DNA of 64,000 nucleotides from NCBI GenBank assembly GCA_027475525.1, contig JAMWFC010000055.1, forward strand, positions 662,212 through 726,211, read 5' to 3'. Every line of letters starts with the position of its first letter. Position 1 is the first letter of the stretch. Source of the stretch: Macrolepiota albuminosa. Its lineage: Eukaryota; Basidiomycota; Agaricomycetes; Agaricales; Agaricaceae. Below are positions 1 through 64,000 of this stretch, piece after piece. Both the position numbers and the translations under genes were made by a program. The notes beneath the pieces were generated by a model. That model was not told the origin of the DNA, ran no database searches, and saw only the letters and a list, made by a program, of their open reading frames with translations.

Positions 1-403
1 CAGATGAGTTTTTGCGTTCAAGATCTATCCAGCTGCTACTTCGTGGCTCCCGTTTCCTCGTTCTACGAGATGAGCGTTTCCTATAAAACAGATAGAAAAC
101 GATGCTTCCAGCCGCAATTACGAATGCTACTGCGCCAAGAACGATGCCTACGATGACTGCGGTATCAAGCCGGTGTCTAGTTGCTCCAGAAACGGACGGC
201 GAGGAAGTGGGAATGGCAATATGAGGTGGACGCGGCAGATATGAGGCGGACGAAGCGTGGTCATGGTATAAAAGATTCGCTTCTTTGGAGAAGTCAGTGT
301 GTCCGTCACTATGTACGGCAGGAGAAGACGCCGGGGCAAGAAAAGCAAATTCGGGTTCGTCAGTGGTAGCCGTCGAGCCAAGCCTGGATATTTCATTGTC
401 CAT
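1..403 (-). CDS. Single-pass membrane protein, 3' end beyond window
   Basis: The reading frame runs off the left edge; 134 residues are visible. The start at 403 (MDNEISRLGS) is chosen because an in-frame stop lies 13 codons upstream and a TATA-like box lies about 60-70 bp upstream. Residues 1-78 are Ser/Thr/Pro-rich without a signal peptide. One strong membrane segment follows at about residues 80-106 (TAVIVGIVLGAVAFVIAAGS and on), then a very basic stretch (RKRSSRRTRKREPR), which suggests a cytosolic C-terminal side. This layout resembles fungal single-span proteins of unknown function (Mid2-like or mucin-like membrane proteins), but I recognise no family. The membrane topology is inferred; the function is unknown. 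An additional 5' exon cannot be excluded. Confidence 0.6.
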   Translation of the reverse strand, partial: MDNEISRLGSTATTDEPEFAFLAPASSPAVHSDGHTDFSKEANLLYHDHASSASYLPRPPHIAIPTSSPSVSGATRHRLDTAVIVGIVLGAVAFVIAAGSIVFYLFYRKRSSRRTRKREPRSSSWIDLERKNSS

Positions 404-459
404 GGTGAAAGATATGGGGAGATGGGTGACGAGTGGATGCCATCTACAGCACGGATAGC

Positions 460-472
460 CGTTTTATATACA
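460..472 (-). promoter_or_regulatory. TATA-like box of the leftmost gene
   Basis: On the minus strand the sequence reads TGTATATAAAACGG, 57-69 bp upstream of the proposed ATG at 403. This is normal spacing for a fungal TATA box. It supports choosing that ATG but is not proof of transcription. Confidence 0.4.
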
Positions 473-888
473 GGATAAGACATGTAATAGGGTCGATCAA
501 TACGATACGAGTGGCTTAATAGGGGAGAAAGAGTTAAAACCATCCAGATAATCACGGTCACGTGACCACAATAACCTAACGCGGCGCGTCCGGCAAGTCA
601 TTTTAACTCGAGTTGGCTCAGGAGACTGTTGCTTATCCAAAACACGCGATTGCTACGGCCAAGAGCTTCAGCGAGATGGCTGGCAACGGCACAAGTACCT
701 TGAAGCATGTATTGTGCTTCGTAGCCTTCCATTTGTTGTGTCTTTGCAACTTTGCTCAGCTCCCGAAGAAGAAACTGAAACATTCTTAACAACCTTAAGT
801 TGGCATTCTCTGTTTTCGCCGTTCTTGAAACGGTTACTGTGCGACAGGAATCATTCTCTCACACTCCTTCCAACCACAGTCCTTCTCA

Positions 889-2014
889 ATGGCACTCATA
901 CGAACTCTGCTTACCGTAGTACTGGCTCTCGCCTGCGCTCAAGTCTCTCATGCCGTGTATTTCCTACGGGACTCCTACAAAGGACATGACTTCTTCGATC
1001 GTTGGACGTGGCAGACTTTCGACGATCCAACGCATGGGCGAGTGAATTATGTTGACAAGTATACCGCCAAGTCAGCCAATCTCTCCACTGGTGTGTCCAC
1101 TCGTGCTCCATACCGATAGATTGCTCAAGCCACTCCTGATTATAAGCCACGTTCAACAAATTCTTCATGCGTGCCGACTCGACTTCTGTGGTACCGCCAA
1201 ACGCCCGAGGACGCGATAGCGTCCGTATCCACTCGAACGCGGCGTACGGCGATTCTGTAATTGTGCTCGACGTGCAACATATGCCAGTTGGTTGTGGAAC
1301 ATGGCCCGCCTTTTGGACAAACAGTCAAAAGGGTCCTTGGCCTCAGGGCGGCGAAATAGATATCATTGAAGGTCGGTTTTAGCTCTTCCGTCACCGGAGA
1401 ACTGGTCTCCCGGATTAATTCTATTTAGGTGTACACCTTAATACGGATAACAGTGCTACCTTGCACACTGCTCCCGGATGTCGTATGCCTCCGATCCGTT
1501 TTCAGACTGGGTATGTCTGCAACTGCAGCTCGATTCCTACCATGTTCTTACTGAATCTATAAGGAAAACGGTAATGTCCAGGCCAACTCCAATCAAGGCT
1601 GCGTCACATCCTTTACAAAAGAAAACTCTTACGGCGCTGGCTTGAACCAAGTTGGCGGTGGGTGGTACGTCCTGGAACGGTCACGATATAAAGGAATCAA
1701 AGTATGGTTTTGGCCTCGAAACGATTACTCCGTGCCTTTTGATGTCAAACATGGTATGCGCGTAGTCGTGCCAGACCTTTGGTCCGAGTGTGAGCCAGAC
1801 GCATATTTCCCAGTTGGTGACCACTGCGATTATGGTTACCACTTTGACGAGCACGAGATAATTTTCGATCTCACTTTCTGCGTGTGTTTTTTGTGACGTC
1901 ATATGTGTGATCAACAAGGCTCACCACGACTTGTACCAGGGTGATTGGGCTGGTACTGTAGCGTGTCACGATCTGCAAAGGTGTCCCTATGTGCAAAATG
2001 CAATGCTCAACTGA
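889..2014 (+). CDS. Glycoside hydrolase family 16 (endo-beta-glucanase, laminarinase type)
   Basis: Secreted GH16 enzyme predicted to cleave beta-1,3 / beta-1,3-1,4 glucans. Residues 1-22 are a signal peptide (MALIRTLLTVVLALACAQVSHA). The catalytic GH16 motif GEIDIIEG is intact, with nucleophile and acid/base Glu flanking the Asp, and the family landmarks VGCGTWPAFWT, VWFWPRND and LTFCGDWAG are present. I model five exons: 889-1090, 1147-1371, 1429-1514, 1564-1881 and 1940-2014, giving 906 nt and 301 residues, the usual size for basidiomycete Lam16A-like enzymes. The third intron needs a GTCTGC donor at 1515, because the stronger GTATGT at 1511 breaks the frame. No GPI signal or carbohydrate-binding module is seen at the C-terminus, so a soluble enzyme is likely. 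Substrate preference is inferred from family only. Confidence 0.88.
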
Positions 2015-2372
2015 GTGTGCTCAGCTGTTAAGTCCAGGAAAAATCTCATAGCTACATATAATGTATTTCAAGCGTTCCTTGTAGTTTTTGAGAGAGATAA
2101 TTGAGAACTAAAAATGTGGTAGGCGCAAGAGTGCAAAATCAGAGGGAGGTTTGTCACTAACCGGAGCTCGGTCAAGTGAATCAAGATTGACTGTGAAAAA
2201 TCTAACTACACAAAATGTTTCCATACATATCAAATGGCTTGGAATTCACATTCCGAAGTATATTGGGGAGTAGAAAGCTCAGAGGAAGAGACATTCTTCA
2301 GGTCGATGAAAGAGAGTGTGACAGCTTGGGGGCAGTTGAAGTTCCGCATACGGCTGGAACGGCATAGTCAAA
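2015..2372. other. Intergenic, GH16 to SAP-like relic
   Basis: Carries the 3' flank of the GH16 gene. No supported gene, tRNA or repeat was recognised. Confidence 0.5.
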
Positions 2373-2828
2373 ATGCGCACTAGCGCCATGACACTCCGCT
2401 TTTTTTTCAACGTTCTGCTGAAATGGTTCACGCTGCCGTCTACTGCAATACTGTTCACTCTGACACTGAGGCTTCTTGGCCTCTCCCTTGAAGGAAAGAA
2501 GATTGACCTACAGCAACGTATTGAGGATGAATTTGACAGACACCCTGAGATGAAGGATGAACCACAGTATTCCGGATTGTTTAAATGATCACAGAAACGG
2601 CCCGCTCCGTTGAATGAGGACACTGTCAAGGGATCAAACAACGCATTAGATACGCAGCCGCCATTACAGCGCCGCCGCCTCAATACCACAACTGATAACA
2701 CACCTGTTTCACTGTACTCGATGGGGCCAGCCCTTACTCCAGCCCCTCCTGCTCCTGTACATTTCTTGACCCCAGGCATTCCCACAAGTTATTCTACTGG
2801 TTCGTCCACGGTACAGCACCCAGCCTAG
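2373..2828 (+). pseudogene. SAP-like domain relic with in-frame stop
   Basis: One continuous frame from 2373 to 2828 is interrupted only by a TGA at 2586-2588. Before the stop there is a SAP-like DNA-binding helix-turn-helix pattern (LLGLSLEGKKIDLQQRIEDE and the following FDRHPEMK). After it the frame continues with basic residues (SQKRPAPLNED) and a Pro/Ser/Thr-rich tail. No good N-terminal half and no splice signals that would remove the stop were found. The combination of a SAP-like motif with a low-complexity tail is common in degenerate repeated genes of Agaricomycetes, so I read it as a decayed copy. It could alternatively be an expressed short SAP protein if the stop is a sequencing error. 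Confidence 0.45.
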
Positions 2829-3740
2829 TATTCCATTAATTCCTTACATGCTCATAACAGTACTTACTATAGTAGATTTTGTCAATAGAAGCATTGATTC
2901 ATTGACAGATAAGGTGTACACATGGTTACTAATGCCTGGCTTGTGCGCGATGCACCATCTAGCGTCCAAGGCAAGTCGAGTGGAGCTAGAATTGGGACTG
3001 TGACCCGGTGTGACGGATTTTGCACTTCCCGGTGCTTTTGGTACCTCTCACTCGGTCATTGACCGACACAACTTATGCAATAGAAAACTCCAAACAAAAA
3101 TTACTAGTCCGTAGCCAAGATGCATATTGAGATGACCTGAAAGTTTGAAGGCCATACACCTCGAGTACAAGCCTACAGAAAAAAAATGGCTAAAATTTGC
3201 ATTTCCCGGCACATGACAGTAATGTCTGGGGAACGTCAGGATGTGGACCCGGTACTTGTAAACATTGTGAGTATAGCCAAATTTTGCACCATTCAAAAGT
3301 CATTCATCAATGTCATGTCAGTTGTCGACAATAATCCTGAATATTTCAACGAAGCCTATTGGGAAATCAATTCCCTTCGAGTCTATACTAGGGCCGAATT
3401 TGGGTTTGGCGTTGGTGAAGACGATGAGTAGTTTTCTCCCTACATTTTCATCACTACAACGTTGCTACTCAAAAAGCATTTGGTTTTCAAACACTGTACA
3501 GTATAATCACTACCTGTAGATACCTGCCATGTGGGATGGCTTCCGCGGAACTCCGAAAAAAAATACAAGCTGCGAATAAAGTTGTCATTTTGGAAAAACT
3601 ATATCTCTTTAGCAGGTACCGGTGTGAATATTCACAAGAAACTAGAAACTATCTCCACATCCCGCTTGACATGGGAACACACGCTATGGCTTCGTCTATA
3701 AAAAGTACCTCGTCTCTCGACTAATGAGTAACTCACTCTC
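2829..3740. other. Intergenic, no gene recognised
   Basis: AT-rich sequence of about 900 bp. Short open frames on both strands overlap each other and lack domain features or intron signals. The last 300 bp presumably hold the promoter of the AhpD/CMD-like gene. Two partly similar TTTGCAYTTCCCGG stretches at about 3018 and 3197 are the only internal repeat noticed. Confidence 0.4.
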
Positions 3741-4638
3741 ATGGCTCTGAAGCTCCTTTTTCTGCTCCTCACAAGCCTCGTCACCACTGTATTGGGTGCA
3801 GCAATCCAACCACCGAGGCTACTAGAGAAGCGGGACGACGATCTTCCTGCTCGAGTTCCCTATGTTTTTCCCGCACCTGGTACTGACCCAGTAAGCACAG
3901 AAGATGATATGAACCAATCTTTATTAAATCTATAATGACTGCATCCAGATCGCAGATGCCATACGAGCCAGACGAGACAATGGAACTCTACTGGCATTGG
4001 ATGGTGTTCTGTGAGACTCTACCTGCACATTTTTCGGACGCATCTATTTAGTATGTATACTTCTAGGCTTAATGCACCCTTGGTAGCATCCACGTGGAAC
4101 AGCTTATTTGGGGTCATCAGAGACAACACGACAATACCTGGGAATATGAGGGAATTAGCTGTGAGTACCCGATCTTCTCTACGTATATAGAAGATGGGTA
4201 GCTCACATAGCTTCAGATCCTCAGAATAGCAACCTTGAACAAGGCTTCGTACGAGTGGTTTGTATACTCCAGACACCGAGTCGTAGGTCTCCATATCTCA
4301 CGCATTTAGCAAGGCTCCAGCACGAATCCGTCGGCCGCGCAGAGGGCCTCACAACGGAGCAACTTCGCGTCATTCGCCTGACTCCCGTCCTGGAAAATTC
4401 GGCTGAATCAAACAACATCCTAGGGCCCGAGCTCTCAGCAATGATGACGTTCACTGACTGGAGTACAAGCACAGCACAGGTTCCCGATAATGTCTTTGCG
4501 GGACTCAAGAAGTTCTTGAATAACCAACAACTGGTTGAAGCAACAGCAACTGTCGGAGGGTACAACTTCGTCAGCAGGTTCCTCTTGGCGCTCGATGTAG
4601 ATGGGAAAAATAACGTATCTGTACCAATACCTAGCTAA
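3741..4638 (+). CDS. Secreted AhpD-like / carboxymuconolactone decarboxylase-family protein
   Basis: Five exons (3741-3890, 3949-4010, 4067-4160, 4217-4257, 4314-4638) sum to 672 nt and 223 residues, in frame throughout. Residues 1-19 form a signal peptide (MALKLLFLLLTSLVTTVLG), followed by a KR site that could be a Kex2-type processing point. The core carries the AhpD/CMD helix pattern: MRELAILRIATLNKASYEW, HESVGRAEGLT, FTDWST and VGGYNFVSRFLLALDVD. The Cys-X2-Cys peroxidatic pair of true AhpD is not seen, so a peroxidase role is unlikely; it resembles the fungal CMD-like paralogues of unknown substrate. Secretion is inferred from the leader. The fourth intron acceptor is placed at 4313 because only that choice restores the YEWLQHE junction. 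Confidence 0.8.
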
Positions 4639-4893
4639 AGCCGCTTGATGTAGTTTTGCGCCACATTTTTTTCTTGAGACCTAAGGTCCAGATACAAAAT
4701 CCATGTATTCAAGACGATGTACTAGATATATATGATACATGACAAAACTACCTAGGAAGAAATCACAATAAAACAAGAACGAGGGATACGACAGAAGGGA
4801 TATCTAGTATTTGTCATCCCTAAGAAAAATCAAGGGATATCCTCCAGTAGATCAAAAGACGAAAAATAAACAATTATCCAAGCAATCAATAAA

Positions 4894-7309
4894 CTACAGT
4901 CCAATGGCAGCGCTCAGAGACCTTGTGACAAAGGCATCATGCGACGGTGCTTCTGATCCTAAACGGGAGGGTGCGACGGAGCTGGAAGGTGCAATGGACC
5001 CAAATCGGGATGGCACAACAGATCCGTGGCGTTGTTGCTCCCAGAGTCTGTCCTTGGCCCTTATCTCGATATTGTCAAAAGGGTCAGATTGCGTGAGCCT
5101 AAGGCAATCACGCGTTCCAAGTACAAGCAGCTCGAAAAAGAACGATGCAGCAGCCCGACGAGATGCCTAGTTTTGAGGTGTCAGAGAAATCTAAGGTCAC
5201 AAAAAAGTATAATGTCACCTTCTCGGATAATTTGCTAAAACTGAGTGACCTGTCCTCAGACTCTCGACCTGCGACAGGCTGGAGTTCTTTCCTGATCATG
5301 CTCATAGCCTTAATCGTATTTTTGCTGTAACCCTTTCCTTCATGCTCAACAGATGGCACCTCCCCCTCCGTAGCTTGAGTCTGTGTCTGAGATGGCCGAA
5401 CATCGAACATCGCTATTGGACACGTAGCATCAGCATACGTTTCATCCCCATCCTCGACAGGGATGCCATCCGGGCCAGGGGTAGACAACCGACTAAGTTC
5501 AGATGGTACGGCAGACTTTGCACGGCTCATTTCAAAGTCACCTTCCATGCCCACATCAAACTCAGGAACATCCAACTGGAAATCATCAAGAGTTTGGTCC
5601 GGAAAGTCGATGATGCCATCGGGACCAATACTCGCGCGTCCCACAATGTCACTTCCAAGGCCGTGGCTCGGCGCAAGGCTAGCTGCTCTACGTCCTTGCT
5701 CAACCTCATCGTCGTCAAGACGCTGACGTTTTTTGGGGCTCTTATCAATAGACACCCCGCGACGTTTCGATGTAACGCCGTTAATAGGGCGCATAAACAA
5801 CTCAGCAAGTTCCGGTGCCAAACCAGGTGGGGCGGCACAAAAGAAGGTACCATTGGGCGTAACTTTGGTGGGAAGAAAGTGGGCCAGGGGATCATCGCGG
5901 ATGGTGAGGAGGCGCATTACGACCGACGAACGAGGAAGGAATTGTTGTTCGGTAAGAATGTCGCTCACATCCTTGGTCACAGGAGCACCGAGCCCAGTGC
6001 GACCTCTGCCAACTTTGGCACCAGGACCATCGGTAAGTTCAGTTATAGAATCTATGATCTGCTTCTTCTCTTTCAATTTGCGCTTCGACTTTGCCAATTC
6101 TTGGGGTATCTCGGCCGCTGGTGGCTCATCAGGCGGGGGTGTGGCGGGTGGTTCAGAAAGGGGTGATGCTATTTGTTATCGTTTAAAAAGGGAACTAGAA
6201 AGATGAAGACAAAATCTCTTACAAGCACGAGAAGAAGCCCTTGTCTGACCAGGAGTTTTCTCGTTCTCGGCGGGCGGGAGGTCATCAAAACCAATACCAA
6301 AATCGCCCAAGTCCATACCCGCAAGGTCAGGGAAATCCATGCTGACATCATGGTTAAAGGGGTGCTCGGAAGGTTCGCGCGATTTGCTTCGATTTGACAT
6401 GATATCTATGTCAGCGTCCATACCATTACGCCCGAGAAGGTACGAATGTATGGAGTCGCGGCGGTTTCCAGCATCACGACCAACCCCAACACTTCCATCA
6501 ACACTCATTTCGTCTGACTTATTCCCGTTCTTCTCCGGAGCGGCGTCCCAGTCTAGTCCCAAGTCGACATCGAAATCTTGAGAGCCTATACCGTCCGAAG
6601 GGCCGATACCGAACGGATCTTCGAGATCGAAATCCTGGAAGTCATTTACAGTACGGAGCGTAATGTCATGTATATCGGCCTGGTGATGACCCTGAGGTTG
6701 TATTGGGCGGTCTTCAAAGTCAACCTCCCTGGATAGAAATCAGAAGGAGCACAAGAGTGCATGGCCATGAGGCTCACCAGTTTACATCTGGTAACAAGAG
6801 ATCTAGGTCTAAACCACCTGGTTGTAGAGTAATTGCATTTTTGTTCACAGCAAGTTGTTCCTCCGTCATGTCCACAATACCGGGCCTAAATGCCTGACAA
6901 ACCGGTCCAAAAGGTCAAACCGAGACTGTGAGATAGAGTGCTCACCATTTTAATCTTTAAAAGGGCCTCGTTACAGTCGTCCAGCAAATACTTTGCCTTG
7001 CGACTGTAGATGCGAACGACACCAAGGAGCAACTGCCCACTAAGACGAAGAGCCATGACCTCGATTTCTTGACCCATTATCGCGTCTGGAAGTGTTCAGC
7101 GAGTGTTAGGCTACTTTATGAACGACAGACGTACCGACTGACTGCTCTATGTCGGTCTGAAGAGTCTGGGTCTTGGAGAGCTTGCGCTCCATGTGAGCAG
7201 CGAGCCATACTTTGCCGAGAGGACCCCGCCTGGAGAGGATGGTCTCCGAGTAGAACTAGATCGCAAAGATTAGCAGAGACGCGAAAGCGCGAGAGCAGAG
7301 ACTGACCAT
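4894..7309 (-). CDS. rad21: Cohesin kleisin subunit Rad21/Scc1
   Basis: Alpha-kleisin that closes the Smc1-Smc3 cohesin ring in sister-chromatid cohesion and DNA repair, and is cut by separase at anaphase. The N-terminal Rad21/Rec8 domain is textbook ([20 protein letters not shown], then [19 protein letters not shown]). The middle is acidic and disordered with a basic patch ([12 protein letters not shown]). The C-terminal winged helix that binds Smc1 is also present ([20 protein letters not shown], then [12 protein letters not shown]), followed by a short tail ending at 4894. The start ATG (7307-7309) is a 3-nt coding exon directly followed by an intron (7256-7306). The last intron lies just after SEK and its acceptor precedes ASRRAAA. 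The gene diverges from the PPR gene with only 158 bp between start codons. Mitotic Rad21 rather than meiotic Rec8 is favoured by the strong N-terminal match. Confidence 0.92.
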
Positions 7310-7467
7310 GAGGAAAGATAGCGCGAGAGGCCAACGCGAACGCGCTTGTGGCAGAAAATACAAGGTGAGGTTCGAAATTGAAACACCATGGCACGTGGTC
7401 AACACCGTTTATGTATATTTGGCCACACCGCGAAAAGTTTGTCGAAGACCAAATCGGCCAGGACCCC
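7310..7467. promoter_or_regulatory. Divergent promoter rad21 / PPR gene with MCB-like repeat
   Basis: Only 158 bp separate the two start codons, so both promoters must overlap here. It contains ACGCGAACGCG at 7334-7344, two overlapping-spaced ACGCG cores as in MluI cell-cycle boxes bound by MBF. Yeast MCD1/SCC1 is known to peak at G1/S through such boxes; that this site works the same way is inference. Confidence 0.4.
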
Positions 7468-9407
7468 ATGCTAGCGTCTTCCTCTCGAATATCTTTCAAA
7501 CGTGCCCATACGGTACTCTCTGCCTCACAAAGAACTTTACAGCCTTCTGGTCCATTATGCAAGTCATTCGACTCTACTCGTCACCTTGAGTTTATTTAAT
7601 TATTCATTCTCCTCCAGCAAATCGCTGGCAGTGGAGACATGCCTCTACTCTTCAGGAGGAGTTCATACCCTCGCCACATCTCATAGCATCCCGTGACAGG
7701 ATAGCTGGGTTTTCAGGTGATACAGATGCACAACAGGCTTCGATAAGGACAACCAAAGCACGTTTCAATATGCAGCTCACGGAGCAAGCGGAAATCGGCC
7801 GTTATCAAAAAGTCCTCGACCTAGCGGCGCAAATGAAAGCAAATAAGATTAAACCGGATGTCTCCACATATGTTGCGCTCATTAGTGCTGCAGCTTACCA
7901 TCGGATGTGGTTAGACGCTTGGGCTATTTTTGACGACATGATAGCCGTTGGTGTACAACCCACTACTGCTGTATTCAATGCTCTAATTAAGGTATGTATC
8001 AAGAAGCAAATGAGTTTCACATGTAACTCACATCAATTGCAGGCACAAAACTCGTGTACCTCTGACTACCTATGGCATGTCCTGACGAAAATGAAAGAGT
8101 TACAAGTTGCACCCGATTCTACCACCTTCCAACTTATCATTGTCCGGTTCACTTCAGTTAATAATCTCGAGGTTGCTCTTGACTTTTACCATGCTATGAA
8201 GACTTACAACATAGTTCCCGACGTTCTGACTGTTAAGGCTCTCATTGTTCTTGTCGCGGAAGCAGGCTATCCGAGACTTGCTCTCGACTTGATAAATGAT
8301 TTTGAAGCATGCTCTCTCCGTCGACTTGATCATACGTTCTTTATGCCTTGTCTCATTGCGTCTGCAGAGGCTCTTTATGTGAGTGCCATACTTAATTTAG
8401 ACCTTTCTCATATCTTAATATCTTTGGAAACACAGTTGGATGGTGTTGTTACGTGTTGGAAGCAAATCGTTCACGTATTCAATGTGCATCCTGGTGAAGG
8501 TATCTGTCTAGGAGTTCTCAACACAGCGGCGCGCCATGGCCATCCAGATCTCGCGACTGATGCCCTTCGCGTTTTGAAAAATTTAAACATCGATTGGCAG
8601 GAACACCATTTTTCGCCTCTCATCGAGGCTTTCTGTCACCAAAAGCAATACAAGGAGGCAATCCGGGTGCTAGATATCATGAGAGAGCAAGATATCGAGC
8701 CGGTACTTGAAACTGCTTCTGCTTTACTGGAAGCGCTTTCTAGTACTGAAGCTATCGATTCTATTTGGGAAATCACCGACGAGATGCTCAGAGAGGGCAG
8801 AAAGATTGACATCGTTGTCCTACAAGTTTTAATCAGTGCCTCGATCAAACTCGGGGACTTACAACGCGCCATTGGCGCGTACAAAAGTCTGGCGGAATAT
8901 GGAGTGACAGCCGATGTCACCATCTTCAATTCACTTCTCCAAGGCTGCGCAGATGCGTCTCACCGAGGACTAGGAAACTTGCTTCTGGATGATATGAAAG
9001 CTACGCAAGTCAAGCCAGATGAAAAAACCTTCGAGACCTTTATTCTCCTGTGTCTGACACAGGACGACTACGAAGACGCTTTCTTTTATCTTGAGGAGAT
9101 GAAAACTGCTGGTTTCCGCCCAAAATACAACGTTTATTCCAAAATTATTCGGAAGTGCCTCAATAACGATGATTTCCGCTACAAAGTTGCATTGCAGGAA
9201 ATGGAGGAAATGGGCCATGTGCCACGGTCAGATCTCAAGAAATTGATACGCCGTAAAGAGGAAGGAAAAGGGCCTGACGATGTGTGGCAACCCATCTCCA
9301 GCACCTCGTCAGGAGAACAATCCACTAGCATTGATGGTGCTACACTCCGGTTCATCGAGACGGGTGGCGCTGATGGGACCGCTCAGTTACCGAAGGAACA
9401 TAATTAG
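7468..9407 (+). CDS. Mitochondrial pentatricopeptide-repeat (PPR) protein
   Basis: Helical-repeat RNA-binding protein, predicted to act on mitochondrial transcripts. Exons 7468-7549, 7618-7991, 8043-8378 and 8436-9407 give 1764 nt and 587 residues. The first exon encodes a basic, Ser/Arg-rich leader (MLASSSRISFKRAHTVLSAS) typical of mitochondrial import. PPR units follow, for example KPDVSTYVALISAA, VQPTTAVFNALIK, VAPDSTTFQLII, IVPDVLTVKALI and VKPDEKTFETFILL. The C-terminal part (FRYKVALQEMEEMGHVPRSD) ends with a polar tail. Introns two and three are multiples of three without stops, so a simple frame reading runs straight through them. Which transcript it serves cannot be told from the sequence. 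It shares a very short promoter with rad21. Confidence 0.85.
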
Positions 9408-9773
9408 TGATCAATCGAGCAACCTAATCTTCCATCTACAATTAATCTATAGCTAACAAGTCCTGCAGTACTTTCCACTTGTTTAGCTGGCTTGCTTTTC
9501 GGCAATTGGACACGACTTTTTAAGCTTTAACTCTTACTCCAGTAATATCCACACGACTTCTCCGTCACCGAACCCCCTAGATCAATGCCATTCACACTTT
9601 GATTATTAAGAACACCCACAATCAAGTCCGGAGGACTCAATTTTCCCTCCCTCTTACGACTAAAGTATTTCCCGGTCACTTCTCAGTTCGAGGGGAGCAT
9701 ATAAACGAGGTGTAACTTGGAGACAACTCGATAATAAGCTTCTTTCGTGACAAATTGTTCCCTCTTCCGACCA
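9408..9773 (+). promoter_or_regulatory. Promoter region of the first P450 gene
   Basis: Between the PPR stop and the P450 start. A TATA-like CATATAAACG lies near 9698-9707, about 70 bp before the proposed ATG at 9774. Nothing else was recognised. Confidence 0.4.
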
Positions 9774-11929
9774 ATGAGAGATCCTTTCCTCTTGATCATC
9801 TCACTAAGTGTTGTAAGCTGACCGTATTTACTCCGCTATGAAATCTCCAGCTGATATATTGTTGCGCGAAAGGCAGCCCATCTTGTGTATAGAGTATGCG
9901 AACCACGGAAAATCCTATGGCATTCAATACTCCTTGTCTTTGCACCTCTCGCCCTGACGCCTTTGCTCACCACTCACTTCCCAAGTGCTATTGAAGCCTC
10001 TGTAATGGCATGGTCTATTTATTTGGTTAGCCTCGTCCTATGCACAGTAACCTACCGCATTTCCCCCTTTCATCCTCTTGCAAAATATCCTGGTCCACTT
10101 GCCTGCAAAGTGTCAAAAATTTGGTTTGCCTTCGTGGCTTGGCAAGGAAAGCAGCATCTATACTACAATCAACTGCATCGACGCTATGGAGATATTGTAA
10201 GAATAGGTACGCCGTTCGTTATCTTGGCATTTTCACTCCTCGCGACTTCGGTCCAGGTCCAAATGAGCTATCGTTTTGTACACCTGATGTAATCGCCCCA
10301 ATGATGGGAGCAGGTGGTATGCCCAAGGCGAGCTGTAAGATTGGTTAGACAAACTTTTTGAGTAAGCTTCTTATGACATTGATCTTTTAGTCTGGGATGG
10401 CCAATTTGCAGACCAGAAGGAATTTCGATCGCTTGTAGGTTTACGGGATCCGAAAGCTCATACGCGGCTTCGTCGAATCTGGGGTAGAGGGTTTACTTCT
10501 GAATCCCTGCGGTCGTACCAGCCAATTTTGGACAAACGCCTGAATGAGTTATTAGGTCACCTTGGCATGCGTACTGGACAGACAATCGACTTGGCCAAAT
10601 GGATGAGCTGGTTTGCGTATGTACATTTGCATGAGGTCTGAGTTGATGATCGCTGACTTGTTATAAACTGCAGATATGACGTTATGAACGACATGGCGTA
10701 AGTGGTTTCCTCTTCTTTAGGTGCCTACATCCTCTCTGACCATAACAAAGATTCGGGGACAACAGTGAGATGATGAAATACCAAGATTCGACCAAGTTAT
10801 GGGATATCATGGAGAATGCGCAACCGTAACTACCTCATCATCGTGGAGACGGACAAATACTAACGATCATTTTAGCATCGGACTAGTGATGAGCATTTTA
10901 CCATGGTTGGCTGAACTATTTAACCAGGTTCCGGGTACAGCCAAAAAGATGAAGGAGTTTAGAGAATTTGCTCGCAGACGTGTCATAAAGCGGCTGAAAA
11001 GTGAACCTTCCACAAAAGACTTGATTTACCACTTGGTAAACAATTTCTACTAATTCATCCTGCACACTAATTGCTTTCTGAAGATGGACGGGGGTGGTAT
11101 TGATGCTGTAGCACCGCACGTGAATCAAGTGGCAAACGACGCATCTCTTGTGATCGTAGCTGGCTCAGACACAATCTCGCCTGCATTATCAAGCTTGTTT
11201 TATTACCTCATTTGTAATCCTGTTGCGTACGCCCGTCTTCAAGCTGAGATTGACAATTCTGGATTATCGCCGGATAACGTTAAACAGTTGGCCCGTCTCT
11301 CGTATCTCAATGCAGCAATGTACGTCAACATGGAGTATTCAACGACGAGTTTATTCTCATATGGTTGCTCCAGAAACGAGACGCTCCGCCTCGTTCCTCC
11401 TCTCCTGAGTGGTAGTATGCGATCACCCTTGATTGGAAGCGGTAGCTTTATGCTCGGGCCATAGCAAGTCTTCTTGTTCGCGATTTTCTTGGCGCTGTTG
11501 ACTCACTTCAATTTGCCTAGTTTTATCCCCGAGGGCACTACCACTAATGTGCATACTTATACTCTGCAAAGAGATGCACGAAACTTTTCTCCTTCACCTG
11601 AGAGATTTATCCCCGAACGCTGGCTCACTGAGGATAAGCAGGTTGCTCTTGAACCACAGCTCTTCGGACACCACGGGTATGTTGCTCATAACGCGGCAGC
11701 ATTCATTCCTTTCTCTTTTGGGCCCGCGGATTGCATCGGGAAAAGGTTAGCCATGCAGGAATTGAGGATGGTGGCATTTGCCGTTCTGCAACAGTTCGAT
11801 TTACAGTTTGCTGCCGGTTACGATCCAACGAGCTGGGAGGCAGACATTTGTGACTATATGGTTATCAGAAAACCAGAACTACGCGTCGTACTACAGAGAA
11901 GAAATCATGAAAGTAACAGCAATCTTTAG
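9774..11929 (+). CDS. Cytochrome P450 monooxygenase
   Basis: Membrane-anchored haem monooxygenase. Ten exons give 1662 nt and 553 residues in frame. The N-terminus holds two or three hydrophobic segments and the Pro-rich hinge (HPLAKYPGP). The I-helix oxygen-binding motif is VAGSDT, the K-helix ExxR is ETLR, and PERF precedes the haem loop PFSFGPADCIGK with its axial Cys. The Arg usual two residues before that Cys is replaced, as in several Agaricomycete families. I chose ATG 9774 because exon 9774-9807 spliced to 9877 through a GTGTTG donor extends the frame into the membrane anchor; no in-frame ATG exists in the second exon before 10005. The ninth intron (11464-11520) starts with GCAAGT, a canonical GC-AG donor, and joining it restores GPYFIPEG. 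Substrate and CYP family are not assignable here. Confidence 0.88.
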
Positions 11930-12226
11930 ATATCATTTTTTGTATTCTTGTTTGTAGGATCGCATTGTTGGTGATACTTCATACTTTTGTTTTTTTTTTC
12001 CGCGTGGATAGGGGCGAGCTTAATGTGACCTTGATGTGATCAGTCTGACACCCACACGATCAGCATGATCATGGTATGTCAACATCACCAACCAGGCGTT
12101 TCTGTCCTTTCTTTCAGCCAAATCAAATTTGCCTGCGGTATTTTGATCTTATACTTGCTCTTGTAGCGTCTTGACTCGCCTCCACGGCCACTGGTAGTAG
12201 CCACCATTGCCCCTTGGAGTTCTGTC

Positions 12227-15200
12227 ATGTCCCATGTCGACCAATCTTCAAATCCTACGACGCCAACTCAAAGGACAGCTTTTCTTGATGCACGACTATC
12301 TTCTCGAGATCTGGAGAACAGCCATTCTCCTATGATAGCTGACGAAGGCGGAAGCATCTTAGTCGGTTCGCCCGACCAATTCCACGGGGATGATCAAGTT
12401 CCTCTTCATTTAACGTCGAATGTTCTTGGCCTATCAACCAGTGTGCCACGCTCTCGGCCGATCCCTATCAGTCGTTTATCGCCAAGTCCTCTGTTCACTA
12501 GAAGACGCGCTGCAAACGCCCGTGTCGCCTCTGGATTGAGCAGTCTAGTAATGGGTACTCCCGAGTCTGACCATCAATGGTCACTTTTTGGACAACTTAT
12601 GGAAAACGAGGGTCAGCTTCCGTTAACTTCGACAACCCCGGGAGGACGACGGCTGTCAACATCAACTTCAGGTCATCCAATCCTCCAGGGAAGCCGAAAT
12701 TCAACATCAAACCTCACGCACTCAAGTATAACCGATCCCTTCCTGGACACGCACACAGTCACGGATAGAAGTGGACAGAGTGCATTGAGGCCTCCTTTCG
12801 ATGCATCATCCTCCAAAGGGCCAGCGACGGACACGAACAATGACGACTATGATTCGTCAGATTCAGATTCAGACGAGGAAACCGAGCCATCCATATCCGC
12901 TGAGCCATCTCCCGTTCCCTGGTACTCTCTACGGCGAATACCAAGCGTTCCAATCTTGTACCGTCATGTTCTGAAATGCGCTATTGCCTACTTCATCGCT
13001 TCGCTTTTCACGTTCAATCCTTTTCTTGCGAACCTCCTTAGCAAAATTACTTTGTACGGAGATATGGACCATCGTCCCGGGCCCCGTGAACCTTTTCCAA
13101 GTGGGCATATGGTTGCATCAATGTCAGTGGTCTTTTATGAGTGACGCCACGTCTGTCTAATCTAATATTAGTGCTGTTTATTATAACCCTGCCAAGACAA
13201 AAGGCGGAATGATTGAAGCCAATATATTTTGTCTTGTGGGTCTGTTCTACGCTGCCTTCGTGTGTTTATCCTCCATGAGTATGATCCAGTGGCTCGAGAT
13301 AAGTCCTGGATGGGAGTGGCTGGGTAATCTTGTTGGTATACTATGGATAGGAGTGAGTATGACCATCGTTTCTTGGTTTAAAGTTTGGATGGTACGTCTT
13401 TAGGTCCTTGAATGCTTGCAAGGTTAACCACTAAATTGTTGGGCAGGCAAACCCTTCATTTAATACCGGTAGATAGTTCTTTTACTCGTCGATACTCGTC
13501 GATTCCCTCTGACCTATGCGATACAGCATGCAGCATGACAGCAATTATAATATCGGTCGTGTATGTTCTGTTTCCGCTTGACACCTCGATGCTAACAGTT
13601 TACAGAGTTGTGAAACAAGGCGGGCTACCCACTCTTCTTCAGGTCTCTACTATTGTTATCTGCGGGTCCCTTATATCGAATATTGTCTGCTATCTCATAT
13701 GGCCGCAATCTGCCATCGACAACCTCCAAACCAACATGACCAAAACTCTTGACTCCTTCTCCACCGTACTTTCCATGTTCACCAATACCTTTCTCCTTGA
13801 GGGCGGTTCACACAACCAGGCGCATCTCGATAAAATGCAACGCGCAGTGGAAAACCACCAAAGCAGCTTCACGAGTCTCAAAAAGTCGATATTAGAGGCA
13901 CGTACAGAGTGGTTTGGCCGTGGAAATCCTGTTGGCGCCCTGCCTGAGGACACAGGAAAATGGGCGTACGGAGATGCGGTTGATAGCTTGAATCGACTTG
14001 GGCAACATCTAAATGGTTTGCGGAGCGGAACCAGGCTTCAATATGAGTTAACGAAGGCAGGTGTGGTGAAAAATCGGCGGAGGAAGCACAAGAAAAATAG
14101 CAAGCGTCCAGGGGGACTCGATGTATTGCCGGCGATAGACGATGACGAGGAAACGGCAATGTTGAAGGCCGCAGCTCTCATGTTCGGTGACTTGGTCGAC
14201 GAGTTGGGTCCACCGCTTAAGGCATTATCAGTACGTTTGTGGTTTTGCTTAAGCTCTTCTTTGAACTGGTCTATCATAGGGCGCTTGCATCACATCACTT
14301 AAGCGTTTACGGCAAGAATTTGAACAGTCCAAGTCACAACGTCGAAAGAATGAGTCACCTTTTAAGCAAGATGGTTTTCTTGGCCTTGTTAATGAGATTG
14401 AGCGAGCGCTTGTGAGATTTGAGAGCACTTCGAATCATGCGCTTTTACGTTGGTACCGAAGGAATGATGGCCCCCCTGCAGGCTCAAGTCCACGACCCCG
14501 ATCTGTATCAAGTCTTCTGGAGAGCAGTATCTATTCGTCCAGAGGTGACGATCTTGACAACACAGTGTGGTCCAACAATGAACAAGTCTTCTTGGTCTAT
14601 TTGTACGCATTATTCGTGGGGTATATGCAGCAAACTAGCTAATAGCCGCCCTTCAAGTTTCATCTTCACTCTGCAAGAATTTTCTCGGGAGGTTGTATCA
14701 CTAATTGATGCAATGAGGCGAATATACCATTACGAGAAAGATTGCATGAACCGCGGGCATTGGTGGGAACGAATTTACCGCGACACCCGCAAACGCTTGT
14801 CCCGCTCATCATCTGTGCCACGTCTCCAAAAACCCGGCCTTAAGCGCACGTTCTGTGAGCATCCCCTCTTTTTCTCTACATTAGGGTAATTGAAGTCGTT
14901 TATTATCCTGACAGCGTCATATATCATACCAGACATCCGTCGCCCAGTGCCATCCTTCCCAAAAGTACGCCCGCATGCTCCAAACACAATACAAATGCCA
15001 TCTAGCGATACACTGAGCATGATAGGGCGTCTCAAACAAGGGGTTTGGAAGTTTGGGTATCGATTGACTGAGAGGGACACCAAGTATGCTTTCAAAGTCG
15101 GAATGTCTATAGCCATTTTGGCAATTCCTGCCTTCTATGATGCGACCCGACCCCTCTTTGTGAAGTATTGGGGCGATTGGGCACTAATATCGGTAAGAGA

Positions 15201-16830
15201 GGTTGCACCGTTATTCTATTGATTACCAATGCATGCCTCACTATCTCTAGTTCTTCGCTGTAATGTCGCCGACTATTGGTGCTGTGAGTGACCATCTTCT
15301 CAGATGAATCTGGATATTGGGCTGATTTTAGCTTGAGACGAATAAACTTGGCCTTCAACGGGTTCTGGGCACATTGTGTGTTCCGTGCAAATTACGTTAT
15401 AACCATCGTCTGATCGTTCTTTAGGTTTGGTGCTGTCGTCGCTGCCAGTATTTTCACTTTCTACTCTGAATACCCCGCCGTTCTTGCTATTTTTGGATTC
15501 TTTTTTTCTTGGCCATGTTTCTATTACGCTTTAGCTCGACCTGAATATCTATCTGCATCCCGCTTTGTACTTCTCACATACAACCTGACCTGCCTTTACT
15601 GGAAAGTTTAACTATGCCTGCTTCTATCGATTGATGCTCATCTCTTGGCAGTTATAACCTTCGCAGGAAAGAGCTGCCTGTTGCCCGTGTTGCAGCGGAC
15701 AGAGCTTTGGCTGTGACGGCAGGTGTTCTTTGGGCTGCCTTCATTTCGCGATTCTGGTGGCCAGCTGAGGCAAGAAGAGAATTGGGCAAGGCCCTTGGCG
15801 AGTATGTAATCATTGTAGCGTCCTTCCGTCCTTGAAGTACTCATAGTCGTCGTGTCAGGTTCTGCCTGAATATCGGCTGGTTGTATACGCGTTTGGTGGC
15901 GTCGAACTCGTTTGCTCCTGAGTACCAGGCAGAAATCAACAGCAATGTAACCGAAATGGCGGCAGCCTCACTTGGTGTCACTGCACCATCCAAGTCCACA
16001 AAACTTAATAACTCCATCAAAGATTTTATGTCTATGTAAATGGTTCTGTTCACTTCATATCAAGAAGTTTATTGATGTTTTCAAGGGAACTCCACCTGCA
16101 GATCAAGCTTATTGAACTGCAAGGTCTTCTGGCCCAGACCCAACACGAACCACGTCTCAAGGGTCCTTTTCCGATCCTTCTCTATAGGGGAATTTTGACT
16201 AGCCTTCAGACTATCCTGGACAGGCTTCACAGTATGCGTTGTGTGACGACGCGGGAAGAATGGTCAGTAAAATTAATATCCTGAGCTCTATATTGGTTAT
16301 GATATTCGGCAATTGATAGGTATACGGTGAGTGGTTTTATGCATTAATCAGCAATCACGGTAGACGCGTATGGTATCCATAGAGTGTGCGACAAGATTTT
16401 ATTATCCCTGTAAACAAAGAACGGCATGAGATGGTTGGAAACATTCTTCTCAGCCTCTCAACTCTCGCTTCTGCCCTTCGGTTAAAGGCTCCACTTCCAC
16501 CCTACCTTCCTCCAGTTGAAGAATCCAGACAACGTTTGGTATGCGCCATGGTTCCCGTTTTTGATTACCATCACTGGTCTGACAGATGTGCATTTCCAGG
16601 TGGATGCGATACGCAGACTTGATATTGTAAGAAATCGGGACGCAAAGGGCTCTAGACAACTGCTTTTTTTTGCATACGCGCTTACCATGAAAGGAGTGAC
16701 TGAAGAGCTGGAATCATTGGGCCGAACGATGCAATCAGCTTTTGGGGTGATTGGAGGTTCAGCCGAAGAGTTCGAGGCGTTGTTCATGTACCCAGAGGAC
16801 AGTCAAAGGCGGCTTGATCATGCTGCCTAA
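12227..16830 (+). CDS. FUSC / ArAE-type membrane protein (Bre4-like)
   Basis: Large multi-exon integral membrane protein of the fungal group that includes yeast Bre4, with an aromatic-acid-exporter-type N-terminal domain, a DUF2421-type C-terminal region and FUSC-like helices. Residues 1-230 are Ser/Pro-rich and disordered, with an acidic run (DDYDSSDSDSDEETE). A first helix cluster begins at about 12957 (YRHVLKCAIAYFIASLFTF) and continues through 13.2-13.7 kb. A cytosolic segment follows, then a second cluster starts at about 15085 (YAFKVGMSIAILAIPAFYD) and runs to about 15.8 kb. The soluble C-terminal part includes the conserved RRLDIVRNRDAKGSRQLLFF. First intron: AT at 13123 joined to TGCTGTTTATT. 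The role is unknown; family members are linked to export of small acids or brefeldin A sensitivity. Exact exon ends in 15.2-16.5 kb were not all verified. Confidence 0.82.
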
Positions 16831-17459
16831 ATCAGATCAAATCACGGAACCTCGACTCTTTCGGAACGCTGACTTCGGTCATATATACCTCTCTGTAATC
16901 ATATTTACATACTATACCTCTACCATAGTGCCTGGCTCGTCCCCGGCTACCTTTGGAAATTAGAATTAGTCTCACTACCTCAGGCTGTCCTTCGTCTCTG
17001 ATACCCGAGGCGATTTTATAATCATAGACACTTGCAAGTGGAAACAATTATCATTTTATATTTCTCTATGTTAATCGGCGTTTGCGTGCACAATGTAACG
17101 AACGGTTACGATTACCTCATTCGTTCCTCGTAAGTGAACGTTTGAACGTTCGTCAAAGGACTAAGCCCACCTCCCAAGATTGCTGATAGCATATTTAAAA
17201 TGCATTCATCGTGGCATTGAACGTTCAATGCATATGTACAATGTATGTAGTAGTAAGTAATACAATGCGATTGTTATGAAGTTACAGATCAAAGTACCTG
17301 GATACAACAAATCTATGGAAACCGAATGAAAAGTCTCTCGAGTAAAGAAAATGATTGTAAATAAAAATGCCAATGTCCGGAATACACTCAGAGAAAAAAA
17401 AAGTGAATGCCATACATACATCGCGAAGCCCAAAAACGGAAAATACAATCATGAGCTAC
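16831..17459. other. Convergent 3' intergenic region
   Basis: Lies between the stop codons of two genes that face each other (FUSC-like and kinase). AT-rich, with several short palindromes such as TTTGAACGTTCG near 17140 and TGAACGTTCA near 17218. No gene was recognised. Confidence 0.4.
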
Positions 17460-19078
17460 TCATAGTAGCTGGGCGAACCAGCGATCCGCCTTCACCTCAG
17501 CAATCGTCACACGAGTCTTCGGATTGGGATCGAGGCACCTCCGCATCAAGTCCAGCGCAGCTTCCGATGGGCGCGATGCCCCTGTGACCTCTACTAGAGA
17601 GATCTTCCCATGGATAGCGTCTTTCACGGTCGGAAATGGAGAAGTCCCAGTAAGTAGGAACGAAAGAAGGATGCCGAGTGTCCATATTTCTGCAGGTGGA
17701 GCTTGATATTGTTTCTTAAGCAGGATCTCGGGCGATGCGTAGGCGGTAGTCCCGTAGAATAGGGTGTAATAAGGGCGGGGTTCGTTTGGATCAACAACGA
17801 CGGCGCTGCCGAAGTCAATGAGCTTGACCTAAGACGATATCAATCAGGCGGACCACCAGTAGAAGCCAATATGCTGACCTTGAGGTCACGATCAATGACA
17901 AGATTCTCGTCCTTGATGTCACGATGTGTTATGCCTTGGTTGTCCAAGTAATAAACAACGTCGACCACCTGGGCAAAGACATAGCGTGCCTGTTTTTCCG
18001 AAAGTCGCTTGTATTCTGATTGCTCAATACATTCAAACAGGTCGTGAGACGGGCGTCTTATAAACTCTGATCGAGTAGCCATTTTTGGGCTAGTTTTTGG
18101 AGAAATCGAAGAGAAAGGGCTAGGAATATATAGTTCCTGATCATCCAATTGCTTGATAAAAATGGTGGGAGAACTGCCAGCAGAACTAGGAAGTGAGTCA
18201 TTTGAATTGGAAGGGGTTAACTCTGGGGTTAGAGGTCGTAGGGGAGATGATGAAGGGAGAGCTTGAATGGGTTTTCGCTGGTATTTGGGCCATGGTGAGC
18301 CGTGCAACTCTTGGACCTAGGGAGAATTAGGTAAAAACATGCGGCATCAGAGGAAAGGGCATACGAGATAGAAGTATAGACTATCTTCGAATACATCGAG
18401 GCACTTGACGATATTTTCATGCTCAATAAAGCTTAACAGCATAATTTCCGTAGGCAGCCTTCCGATCGTCTCATCTTCCATCCACGCGTGGTCAGGAACT
18501 TTACTTTTAATAATGAATTTCACGGCGACTTCATGGCCTTCGATGCGATGGCGAGCTGTCATGACGAAACCATATCCGCCGGCACCAAGCTCGTCCTCCA
18601 GTTTGTAATGTCGAACAAAGTGAGGATTCAGTTTGTGCCCAGAAGGAAAATGCGGCGAGTGTAGTTTAGCGTCAAGGTTGAGAGGCACAAATAGACTTGG
18701 TTTGATTTTTCCTGTCCTCAAGGGTTGGGTATCCAGATAAAGAGGGTTCGATAAAATCAGAGAGATCGGTTCTGTATCATATGAGCTTTCCCCAGTATGG
18801 CCGTAGTCGGAGAAAGATGTATCCAAATGCGGAGAATCGTAATCAGGTAAGGATATCACTGGAAAGGGTGAAAAAGACGCGCTTCGCTTGCGCGGAGTTG
18901 TAGGTTCGAATAGCGCTGGGAGAGGAAAGAAGTTGTCTCCAGGCACATAGCATACTTTATCAGTTCCCTGTCCAAAGGGGGGAGTTTGAAGGGTATCGCT
19001 GTCCGTAGGAGACGGGTAGCTTCTAAGCGGTGAAGAGTTACTGGACAAGGGAGGCGATGACATGGGCTCTGATGGCAT
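17460..19078 (-). CDS. Ser/Thr protein kinase, PAS-kinase-like catalytic domain
   Basis: The catalytic domain is most like PAS kinase (PASK/Psk): glycine loop LGAGGYGFV, lysine in VAVKFIIKSKVPDHAW, conserved EDETIGRLPTEIMLLSFIEH, hinge VQELHGSPW, catalytic THRDIKDEN, DFG-type LIDFGSAV and YASPEIL. The roughly 160 N-terminal residues are Ser/Pro-rich and show no recognisable PAS domain. An insertion of about 75 Ser/Pro-rich residues sits between the hinge and the DLFECIE helix, inside the kinase domain. The stop TGA is at 17460-17462, after ADRWFAQLL. The ATG at 19078 (MPSEPMSS) is the first in-frame Met; a 5' exon is possible. PAS kinases coordinate sugar and glycogen metabolism in yeast; that this protein does so is inference. 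Confidence 0.8.
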
Positions 19079-19398
19079 ATATGACACTGGTATCTTGGTA
19101 AAAGAAGGCGGGTTTGTACGGTTGCGCAAGTACAGTAAAGTGGACAACAGGCACTGCTAAAGCGCAGCCAAGAAGGTATACAAAGCAGGGGTGTCTACAG
19201 GCAAAAACAACGGGGCCTGGACATATAATGGCGAACAAAAAAGGGACACAACAAGGGCAGGACACAAGCAGGCCGAATGCAGGCTCTGGCGTGGTTCTGA
19301 CCAAAACGCGTGCCTTATTCATCCAGCACTCAACACAACCACGTGGTCGCATTTATTGTCCATAACTTACTACATATACAATACAACTCACAATCACT
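19079..19398 (-). promoter_or_regulatory. Spacer between kinase start and DNA glycosylase stop
   Basis: About 320 bp separating two genes on the same strand, so it holds the terminator of the glycosylase gene and the promoter of the kinase gene. No distinct motif was recognised. Confidence 0.3.
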
Positions 19399-21165
19399 TC
19401 AGCTGGGCACATCGGCTATAGACCACATGTAGTAAACACCTGACACACCTTGTCAAAGCCCCCCTTTCGATAGAAAAAAAGGCCAGCTCACCAAGGCTCC
19501 GATAAGGCTTCCATTTCTCAGTCAGGTCTTCCATTTCTTTCGACGTCAAGATCGCCCCTCTATACAATTGCGTCAGTCAAGCGCCGATAGAATTACACCA
19601 AATATCCTTACTTCACTTTATTTTTGCCAGAGAGTCTGCTCTTGAGCAGCTCGACAGTGATGCCCTCAGGCAATGGGTCAGGCGTGGAACCTTCATCAAC
19701 TCCAGGCTTCTTCAGCGTGTTTTTGATGGAAGGCGTGAACGTCGGAGGCAACGACGGCAGATCATCAGCCGTGCCTTCGTCTGCGACAGGTGGAACGGAG
19801 GAGACGTCTGGCGTGGGTAGCCCTGCACTATCCAACGCATTTAAGGTGGATGTGTTCGCACCAATAATAGGAAGGGCATCAGCATCCTCGGATTTTTCTT
19901 TCTTCACGGAAGCGGCTGTGGACTTCTTCTGACTATGAGGAGTCCAACCCCAGTTGTGCTTCGCTGAATGGAGAGATAGGAACCAAACGGCCAGACCCCT
20001 TTGGACGCCAAGGTCGCCTGCGCAGTGTCGTGAGGTTCATGACAAAGAATCGATCGATGACCACATACCAACAGGGAGGATATCAGGACGACGCAACGAG
20101 AAAATGGCGAACATGTCAACTATAAGATCACTTGGCGACTCGATTTCAGGAATGCGAGCGACCATTTGCTTACCAGTCCACTAGATCACAGTTTCAATGG
20201 TGCCCACAATGCATTTTACGATAAACGTACCCTCCCAATGCCCCTAACTTCAATGAGCATCCTTGCTAGCTCTTCATCGTCGGCATTTATGAGTTTATCA
20301 GTCGAGAGACGACCGTCGGCGAATCTTTCTGCCAAATCCAATACTAAGGAAATAATATAACAGGTGGAGGTCGACATCGATACAGCACTAGAGGATACTA
20401 ACCATATTCTGCCTTTCTCTGACTTAATCCAGCAGTACGTAACGTGGCAATGTCAGTTTTGGCAACTAACTCTGGACTAGGATAGAAGGATGTCGGTTTC
20501 CCATGTCCCCTGGAGAACACATAGATATTGGGACAGGAGTATCCTTCAGGAGATAAGGGAACGTACGCATAGTCGTCAATTTTCTCGGGGATAGATGGGT
20601 CGAAGAGTCTCACAAATCTATGGTTGACAGAACGAGCAGCGAACCAAGAGATTTGTTGACCGCTAAACCACAGATATGGAATTGATACTGAACTAGTTGG
20701 CTACAAAGACACTGAAGATTCTTACATGATAGATGTAGCCAAGGCGCTGATGATTCGAAGATGACATGCTAAGCAGAAAATTTCATCCAAGAGGATAATG
20801 AGGAGTTACCGAAAGGGGTGCACCATTTCAAGGTGTTCAAATGGCTTGCACTGCATCTTGCCAAAGAGGTCTTTGAAACGGTGGTCGATAGAAATGAGGT
20901 GTTTCTTTCCTTGTTCAAAAGAAAAGGTTAGTAACGCAGGTACCATGGATTGGGCTTTGTGAGCAAAATCATTATTGAGAGTCTGGTTCGACGTCGAGAC
21001 AGCGAGTTGTTCGGTTTTGGCTTTCTTAGTTGCAGTTTGTGGTTTGGCCGCGCGAGGACGTTTCTTCGTAGGAGGATTGGGCTCTTCATCCTCGATTTTC
21101 TGCTTCCCCTCACTTGCTTGGGTGGACACGGCCTGAGCTCGACTAGTTGAACGGGTAATTCGCAT
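19399..21165 (-). CDS. mag1: DNA-3-methyladenine glycosylase II (AlkA/Mag family)
   Basis: Base-excision repair enzyme that removes alkylated purines. After a basic nuclear-type N-terminus (PPTKKRPRAAKPQTATKKAK), the HhH-GPD fold is clear: HPFRALATSIMGQQISW, TDIATLRTAGLSQRKAEYV, the helix-hairpin-helix EVRGIGRWTVDMFAIFSL and the catalytic Asp in LPVGDLGVQRG. A Ser/Pro-rich insertion of about 110 residues follows. The protein ends WKPYRSLGVYYMWSIADVPS, where an intron with its acceptor just before GTGTTTACTACATG restores the usual AlkA C-terminus. ATG 21165 (MRITRSTSR) is the first true ATG; the frame upstream lacks one. Intron 20510-20566 is 57 nt and stop-free. Confidence 0.88.
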
Positions 21166-21611
21166 AATATTGATGAGAGTGAATGCACGTCGAGTTGTGG
21201 CTGCCAGTGATGATCTTTCAATAATAAGGAGCGTCAACGTTTACATTTATCCCAGTCAACGGATGAACTGAGTATCTATTATGCGCGCGTGAGCAAAAAT
21301 TTGATCCTTCCGCCCGTGTCAGCTTCGGGCCGGCGAAGTGAGCGTCCAGCCTTCACAAAGTGGCCACTTTTGCTGCATCTCAACGTTCAATATTCAATAG
21401 AATACTCTCCCTCTAGCAATCCCCTCAAAGTCTACAAGATGCGCTATTTACTCCTGCTTGTGAAGCTTATGACATCAAGTTCGGCATGCGATATCCGGAC
21501 ACCGAGTATGAATCGATGAGACCGCCCACTTGGCTTCAGCGGCGCTTGTTCCGCAGCTTCACCTCTGATTCTTATCAACCACCATCAGAACCGCTTCACA
21601 AATCTCATATC
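21166..21611. promoter_or_regulatory. Divergent promoter, glycosylase / I9 inhibitor
   Basis: Contains the 5' flanks of two genes that point away from each other. Short open frames here do not continue either gene. No distinct motif was recognised. Confidence 0.35.
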
Positions 21612-22061
21612 ATGTCTGAAAACCCTAGTATGTCTGCCTATAGCATGCCTTCTCTTCATAGTCATAGCATTTTCAGGATACATCATCGTATTCAAGAAGA
21701 ATGTGACAAAGGAACAAGTCGACAAGTTCGCCGAAGAAGTGGATAATAACGGTATTTTCGTAGTCTTTCAAGCTCTCTTCTATCCTAAACTCTACTGCAG
21801 GTGGAAAGGTTACGAACAGATACGAATCAGTCCTGAATGTAAGGACTCCTATACCAGTTCCCTTTCCTCTCATACTCAATCTCTCATACTCAATTAACAC
21901 CATTTAGGGCTTCGCTGCCCATCTTCCCGACAGCTACTTCCAGAGTCTACAAGGAGACGACGCCATCGATTACATTGGTGTGTACGCGTTCTTCATCCTC
22001 AGATCGTCGAAACCGACCAAATATCCTCATAGAACCAGATGGTGTGGTCAGCATCAACTGA
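21612..22061 (+). CDS. Small I9-type proteinase inhibitor (subtilisin-propeptide-like)
   Basis: A 78-residue protein spread over five small exons (21612-21627, 21668-21751, 21801-21838, 21908-21977, 22033-22061; 237 nt, in frame). It begins MSENPTFSGYIIVFKKNVTK, contains the inhibitor I9 landmarks VTNRYESVLNGFAAHLPDSY and ends DAIDYIEPDGVVSIN. This matches stand-alone I9 inhibitors such as Pleurotus POIA1 and yeast Pbi2 in length and pattern. Those block subtilisin-like proteases through their C-terminal tail and can act as folding chaperones. There is no signal peptide, so a cytosolic or vacuolar role is likely. No protease gene is adjacent. The middle intron acceptors are fixed by reading frame as well as by AG. 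Confidence 0.85.
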
Positions 22062-23280
22062 GACCTCTTTAATATGCCATTTCAAATCTTTGCGATCTAT
22101 CGTATATTTAAGTAGATATTTCGTTGTACCAATGGATGTATTCGATTGTTGGACTATATACTCGGGACGGGGTCGTCTGCTTGGTGTTATCATGTGGTGC
22201 GCAATGGTAACTTTATTTGACACCAAACCCACTTCAACCCAGACTCAGTTGACTAAGGGAGATTGTAATACGCTCGAGAGAACTATAATCTAGGCTAGGG
22301 ACCGCGTTAGAGGCTAGGTAAGCATGTGTCGGCCCTTGTACGGTGGGAGAACCATGGATGGAAGGATCAAACTTGATGTTACGTTACAACACGGGATGAA
22401 GGAACTTACGACAGCGTTATAACAATGGTGGCCTCCCTAGGCGATTAGAAAATCTCAACGAGCTATAGGGTACTAGAAGGGAACTCATGACGCTTTCTGA
22501 AATGACAATGGCAGCGTGCGCAGGGACAACATGAACCACAAGAGCTGAGTCAGTTTGGTAAACGACTATGTATTAGGATATATGCCTGATGAACACAAGA
22601 ACTAAGTGTACGTCAGTTTGTGTAAAGTAAAACTAGAGCGATACACATCTAAGTCGGTTTGGTAAACGACTGAGGTGTCTTGGTATCCGATCCCAATTGC
22701 GTACCCACGTATAGTTTCTCTATACCACCAGATTCCATCCAGTTGTGCCACAATTGGGTCACGCATCCCGCATGTGCTCACTACGCGTCCCGCGATCCCC
22801 TGCTTCCAACAAAGTGGAGCGTTAATGATGGTGTCTCAATTTACGCCGCGCTTACCACGTGATCGTGATACCAAGGTCATGTGAGGACTCGCGAGCTCAA
22901 GCTTTCTATGGTGCCGTCGACTGTTACCAACTTTTCTGATCATTCACATTCACACCCTTTCAGAGAGACTCTAATCATAAAATCACGAATGCTGGCTTCT
23001 AGGATGCGGAAGAATGTCGAGTTGTATATTTTCAGGAGGTTTATTGATGAACAGATGTTCCGTTGAAAGGACAAGGCCGTCCCAGTAGGACTAAAACAGA
23101 GTTCTGGCGTAAGATGAGGACGTGGAGGAAGCAAGTCCAAGATGGAGGAGAGCGTCGAAGAAGGACATGTATAGGTGCTCGAGGTTCCAAATATAGATCA
23201 CTGCAATGACGTGCAGAGAGGCTTTGCGTTATAAAGGCTGCGAAAGTCTGATCTCTCATTGTCCCGCCTTTCTTCTTCTC
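22062..23280. other. Intergenic, 1.2 kb, short direct repeat only
   Basis: No gene recognised. A 15-bp direct repeat GTTTGGTAAACGACT occurs at 22553-22567 and 22657-22671. The rest looks like decayed or spacer DNA; the last few hundred bases should be the promoter of the next gene. Confidence 0.4.
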
Positions 23281-24835
23281 ATGGACGTCTTTGCCTTCTT
23301 TTCCCGTCCTGTCCAGCCCGCTGTTCCGGTCGCTGACGAGAAAGCTCTCGACGACGTCAAGAACGGGCCCAGCACAGAACACCCGAAGCCTATTGTCCCA
23401 ATTATCGTCGTCTCCACACCCTCATGTACCACTAAAGTCCCTTCTTTTCCAATTCCAGAGACACCGCCTAAACCATGTCCAAGCTCCCGGCCCAAGCCCG
23501 CCCTACACCAGCAGAAAAAGTCCAGTACATTCTCAGCTGCATTCCTTAAATGTAACAGCTCGGACAAACGCGCAAAAAAGTCTGCTCTCATTGTTCACGA
23601 CCTTATCATCGGCCTAGACACTCAGCGCACCTCCGTACACGCTCGTCGTCCCCAGCTAAGCCATCTCAAGTCGCAGCTCGTAAAGCCCAAAGCTGCCAAG
23701 AGAGTCATAGCTCAGCTACGCGCTCTCCCTACCTCAGCTGGTCCTATCCATGCCGTGTGCCTAGCCCGTCCGGACGCAGAAATACAAAAGCTGCACTTTT
23801 CTACTCTCTCAACACCCAATGACAAAGATGGTCCATCTTTTCTCGACGGCCTCGTCTCCCTTGACGAAATGTCATCCATGTTCAGCAAGATGTGTATTGT
23901 CGATTTAATCAGTAACCCCACTCTAGGAATTGGCGAGCCAGGAAATGGCCCGGGACTATTGTCAGGCGCTCTTCCAACAGCTGAGACTGTCTTGAAGGGG
24001 TTTCAGGAGATTACACCCCAGCTCATGGCCCTCGGCTATGCTACTGGCAAGTCCGTACTTATCGACCATACAGGTACGTCTTTGAACTTTGCCTTGGAGT
24101 GTGCTCACTGGAGCCACAGGCGTGTATCCGCCTGTGGACCGTATGAGCGTTATCACGTGTAAGTACCGCCTGTTAACCCTTTCTCGTTGTATTGACGCAG
24201 CTATAGACTGGTGGGGACTCGAGCTGGTCTTTCCCCCTCCATCCTTAAAACACCTAGCCGTGAGTCCTTTTTTATTCCGTCATACTTTATACCATGAACA
24301 CCCGCAACCGTAGTCCGTCCACTCCGTTTGCGGTACCATAATCAACTTCCTCACTGCCCTCGCCATCATTAACAACGGCATCCGCGAACTCCTCCCCTTC
24401 ATCCGCTACATTAGTCAATTCATCGACTTTGAGTTCAACCAGATCACTCAGCAGGATCGCGGGCAGGGCGTAGTGTGTGCTTCGACGTGGATCATGCCTG
24501 CTGCGTTGGTTTCAAGACCATGGGACTTCCCTCCTCCTCCTCCCCCGCCGGCCACCCCTCCAACTCCTTCTGCTCCAGTGACGACCCAGCAGCCTATCGA
24601 ACTACCTCCCTCAACCGCGAACGCGGAACCAACCCAGCCTGCTTTACCTCTCCCTACCACTCCTCCTGCTCCCGCTCCAGCTGTACCCTCGCAACCTCAG
24701 CCTAGCCCGGGTATCATACCTTCTTCCGTGACATACTTAGTAGACAGTGTCGTAGGTGCCTACAAAGACTCTGTTACGTTCCATCCTGAGGTGGCAGCGG
24801 CCTCGTCGGCATCAACTCCGAACGTCGCTGCTTAA
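23281..24835 (+). CDS. Conserved basidiomycete protein of unknown function, proline-rich tail
   Basis: Starts MDVFAFFSRPVQPAVPVADE at 23281. The first half is Ser/Pro/Lys-rich. A conserved-looking block follows: SFLDGLVSLDEMSSMFSKM, TAETVLKGFQEITPQLMALG, then across three introns IDWWGLELVFPPPSLKHL, TIINFLTALAIINNGIRELL and QDRGQGVVCASTWIMPAAL. The TIINFLTALAIINNGI stretch could be a membrane or buried helix. The end is a long Pro/Ala tail (FPPPPPPPATPPTPSAP and on). I recall similar proteins in many mushrooms, all unnamed. Introns: after GACCATACAG, after ATCACGT and after CACCTAGCC. No enzyme signature was seen, so no function is proposed. Confidence 0.75.
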
Positions 24836-25388
24836 CGAGGGGCGTCATTTCCTCTTTATACATGCCTGATTGTTACGACAACGACAACGACCACGAATGA
24901 TCCTTTCTCCCTCACCTTCTTTACGACCACGTCACAAGTTACTCTTCGCATTGATGCGGACATTCGGATATATTACCCTTCCCCAGTAATTTTCTTCCCT
25001 CTCTTTTGCATCTGTTACGAACCCGACTTGCACATACATTACATACATACGCAGTGATACCTCTGGCGATCTTCAATACTCGAGTTGAAATTTCAAAGAC
25101 GAAGGAAATGTGTGATTGTAGTTCCCTTTTAGCAAGCGGTGCTTCAGACATCCTTACAAGTGCCATAGCTTTACTTGGCAGGCAGGATCCAAGAAAGCTT
25201 CACCCCTCCAACCCCTTCCCCCCCGTTGTCCTCCATACATTTATAACCCTTACTCGACTTGTTATTTATTTTGTTTTCCAACAATGGATACACCAGCTTC
25301 AAGTTGAGACATGTCGTAGTATCAGCCCGAAGAAATCCACTTTAATGCCAGTAGTAGTTATATAACGAAGATACATGCATCCTGCCTA
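24836..25388. other. Convergent 3' intergenic region
   Basis: About 550 bp between two genes that face each other. Open frames here lack features. No RNA gene or repeat was recognised. Confidence 0.35.
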
Positions 25389-27503
25389 TTACTCTGGTGT
25401 GATGTAATGGGACAAAAGTAATGGGCACTGACTGCCCTCCTTGTACTTGCCAGAAACAAACGGCCGCGTCAACATACTAATCGTGTGCATCAGCAATGTC
25501 TCCAATCACAACAAACGAAATAGTACCTACACGTTTGCCTTGAATATCCTCTCCTCATTGACTTTAAAAACGAAACTCGTGACCAGGATGTACAGGAAAG
25601 TCTTCATCTCAATCTGCGAGAACCGCATTCCAATACACGCCTGAGGCATCAAGCTTAACAAGTGTATCTGAATCAAACACCATACACGTACTCGAGGACC
25701 AGCGGAGAAGCTTAGAGTATTTGAATAGAGCCCGGGTTGCTGGGCAGCTGTCTCCGGGAGGTTATCCCAACGATCTGGGCTAAAACATACGTCTCAAGGT
25801 CAATACTGACTAATACCCGATAATGACGCGGAGAATAACATACTGGAACTCCCAAGCATCTTCGCCCCAGATTCCCTTGTCTAGGTTGAACCCCTCCACT
25901 GCCACATGAACAAAATTTCCCTTGGGTACGGTCACGCTTCGCCTGCCTTCATCAATCGTACCATCTCGTCTGTGTACAGGATATGACGTTGGAACCTCAT
26001 CGTCCTGCATGGCAACTCGTAGGGATGAGTGAATAGGCGGCACAAGTCGCAGCGATTCCCGGCAGACATTATCGAGAAACGGCAAGTTCGCGATGTTTTC
26101 GTATAAAGAATGTATCTCATCTTCAGTCAAGCTCGCGAGGTCGGAAGAGGGTGCAATCGACAAAAGCTCTTCACGCAGACGTGTCTGTATTTCGGGGTGT
26201 TGCGCCAACAGCAATAAGGTCCACGTTAGACTAAGGGATGAAGTATCGGAGCCAGCAAACATGATGGTGTTTATGTTATGGAGTATATCCTCGTCGGAAA
26301 TGCGGTGCTCTGGTGGAAGGTCTGTTGCGGCGTTTGATTTCACTATAGACAACGTGAATTGAGCCTAAGAGTTTAGTTTACTTCGACAAACAGATAACAT
26401 ACTGAGTAAACTTAGAACATCCTTTCCGAGAAATGGCAGTCCGTTCTTCTCAGCCTCTTGTATCTTCCGGTTATTCTCCTGAATCAGTCGGCTTGCGACT
26501 CGATGAATAGTCTTTTGACATCGTTCCATAGTACGCATAAACTTATCAGGCTGTGAACCAATAATGTTTGAGCATTTCGAAGGGCATTGGCCGGTCAGAA
26601 CAGTGAACACTCACGAATAGGCGACTTATAAAGGGAAAATATATGTTGAAGATAGTCCTCAAGGCGTTGCCCTGTGAAATAGCGACCTCGAACATCTCCT
26701 TGTACGCACAAAAGAGTTCGTTCGTTTCATCTTTAATAGCGTTGAATTCGTAGTTAAATCCTTTTCCGCTTAAAATCAACGTCTAGACTTCAGGTGGCTG
26801 TGGCCAGATGATTTACCTGCAGACCCAATGACATCGAATGTCGCTCGGCTTACCCAATGACCAACATCAACTCTCAAGTTCTCGCCAGACTGTGCAACCA
26901 TGTCTGACCATCGCTCCTTTAGTTGTCCACCCTTCCTAAACACGATCGGCACCAAAGCACGCATATTTTGGGCGGAAAATGCAGGCGTAGCAACTCTTCG
27001 TTGTATTTTGTGGGCGTGACCCTCTGCTGAGAGCATACCGCAACCAATAAGGCTTGTTATAAGCCTCCTTGATTGCCATGGTTTCTCGTATATGGCGGAA
27101 TTCTTGAGTACATGAGCGATCGAGACTGGGTCAAGAGTTAAAAGACGCTCGTCCCACTGAGGCTAGTGCTTCAGAGATAGTTTTAACTGTAAAACGATAG
27201 CCAGAACGTACCGGTCCAACACCCCGAATCCTGATCGAACGACCATACTTCTTAATGAACATTTCGTGTACTCTAGGTGAGACTGAGGGGCTAGCCTAAA
27301 GAGTGAGAACAGGTAAGTCAAACATTTTTCTTGACGTACTCTAACACAACATTTAAGTGATTCTTGAACCATCCAATGACCGGTGGTCCAGCAATCTTAT
27401 GCAGAGGATTCCATTGAACCTTAACAAAATTCTCATAGACAAGATGCAAGAAGAACAAAGCGAGAGCGGCCAGCAGGCTATGCAGGATATGAACTAGAGA
27501 CAT
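25389..27503 (-). CDS. Cytochrome P450 monooxygenase (second)
   Basis: Starts MSLVHILHSLLAALALFFLH (membrane anchor) at 27503. Landmarks: hinge KIAGPPVIGW, C-helix region EGHAHKIQRRVATPAFS, I-helix MFAGSDTSSLSLTW, K-helix ESLR, and the haem loop LSFSAGPRACIGMRFSQIEM, created when an intron between GPR and ACIG is removed. The protein ends GSQCPLLLSHYITPE at a TAA at 25389-25391. At least eight introns are present, and the last lies after NV. Unlike the P450 at 9.8 kb it has the consensus Arg in the haem loop, and the two are clearly different families. Substrate unknown. The orientation is convergent with the unknown protein and divergent from the sulfite-pump gene. Confidence 0.87.
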
Positions 27504-28121
27504 AATAAACTGGGAATAGTCTGCATTGATGCCTCGCAGCCATTATAATAAGGACGAGAACAATAGAAGCGATCAGCACGTGAGCGATGCTCACAAAACG
27601 TGACGTAAATCGTGACCGTTACTGTTTTAAATAAATAACCGAAAAAAAAACAATAAGAACTTGATATTTTGCTCGCAGGTGCATGTATGCGTAGTGCCCG
27701 GTAAGTGGATGGTTACTGTTAGCAAATAGGGATTGTCTTTTTGTATTCGTCCTTATTTTGGTACATATGTGAATGAGCGGACTTTGAAATGATATGTGAC
27801 GTCAGAGGTTTCGAACTACGATCAGGAACTGTCATCTAAAAATATCTACGAACAAGCGACGCGGATTGACCAGGAAAATATTCGTTTATATCGTCCATTC
27901 ACAGAGACTTCGCTGAGCCTTTAGGTCCCAGGACGTATAGACCCGATGAGATCGTATCATCAGTAGTAATATTGGGAAACCCGATTCAAGAGATTCAATT
28001 TTCATGAAGGTAGATCACGTGGTAACCATTTCGCGTTTTTTCGTGAAGCTTGGGTCGGGTCTCATAATCCTCCTTTTTACCCGAGAATCTCCTTTCCTAA
28101 CCCTACCACCACTGATGTATT
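27504..28121. promoter_or_regulatory. Divergent promoter, P450 / SSU1-like transporter
   Basis: 618 bp between two start codons. Several CACGTG/TCACGTG-like cores are visible (near 27578 and 28016), a motif bound by bHLH factors that include the yeast sulfur regulator Cbf1. Their use here is speculative. Confidence 0.35.
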
Positions 28122-29533
28122 ATGGTTTGTCTTCGTCGAAAAAGTTTCAAGGAATGCATCCGGTGAGCATATATTTCTGATGAGGTCTTTTCGAGAACTC
28201 ATGGTCAAACAGTAATTTTACTCCAGCATGGTTCACTGTAATAATGGGAACGGGCGTCGTGTCAGCGCTTGCTTCACGTTTCCACTTCGGCGCAGGGTCT
28301 CTTGCCCTTGAGGTCGTCTCGCTCATTTTTTTCCTTCTCAATCTTGCCTTATTCGTCGCGATCTGTGCAATGACAATCGCCCGGTACTGGCTCTTCCCAG
28401 AGGTATGACCGGTAATATCTTTAGTTCTCCTTATCCTTACCGCACCATAAAGATGTGGAGAAAGATGATTTCGCATCCGGCTCAGAGTCTTTTTGTCGGG
28501 GCGTTTCCTATGGGTGCCGCAACGCTGATCAATAGTGCTCTTTCAGCCAACCAGGCCTGGTCATTTGCAGGATCTGGTTTCCTGTATATCTTATGGGCGT
28601 TCTGGTGGTTAGACCTGATTCTGTCGTTCGTCTGTGCTTTCGGCATGCTTTATGTCATGTAAGTCTCTCAGCTGGACCACCATGCATCTACTGAATTGAG
28701 TCATAGGATGACAACACAATCACATACACTAGCCAGAATGGCTTCTGTCTGGGTTCTCCCCATGGTCACTCTGATCGTCGCATCGTCGACAGGTGATCTC
28801 CTTGCAAGCGCCCTCCTCGATCACTCCATATACCACTCTCTCCTCACAACAGGCGTGTCTGTTACCGCTTTAATCATGGGGCTGTCTCTTGCCCTCATGA
28901 TTCTTACAGTCTACCTCACACGTCTAGTCCTCTATGGTCCTCCAGAACCCTCTCTCATCCTTTCCGCATTCATTACGCTAGGGCCTCTGGGCCAAGGTGG
29001 CTTCTCACTCCTCCTTGCTGGCCATAATCTGTCGATACTGCTTCCGTTGCACCTCGGCGACAATTTTCCTAATGCATCTTTGACTGGCAGCCTCATATAC
29101 TCAGCGTGTTTCTGCGGGGCCTGGATCCTTTGGGCGATGGGACTTGCATGGACAGCAATATCTGTTATCTCGGTTTATGCAGTCGTGCGAACGAGGAAAA
29201 TTCCTTTTACTGTTGCGTATTGGGGGCTCATCTTCCCTACTGGTGTTTTTGGGCTTCTCTCAGTAGAACTAGGGAAAGTGCTCGATAGTCCTTTCTTCCA
29301 TTACTTTGGAGCAATCTGGTCAAGTAAGTAGTTTTGGGGTCACGTCTGGACCAAACATTGACAGTCCGGTAGTACTAGTCCTCATCATATGGATATGTGT
29401 CTTTCTTAGGACAATATCTGCAGTATGGTCTACTTCAATGTTCGTTGCACCATGCCTCGCTGAGCCAATTTTGGCATCTGCGGGTACATCGCCAAAAGCG
29501 AGGATCTCTGTACTTAATGGCAGTACAATTTAG
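28122..29533 (+). CDS. ssu1: SSU1-like sulfite / C4-dicarboxylate transporter (TDT family)
   Basis: Plasma-membrane transporter of the tellurite-resistance/dicarboxylate (voltage-dependent anion channel) superfamily; yeast Ssu1 exports sulfite. Exons 28122-28162, 28213-28402, 28453-28658, 28707-29327 and 29365-29533 give 1227 nt and 408 residues. The N-terminus MVCLRRKSFKECIR joins across the first intron to NFTPAWFTVIMGTGVVSAL, the SSU1/Mae1 hallmark. About ten membrane segments follow, including FGMLYVMMTTQSH and LGPLGQGGFSLLLAG, and the end carries MFVAPCLAEP. The last intron needs a GTAGTT donor at 29328; GTAAGT at 29324 breaks the frame. Sulfite versus malate cannot be settled from sequence alone, but overall similarity favours SSU1. 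Confidence 0.85.
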
Positions 29534-30354
29534 TTACATCTACTCTATAGATACCGCGGCACTCAAACAAGGCAACTAGGAATTTTATACATCTTCTACC
29601 CTGGCCTCTACCCATGGAAACGTTATATTGATTCTGGAATTCATGACTCGTAATTAGTCGATTTGAGTCACCTTCAACCGTCATCAGGCTGGTGAAAGAG
29701 TATTGACTTCAAAACATGGCTGACTTTGTAAATATTGTCGAGAGGTGCACAAATTGAAGCTATTCTCCGTGATATACTACCTCCTAATTTCGGAAATGAC
29801 TGCCAAAAGGAGGCGCAACGACAGGTTTCACAATCACAACAATATCCTTCAAATCTCTACCGCATGAGATTTGAAGTACATATGTGTCCATTTTCTGAAA
29901 TTGCTGCACATGCTGCACCCATGCCGTTCTCGGCTTGATTTGTGGTTCACCCTCGTATTCATGGTAGGGTTTCGATTTTTTTTGGTCGCGAATAACTCCA
30001 TCGATTTGAATAAATATGCTGATCTTTTTGAACGTTCTCATCTTCGAATGTCATTTGACAACAGCCATGATGAGCAGCATGACCTATCTTCTTCCATCAC
30101 GCGTTTAAATACAACACGACCCTTTCGCTTCTTTGACTGATTCCGTGTGCATTATTGTCTATGAAAGGAACTGAAGCCTACTGTACCGCGTGTTTGTGCA
30201 ACAAAGAAGTTTTCAGGTTTGAATTGGGCCATTGGTTTGTTTTGGTAAGGGTCATATAAGATGCTCCTGCTTTTCCTGGTTACTTATATATAACCTACTT
30301 TAACTGAGGACTCGAAAATTCTTAGTTGCTGAGGATCGAAGTTTCCATTCGCTA
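29534..30354. other. Intergenic before GH76 gene, TATA box near its end
   Basis: No gene recognised in about 820 bp. TTATATATAACC at about 30283-30294 is a good TATA box, some 60-70 bp upstream of the GH76 ATG. The open frames on both strands overlap and look like chance. Confidence 0.4.
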
Positions 30355-32130
30355 ATGTTGTTCTACTATAATCTTTGCCTGCTTTCCGTTCTGTCTACGG
30401 TGGTGGCTCTCCCTAGTTCAGTGGATAAGAGAGCCCAGTGTCAAACTACTCTGGATAACGCTTTGGTACGCTGTCAGTATTATCCAGAGATCCCTTGGTA
30501 AAGCAACTTTGTAGTCTGTGGCTTCAACGTTGCAAAGCACTTACTTCGATAGCGGAACTGGTCAATACAACGGTGGATCACTCTGGACTGATGCGGTAAT
30601 TTACATGGTCTGTTTCATGGTCTTGATGTTTGATCGCCCCATAGAATACCCTTGAAGACCTTCACAACCTGATGCTCGCAACGGGAACAGATCAATTCTC
30701 AATTGTCGCTGACACTTCCTTTATTGGCAGATCAGCATTAAACAACAACACCAATTGGCAAAGCATACTGGCAGGAAGTAACGATGATGCCGGAGTACTG
30801 GTGTTATTTTCCATCCTGCTATCATTGTCTTATGTGTCTATTCAGTGGATCGTATTGGCTTTGTGGAAGATTGCTGATTATAAAAACAATCGAGGCCAGG
30901 AGTCCGACGCATACCTCGTGAGATTCGCCCGTGAGAGGAGGAGCCAACACTAATCAATGAACGATTTTCAGGACAGTGCCAATAAAATATATAACATTAT
31001 TGCCGCACAATGGGACGAAACATGCGGTGGTGGAGGTAAAGTTATTTCTGCATAAACCCCTCGCGATAAATCGTCGTCCTTTGAATCTCTAGTCTGGTGG
31101 TCAACCGCCCACACATACAAAAACGCGATTACCAATGAACTCTTCCTTCGACTCTCAGCTGAGGGCTATCTCAGGAGTGGCATACAAACATATCTCGACA
31201 ATGCACTAAAGGTTCGTCTCGTTTTTGTTTTTTTAATTTCATAACTGTCATGAATCAACTTTATCAAAAGACATGGTCTTGGCGTAGGATTTAGGATGCT
31301 TGTCCCCGTTTGCATGAGGCTGATATTGGTTTCCAGTTAGCGGAAGTGGAATGCGTAATTCCGAAAATCTATGGAACGACGGACTCAACTTCGATAATTG
31401 CCAAAATAACGGACAGGTAAGCGAGTTGCATCTATATACATTTGTTCTGCCTTAGAAATGTCGTGATTTAGACTACTTGGACCTACAATCAAGTGAGAAA
31501 TCCAGGAAAAACACTGGCCGTCTCATTCAGTAAACATCATATAGGGTGTCATCGCATCCGGTTTAGGAGCACTTTTTGCTGCTACCGGTAATTCGTCCCT
31601 TTTAACGCAGGCGGAACTCACACTCGACGCCACAATTACTCACCTTTCTACCAACAACATCCTCAGAGAGTCTTGCGACGATGCTGTGACTGGAGGACCG
31701 ATATGTAACCAAGACCAAGTATACATTTCTTTAAACGCTTACGGAGGTCTTATTCTCAACTGTTCTGTCATAGCAAATCTTCAAGGTAATTTCACGACGT
31801 TACTCTCGAGTTTTCTCGGTCAAAAGAATTCTGATTGCAGGGAATATGGACGAAACATCTTCAGTTCTACCTTGATTATGCTAACGATCCTGCTCGCGTA
31901 GCGAAGTACAACAGTTGGCTTGGTTCACAGACCTCGGCGGTCTTTCATTTTGGGACCAATGCTAACAACATTGTGGGATCTGTGTGGTATGCACCGGATC
32001 AAGTAAGTAAACCAACCTATACATGGGCCTTCTATCTGATCATGAGAAGGGAGGATCAATTTTCACTCCGAAGACAGACGCCAGTGGGCTTGCGGCACAC
32101 ATTGCAGCAGCCAAATACGGACCATGCTGA
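30355..32130 (+). CDS. Glycoside hydrolase family 76 (alpha-1,6-mannanase type)
   Basis: Secreted enzyme of the family that contains endo-alpha-1,6-mannanases and the yeast wall proteins Dfg5/Dcw1. Signal peptide MLFYYNLCLLSVLSTVVALP is followed by a KR site. The catalytic pair of adjacent Asp residues is present in GSNDDAGW, created by splicing GGA to TGG. Other landmarks are YNGGSLWTDANTLEDLHNLM, WWSTAHTYKNAITNELF, WNDGLNFDNCQNNGQ and YNQGVIASGLGALF. About ten introns are present, and one exon is only 12 nt (31774-31785, encoding QIFK). The protein ends AAAKYGPC with no GPI signal, so it is probably soluble rather than a Dfg5-type anchored enzyme. The last coding segment and stop sit inside the first copy of a 77-bp duplication. 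Confidence 0.87.
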
Positions 32131-32210
32131 CAACAATTTTCACTCCGAAGACAGACGCCAGTGGGCTTGCGGCACACATTGCAGCAGCCAAATACGGACC
32201 ATGCTGACAA
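32057..32210. repeat. Perfect 77-bp tandem duplication no. 1
   Basis: Copies 32057-32133 and 32134-32210 are identical and adjacent. They contain the last codons and the stop of the GH76 gene. Removing one copy leaves that gene unchanged. Confidence 0.97.
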
Positions 32211-32376
32211 AGTTTCGTAGCAGAACGCGGACATGTTGTAGGGTATCATTATGTCTCCAAGGTTTCCTGAACCACAGATGAAAGATAAGAACAAATACAG
32301 AGAAACTTGTACAGATAATCCTAAAAAGCACGGAAGAGAGAGGAGAAGCATAAGCACATACACTAACAGATAGAAA

Positions 32377-35300
32377 CTAGACCTCCGTTCTTTTATCTTC
32401 TGCTGTTTCTTTACGATGTAGTTGGGTGTCAAACCGTTGTGAAGGTTCTGGTGTCAAAGGTTCTGTTTCTTCACGAATGGTATCTCCCTCTGGTCTTCTC
32501 CACCTCCCTTTCATGACTACGGACGGTGCGTCCACAGCAGTTCCATTCAATGCTCTTTCCAAAGCTGTGTGTATCATATCATACCTCGTGAGATGGTTTC
32601 AAGCGGGAAAACATGAATGAACCAACTCACCTTTCTCTCCCCTTTTCTTGAGCCGTAATGACATTGCCCCTTGTAAGGAATCGATATAAGACTCATACTT
32701 GACGATCTCGGTCAGCAACCACTGGCTCTTCTTCTCCCAGTTCGACTGAGCCTTGATTGCATTCGGTGTCCTAGGCTGATACTGTATCATCTCGGGTGAG
32801 CCAATGATTATGGAAAAAGCGATTGTATACATACCAAGGCTGTCATAGGCTCACGCAAGTCATTATGTTTCTCCAGGTCCTTTTTCATGCTCAAAACATG
32901 TTTCTTGAGGGCCTCGAGTTGCGTTTCTTCGTCGTGGACGCTGGACACGATCGGGGGAAGTGGAGTCTTCCAGTCATAGACCGTTGTTTTCTCGCCCCAA
33001 GGGGAGTGCATTGCTCGAATCGTCGCTGATCCATCCCTCCATCCACCAAATTTACTGCGAGTACTACGTCCACTTTTGACGCTCATGGCATCTGTATAGT
33101 CCTTGACAGACTCAGTTTCTGGCTGACAGCGGCCATTATGGAGGGTGTCGAACACCCGATTCCAGCCATACTCCATGTTTGAAACACCTCCAGCTAGCGG
33201 TTCTTTACTCGTTCGCGCAGCCCAGTAGTTGCAGGTTGAGACCCATTCGTTAACCAACTCTTCAGTGCCTGCCTGGAAGAAATAGACTGCACCGTTTGCC
33301 ATAGTAAGGACCATGCAATAGGGTCGTTGCCGGTTATATCCCGGTGGCGGAAGAGAATGAGCCAAGGAATGGGCAAGATGAACTTGACCAACTGATTGAG
33401 CATTAGCCTAGAACACTGATAATAAGTGGCATGCAATAAGGAAATAATATCGACTTACAAGCCAGTTACCGCCTCCAAAGGTACCAGTGGCGCTGCCGGA
33501 ATGGTCACCAAATGTGAACATGTTCAATTCACCCTTCTGAATGACAACAAAAACATCCATCCAAGATTTGTCACGCGCCCGCTTTCCAATAGACTCCCAA
33601 TACTGCTTCCTGCAAAGTATTCCTTCCTTAGCCCAGGGAGCTCCTAGAAGGGCTAGCTCCTCGTCACTGATGCTAATCGTAGTATCGTCGGTCGCGTCGC
33701 TACGAATACTCCGGTCGTCGTCTTCCTGGGCTTCGCGTATAATAGTGTGCGACAAATTCGAGGCGAAACCCAGGGTAGGGGTGAGGAAGGAAGAGCTCGA
33801 ATTATACATAGCCTTCACATGATTAAGTTTATCAATATAAGCGAATATAAGACGTTCGGAATCATACCTCATGGGTAGACGTAGCAAAGCTCGGCGAGGG
33901 GCTCACACGGCCATCAATGCTGCTATTGCTACTAAAGGGGCTAGCACCTTGGGCGACGAGAATGGACTGCAGTCCACGTATACTGCCTCGCTTTAATGTC
34001 GTCAATCTATCCGGCTGACCGCGCAAGCTGCGATTACGCATCACCATTGCCCCTGTATTTAAGTTTGTCGCAGAGTGAGGAACACTAGATGTGAGGGGTT
34101 GTAATATCTGCTGGCTCTTAATGGCGTTGTACATTTCCTAGTAGAGAACCTTTGAGAACAAACTATTCCGTTTGTGACGTTGCACAAAACTCACCTTCAG
34201 AAGACTCTCCATGTCAGTTTCCCATCCCCGACCAAGAGCAGCATTAAGTGTTGTTCGAGGTTCGTGGGCGTTAGATACTTGCACCGATGGTGTGCTGCCG
34301 TTCGCTTCCTTCTGAAGGGCCATCACGCCTTCTCTGGACACACTATTCCAACTCGTTATGCTATCGCTCCGCTTCGGACGAATGTGAAGTTCAGTTCCAT
34401 CCTGAGGTCCACGAACGTTGCCACAGTCGTCGTACGCGAGATCTGACACCGAAAGGTTAGTTGGAGGAGTCGGTTGAAGTGACATTTGTATGGCATTGAG
34501 AGTGTTGCGAACAAACTGGTTACGGGACATTCGTGTTGTTAGATCAGCGACATGAAGATCAGTATTGAGAAGGAGAAGGGAGTACGCGACAGAATGAACA
34601 ATGTCTTGAAAATGTGTTAGTAGAAGGACAATTGACGACTCGAGATGTCTTACTAGCGCTGCCATAGACGCCACCTGGATTACAATCCCAGTAGCGACGG
34701 CTGAATTCCTGAAGGATGCGGTCTACTTGTTGTGTCTCAGCTTTGAGATAGAGCTTAGAGCAAAGGCGACTGGAACACTCTTGAGGTATGAGTAATAAAA
34801 CTAACGTCGTAACTCACCGAAAAGCCATGTCCAGTCTCAAGCCAGCGAAGTCAAAGAAGTTCACATAATGGCGAAGCGCTGTTTTATTGATACGGCCGCT
34901 GCGGCACGAGTAAGCAATTTTCCCCCTTTGAGAGACGATGCTGTAACGCACTGTCCACCAAGCCACTCTGCAATCTTTTCCTTCGCCAAGAAATCTTCTT
35001 CCTCTTCCCAACATCGAGAGGCAAGCTCCTTCCCACGGGCCTCCATCTCGACACAGTCCTCGGATGGATTGATAGAATGAGAGGCAGAGGATTGTGCTGC
35101 AGAAGAGAGACGAGACAAAGTCAGATCGTTTATTGATAAGTCCTGTTGTGAGCCTCTGCGAGAAGGCACTATTGAAGGAGAGTTTGGTCAATAAAGCACA
35201 AGTCGTAGAGTAGTAGGCCTCACAAGCATGTGTCCCCTCCCCATTCGGGATGAGTGAGGGCTCCGAACTGGATGCTACCGAACGATGAAGCGTCCGGAGC

Positions 35301-37082
35301 CGAGCAGTATCTCGAGCACTGCCAGAGGATGGGCTGGGGATAGGCCCGTTCCTTGATCGTAGTGGGCTTGAGGCATGCCTCGAGGTACTGTATGGCGATC
35401 CTATCATAGAGGTAGGACGCGCAGTCGGGCGTGGCATATGAAGGGAGGTAGTGCGCGGAGGAACAATGGGGGAAGACGTTGAATCTCTCTTGGGAGAGTC
35501 AGTCTCAAGTTGATGAGATGGTATCTGGAGCATCAACATGGGCGTTGTCGGTATGGGCACTGAGTTCGACTTCCTGATCTCTAAGCGGACATCGGAAGGC
35601 GGATGAAGGCCTTCAGTAACTGATCGGACAGTAATTTTGCGAGCGGGAGTAGAGGGATCTTGAAGATTTAAAGTATCATACACCGAGTCTAGTTGAGAAA
35701 GTTAACTTTTGAGTTGTCAAAGATCCCGGTAAAATTTATGTCACCTGTACGTGACCCTGAAGGTTTGTGTTCTGGAGTTGCTACTGTTTGAGGTGATGTG
35801 GCTGCCATCATATCCCTTTTGACTTCTTTCTCACAGATGCTCCTGCTCCGCCGCTTTCTGACTTTGTCGGCATTTGCCAGATCAGGGTCTGGTGCCGTAT
35901 CCTCGCTGAGAATTGTACGCTCAACGAACACGATAGATCGCTCGTCTGGATCATCATTCTCTTTCATACTCGCGATTACTTCTGACAAAGGTTTAGACGT
36001 GTCTGGTGGGCGCAGGACATTTGAACTGGTAAAGATGTCCGCTATGGGTGACCCCACGGGAGTGCGTTGCTGATGTTCTAAAGGTATAGGTGGCACAGGT
36101 GGGGCAAAGGCGTCAAAGAGTGAGGGTGTCTCGAAATGGGGTGTTATATGTGTTGACAGGGACGCATCAGTTTTCTGTTGGTAATCAAAATTTCAGTGAC
36201 AGAGGGCAGATATCAAGTGTTTCCCATACGGATCGCTCCCGTTGCGTGCCACTACTCTGCCCCATCAGTTTTCCCAAAAAGGCACTTGTTTTCGCCCTAA
36301 CTGAAGACTTAGACGCCTGTTGATCATCAATGTCGTGCCGGACAACCCATAATAGACAGATTACACACTCTGATCGTCCCATGCTCCTTTGAACGAGGAC
36401 TTTGAAGCATCCAATCTGAACCAATTTCATGTTTCGGAGATTTGTATTTCGTTTTCGTAAGTTGTGTCGACTGAGGAGTCGAGGGGTTGGATGATACTAT
36501 TGTTGACGATCGCTGTCGCCCACTAGTAGATGGTCGTTCAATCGGCAAAGGTGGAGGCGAAGACTCGTGTCGATTCTCCTTATGTTGTGCATCAACGCCT
36601 CCCTTTGCTCTGCGTAAAAGAGTTGCTAGGTCAGGGCTGCTGGACGTGCCTGGGGACCGGTACATGGAACGGCGATTAGTCTGTCGTTCTGTAGTGGTTG
36701 TTGTCGTATCTTCGGCATCGTAGTACATGTCTTGGGAAGAGGATGATTGGGATGAAGAACCTCCATTTTGAGTCGGCGAAGGTACAGGAGCTGAAGCTGG
36801 AGTTGGTGGAACGACAGTTGGTGTTCCCGGCTGTTGCTTTCGAGGAGTGTGTTGGCGCGGAGTGGGAGAAGCAAAATTCGCGTTCCTCGCAGCGTCTACA
36901 CCAAGCGAGTTGACGTCCAGCCCTTCTTTAAGCAGGACTGTGCCGTTTCCGAGCAAAGCTCGCTCGAAATCAATGTCAGTACGTGACACCCGACGATTCA
37001 GTGGTTTGTTTCCACTTATATCCTTGGAGGCAACGGGCTCGAGTCCATTCGGGAACGTGGTAGATGGCTGTGGAGATCGCAT
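32377..37082 (-). CDS. Arf-type GTPase exchange factor, Sec7 plus PH domains
   Basis: Guanine-nucleotide exchange factor for Arf/Arl GTPases in Golgi or plasma-membrane traffic. The long N-terminal half is disordered and Ser/Pro-rich (37.1-35.2 kb). The Sec7 domain spans roughly 35.06-34.49 kb: LAKEKIAEWLGG, YVNFFDFAGLRLDMAFR, the glutamate-finger region LKAETQQVDRILQEFSRRYW, and SVAYSLLLLNTDLHV. A PH domain follows at roughly 33.65-33.20 kb (WMDVFVVIQKGELNMFTFG, then VYFFQAGTEELVNEWVSTCN), then a helical region (EALKKHVLSMKKDLEKHND). This order matches fungal Syt1/Sec74 and animal EFA6/PSD proteins. The stop is at 32377-32379. The ATG at 37082 (MRSPQPSTTF) is the first true Met; an upstream exon is possible. 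The catalytic Glu is retained, so it should be active. Confidence 0.87.
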
Positions 37083-37370
37083 AGCAGCGACATTCTGACG
37101 GAATACAGACGCCAGGACGGGCAAACGACGTAGAGATCAGGTCTAAACCAGAAGCGCCAATATTTCTCACATACATATAAACACATCAAAAATAGTCTAT
37201 AATCATTGGAGCTGGATTCCACCATGGGTTAACCACTAATATACAGCTCGTAACACAGTCAGAGATATAAGTGCGTCATCGTCGTGAACAATTAAAACAT
37301 GAAAAGTGATACAGCAGTTCGGCGTTATATATTTGCGCACCAAAGATCAGTGCGCACCGATCAAACTGTC

Positions 37371-40300
37371 TTATGAGTCTGTTTGCAATCCGGTTGAAGT
37401 CCGCCGCTGTCGCTTCATAGCCATCGTGCCAGAAGTCGCAGCCACCGTCGCACTAGCCCGAGCTACGAGATTCGGACCCCTTCCTACACCAGCGAGCAGA
37501 GAGCCTGATTGTGAACGAGGCCTGGAAGTCGATGAAGCGATCTTCGGAAGGGAAGATTTCCGCGAGTTACTTTGCGCACCCGACGCTCTATTCCTAATTG
37601 AACCAAGCATCAGAATGATTGGCACAAGGCAGGGACTAGGTACGAACCGCTTCTTAATAACGTCGGTCTTAAGAGATAAAGGACGAACAACCCCATGTAG
37701 TTTCTATAAATCACATCAATCAATATATCTGAATATCTGGATTATGACGTATAGTACTCACGAAGAACAAACCACAGGCATTGCCTGAGAAAACCAAAAG
37801 ATAAGCCACGAATTCTCACTCAAAAAGGATAAAGAGTAACGCACACAACGGCTGACCTTCTGGATCTCTCCTCCACAATGGCGTATTCGTCGTTTGGCAA
37901 TTGGTACACGACGTTTGGGATTGCTCCCCTTCATCACTCGCACCCTTCTCCCCACTTGTAATATCAGGTGTGCTGGATGACGACCGAAGCTCTCCTGGTG
38001 AATTGGCATTGGCTATAGGCAACGAAGTTTGCTTTTGGATGGTTTCTGGCTTCAAAGGTATGTACTTTCTTCCATTGGCTGTCCTCGTCGTGTGGACAGA
38101 TGAACTAGGTGCACCCTCGGCGGACGGTGGTGTAGACGCGTTTGATATGTTGTGGGGCTCAGGCGACGCATCTGCACTCGATCCCGTACCATTGCCCCGG
38201 CCATCGCTTGAAGGACTGGCATGAAAATGGGTGAATCCACCAACAACACTTGTGCTGCCGCTAGTATTGCCAGGACCCCGTACTATACCACCGTTATCAA
38301 TCTGACCTGCAAGAATCTGAGCGGGGTCGACGTGGGTAAATGGATTCCTGGCATCGAGCCCAGAGTACATCAAACCGAATAGTTGCCCGTAGTCAAAGAG
38401 TCCTTCGTCCATGCCCGCCAGATTTGGAACACTCAGAGAACCATATCCCTCCACAATGGCTGCGCTAGCTGCCGCTGCAGCAACTGACAAGCCCTCATTT
38501 GGTTGGGGAATCGTATCCGGTGAAGGGTATGTCTGGTTGCTGATCGGAGACTGTCCAGAAGACTGCTGCCGTGAATGTGAACGATAGGGGTTGAAGTCAG
38601 GCTGCCTTACCACAGATGAAGAAGGCAACGTCGATGGAAGAGAAAACAAGCTCTCATGGGAAGGGAAGGAGAAGTTAAAAGTTCCAGAAGGGAAAGAGCT
38701 TCGACTCCCATCTATCTGTTCAGTATGTAAAAGAGACGAAACATCGCTGCCACTGACGATAGAAGGGTCAGCGCGTAGCATGCTCTCCAAGTGTGGGGTC
38801 TCGGCACGTCGTTTCTGGCCCACAAGGTTCTCAGGTGGCAACGGCTTGCCATTCACCTGGTGCCGTCCACTTAAACCAGCCATAATACCTTCCCTGGAAA
38901 CAGTGTGATCGAAGCTAGTCTTGCGAACGTGTCGAGGAAACGATCGCTCTTCAACCGGAGGTCCATGGCCGTGCGGTGCCGAGGGTATCCTTGATAGGCC
39001 GTGCAAACCAGTGGAAGGAAGAGAGGCAGGTGCAAAGACAGGACTATCAATGGCGGCGAAAGTAGGGTTAAAGTTAGAGGCATTCAAGAACCGCACTTCA
39101 GAAAACGAGTGGCCGATTTCTGCCTGGTCTTCAAACACGGATGGTAGTTCAGATGCGTGGTTCAAGGCAGACGATGGACTGCGTCGGCTGTAGGTCAAAG
39201 ACAACATCGACGGGCCTGTGACACTCCCGGGTATAGGTATGCTAGGAGACGTTGACAATGTGGCTTTTGAAGCGCCCTTAGCATAGCTTACATTGTCGGG
39301 TAACTTCAGGCCATTATCAATATTGGGAAACGTATAACGTGCATCGTATGGCGCCATATTGAGTAATCCATGCTGATCAAATGTCTGCCCAGTTTCAGGT
39401 GGGCGGGATCTCGATCGGCTTGCTGGGCGCCAGTCCATCGATATCCTCGATCTTGACCTACTCAATGCCCGCCAATCCATAGGCACAACACTGGAGGATA
39501 TAGCTAAAGAAAGATCGAAAGGCGAAGGGGACGATGAAAGACGCACTCGGAATCATCAAAACCATCTTGATTCGTGCCATCGAACCCGACAACTCGCACC
39601 CTCGCTTTACCCTTGTCGATCCGTCGACCCCGCTCATCAGATTGCCTCGAGCTTTCTAGTTCCGCTGTTTGCGCTTGTTCATCTTTAATGACAGCCTGAG
39701 TAGCCACATCGTGGCTTGAGGCACTTTCTCGTTCCTTTACAGTAGCTTCATCATCTTCGCCCTTTTTCCTCTTCAACGCCAATGCCATCATACGCCAAGT
39801 CAAGTTCTCCATCCGTTGTGCATGAGGCAAAGTAGCCTTCGTTCGTGCATACATTTTCCACACTTGTGTTGCTAGTGGGTCTTCTTTTGCAAGCTGTGTT
39901 GGGTCAGGCTCGATCTCTTTCGTATGTAACATAGGGGAGCCGATAATTCTGGGTGATGTAAAGGGACTAGTGGCTCGTGGAGATAAAGGGCTTCCCGTCG
40001 AAGCAAACAATTCTTCTGAGAAGATGTCTGTGAGCAAGGTCGATTTCGAGGCGAGACTAGGGGACTTTGATGACACGGGTGATCGCTCGTAAGGACTCCT
40101 GTCGGACGGAAGCTCGGGCTCTGGGAGAATGGCAGACGGGTCATCGTTGAGCCCATATGCTGAAGGAGAAGGAACAGAGGTAAAGGCAGGGGACATCCAT
40201 AGTGATGGTGGTAGGCGAGGATTTAAACGCTCACCTGTTGGCGGATGAACGTGGGTTCCAGGTATATTATCATGTGATTGCTGGTCGAGGGAGCTGAGCG

Positions 40301-40979
40301 CCTGAGTCACGTTAGCACCACTGTTCGTACGATGAAGCGATTCGGGAGCGGTTTGTTTTTCGGCTGTTGAGTCCCATAGATTAGGGTGCTAGCATGAAAA
40401 TATGATGGATTGAGACAAACCTCGTACAAACTTAGTCTTTGGGTCAGAGGACCGTGGAAGAGAATTCTTTGATTTCTTCATCGGAATCCCTGAGGGAAAT
40501 TTGAGGAGTGTAGGTGAATGGCTTTGGGACCGAGAACCAGGCGAGCCTGACTGTGAGACACTGGAAACTTGAGTTTTGTAGGAGCTATGATATGAGCTCG
40601 AGAGACTCGGTGTAGCAGACGGAGATGAAGAAACAGATGGAACAGGTACATTAGACACAGGACCTGTAAGGGAATTGGGATGGGTGGGTGATGTATATGA
40701 GTGCGCCCAATCATTTCCGTATGTGTTCTGCACGGGTATTTGCAGATCTGGGCCCAAATTATTGTTCAAGAGATCAGCTAGGAGGTACTCGTTTCCAGGC
40801 CCAAGATTCAGGCTATGAGACCATAGAGAAGTATGGCCAGATGATGAAGGGTGACTCATGTTGGATGAGCCTGGCAGAGAGTTGCCGATGGCGGAGCGAG
40901 AGTCTGGAGACCAAACTCTCGCATGCGGCTGGCAGTTGGAATCAATATGTCGCCGCGAAGAGGTTGCGAGATTCTCCAT
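37371..40979 (-). CDS. areA: GATA zinc-finger transcription factor, AreA/Nit2-like
   Basis: Predicted activator of nitrogen-catabolite genes. A DUF1752-type N-terminal motif ([20 protein letters not shown], about 39.87-39.77 kb) is the AreA signature. The single Cys4 GATA finger begins [20 protein letters not shown] and continues [20 protein letters not shown] and KTDVIKKR, interrupted by two introns. The finger keeps the Leu in TPLW that in AreA favours permease promoters. The rest is Ser/Pro-rich. The C-terminus ends [14 protein letters not shown] at a TAA at 37371-37373. Junctions I could fix: TTT to CACCCTAATC at about 40.4 kb, and GATTCCGA to TGTTGTGCC at about 39.5 kb. The start ATG 40979 ([10 protein letters not shown]) is the first true Met. 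Confidence 0.85.
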
Positions 40980-43295
40980 GAGTTGATGTTGAAATGACAC
41001 CTGGTCGACCCCTAGAAGATAGATATACGACTTCTACAATGAAGAAGCCAGAAGAAAAGCGGCTGAAGATGGCCTATAGACTTCTAGACTTTGAAATGGC
41101 TTGCAAATGTGCAGGCTTGGGGGGAGAAGAACTCGGCGTGAATACGGACTCTACAACAAATCTCCGGTCCGCCTCAGAAAACACCTGTCACGGATTCGTC
41201 ACATCAGCTTGGCCTGGTGTCTCGGGTCCCGATGTCGATGAGAACGGTTATGATCATCGCACGCCTAAGGTTCTATTGTTGCTTTACTATAAAGGTCATC
41301 GTGCTTGGTGTCCTTGTGGTCCCGATGCCTGATTTTCGCTTGCTCTTTAAAGTCGATAGAGAGTAGTATAATGGATTGCAAACTCGTTCTGCTAGTCTAC
41401 AAAAATTTAGCCTTGACTACATTTCTCGTGTGCTGTGCCATGCTGGTCTACGTTCAAACTAGATTCTGTAGTCTACCTTCGAACGACTCGTCCTTTTTTT
41501 TTCTACGTGGAGCAAGCTGGTTCCACTATGTCCGGCAACGCCTTCTGTCAGGTTCTTATGGACTGAAGGTATTTGCGATCCTCACACTCTTTGACTGAAC
41601 TCTATAAAATGCCGAAAAGCCGATGGTCAGAAGTACCTGACCATGATTCGAACGCTTCTTTGTGATTCTGCAATTCTTTCAAAACGTCTCATCCTCGCAT
41701 GTGGGTCCTGACGAAATGGAAATACAGTTACCGGTCGATTAGACCGTACCTAAGCGTGATGCGATAAGATTAGCTTAGATCGAGTGTAGAGAGAAACTCG
41801 GTGTATCTGTGGTATTTCCAGATGTCTATCTAATACATCTGGAGAATGCTTAAATACTGTAGTAAGTGGCTGTGTATATGGATAAAAATTATATAGCAGC
41901 TGACCTACTAACGAACCAACGGTGATTGCGCAATACTGACGAGATATGTTGGAGCTACTTCGTCATATTACTTTCGTCAGGTCCTTATGCATTTTGAGGT
42001 GTCCAAAACCACATAAAGCTGCAAAATATAAAACAGATATCTACATGCATAGGTGGCGCCCAGAGATAGAACAGGTCCCAAAGGCTCCGCAACAGCGTTG
42101 AAATTAGGTTCAAGTAATGATGAGGCAGGGTGGCGCCCAGAGATAGAACAGGTCCCAAAGGCTCCGCAACAGCGTTGAAATTAGGTTCAAGTAATGATGA
42201 GGCAGGAAAAGTCGCTTTCTGAGACCCTCAATTCTTAGTTCACAGTTACACACGCCACGGAAAACTCTGCGAGGAAAGTTCTAGTATAAAACACTAAAAA
42301 TCAAGCATACCACGACAACGGACAACACTTTATATAGCAGGCATAGAGTACAAACCCTACTTTACCCCCGCCTCTTAGCCCTGTAGTGCGGCTTGCCGAC
42401 GGAATAAACAGATTTCTTCTTCTTCTTAGTTCACAGTCAAAGGAAACTTCCGTATATTTTCCAGGACTGGATCAGCCGAACGAAGGATTCAGTTTCCTAG
42501 CCTTACAATCCAGCAAGAAATACATATCGAAGTCCACGGAGGTGAGAAGTCTTAATATAACCTGCCTTTCAAATCCATGCGTCCACATGCGCAGGTACTA
42601 ATTCCGTTAATAAGCTCGCCTTGAGCTTTCCATCACCCCTATGGCGAGGGCGTTGCTTGTGGGACACTGTTAGGTTCAACCAAAAACCGCTATCCTTCTC
42701 AGACTTAACTTTATCGACTATCTCTGGGATGTTATCTGTGAACGATTGCATACATAGCCCTTGTCTGAAATGAAATCGCATATAAAAACCTCTCTTTCTT
42801 GATCTCGCCCCCAACCATCCCTTCGCGCTATCGTCTTCAGCTCATAACAGTGATTGACAGTGGTGTAATTCGTGAGTGAGAAGTCTTTGACTCATTCGGG
42901 CTGGCGACAATGGCCTTGTGACCCTAACTATCCACCTTGACGTTGGCTGGCGATGCAAGCACACGGACCCACGACACTGTTAACTTACGCGAGGGAAAAA
43001 GTCGGATTTATATGACCAAGCTTGTTGATTGAGGACCTTGATGTTTCGTAGTTGCTGCGACAAGATGAGTATGTTCAACAATTTCTTCCGAAGAAAGAAC
43101 ACAATATTCGTCTAATATTGCTCAAAGCTGAATAGTGACGAGAAATCAAAGTGCAGCCTATAGCGATCCGTGGTGAAGCCTTGTGAACATGTATATCATT
43201 TTTGAATGGCATACATGGGTGATAATTATATCCAGAGAGAGGGATCGAGATTTTTTTTAAAAAAAAAGAGGTATCGAAAGATATGATGTACGATA
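40980..43295. other. Long intergenic region upstream of the GATA factor
   Basis: About 2.3 kb with no supported gene. The first part is the 5' flank of the GATA-factor gene and may include leader introns. It holds one 77-bp duplication (42052-42205). The GATA-factor promoter is expected here; I did not identify a defined regulatory site. The last 500 bp are 3' flank of the signal peptide peptidase gene. Confidence 0.45.
42052..42205. repeat. Perfect 77-bp tandem duplication no. 2
   Basis: Copies 42052-42128 and 42129-42205 are identical; one further base matches by chance. Non-coding surroundings. Confidence 0.97.
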
Positions 43296-44688
43296 TCAAC
43301 TCGTTTTCTTCTCAGTGGTTTGGCTCAGAGCTGGTTCTGGGATATCGCTCCAAGCCAATGCATCTTGGAGCTCACCTCGAAAGGCTGCTGTTATCAAGAA
43401 GGACAAAATACCGGCCGGACTACAAGACTGATCAGTTCTACCGCAACTCGAGTCAGTGGCAACCGCACCTCAGGTACAAAAGCGCCGGCTGTGCTGTCTT
43501 GAAGTTATGCATCATGATCATAGTTGTCACAAGACCCAGAAAGTATGCCATCAAAGTAGAGTAAAAGTACGGTTTAGGAAAGGACATTTGCCTCGACGCC
43601 TTAGATTGCAGAGCTCTATGATAGTCATATCGGAGCGCAAACGCTACCAGTGTACCCGGGATCACAATGTCACCCAATCCTAGCATCGTGTATCCACGAT
43701 TACCTGAAAAGATCAGCGACTTTGGCCAAAGTACTTTAATTGGCACATCAAGCGTTGTCGCCACCTTGACCATCTATGAACATTGGATACGTTCAGTTCC
43801 GCCCTCATGTATCATTAGAAGGACTCACCACTTCTGTTCCAAATACCCACCAGATATCATAGAAGAATAAACCTGCAAGAAGGACAGCGCCAGTTTTGAA
43901 GGAGTCGATTTTGAGTAATGAAATGGCATTGTGTGCAAATGAAAGTCCCATAATATCTGTTATCAGCGCTGACTTCCCATAGGCCTTGGAAAAGGATGAT
44001 AGGGCTGATGGGATGACCGCAAGAGGAAATAGACAAAGCGAAGGGGTCTTGAATGATAAAGACACAAAGGCTGTGAAAGACTGAAATCCATCTCAAAGAC
44101 CATGTTAAGAAAACGAAACCTACTAGTTGGACCCTTCTTCACACTGAAGCTTATCTTGTCAAACCATTTCCAATATTCCTCACCAAGGATAAAACGCGTC
44201 AGAGATATTGACGTCTCAAGTAGCGGGTCAGCATCATAGGACGAGGCGAAAAAACATGTGACATCACACCTTCCAAACAGCTGCAACACCTGCCAAAGAG
44301 AAATACCATCCAAGAAACCAGTTAATCCACTCCCTTCCAATGTACTTAATCACAAGGTAAAATCCAAACAAGACGAAGGATCCAAACTAAAGTAGATGAG
44401 CGCGACCTCGATTGAGCGATCAAATATATAACTTCTTACAACAGGGAACAGCCATGCATCGCTAGAAGACATACGCTCTATAACATCCTCTTCGTCTTCA
44501 TCATCCTTCGGACTGCCACCCGTTAACTTCGCGTTCTTTCGGAGTGTAAAGGTGGATCATCCCTGAGAATTCGAGTCATTGAGACTATCAAAACGTACGG
44601 GTAAGGACCCAAATGACCCAGCATAAACAGACCCACAAGCTAGGGTCAAGATACCGACGTAGGACGACAAAAGATCCCAATCTCCCAT
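43296..44688 (-). CDS. Signal peptide peptidase (presenilin-type intramembrane protease)
   Basis: Multi-span GxGD aspartyl protease of the ER that cleaves signal peptides and other type II membrane segments. Both catalytic motifs are present: YDIWWVFG (first Asp, near 43880) and LGLGDIVIPG (second Asp, near 43670). The PAL motif is in QPALLYLSPAG, created by splicing out an intron after YL. The protein starts MGDWDLLSSYVGILTLACGS at 44688 and ends SQTTEKKTS at a TGA at 43296-43298. A short acidic loop (GGSPKDDEDEEDVIERMSSS) follows the first membrane segment. Length and order are as expected for fungal SPP. No neighbour suggests a special substrate. Confidence 0.88.
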
Positions 44689-46168
44689 TGATGAGGTGAA
44701 AATAGTGGTCTAAGCGCTGACAAGTGTTACAATTTTGTTACGTCTGTTGAAATCACAAGATCAAACCAAGCTGATGCAAACCCTAGAGCGCAATCTAGCC
44801 GAATAGTGGTAAAAAAAGCATGGTTGTAAACAACCAGAGCGTGTTGCATAGCGTGATGGAAGATGTTTCAAGTTAAAGAGCAGGCAAGTGGATCGCGTTC
44901 GATTGGTACAAAACGCGTGTCGCATCCCGTTCTCTTTTCCTAGTTAGGCCTTTTACTCACCAGCGAAAATTCGACCGGAAATAGTTTTCTTTGCCGATCG
45001 GGTGTAAAGAGGGTAAATTGCAAGGTCTTCATTCCTCACCTTATTCAAAGCCGTTCGAAGCTAGAGTTAATCACCGAATAGATTATAAACGAGAGAAATA
45101 TCTATGAGATCTGTGCCAAGTTGAAAGCGATGCCACCCTTTGGGTACGAGAAGACGAAATGTGAGGTTCCGTAGGAATTCCGTATTCCGTCCTGACGTCA
45201 AGCCCCTAACCAATTCGAACAATATCCTACGGAGTTTTCGGTCCGCTAGAAACTCCGGCTTCTTCATACTGTGTTCTAAAAACATACATTGGCTCTGTTT
45301 TAAGCACAGTCATGGCGGTATGCTCATTGACCAATCAATGTTCGGGAGATGGAGGTCGACCGTAACTGTCTTGGAGAGGAATGCACGCGAGATAATTCAA
45401 ATTTCACCAAAATGGATAAGGGACGCGTCCGGGGTGTTCGGGGGTTCTAGGTGATAATATCAGTACATAACATTTTTGGTCGAGTATCTTGAAATATTGA
45501 AACGTTGAACTCAAATCGATCGATCAATAATTAATAATACCTTACTGACTTTTAAGCATAACTCCACGTTCGTCACGTCTCGAGACCTGATAATATCATA
45601 ATAATGGTGCATAAGACAGGATCAATTGTTATTAATGAATCAGCGCGGGCAACGTTGTTTCTTCGAAGAGCATGGACGAGTGAAAAAGCTCTACATCAAG
45701 GAACACACCATGGTCTAAGTCGAATTATATTCTGGTTGGTAATGGCGGTATCTATCATGTCACTTTACGTCGACCGAACACTTGCTTTACTATTTGTCCG
45801 GTGACAATCATGGTTGATACTTAACATGGGTCGAGGCTGATTGTCTGTGCGACAATGAGGAAATTAGCTGTTCTGCGTATAAATTAACGAGTGCAACGTT
45901 ACTGAATTCACTTCAACTCCATCCTGCGTCCAAGAGGGCCAAGAGAACCCTTGCTTGGCAAGAAAATAATCGTATCGTCAGGACAACAGAAGATCGACTA
46001 CGGTGGGCCACCTGTGTCAGCCAGGATTTGAACTTGTACGTTCGAATCCTGCCACTGCCACCTGTTATCCAGGTTATTTTAAAGTCATATCGACAAATAT
46101 GTAATACAATCACGTAACGTCGACGATTCTTACAGTACACTTTCATGACCACTATAACGAGCGTCTAA
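44689..46168. other. Intergenic, 1.5 kb, with a palindrome
   Basis: No supported gene. An imperfect palindrome with two B-box-like arms lies at 46024-46049. A smaller complementary pair (TTCCGTAGGAATTCCG near 45166 and TATCCTACGGAG near 45224) is also visible. The remaining sequence is AT-rich with no recognised features. Confidence 0.4.
46024..46049. repeat. Imperfect palindrome GGATTTGAAC-6-GTTCGAATCC
   Basis: Two 10-bp arms match with one mismatch around a 6-bp spacer. Each arm resembles the tRNA B box (GTTCRAATCC), one on each strand. No acceptor stem or anticodon arm could be folded, so it is not called a tRNA. Confidence 0.6.
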
Positions 46169-48522
46169 TCAATAGCCTGCGGCAATCCCGTTCTTTCTAG
46201 AGTCACTGGCAGCTGTGCCATAGATGGGTCTTTGTTAAGCTGTGAAAGAATACTATCCAACATACCATAAATTTTGCCATCGATTTTTCCAACAGCTTGA
46301 ACAACACCTGCGACTCTATTCACGTCAAGCACTACGGAAGAATGAAATTAGTTGCCCAAAGCTTCAGAAAAATACAACAAACAGACCAGTGACGTTGTGT
46401 CCAATGGCGCGCAATCCATCAACTATTTCTTGAGGATAGACATTATCCACATCCATAGTAAGCGGGTATAACTGATCATGTACTCGCCCGTACTCTATTG
46501 CGGCACTTAAGTTGAGCCCTAATTCAAGGTTGAAAAGGACCTGAAATATTGCTGGAAAGATGCGGGAACCACCAGAACCACCAAGAGCAAGATAGAATGA
46601 ACCGTCTTTATCTTCAACTATGATTGGCGCTATCGATGACAACGGACGTTTGCCGGGTGCAGGGTAATTGACTAGAAGCCAAGTCAAAACAGATCAACAA
46701 CAAAAAAATATAACATCAATTTTACATGGTGAGGGCCATAGTCCGAAACCGTTGGCAATGCCCGGCGTAGAAAAGTCATCCATCTCATCGTTCAAGAGAA
46801 TACCTGTCTCAGGGTCAAGAACTTGCGATCCAAAAACTAAATTGACGGTTGACGTGATTGCAACTGCCATGCCGTCCTTGTCTACGACCGAAGTATGGCA
46901 CTGATGACCAGAGTGAGAAACTACACAAGCATCATACTTATGAACCTCTTACTGTACCGTGATCGGGTTTTATGTCATACTCAGCATTGTAGTAATCAGG
47001 AGGATGTGTACGATCCTGTATAGTATGCTTCATATATGACGATAAATAGAAAAATAGCCTACTTACGTCAGTAATATTGCGAAGAACAGATGTCGCAAAT
47101 TCCTTTGTAGATATGATGTCCATTCGTGCGGTACTGTTATTGAAGTCAGGATCACAAATCTTGGTCCTCAAAGACAAGGTATGTCAGATTATTGATTTGT
47201 AGGAGGGGGCCAACTTTACCGAGATGCAAAGCCAAATTTGATAAATTCCACAAGACGATGAATACTTAACACATTTCGTTCCTTGACATCGAAATGTTCA
47301 AGCAAATTCAAGAGATGGATCAAGACTTCGTAAGTAACAAAGTAAGACCTCCACTGATGAAGAAAGACGACGATTGGCTCACCCGGTCCAGATGTGGGTG
47401 GGTGGGTTGTATAGACCTTCCTGTCGCGATACGTGCTTTCAAGTGCAGGTTGAACTTTCACAGAATAGTTTCCCAGATCCGTATGGGACATGATGCCACC
47501 AGTGGCTCGAATCTTGCGAATCAAAGCATCTCCAATGGGTCCCTAAAATGGATGAGAGGCTTAATCATTGAGCCTAAGTAGCTTTACCTTGTAAAAGGCG
47601 CTTGACCCTTCTTTTGCAATCGCTTGAAGGGTTCGTGCAAGGTTTGTTCGCCGAATGGTTTCGCCTTCGCGCAGGAGAACACCACGAGGAGCGAATATTT
47701 CTTTGAAGTCAGGATTATTAAGCATGAGTTTTGAGTACCACTTGAGTGACAGACAGAGATTAGTGCGCCATATTTCCGAATGAAAAAGAAGTATTGAGAG
47801 CTTACAGGTATCCGCTTCCCTAGTTCTCTGTCAACTTCCCATCCTTGTGCTAAATCGATGGACGGTTGTATCAACCTTTGCCATGAAACTTTCCCCCATC
47901 TGCGATGCGCTTCTTCGAGTCCAAGTACTTCCCCAGGAACAGCAACCGATAAACCACCATACTTTGACAGACTGGGGGAGTTTTTAAACATTGTGGCATT
48001 GGCTAAGGCGGGTGCGACTTCGCGAAAATCAATAGTGAAGACTTCTGAAGGTTGTCCTACAGTAGGGGACGGAATGCGTACTAGCATGAAACCTCCACCA
48101 CCAATCCCCGAACTAAAGATGGTACGTGGATGGTTACGAGAAACAAACGCAATGACTTACGAGAACATATTAACGACACCTGCACAGAATGTAGCGCTGA
48201 TGGCAGCATCAACAGCATTTCCACCATCACGCAATACCCGTACCCCAATGTCTGAGCAACGTTTGTTCTCAGCAGCGACAGCACCATGCTCAGCTTGTAT
48301 GAGATAAGCCGGGTTTAGATAACCCATACGATGCCATTCGATGTCAGAGGATCTTTGTTTGCGACCTAGATTAGGGGGAAACGCAATCCACACGCACAAA
48401 CTGATAAGTCCCACAAAAATAAACTTCCATCGGGTACAAGGCGAATGCTTCAGCCTCTCGTTGGCATATGTCGGCAAGAGGGAGTCGAAGGACTCTACAG
48501 GTAAATGTTTCCTAATGCCCAT
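46169..48522 (-). CDS. Gamma-glutamyltranspeptidase
   Basis: Self-processing enzyme that removes the gamma-glutamyl group from glutathione at the vacuole or cell surface. A single N-terminal anchor (about residues 33-50, [15 protein letters not shown]) predicts a type II membrane protein. Large-subunit landmarks include [33 protein letters not shown] and [13 protein letters not shown]. The catalytic Thr is in [14 protein letters not shown]; its codon (46953-46955) is the last before a 52-bp intron. [20 protein letters not shown] and [18 protein letters not shown] follow, and the protein ends [14 protein letters not shown]. The start ATG is at 48522 ([10 protein letters not shown]). A 77-bp duplication begins 43 bp upstream of the start, so the promoter crosses a probable contig join. 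Confidence 0.88.
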
Positions 48523-48564
48523 AGGACTGTTTGGTGGGTGCGCGGAGTTTGGATCCTCTTATGC

Positions 48565-48718
48565 TAGGTGTCCTCTAGATAAGAAATAGGATGGAGTTTG
48601 AACACCTAACATAATTTCTAATTCAGGACAGCACGAGCTGTTAGGTGTCCTCTAGATAAGAAATAGGATGGAGTTTGAACACCTAACATAATTTCTAATT
48701 CAGGACAGCACGAGCTGT
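48565..48718. repeat. Perfect 77-bp tandem duplication no. 3
   Basis: Copies 48565-48641 and 48642-48718 are identical and adjacent, just upstream of the gamma-glutamyltranspeptidase start codon. Confidence 0.97.
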
Positions 48719-49696
48719 CTAGATCCATGTCAGCAAATTTAAGCCAAACCCATATATAACCGAACGTACAGTCACAATCCGTGGTGATGCAAACCGGATT
48801 GAAACTTAAACTTTAACCCTGTCTTAGAAGGCAACCAACTAATCGCAAGGGCAAGACTGATGAGGGAAGGGGAGAATTGGCATCAGCGGCAAGTCCATAG
48901 GTTCTCACCATATCAAAGATTCGGATGTTGTACTGAATTGAGGAAACTCGCACTTGGCCGGCCGTTATTCGCTATTAGTCATGGTCGCCACAAGAATCAT
49001 TATTGATTGCCAATTATAACTCCAAATAAGGTTTACAAGTGAGAAAAGCCATGGACCTGAGCTCATAAATCATACATCACAGATCATGTTGTGTGACAAA
49101 ATGCGTCGACGTCGGACTATATTGTAATAGTACGTCCTTCAGACGTTGTTCGTCGCCCTGGGCCTATAGGCTAACGCCACAAACTATTTACGTTGTCAAT
49201 TCATTTGGGAGCCTGCTTGCAATATTTTCCGTTATCTCTAGAGAACTCTTTGTATACTGTTTTCGTATTGCTTGGTTGCCCCGCATCCGAGTCGCATTGC
49301 CAACAGTGAAAGGAGATCAAGGAGATCATCTATGTAGTATTTTGATGCTTTTTTTATAGGGTTCGATAGTTTGGTCAGAAGGTTGTTATTGAGGGCTGAA
49401 GTTATTTTCCAGCCACCCCTAGGCAAGTGGATCTGACGCACGCAATGTGAGCCGGGGGCACCCCTATTTGCTATTTCCACGCCCGATGCCTTTTTGAGCC
49501 ATGTGTTCCCACCTAGGCTCCTGCTGTACCTTGCTTCGTTCGATGCCAGACAGCCTAAGTTTTACTCTTTTGTACATTATGTTTGTTTCATCTCGGTGCA
49601 CAGGTGGGGTTGAAGACGATGCGGGGCGCTTACGAACTGCGAAGCTACTCATTCCTGCATCAAAGAGTTTGGCAGCCAACATTATATTTTCTATCG

Positions 49697-49850
49697 TCCG
49701 GCCTAGATAGGTGCCGAATGAATGTAACTACGGGCTTGTGCCGATTTAGTACCTCCCAGATGGGCCGTCAAAATCCGGCCTAGATAGGTGCCGAATGAAT
49801 GTAACTACGGGCTTGTGCCGATTTAGTACCTCCCAGATGGGCCGTCAAAA
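49697..49850. repeat. Perfect 77-bp tandem duplication no. 4
   Basis: Copies 49697-49773 and 49774-49850 are identical and adjacent, in apparently non-coding DNA. Confidence 0.97.
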
Positions 49851-49963
49851 GACTGTCGCGGACCAAAACCGTCAGTTGACATCACGTGCCAATTTACCCG
49901 CGAGTCTTTGGAAGAGGTCCATATCTAGTTGTCCTTCACTTGCCACCCCCGGCAGCCCACACT

Positions 49964-52116
49964 ATGACAACAAACGCCCGTCGTTTCTCACAGATCCAAG
50001 ATGATCTGTCGGAAGCGTCGATTGCTGGTGTTTTTGCCAAGAGTAGGTGCCGGTAAGTCTTGTGGATAAAGAGTCTATGTCAGAGTGCGTTGTAGTGATA
50101 GAATCGAGCAGGTCGAGCACAGGCAGCATAGAAGGTATATAGCAGATTAACTCTCGGCTTACGGAGTTTTAGACGAATTATTGTAGATGGTACTCGCGAA
50201 CCTAAGCGGCGTAGGACAAGTGGGATCAACGCTCGGTTTGACAACATGATCTACTCCATGGACGTTACATATCCTGGTTCACAAAGCTTACGACAAACAC
50301 GTACAAGGAGTTCCTCAGACGCGTCGCACCTCTCTTCTGCTATTGCCGATGCATATAGTGATCTCCACGAAGGACGCATCGGGGAGAACTTTACTCTCGT
50401 AAAAATGCAACCATTGGCGGACTCTTTTGCAAGATCCATGCAAACTAGAAATCCCAGCGGGAAATCACAAAATCGTTCTCAAATTGTATGTAGACCCCTG
50501 GCATTTTTCGTCCATTGAAGTGGTTTTTCCTTTCAGACTCCCTCTGTCTGTAAAGATCTGCCTGAGTGGCTTCGATCAACATTCTCAAGCCTCCCGGAAA
50601 AACATCCTCTGCGATTACTCTTACCAAAGGAGTCGCACTGTCCACAAAATGACGCAAATGACCATACTCCAGATGACTCTAAGATTGAACCTACCTTTGC
50701 TTCTGGTCTAGATCATACTACTCAAACTAGGCCGAATAATTTGCAAACAGTCAATTTTATTGGATCAACGGACAACCATTCATTTTGTTTTGTTCCGCGA
50801 TCTCCGACTTCGTTGGGTGCCTACTCCTCGGATTCCAAGGCCAACGTTCAACAATTTCAATCTCTTTCTGTGGCCTGTGGTGACCCTATGCCTCTGACGC
50901 GCAATGATGTGTCATTCTCAACGTCTAGACCTAACAATGTCTCTGTGGACCAGCTACCTGTGCCTTTCAAAATGAATGAAGTCAATGAGAGAGATCCAAA
51001 CCTAGCTTCTGAATTCAAGGGCCTCGCTTTCACTCCATTTTCCACCCCTGGACCAGCGTCTACATTAGGATCATATGTTGCTACTAATTCTCTCCCTCCT
51101 ATATTAAACTCTCATGCCACAGATTGCCTTGTGAATACGGATGTCGAGACTTCTGCTTGCTTTCCTCGTCATCTGACCACCTTTCCCATCTCTCATTCTA
51201 GACGTGCCTTATCTGAATCATCCGCAATTGATTCTTGCTTGCCTCCTTACTGCGCTGTATCCTCTGATCCAGCTCCTGCTTATTCCTCTGACGATCATCC
51301 GCAATTGATTCTTGCTTGCCTCCTTACTGCGCTGTATCCTCTGATCCAGCTCCTGCTTATTCCTCTGACGTATCTACGATGGTGCCTACTATGCAGACCC
51401 CTCTAGAGATGAATCTGGCTCAGAACCGCGAGGACTTTCTCTGTGTACTGATGACGACTTCGCCACTCCCGGCCTAGGGCATTGCGCCCCTCGACCGATA
51501 TTTCCTGAGTCGCTTACTCAAGAGCAGTCTGATCCGGATGATTCAACACCAGGTTGTGATATTGACCTCGATGGCATTGACTTCAAATGGACCCCTTTTA
51601 ATAGAAAGTTAGACGAAGAAAAGAAACTTGATGAATGTCGGTCGGAATTACGCAACAATCTCAGCCCTGAGTCCTCCGAGTTAGGGACAACTTGCATTGT
51701 CAAATCCCGAGCTGGATCTCCCAAAGTCACACCACTGCCTGATTCCTTGACTTCTCCGAGCCCTTTCCGATTCACTCCCCCTCGACTCACAACGAATACA
51801 AACTCAACCTTTGATCACGCAGAACCTCGGACACCGCAAACAATCAAGCAAGACCAGCCTTTCGCTCCTGCCCCTGGAATCTACGTTTCACCTCTTCGCG
51901 ATCAACTACAGGCCCAGACTTCAGTTCTTGTACGTGTCGCCATCATGGTTCTTGTCTATTTTTGACGGCTCGATGTATCAGAAGAACCCTCATAATCAAC
52001 TCATCAGTACTGAACCACGGAAAGCGGACCTCAATGTTGAGACCGAATTTCCCAGTTCACAAGGTTCTCTTGATAGCATCCAGTCTTGGCGGGATGCAGA
52101 TGAGGATTGTCCGTAA
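49964..52116 (+). CDS. Unknown Ser/Pro/Asp-rich protein, frame disturbed at a 77-bp duplication
   Basis: Starts MTTNARRFSQIQDDLSEASI. Exons chain in frame through RIIVDGTREPKRRRTSGINA (a possible nuclear signal) and SAIADAYSDLHEGRIGENFT, then TPSVCKDLPEWLRSTFSSLP, then a long polar region to about 51.29 kb. Duplication no. 5 then interrupts it. Downstream, a clearly protein-like frame resumes at about 51375 (DGAYYADPSRDESGSEPRGL) and runs past IDFKWTPFNRKLDEEKKLDE and APAPGIYVSPLRDQL. Removing one copy does not by itself join these two frames, so a small error or missing bases at the join is likely. No domain is recognised. The 3' end is uncertain: the frame stops at 52116, but further exons up to about 52.4 kb are possible. 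Confidence 0.6.
51217..51370. repeat. Perfect 77-bp tandem duplication no. 5 (inside a gene)
   Basis: Copies 51217-51293 and 51294-51370 are identical and adjacent, inside coding sequence. As 77 is not a multiple of three it shifts the frame. Confidence 0.97.
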
Positions 52117-52573
52117 GAAATTTTGGTGCATACGTGTTATTGCTACATGGATGCTTGAACGTATCATAATGACTGGTTAAAACAAAGGATCACAACGAGT
52201 TTCTGGTGATAAGATTCTAGAAGTGGGTGGTAATTCAAGTCCTGAAATCAGAAATGATTCAGTCGTTTCAAAAAGCAAAAATACCTTGGAGAATGAATCA
52301 GTAAGTACCGCTTAAGGAGATTCAACAGTCCACACGTACAGACAGATAATGACGCCACATTTCGTCACCACTTCTCAGTAAAAAAAATCAATGAAATTAA
52401 GAGAGTTTTCATATTCAACAATCATATTATAGTTGGTTCGTTGGATTTACCGGCGCGGTCCACATATTATTCGGGCAGCAATTATATAATTTGTGTAAAA
52501 TACTGGATCCGATGCAGATATCTATAGCAAGGATAGCAAGACGATAGATGAACACTATTCTACCGAACAGAAT

Positions 52574-53408
52574 CTACCAACCAACGTCTCCGCCAACGAA
52601 AGGTTCTATTGTCAAGCCAGTTGAACCTTTTATCTTTCGCAATATATGCCTTTCTAGAAAATATATATCATAGGATTGAGCGGCTAGCTTCATCGCCTTG
52701 GTATGGTGAGGACGTGAAGTCGCAGCGACAGCATGCTTCCGGCTTTGCCAGATACATGTGGCGAGGTTCATGCCAGAGATCGGGTCAGGAATTCCGTACC
52801 AGTAGAGGATCAACTGTTTGGAGTGAGGCCTTTGCATTCTGTAATCTAATGACGAAAACTTGCCCCTCCATTTCGAATTGCCTCTTCATGTGCAGCCTTG
52901 TCAGCATCATATAAGGCTATAGTGGCGTCAGTCATACCCTGCGAATTCAAAATTCGAAGCCAGAAGATGACAAACCGCCGCCATCGCTTCCGGCTTTCCT
53001 CTTACTCCGAAATACTACACAATACCATTCCCGTTCTTCGTCTTCGGGAAGAACCAGTTGCGACCAGTTGAATGCCTCCGCATAATGCTTACTGGCATAA
53101 TCTGCATCTACAGGGTTGAAAAAGTGCAAAGCCTTGTGCAAAGACAATGAAGTAGGGTCGATATCTGGCAGTCGCGTTGCGGTAATGACTGGAGGATGAT
53201 CGGTTGGGACGGGGACCGAAGGATGTTGTTCTGGCAGAGAGGATAATAGAGGAGGCAAGTATAGCACGGGGACTTGGGGGTGTGTCAAGGAATTGGAGTC
53301 AAAAGTGGGAAGATCGTGAGGATTTCGCTGTATAGTCGAAGAACCACATTCCCTCCTTCGGAGCTCAGCCGTGTGTTCAAATTTTGGATGAGAGAATGTG
53401 AGAGTCAT
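52574..53408 (-). CDS. UPF0643-like conserved fungal protein
   Basis: Three exons give 726 nt and 241 residues. Starts MTLTFSHPKFEHTAELRRRE at 53408. Conserved-looking blocks are SLSLHKALHFFNPVDADYAS, FNWSQLVLPEDEEREWYCVV, ALYDADKAAHEEAIRNGGLI, YWYGIPDPISGMNLATCIWQ, SRPHHTKAMKLAAQSYDIYF and TGLTIEPFVGGDVGW at the end. This pattern fits the fungal UPF0643 family, whose function I do not know. The second intron (52814-52863, 50 nt) begins GCAAGT, a canonical GC-AG intron; splicing it restores NGGLILYWYG. The first intron is a 59-nt GT-AG intron ending CACTATAG. No membrane segment or signal peptide is seen. Confidence 0.78.
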
Positions 53409-53796
53409 GATTGATATAAACGACGGGCAGAACGAGAAGGCCAAAGCACGGCACCAATGATCACGAAACAGTAAGTTTTAGTTTCTGGGTATAGCAATCA
53501 TATAAGACCATGATTGCGCCATTTGTTGCATTCGACGCATTCAAATGGCGATCGCGCCTCGGCTACAAATTTTCTTGAAAGAATGGTTTTTGAGATTTTC
53601 GCCAAAGTAAACATTACCGTATTCACACGCTGTAAAAGACCTGTAAAATGATCAAGATTCCCAGTTTACATTTTGCTCGGGACGAGAGTAGTGATATAAG
53701 ATGATTGCAGATGCATCAATTAGTTTGGTTAGGCCGGATTTGGCCGACAAACATGAAACAAATAAAATTAAGTCCTCACTGTTCTCATCGTCCACC

Positions 53797-54476
53797 ATGG
53801 CGAGTAAGAAAGCGGCAGAATCAACACTCTATCATCTCAGCCCGCAAGGTTTCTGGAAGAAATTTCGTGAGTTTCTGCTCCTTATTCAGCTCTTTATGCT
53901 CAAAAGTCAGTCCAGGTGATGCCGTGGTCGTAAACCCGGAAATATCTTCTGGCCTTCCAATAGCCAGCCTCCATCGACGACCACCCCCCGGATCGAGACC
54001 AGAGAGGTACAATACACCTGCCACGAAAGGTGCCTTTTGATGTTTTCTTTTTTGCTTTGCAATGCTCAAAAGTCATGTAGCGTCCGATCCCGCTCAGAAC
54101 CCATATTGGAAACGTGACGTTCGACGGGCATACCCTCAACTCTCTGTTATTACTCAGGGAGAGCTATCATCTTTGTTGATTGAACATTCTACACCTCAGT
54201 CGTATGTGCCACTTTCACTCCATCGACTAATGGATATCTAAACATCCCTTCAGCGTTGCTGCACCTGGCGAGGTAAAATCTGACGTCCCGGCTGCTTCCA
54301 AAGCACCAGTCGATTTAACAGAAGCTATTGCATCTATAACAACTGCACAAAAAGTCTACTCCGAATCACGATTGCCTCCCTCCCTTCCAGTGCCTAACAA
54401 ACGTTGGATTCCTGAACGTGCTCCCGATGCACCGCACGACCCTCATTCTTACTTCCCTATGCATTTGTACAAATAG
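53797..54476 (+). CDS. Complex I accessory subunit (21.3 kDa / NUZM-like)
   Basis: Accessory subunit of mitochondrial NADH:ubiquinone oxidoreductase. Exons 53797-53866, 53916-54029, 54081-54201 and 54254-54476 give 528 nt and 175 residues. The pattern matches the Neurospora 21.3 kDa subunit: MASKKAAESTLYHLSPQGFW, VVNPEISSGLPIASLHRRPP, NPYWKRDVRRAYPQLSVITQ and a C-terminus with LPPSLPVPNKRW. No cleavable presequence is obvious, as usual for this subunit. The assignment rests on the NPYWKRDxRRAYPQLSVxxQ block, which I consider specific. Exon boundaries are all GT-AG and in frame. Confidence 0.82.
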
Positions 54477-54905
54477 CCGATCGGGAAAAGGGCAAGAATG
54501 ATCGTCATTGTGTTTCCACTCTGTACTCAACCTATTGATTCGGTATCTCCTAGAGTAAGTTCAGAGCCGTGATGTCTTTACTTTTTAGCAATTGTCATTG
54601 CTATTCATTTAGTAAACTTGTGTAAGAAAAGATTCTAAGGCTATACTAGCGAGAAGTTTCCCCGAGTCGAGACTAAGGATCGTATATATGTAATTGAACA
54701 ACATATAGTCACCTATTCCTGATAATCAATTGTTTCCTGAGATATAGCAATGTAAGGTAGTGAGGATTGAGATATAGTTTTGTACAGATCATAGCCATTT
54801 GAAAGCAGTTTCCACATAAAACTAGAAGGAAAAAAGAACCAAGAAGTTTCGTATCAATTAATCGTGGATGGGACGGTTCACATCGTGATCTGAATATGTC
54901 GCGTT
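54477..54905. other. Convergent 3' intergenic region
   Basis: About 430 bp between the stops of the complex I subunit gene and the Chk2-like kinase gene. AT-rich; no gene was recognised. Confidence 0.35.
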
Positions 54906-56795
54906 TCATTGCCTAGTAAGTATGTTGTCGCTGGAGTTATAAACAGGTGTATAGTTCGCAAACCATGGATGATCAAGAGCATTTGTGAGCGCCATGCGTC
55001 GTCTAGGGTCAACCTTCAACAGAAGTCGAATAAACCGGATTGCTAAAAGTGTATCAGACTGTGGGAAGATCCGATGTTAGGTTACGAACCTGTCAACAGA
55101 AGTCGAATAAACCGGATTGCTAAAAGTGTATCAGACTGTGGGAAGATCCGATGTTAGGTTACGAACCTGTGGACGACGGGTCCCTACAATCGAGACGTTC
55201 CCAGTCAATTTTAGGGATTTGAGTGCCGGAACCTTGTTGTCGTCCTGGATGAAAGGACTGCGTGATGTAAGCCTGGAACATATGGAGATCAATTGATCCC
55301 TTGAAATTTCTTGGTGAAGCATACATCTTAAAAACAATGACCCCGACGCTCCAGCTATCCACGAGGTTATCATAACCTTCCGAATTCTCTGGACCACCGA
55401 TTTCAGGAGCTTGAAATCCAAGAGAACCGCACCAGGTCTGGGAAAAAAAGCTGAATTGATGGCATCATCACTCAAAACGCAGAGTTTACCCTCAACATGG
55501 TCTGACTATGGACAAACTTGGCAAGACCAAAGTCAGCCACCTTGACGATGTGGGGCCTCTTTTTCGTGAGTAAAATATTCTGATGGCAGCATCAATAAGT
55601 GGTGATTCAGAAACTGTGCAGGCGCGTACCTGAGGCTTGAGATCGCGATGTGTGATATTTTTCGAATGTATGTACTTTGAATCATTAGCAGTGAAGCATT
55701 ATGAAACGATCAGAAACCCTACTGCAAGTGCATCACAGATTTGATAAGTAAAATGCTGAGATTCAACTTCACCTTGAAGCACGCCATTAGATGAATGTCA
55801 AAAGGAAAATGTCCACCACACGAACTGAGTGGGGAATTTTGGCGGAGATAAGCAGAAAAATCTCCACCATCCACGAGTTCTAGGATTAAATCTTGGGAAA
55901 TATCAGTAGGGCCATCGCCTGAGAAAACAGATATGTACAAATATTGTCAGATTCGTTCTCCCCGAAAAAGGCGTCCTTCAGCTCGCAGATATTTTTGTGC
56001 TCGAGCATCCGTAAGACCCCGACTTCTCTGCGAAAGTAATGGCTTCGAGGATGTGAATTTGGGTTACGAAGAGTCTTGGCGTCCTTCAATATTTTCACGG
56101 CAACATGTTCGCCAGTGGCGTGGCAAACTGCTTCCTTGACAACTCCATATGAGCCCCTTCCGAGGTCTCGTAATAAATCATATTGGGTCTCAAAGGTAGT
56201 CATCGGCGATTTCGCAACATGACGATAGGTAAACCCTTCGAACAGGTCAGTGGGGGTGGAGGATGATCTATAATGTACACACTGATATCTCCGTGGACGG
56301 GGTTTTGTGTCTTGGAAGTACACAATAAAAGTTCGCTTCCATGGCGAAGCACAGCCGTATTACCCTGGCCGATCCTGACGCCGTTTATCTGAGGAGTTGA
56401 GAACGGAGAAAGGAAGAAGAATATGAAAAGGCAACCTACAAAGGTGCCATTTCGCGATTCATCGAGAACTGTGACGCTGGAATTCTGATAGGACCCGTCC
56501 CAAGTGATGACGCAGTGCCTGCCACCTATGCAAAAATGAGCCCAAACACGCTAAAAAGGCAAGAAACATTGTACTGACTGATTCTGATCCCGGGCAGTAT
56601 GAAATCATTGGTATCGAGACGGCCCAATTCATAGCGATTTTTATCGAGAGAGAAGCTAATTCTGGAGACATCTGTACTGCATGGCTCCAAGTAGCCCCAT
56701 ACATTATCAAAAACCTCGTCCGATTCTTGTTGAGACGTTTGTTGTGTCGATTGAGTGTATTGTTGGAACGATTGCGAATCTTGATTATCTTCCAT
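54906..56795 (-). CDS. cds1: DNA-damage checkpoint kinase, Chk2/Cds1/Rad53-like (FHA plus kinase)
   Basis: Effector kinase of the ATR/ATM pathway. The N-terminus MEDNQDSQSFQQYTQSTQQT contains two SQ and two TQ sites within about 25 residues (SCD, target of ATM/ATR kinases). The FHA domain follows: RYELGRLDTNDFILPGIRIS, GRHCVITWDGS and LDESRNGTF, then INGVRIGQGNTAVLRHGSEL. The kinase domain has the glycine loop LGRGSYGVV, VAVKILKD, catalytic ITHRDLKPQN, VADFGLAK, and the CGSLGFQAPE activation segment. It ends FIRLLLKVDPRRRMALTNAL, DHPWFANY and NILTRQ at a TGA at 54906-54908. Duplication no. 6 (55017-55170) spans an intron and the start of the last exon; with one copy removed the kinase end reads cleanly. 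ATG 56795 is the first true Met. A single FHA domain suggests the Cds1/Chk2 type rather than two-FHA Rad53. Confidence 0.9.
55017..55170. repeat. Perfect 77-bp tandem duplication no. 6 (inside Chk2-like gene)
   Basis: Copies 55017-55093 and 55094-55170 are identical and adjacent. They contain the last intron and the first codons of the final exon of the kinase gene. Confidence 0.97.
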
Positions 56796-57575
56796 GGGGT
56801 AGTCTGGACAGTCCAACGTTGAAAGGCGAAGTACACGCAGAATCGTATAAAGCTTTCACCAACGGAAAGTCAAGCGATTCTTGAAGGTGTAGAGAGCTAA
56901 AGACTCTTGATTGGAATTATGATGGCTGGGGGAGTAAAGTGAATGTGAAGTCGGTCGATCTTTTCAGGTCATAAAATATAAAGGCCACCATTTTGGCGAG
57001 AAACACACTTGTAACATGCGGCGATACAGCACGTGCATGCGTAATGGTCTTTGTGTATTTCCTTGTCATGGAGATGTCGATAAGGGACTACCAGAAATGT
57101 GAAAGAATGGTTTGTTCAGTGAAGTTGCCGCATAAGAAGGTTGTTTGGTATTGGTTAAAAGTACAGGCGCGAGACCAAGATCTTATGAAACGAATTCTTG
57201 CAAGCTGACCATTGCAGCCGTGTGTTATTGTACTACGCATGCATTTTCTTGACTTAAGGGCTCGGTCAATTTCCATGACGTGCCGAGGTCTTTGGCCTTC
57301 TCGATGCTTTGTTAGGGATGCTTGAAAAGGCGCTTGTACTCGTGCTCCGTTGAAGGACCTTGGGTCGGACCTATTGGGAGTATTCGCGCAGTATCGAGCC
57401 CACAAAGCTTCATGACACCATTAGAGATCATGAAATCCAACCTTGAGTGGTTGAGCAGGAAACAAATCGACTATTGTTGCAATGCGACGTTAACCAAACA
57501 ACGCCTTTACTAAATTAAGGGACAAGAGACCACGTGCGGCCCTGAGCCGACGTTTCAACACACATAAACACAAGA
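56796..57575. promoter_or_regulatory. Divergent promoter, Chk2-like kinase / Tat-SF1-like gene
   Basis: About 780 bp between two start codons. Short open frames on both strands overlap and carry no features. No distinct element was recognised. Confidence 0.35.
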
Positions 57576-59170
57576 ATGTCTGTTGTACCACCCTCTCCTC
57601 CGCCCGGAGCATCTGCAGGAGTCCAGGCTGCAGCCTTTGCCAACGATGAAAGGTTTAAATGCATCATGTCTGCATATCGTGTCTTATCACACTAATACAC
57701 CTTCAGAATCTATTTCTCAAAAGAAGCCAACGCGTGGAGACTCGAGCAAGAGGATGGTCCAGAGCTAGAGTATGATGCTACCAAAGGAGCATGGGTGCCC
57801 TTGGTATGTTCCGGATATCAATCTTCAGCATGACACGCTTACAACTGACAGGTCGACGAAGACCTCGTCAAACGACAACAAGCTGCATATGCTGTTGAAG
57901 GAGTCGACGAGGAGGTAATATTTGTATCATCTCTAGTATGTTTTCAATTAAGCAAAATTCGTAATGCTACAGACTCCGGCTGCTCCGGTTCTAGCTCGAG
58001 AAAATAAAAAACGAAAAGATTTTGAAGACAGTATATCTCAATCTGAACTGTCCATTAAACGCGGAAAAGTTGGTAAAAAGGAACGACCGCCTGCAGAACG
58101 CAAGTCAAAGAATACAGCTGTATATGTCACTGGCCTTCCCTCCGACACAGAGCTGGATGAGATTGTCGAGCGGTTCTCTAAGTGCGGCGTCATTGAGGAA
58201 GATGAGGAGGGCGAGCCCAAAGTAAAGATGTACGCGAAAGACGACGGAACATTCAGCGGAGAGGCCCTTGTGGTATTTTTCAAGGAAGATTCCGTTCTAT
58301 TGGCGCTCAGCATCCTTGACGAAGCGGAACTGCGAATTGGCGACTTGTCTTCAGTGATGTCGCTCTCCAAAGCCGATTTCACACACAAGGAAACAACAGG
58401 AGGGGCTGAGGAGGCAAAGCCACGTAAAACTCTTGACAAAAAGAGAATCACGCGGCGAATTGGGAAGATGCAGAAGTGCGTGTCACATTATTTCATGGGC
58501 GGTGTCCCTTTGACTGAATTCTTGACAGGAAAATTGATGAATGGAACGACGAAGATGGCTTTGGGCCTTCGATCTCGCCTGAAGAAAGTGCTGCATCTAT
58601 AGCGAATCAGAACAGCAGAGTCGTCGTCCTCAAACATATGTTTACGTTGGAGGAGCTCGCAAAGGATGCTACCTTGCTTCTTGACCTAAAGGAAGATGTA
58701 CGAGAAGAGTGTTCCATTTTGGGTGAAGTAACAAATGTTGTCTTGTATGATGTGAGTGGGCGTCGCGCTCGTCCCCCTTGATTACCCATTGAAACGTTGT
58801 GTGCAGAAGGAAGAGGATGGAGTAATGACCGTCAAATTTCGAGATCCTATCAGTGCAATTACCCATTGAAACGTTGTGTGCAGAAGGAAGAGGATGGAGT
58901 AATGACCGTCAAATTTCGAGATCCTATCAGTGCAAGGCTTGCTTATTGGTACGTCTCGGGAGGGTACCATTGACGTCGCTTACGGGTCTTGTCCAGAAAA
59001 TGAACGGTCGGTATTTCGCTGGGCGTCGAATTGAAGCCTCTCTGTTTTCTGGCAGACAGAGATTCCAACGGAGTGGAGCAGGGGATGATGTCGAGGGTGA
59101 AGGAGAAGAAGGGGAGAAAAAACGTTTGGATGACTTCGCGCAATGGTTACTGACAGAGGGGGAAGAATAA
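57576..59170 (+). CDS. cus2: U2 snRNP-associated splicing factor, Tat-SF1/Cus2-like
   Basis: RNA-binding protein that helps U2 snRNP assemble on the branch site. Starts MSVVPPSPPPGASAGVQAAA. The first RRM is KNTAVYVTGLPSDTELDEIV through FSKCGVIEEDEEGEPKVKMY and GEALVVFFKEDSVLLALSIL. The link QKKIDEWNDEDGFGP is restored by an intron. The second RRM (U2AF-homology type) is NSRVVVLKHMFTLEELAKDA, EECSILGEVTNVVLYD and KFRDPISARLAYW, then LVQKMNGRYFAGRRIEASLF. The end is acidic (LDDFAQWLLTEGEE). Two 77-bp duplications (58781-58934 and 59098-59251) fall in the last exons. The first repeats an intron end plus KEEDGVMTVKFRDP codons; the second repeats the final codons and the stop. With single copies the protein reads through normally. 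Confidence 0.88.
58781..58934. repeat. Perfect 77-bp tandem duplication no. 7 (inside Tat-SF1-like gene)
   Basis: Copies 58781-58857 and 58858-58934 are identical and adjacent. They cover an intron acceptor and the following coding segment. Confidence 0.97.
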
Positions 59171-59251
59171 CTAATGAAGGAGAAGAAGGGGAGAAAAAAC
59201 GTTTGGATGACTTCGCGCAATGGTTACTGACAGAGGGGGAAGAATAACTAA
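59098..59251. repeat. Perfect 77-bp tandem duplication no. 8 (end of Tat-SF1-like gene)
   Basis: Copies 59098-59174 and 59175-59251 are identical and adjacent. The first contains the stop codon at 59168-59170; the second would be a non-coding echo. Confidence 0.97.
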
Positions 59252-59338
59252 TCATTATCAACTTTTAACTTTTAGGCCGGATGAATTGGCATGCTCTTGT
59301 ACAATATTATACTACAGTTGATAGCGGATAAATTTCTA

Positions 59339-62300
59339 TCAGAAATTTACCACCACGCACATAAGGGTTTCTTGTTGATGATCTCCATACGCTTTAGGGG
59401 AAACGTTAATCAATCGAACGGCACCCAGGAGCGTACTACGAACCTCTGCGACGACACTTCGTTTTTGTTGATGTTCGGGAAAAGTCTGAATCCATTCAAA
59501 ACCTTTCACATTTGCAAGGCGACTGGATTGTGAAACAGACATCTCGATATGTGATGTTGACTTCGACATGGCTGCCAAATCTTCTTCTGCAATCGAGCTT
59601 GCGGAGGATGACACCTCAGGGACCGTCGGGAGAGGGCTTCCAGGTGGAGAGAAAGGTGATATCGGAACATTAGACGATGATGGCGCAGTAGTCGCAGGTT
59701 TATTGCCATCGCTAACACCCACATCAACCTCCTCGTCAATTGTCTCCTCAGCACCGAGTCTTTGCAAGCTGGCTTCTACAGCGTCCAAACGTTCCAGATG
59801 TTCTAATACAGTTACGCCTGTGGTTCCGGGATGTATTCGCTGGAATTTAGTGGAGAATGAAACAGGTCTAGGGAATCCGGACGCGTCTGTCGATGTACGC
59901 CGGATTGGAGGAGGGAAGTCGCCGCTGGAGCTGTGACTCCTAATTCTCCGAGGCAATGGTACACTAGTCACAGACGGCTTTGGCGACGAGGCAGGAAGAC
60001 CATTGGGTAACTGATTCTCGAGGTTGTCTTCCGAGATCTCAAGTTCATCATCCCAGACCAAGGCTTTTTTTCTTCTTGTCAACTCCAACGGCCCTTATTC
60101 TCTAGGTGAAATAGTAGTTCTTAAAGAGCAATGTAGCGCTCACCCTCGTCCTGCGGAAAGATAAAAACCAGGTCATAAAGAGACAAAGGATAAACTACAC
60201 ACGTTGTGTTTCAATGACTGGACAATATTCCATGCCTGGCCTGGTATATTTTTGTTAACCTTCGTAAATGATTCACAAGACCACGCAGACCTTTAATGAC
60301 AGCCAATTGTCTCTGTCCATAATTGTAAGTTTGAATCTCAAGAGACTCTATAACCCAAAAATTACCCTGAACATCTTCGGATGAAAATCTGGATCCACGG
60401 CGAACAACTTCTCTAGTTCGAAAACAGTTTCTTCCCACCATGCTTTGGATGTCAAAAGCGGAAGAAAATGATTGCGCGTCTTTTCACTGAAAGGCCGGCC
60501 AATGACGCTTACAGGAAGAAACAACCAGCCATACGTGTATGAACGCCAGCCCTGTGGGTGTTCATGAGGGAATGACAAGGAGTTATCGATAGCTGCAATG
60601 TGTATATGAGGTGTCCGGGTATAGTCAGTAGGAGGAAGGGAATGATCTGAAGGGACTGGTGAAGCAAAATATGGCGAAGAGGTAGTCATACTAGGAGCGC
60701 TGGAGGAAGCCTCTCTCCTGAGTTCGCTCATGACGGGCATTTCTTTCCGGATAGATCGAGAGGGCGCAACGTCGACAAGGGTCTTCTCATGATCGCCTCC
60801 GCAATACTTGATCATGAAATTATCAGCACCGCGGTCAGTGTTCAACATCAGATAATCTGTAACAGTTGGAGCAAAAATTCAACTTCAAGTTCGTCAGAAT
60901 CTTACCCAAAATAACGAGTCTAAAATATGGAATATTAATCAGGGGATTATGCGACGAAAACTACCGTACTTTTCTAGTTCTTCTCGAAAGCTCTTCTGAA
61001 GTGTTTGGCTCCAGTAAAATGGTCGTTCAAAATCATTCGATTCGCTGGCATCGTACATCACTCGTTCATCGTCGTAATCAGGATCGTCGTACACATCTTC
61101 GATGTCACCCGTTCTTCCGCAGACAATTTTTAGCGTATTCATAATGCGTTTTGAGAGAGCACCGTGTCGGTGACTGGAATCGTCAAAGGTATCAGCGATG
61201 GCGCGACCTGGCCATGGGTACTTTCGTAGGAAGTCAGAGGCGTCTGTTTGAAGTGAAGGAAGTACGAAGTCATGAGCAAGGATAGGAGACAGACATACCT
61301 TGGTAACCATGCAGGAAGTATTGCATGCTTCCAATCTTCTCAGGGAGAGGCTTGCCTTTCTTGGCAGCATTTCTATCTATCCAGTCATAGAAGAATGCCT
61401 TTACCAAGTTCACTTAGATAGACAGGCTTATGTTCAATGGACTTCCTCACCGGACTCGACAAAGAAACTAGTTGTGTAGGTGGGACGATGTGTAAGGAAA
61501 GCCGGTGGTCTAACAGTGAAGCAGCTGCCTCGGAAATGTAACTGGTGACGGATCGAGCTATCAATATCAATAAAAAATTAGGAAGAGGATACTGACCTAA
61601 GATTTGGTATAAGGCAAGCTCGTCCAAAAGGGATAATCCATCTAAACTGTCTATGTATCCATTTCATTGTCTACAAGATCCTCGAGCTCAAAATGATAGG
61701 GTATTTTCGAGAAATTACCTTGGGGTTGAGGCGTCCATATGGTTCCTCATCTTTAGGTTTAAAGACACTGTGTTTAGATGATATGAATGATGAACCGATG
61801 GCAGAGGTCTAAAGCATACGCTACTATCTGCACTCGCCCATCAACTTTGGCACGAACGAAGTAGGATCCAGAGGAGCCCTTTGAGATCATTTTTGGGTGG
61901 ATACCTTCTGAAATCGCGGTTTTGACTGATTGTACCATGCTGCATTGTACTTATTGGCATAGGTATAATGAATAATCTCCCGAAAACTCACGCGTTATAA
62001 GTCGCTTGCGTCATAGGCGAGTTATGGTCCAGGGTCTTAAGCTAATGAAAAATTTAGAGACAATATAGCAAGGATGGTAGTTGGAACGTACATTACCCGT
62101 AGGTGCGTTAGCTATCACCACTTGGGGCTCAAAAACACTATGCCATATAGTCCTTCTCTCGTGGGCCGGTTCCATTTTCTTCTTTCGCTTCACTTTCTGC
62201 GCGATAGACTCTGTCCATCTATGAATGACCGGTCACATTGAATTACAGGGCACAGAATCTTCTGTTAGTTACCGTTTGAAGGCATTGTCCAGTTTCTTGA

Positions 62301-62439
62301 GATCAATGTTCCCCGGACGTCCTGTACTTCGGCCACGTGTGGGTCTATTGGAGGGGCCGGGTTGGAGGTCTCCAACATCTGTTTCCTCGTCGGCTTCATC
62401 AATAGACTGCGCAATGGGCGTGTAACCTGAACGAGACAT
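59339..62439 (-). CDS. lsb6: Type II phosphatidylinositol 4-kinase, Lsb6-like
   Basis: Makes PtdIns4P on Golgi, endosomal or vacuolar membranes. Starts MSRSGYTPIAQSIDEADEET at 62439. Type II PI4K landmarks: the glycine-rich KGSSGSYFVRAKVDGRVQIV, the lysine motif VFKPKDEEPYGRLNPK, DASDFLRKYPWPGRAIADTF, the catalytic LDYLMLNTDRGADNFMIKYC and AAIDNSLSFPHEHPQGWRSY with the metal-binding Asp. A Ser-rich segment inserted between the catalytic loop and the metal-binding Asp (RREASSSAPSMTTSSPYFAS), and a Ser/Pro-rich C-terminal extension (PSSSNVPISPFSPPGSPLPT) are typical of fungal homologues. At least ten introns are present. It ends in a TGA at 59339-59341, only about 170 bp (93 bp with one repeat copy removed) from the convergent Tat-SF1-like stop. 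Confidence 0.88.
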
Positions 62440-63750
62440 GATGAGTCTCCGGCCTTGTTGTAGTGAGAGTGAACAAGTTCGATCACTCGTCACGTTCCCA
62501 AGAAGTCTACGTAAGTACTTTTACTATTATGTATACTATCTACCTACGCTATATGACTCTGATAGCTGTGGTCGCGTCGGTGAAGAAACGCCACGGTAGA
62601 CCTAGTAGAAGAGCAAAGGACATCTAGCAAAGGGCTGGCGGGGTAGCATAGCATCAAAACCCCTTTAGGGAAAGCTTGCAGTAGTTTAGAGCAAGTTCGA
62701 TGACTCACGTTCCTAAGTAAGTATTGGCGGCAATGTCAAGCGACGTAATCTATAGTTCGTTCTTGACTATCACATATTTGATTTATTTAGACCAACCCAG
62801 CTCGTAACAAGAAACTGAACTCACTCTTGATTGTAGCACCAGTCAATTCGCCACACGCGCGGCAACGTTAACAAAGTTATGGAAAGGTCAACGCATCGCG
62901 GGCTAGGAATTGTAATGACGCAGTTTTATTCCATTCCCAGTACTTATCGTACAGTAACAGATTGTAACTCAGGTATAGCGGTGGCAATATTCTTCACTGG
63001 GGCTTTCCACGCTGCCCTTTCTGAAAACTTGTAAGAGTCTTCATGGCGTTATCGATAAAATAGATAATATTGTCTTAACATAATCACAATATTTCCAGAC
63101 TTTTGACGAGGTGAATTCCATCATATGGTCGAGAGCTACTGTAGCGGTTGGGTTACCCGCTGTAAGCATGATGCTTACAAGTCTACAACCTCGACGACGT
63201 TTTCTTGACGAACATACTCATCACACCACACCACAAACTCGACGTTCAAACTCAACGTTGTTCTCAAACGACATTACTGCGTCATTTATTCGATCAAGTC
63301 CGCCGATCGAGACACTGGCTTGAACCTTATTCTGTATAGATATATATTCGAGGTCGTCATTCTTGTGTAAGGTAGACTACCTTTGGAATCATACTTTGTT
63401 CCTATCAGCTGCCCTGGGATCTTAAGTGAAGTCGGGCGAGACTGTCCGCTTACACCCGCTATGGAAATGATTGGCACTACCAGAGCCTGCTCCACTCTGA
63501 ATAACGGGACACAGTATAGTAACGATGTTTGTTCTAATGGTGACAGGTAGTCCAACTAGTTGTTCGTCGAGTGCAATTCCGACGTGTTCCATTTTAAGCA
63601 AAACGTTACAGCTATGGTAAGTGAAAAAAATCTCATCCATTACTGAAAAAAAATCTAAAAATAGATCTGCAAGAAAATTAAGAGGAAATCTAACCAAAGA
63701 CCGACGTACTGATCAAACCCCAAGACTTCAAACACAAAAACACAAGATAT
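62440..63750. other. Intergenic, 1.3 kb, no gene recognised
   Basis: Promoter side of the Lsb6-like gene and 3' flank of the edge-cut gene. The short open frames are mutually overlapping. Two loosely similar segments around CAAGTTCGATNACTC (near 62474 and 62692) are the only internal similarity noticed. Confidence 0.4.
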
Positions 63751-64000
63751 TCACGAATCCTTAGAGGGAGTTTCCCAACTTTTCTCCGTATTGACGGTCA
63801 TATAGCTTTCTCCTTCACTGCTCAGTGCAGCCCATTCATCATCGACAGTGCTCAACTGAATAACTGGGATATTCGCCCCTCGCCGCGTCAAAAACTGGGC
63901 AATTTCTTGTACGTCTCTCCATCCTACAACTTCCACAGAATCGTCGTGAGTAGATTTCACTTTTGTCAAGTGACCATATTTTCGCGCCAGATGCACGCTT
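63751..64000 (-). CDS. C-terminal end of an unidentified gene, cut by the window edge
   Basis: The last 80 or so residues of a frame that enters from the right edge and ends in a TGA at 63751-63753. Visible parts are HLARKYGHLTKVKSTHDDSV, VEVVGWRDVQEIAQFLTRRG and a polar tail ending SWETPSKDS. The alternation of charged and hydrophobic residues looks like real coding sequence, but I do not recognise the family. The true start lies outside the window. Confidence 0.5.
   Translation of the reverse strand, partial: SVHLARKYGHLTKVKSTHDDSVEVVGWRDVQEIAQFLTRRGANIPVIQLSTVDDEWAALSSEGESYMTVNTEKSWETPSKDS

Follow-up and report, generated by a model that had tools for sequence, protein, structure and literature searches.

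Eight duplications of a single length

The window, a stretch of 64,000 nucleotides from Macrolepiota albuminosa without any N bases, holds an intact gene for a PPR protein, a gene for an HTATSF1/CUS2-like splicing factor, further open frames, and eight places at which a 77-bp segment is followed at once by an identical copy (Table 1). Relatives of the splicing factor carry the name 'Splicing factor U2AF-associated protein 2', and its gene shows 85-88% identity to four Termitomyces homologs. The best named relatives of the PPR gene are four Termitomyces proteins (71-77% identity), and by these comparisons the DNA is that of a Termitomyces, a genus of the Lyophyllaceae. Among the proteins compared with Pfam in two sets, one of five and four of ten were without a match, and a search of solved structures with a gene hit by a join gave no match.

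Table 1. Joins and neighbouring genes, in window coordinates
Feature	Coordinates	Strand	Description
PPR gene	7770-9407		intact
Join 1	32057..32210		77-bp segment and identical copy, boundary 32133/32134; matched run 77
Join 2	42052..42206		77-bp segment and copy; matched run 78
Open frame adjoining join 3	48166-48558	-	gamma-glutamyltranspeptidase match; join just beyond it
Join 3	48565..48718		77-bp segment and copy; matched run 77
Join 4	49697..49850		77-bp segment and copy; matched run 77
Open frame cut by join 5	50741..51962	+	protein P0241 (382 aa) matches on either side
Join 5	51217..51370		inside exon, 77-bp segment and copy; matched run 77; net excess over P0241 of 76 bases
Protein kinase C-terminal match beside join 6	54909-55076	-	weak, E 0.0047, under the Pfam cut-off
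Join 6	55016..55170		77-bp segment and copy; matched run 78
Splicing factor gene (HTATSF1/CUS2-like, RRM)	57576..59244	+	cut by joins 7 and 8
Join 7	58781..58935		crosses a hand-assigned 3' splice site and the exon start; matched run 78; net excess of 76 against Termitomyces homologs
Join 8	59098..59252		covers the end of the join-7 gene, including its stop codon; matched run 78

An exact scan of the window for adjacent perfect repeats with periods of 10-2000 returned these eight, every one of period 77, and none of any other period. Tandem Repeats Finder reported the same eight sites (2.0-2.1 copies, 98-100% matches) together with two minor short arrays of periods 20 and 14. All eight perfect duplications listed in the initial annotation are therefore present; seven of its positions are unchanged, and the sixth moves from 55017 to 55016, one base to the left, where the register of the repeat is ambiguous. 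Its remark that no such case lies outside the span from 32 to 59.3 kb is correct within the window and fails as a wider limit, the absence being a local gap: the nearest further sites on the same contig lie at window-equivalent positions -2244 and 69773. At all sites the two copies touch with nothing between them, so that there is no flanked insert of the kind that marks a target-site duplication.

Period 77 across the assembly

The window lies in a 3.2-Mb contig (C90) of an assembly of 100.1 Mb in 129 contigs. The sample used here comprises 340 kb, of which 264 kb come from C90 (the window plus 100 kb on either side) and 76 kb from 14 other contigs. In the C90 portion, scanned for periods of 10-3000, perfect adjacent duplications number 100 and are all of period 77, and of the 101 exact self-matches of at least 25 bases at offsets of 30-399, 100 lie at offset 77. 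Every one of these 100 is full length, without the variation in length and divergence that natural duplications would be expected to display. The other contigs contribute 16 more sites, on seven of the 14. Over the whole 340 kb, period 77 accounts for 116 of the 117 perfect adjacent duplications, the one constant length that an untrimmed k-mer join would leave, and the joins are common in the assembly as far as it was sampled. The sole exception, at C50 28530 (L033:3530), is a perfect duplication of period 31 with a run of 61, which may be an ordinary natural repeat.

The sites on C90 are clumped, with 0-9 per 10 kb and a variance-to-mean ratio of 2.7. Long join-free stretches at C90 562212-583165 and 660121-694267 stand beside others with up to 9 sites per 10 kb, a contrast for which heterozygosity, coverage or a different contig source may be responsible. 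The shortest spacing between C90 sites is 178 bases; when the sites are jittered by up to 3 kb, a mean of 9.8 spacings below 178 and 8.6 below 155 would be expected. A minimum spacing suits pieces of an assembly graph, and natural duplications would have no reason to observe one.

The sequences themselves have little in common, as the initial annotation had held for the window: the 77-mer recurs exactly elsewhere in the 340-kb sample at just 2 of 116 sites. Identity between the copies continues beyond 77 bases by 0, 1, 2 and 3 or more bases at 67, 35, 6 and 8 sites, against chance expectations of 65.2, 32.6, 12.3 and 5.9 (p 0.25). Extension at the level of chance implies that the two ends, unrelated in other respects, have exactly 77 bases in common, and unrelated sites with chance-level extension are what an untrimmed k-mer join would produce. 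A 501-bp query taken at site 1, compared with the whole assembly as a check for allelic copies, matched in one place only. Extrapolated to 100 Mb from 100 sites in 264 kb of C90 and 16 in 76 kb elsewhere, a 340-kb basis in which C90 is over-represented, these counts correspond very roughly to 21,000-38,000 joins and some 1.6-2.9 Mb of false sequence.

The base beside the second copy

Join 5 can be compared directly with another assembly, and it is the sole site in the window for which such a sequence was found (the seven others gave none). The protein P0241 (382 aa) bears the record tag 'lgn', which we take to denote the Logan assemblies of public read sets; the longest contig of its assembly has 19,249 bases. 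Its residues 1-184 agree with the window at 183 of 184 positions, the one difference being the start residue, and residues 186-382 are identical at 197 of 197 positions on the far side of the join. Since residues 160-184 are encoded by both copies in the window, P0241 holds the segment once. Residue 185 ends and residue 186 begins at base 51372, and the gene therefore exceeds the length of the window minus 77 by one base: a base is missing directly to the right of the second copy, and the net excess is 76. P0241 could come from a different strain. The PPR gene is 99% identical to another 'lgn'-tagged protein, P0001, with differences at 3 of 545 positions, one of them a missing residue, so that the other assembly may represent a different strain or allele.

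A second case is join 7, where the Termitomyces homologs P0121 and P0122 have the duplicated stretch once; for their match to run on past the boundary, the window must gain one base there. An alternative splice choice at this join would keep the frame open but would drop residues that are present in both P0121 and P0122. Removing one copy thus fails to restore the true sequence at 51217 and 58781; it does restore it at L020:3585, L021:7503 and other sites, for which copies of repeats elsewhere in the assembly provide the comparison. These repeat copies carry the segment once where the joined copies have it twice. Length is unchanged at the boundary at L020:3585 (against a repeat copy of 99.5% identity), at L021:7503, at three C50 sites, and at L026:828, where the first base is substituted. 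At L023:3936 an exact 77 brings the frames on either side into agreement, and a Pif1 domain lies downstream. One base is missing relative to two of three close repeat copies at L021:6799, and again relative to two of three at L020:3766, there 3-4 bases past the boundary; L028:2347 has one extra base within a T run. The sites C90 562211+40425 and 562211+214974 (below 80% identity or matched on one side only) and L035:829 were left out as evidence. The C90 repeat at L020:3385-3938 and in L021 near 4331 and 6455, with copies 99.5% and 88-94% alike and about 10-13 kb apart, is likely a recent transposon family.

The relative frequency of the two kinds of join was estimated from codon usage, with a score trained on 123 long open frames of the same DNA and applied to 115 of the 116 sites, or 230 site-strands (one site too near the end of its stretch was dropped). 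A first version of the test, in which 11 of 14 cases favoured collapse by 77, was discarded, for both windows of comparison contained the same 77-mer and agreement was forced. Redone with windows outside the copies, the test gave frame offsets of 0, 1 and 2 at 4, 11 and 4 site-strands (120-base windows, most permissive limit); under its other settings the cases were evenly divided or not numerous enough for a judgement, and a stricter form, with 4 cases, had little power. A simple count of open frames scoring above 8, made without simulation over windows of 60, 75, 90 and 120 bases, found 18, 16, 20 and 13 of the 230 site-strands after removal of 77 bases, 11, 13, 15 and 15 after removal of 76, 7, 7, 6 and 6 after removal of 75, and 3, 1, 2 and 1 in the unaltered sequence. 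Removal of 77 and removal of 76 thus both exceed the background given by removal of 75, with the exact 77 ahead at windows of 60, 75 and 90 and the net 76 ahead only at 120.

When the best of five forms was chosen for each site, 39 of 115 sites passed: the form chosen was an exact 77 at 11, loss of one base from the right side at 15 and from the left side at 5, with the two-base forms taking 5 and 3. At individual sites the forms often differ by little, and at several they are nearly equal (17.0 against 16.2 at 51217, for example). With confusion rates taken from 2,500 simulated positions, the log-likelihood is -72.1 if all joins are exact, -67.7 if all have lost a base on the right, and -57.8 for a two-way mixture, in which 44% are exact (support 22-67%); a five-way mixture gives 32% exact and 50% lost on the right. 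Some joins have truly lost a base, and others are without such a loss. Joins with a net excess of 76 make up roughly half of all joins, a share that carries uncertainty because the simple count favours exact 77 at three of four windows.

Origin of the joins

Taken together, the fixed length of the repeats, their spread over the assembly, extension at the level of chance, the minimum spacing and the single copy at 51217 identify the sites as assembly joins. The reading that accounts for them best, to which we give a probability of roughly 0.95, is that the sites are false joins which the assembly process introduced between contigs of a k=77 graph, with the left 77-mer written twice and a base also lost at about half of the sites. 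The eight duplications of the window are a data-quality problem and no biological feature. A de Bruijn graph with k=77 is the most likely source, k having been read off the length of the repeat; 77 is a usual largest k of SPAdes. Contigs from such a short-read graph would be strung together by a step that outputs the complete left contig, repeats its last 77-mer, and continues with the right contig from base k+1. Where the true overlap is 77, this would leave 77 extra bases, and the assembly minus 77 would equal the true sequence. Where it is 76, the period would still be 77, the net excess would be 76, and the base to the right of the repeated k-mer would be lost. Behind the lost base there would then be either contigs that truly overlap by k-1 or a variant base at the branching k-mer, and we infer that a single software step made all joins. 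Counted against this explanation are the 5 of 39 classified sites whose best form has the base lost from the left side, and we know of no tool that predicts a mixture of exact-77 and net-76 joins.

Gap filling or polishing, in which the left anchor 77-mer was pasted between contigs that share no overlap and are either directly adjacent or separated by one base, would yield the same strings as an overlapping join and would account for one-sided losses of either no base or a single one (the side asymmetry is 15 against 5). It is a tentative possibility, however, as there is no independent sign of gap filling, and gaps of exactly 100 N persist at C90 613121 and 821391. The plain form of the assembly reading, in which contigs sharing a 77-mer were laid end to end with nothing else wrong and the missing bases are chance differences, draws support from the 11 of 39 classified sites at which an exact 77 is best, from the unchanged length at the repeat copies named above, and from the frames that agree across L023:3936. 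It is nevertheless improbable, given the base missing directly after the second copy at 51217 and 58781 and the better log-likelihood of the mixture over uniformly exact joins. The untrimmed-join hypothesis of the initial annotation is accordingly upheld for an assembly origin and for the constant 77, and gives way on simple end-to-end placement.

A biological process that makes real tandem duplications of one fixed length would agree with repeats that are truly present in the assembly at constant length, yet the near-identical P0241 has the 51217 segment once, 116 sites show zero variation in length, extension is at the level of chance, sites keep a minimum spacing of 178, and frames break in a conserved splicing-factor gene, so that the probability of such a process is negligible. 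An unknown fungal enzyme making blunt tandem duplications, always exactly 77 bp long, at sites numbering in the tens of thousands, some with a one-sided loss of one base, is likewise of negligible probability.

Several known assembly artefacts resemble the joins in part. Adjacent pieces overlap by K in most de Bruijn assemblers (PMC7379835), and for a largest k-mer n, ends that overlap perfectly by n or n-1 are on record (PMC7111523). Such overlaps of k or k-1 between neighbouring contigs resemble the present sites in a length set by k, in the lack of sequence preference and in the single true copy (PMC7379835, PMC7111523), whereas here the overlap sits inside joined sequence as a tandem copy and a base is sometimes lost. 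A scaffolding gap placed by IDBA-UD or CLC despite overlapping flanks, as PMC7111523 describes it, also keeps an unmerged overlap twice, but with N between the copies, which here touch without N. SPAdes overlaps at the ends of contigs or circular replicons, mentioned in the Unicycler report (PMC5481147), are untrimmed assembler overlaps too, but they lie at contig ends, whereas the present joins are internal to a nuclear genome. Among the titles of the literature searched, none names a tandem k-mer join artefact.

As 77 is 2 and 76 is 1 modulo 3, either form of join within an exon breaks the reading frame. The view that each site marks a contig join, several of them within genes, is supported; in the window an open frame and the splicing factor gene are cut. 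Consequences extend to gene models, exon counts and pseudogene calls, and to tandem-repeat surveys and primer design that use this assembly. Because some joins lack a base, clipping one 77-mer per site fails to restore the genome, which has to be joined anew from the reads. Any assembly can be checked at little cost by scanning it for adjacent identical k-mers. The runs of exactly 100 N on C90 (in L007 and L021) are of the form that usually marks a scaffolding gap of unknown size, and they point to a separate layer of scaffolding.
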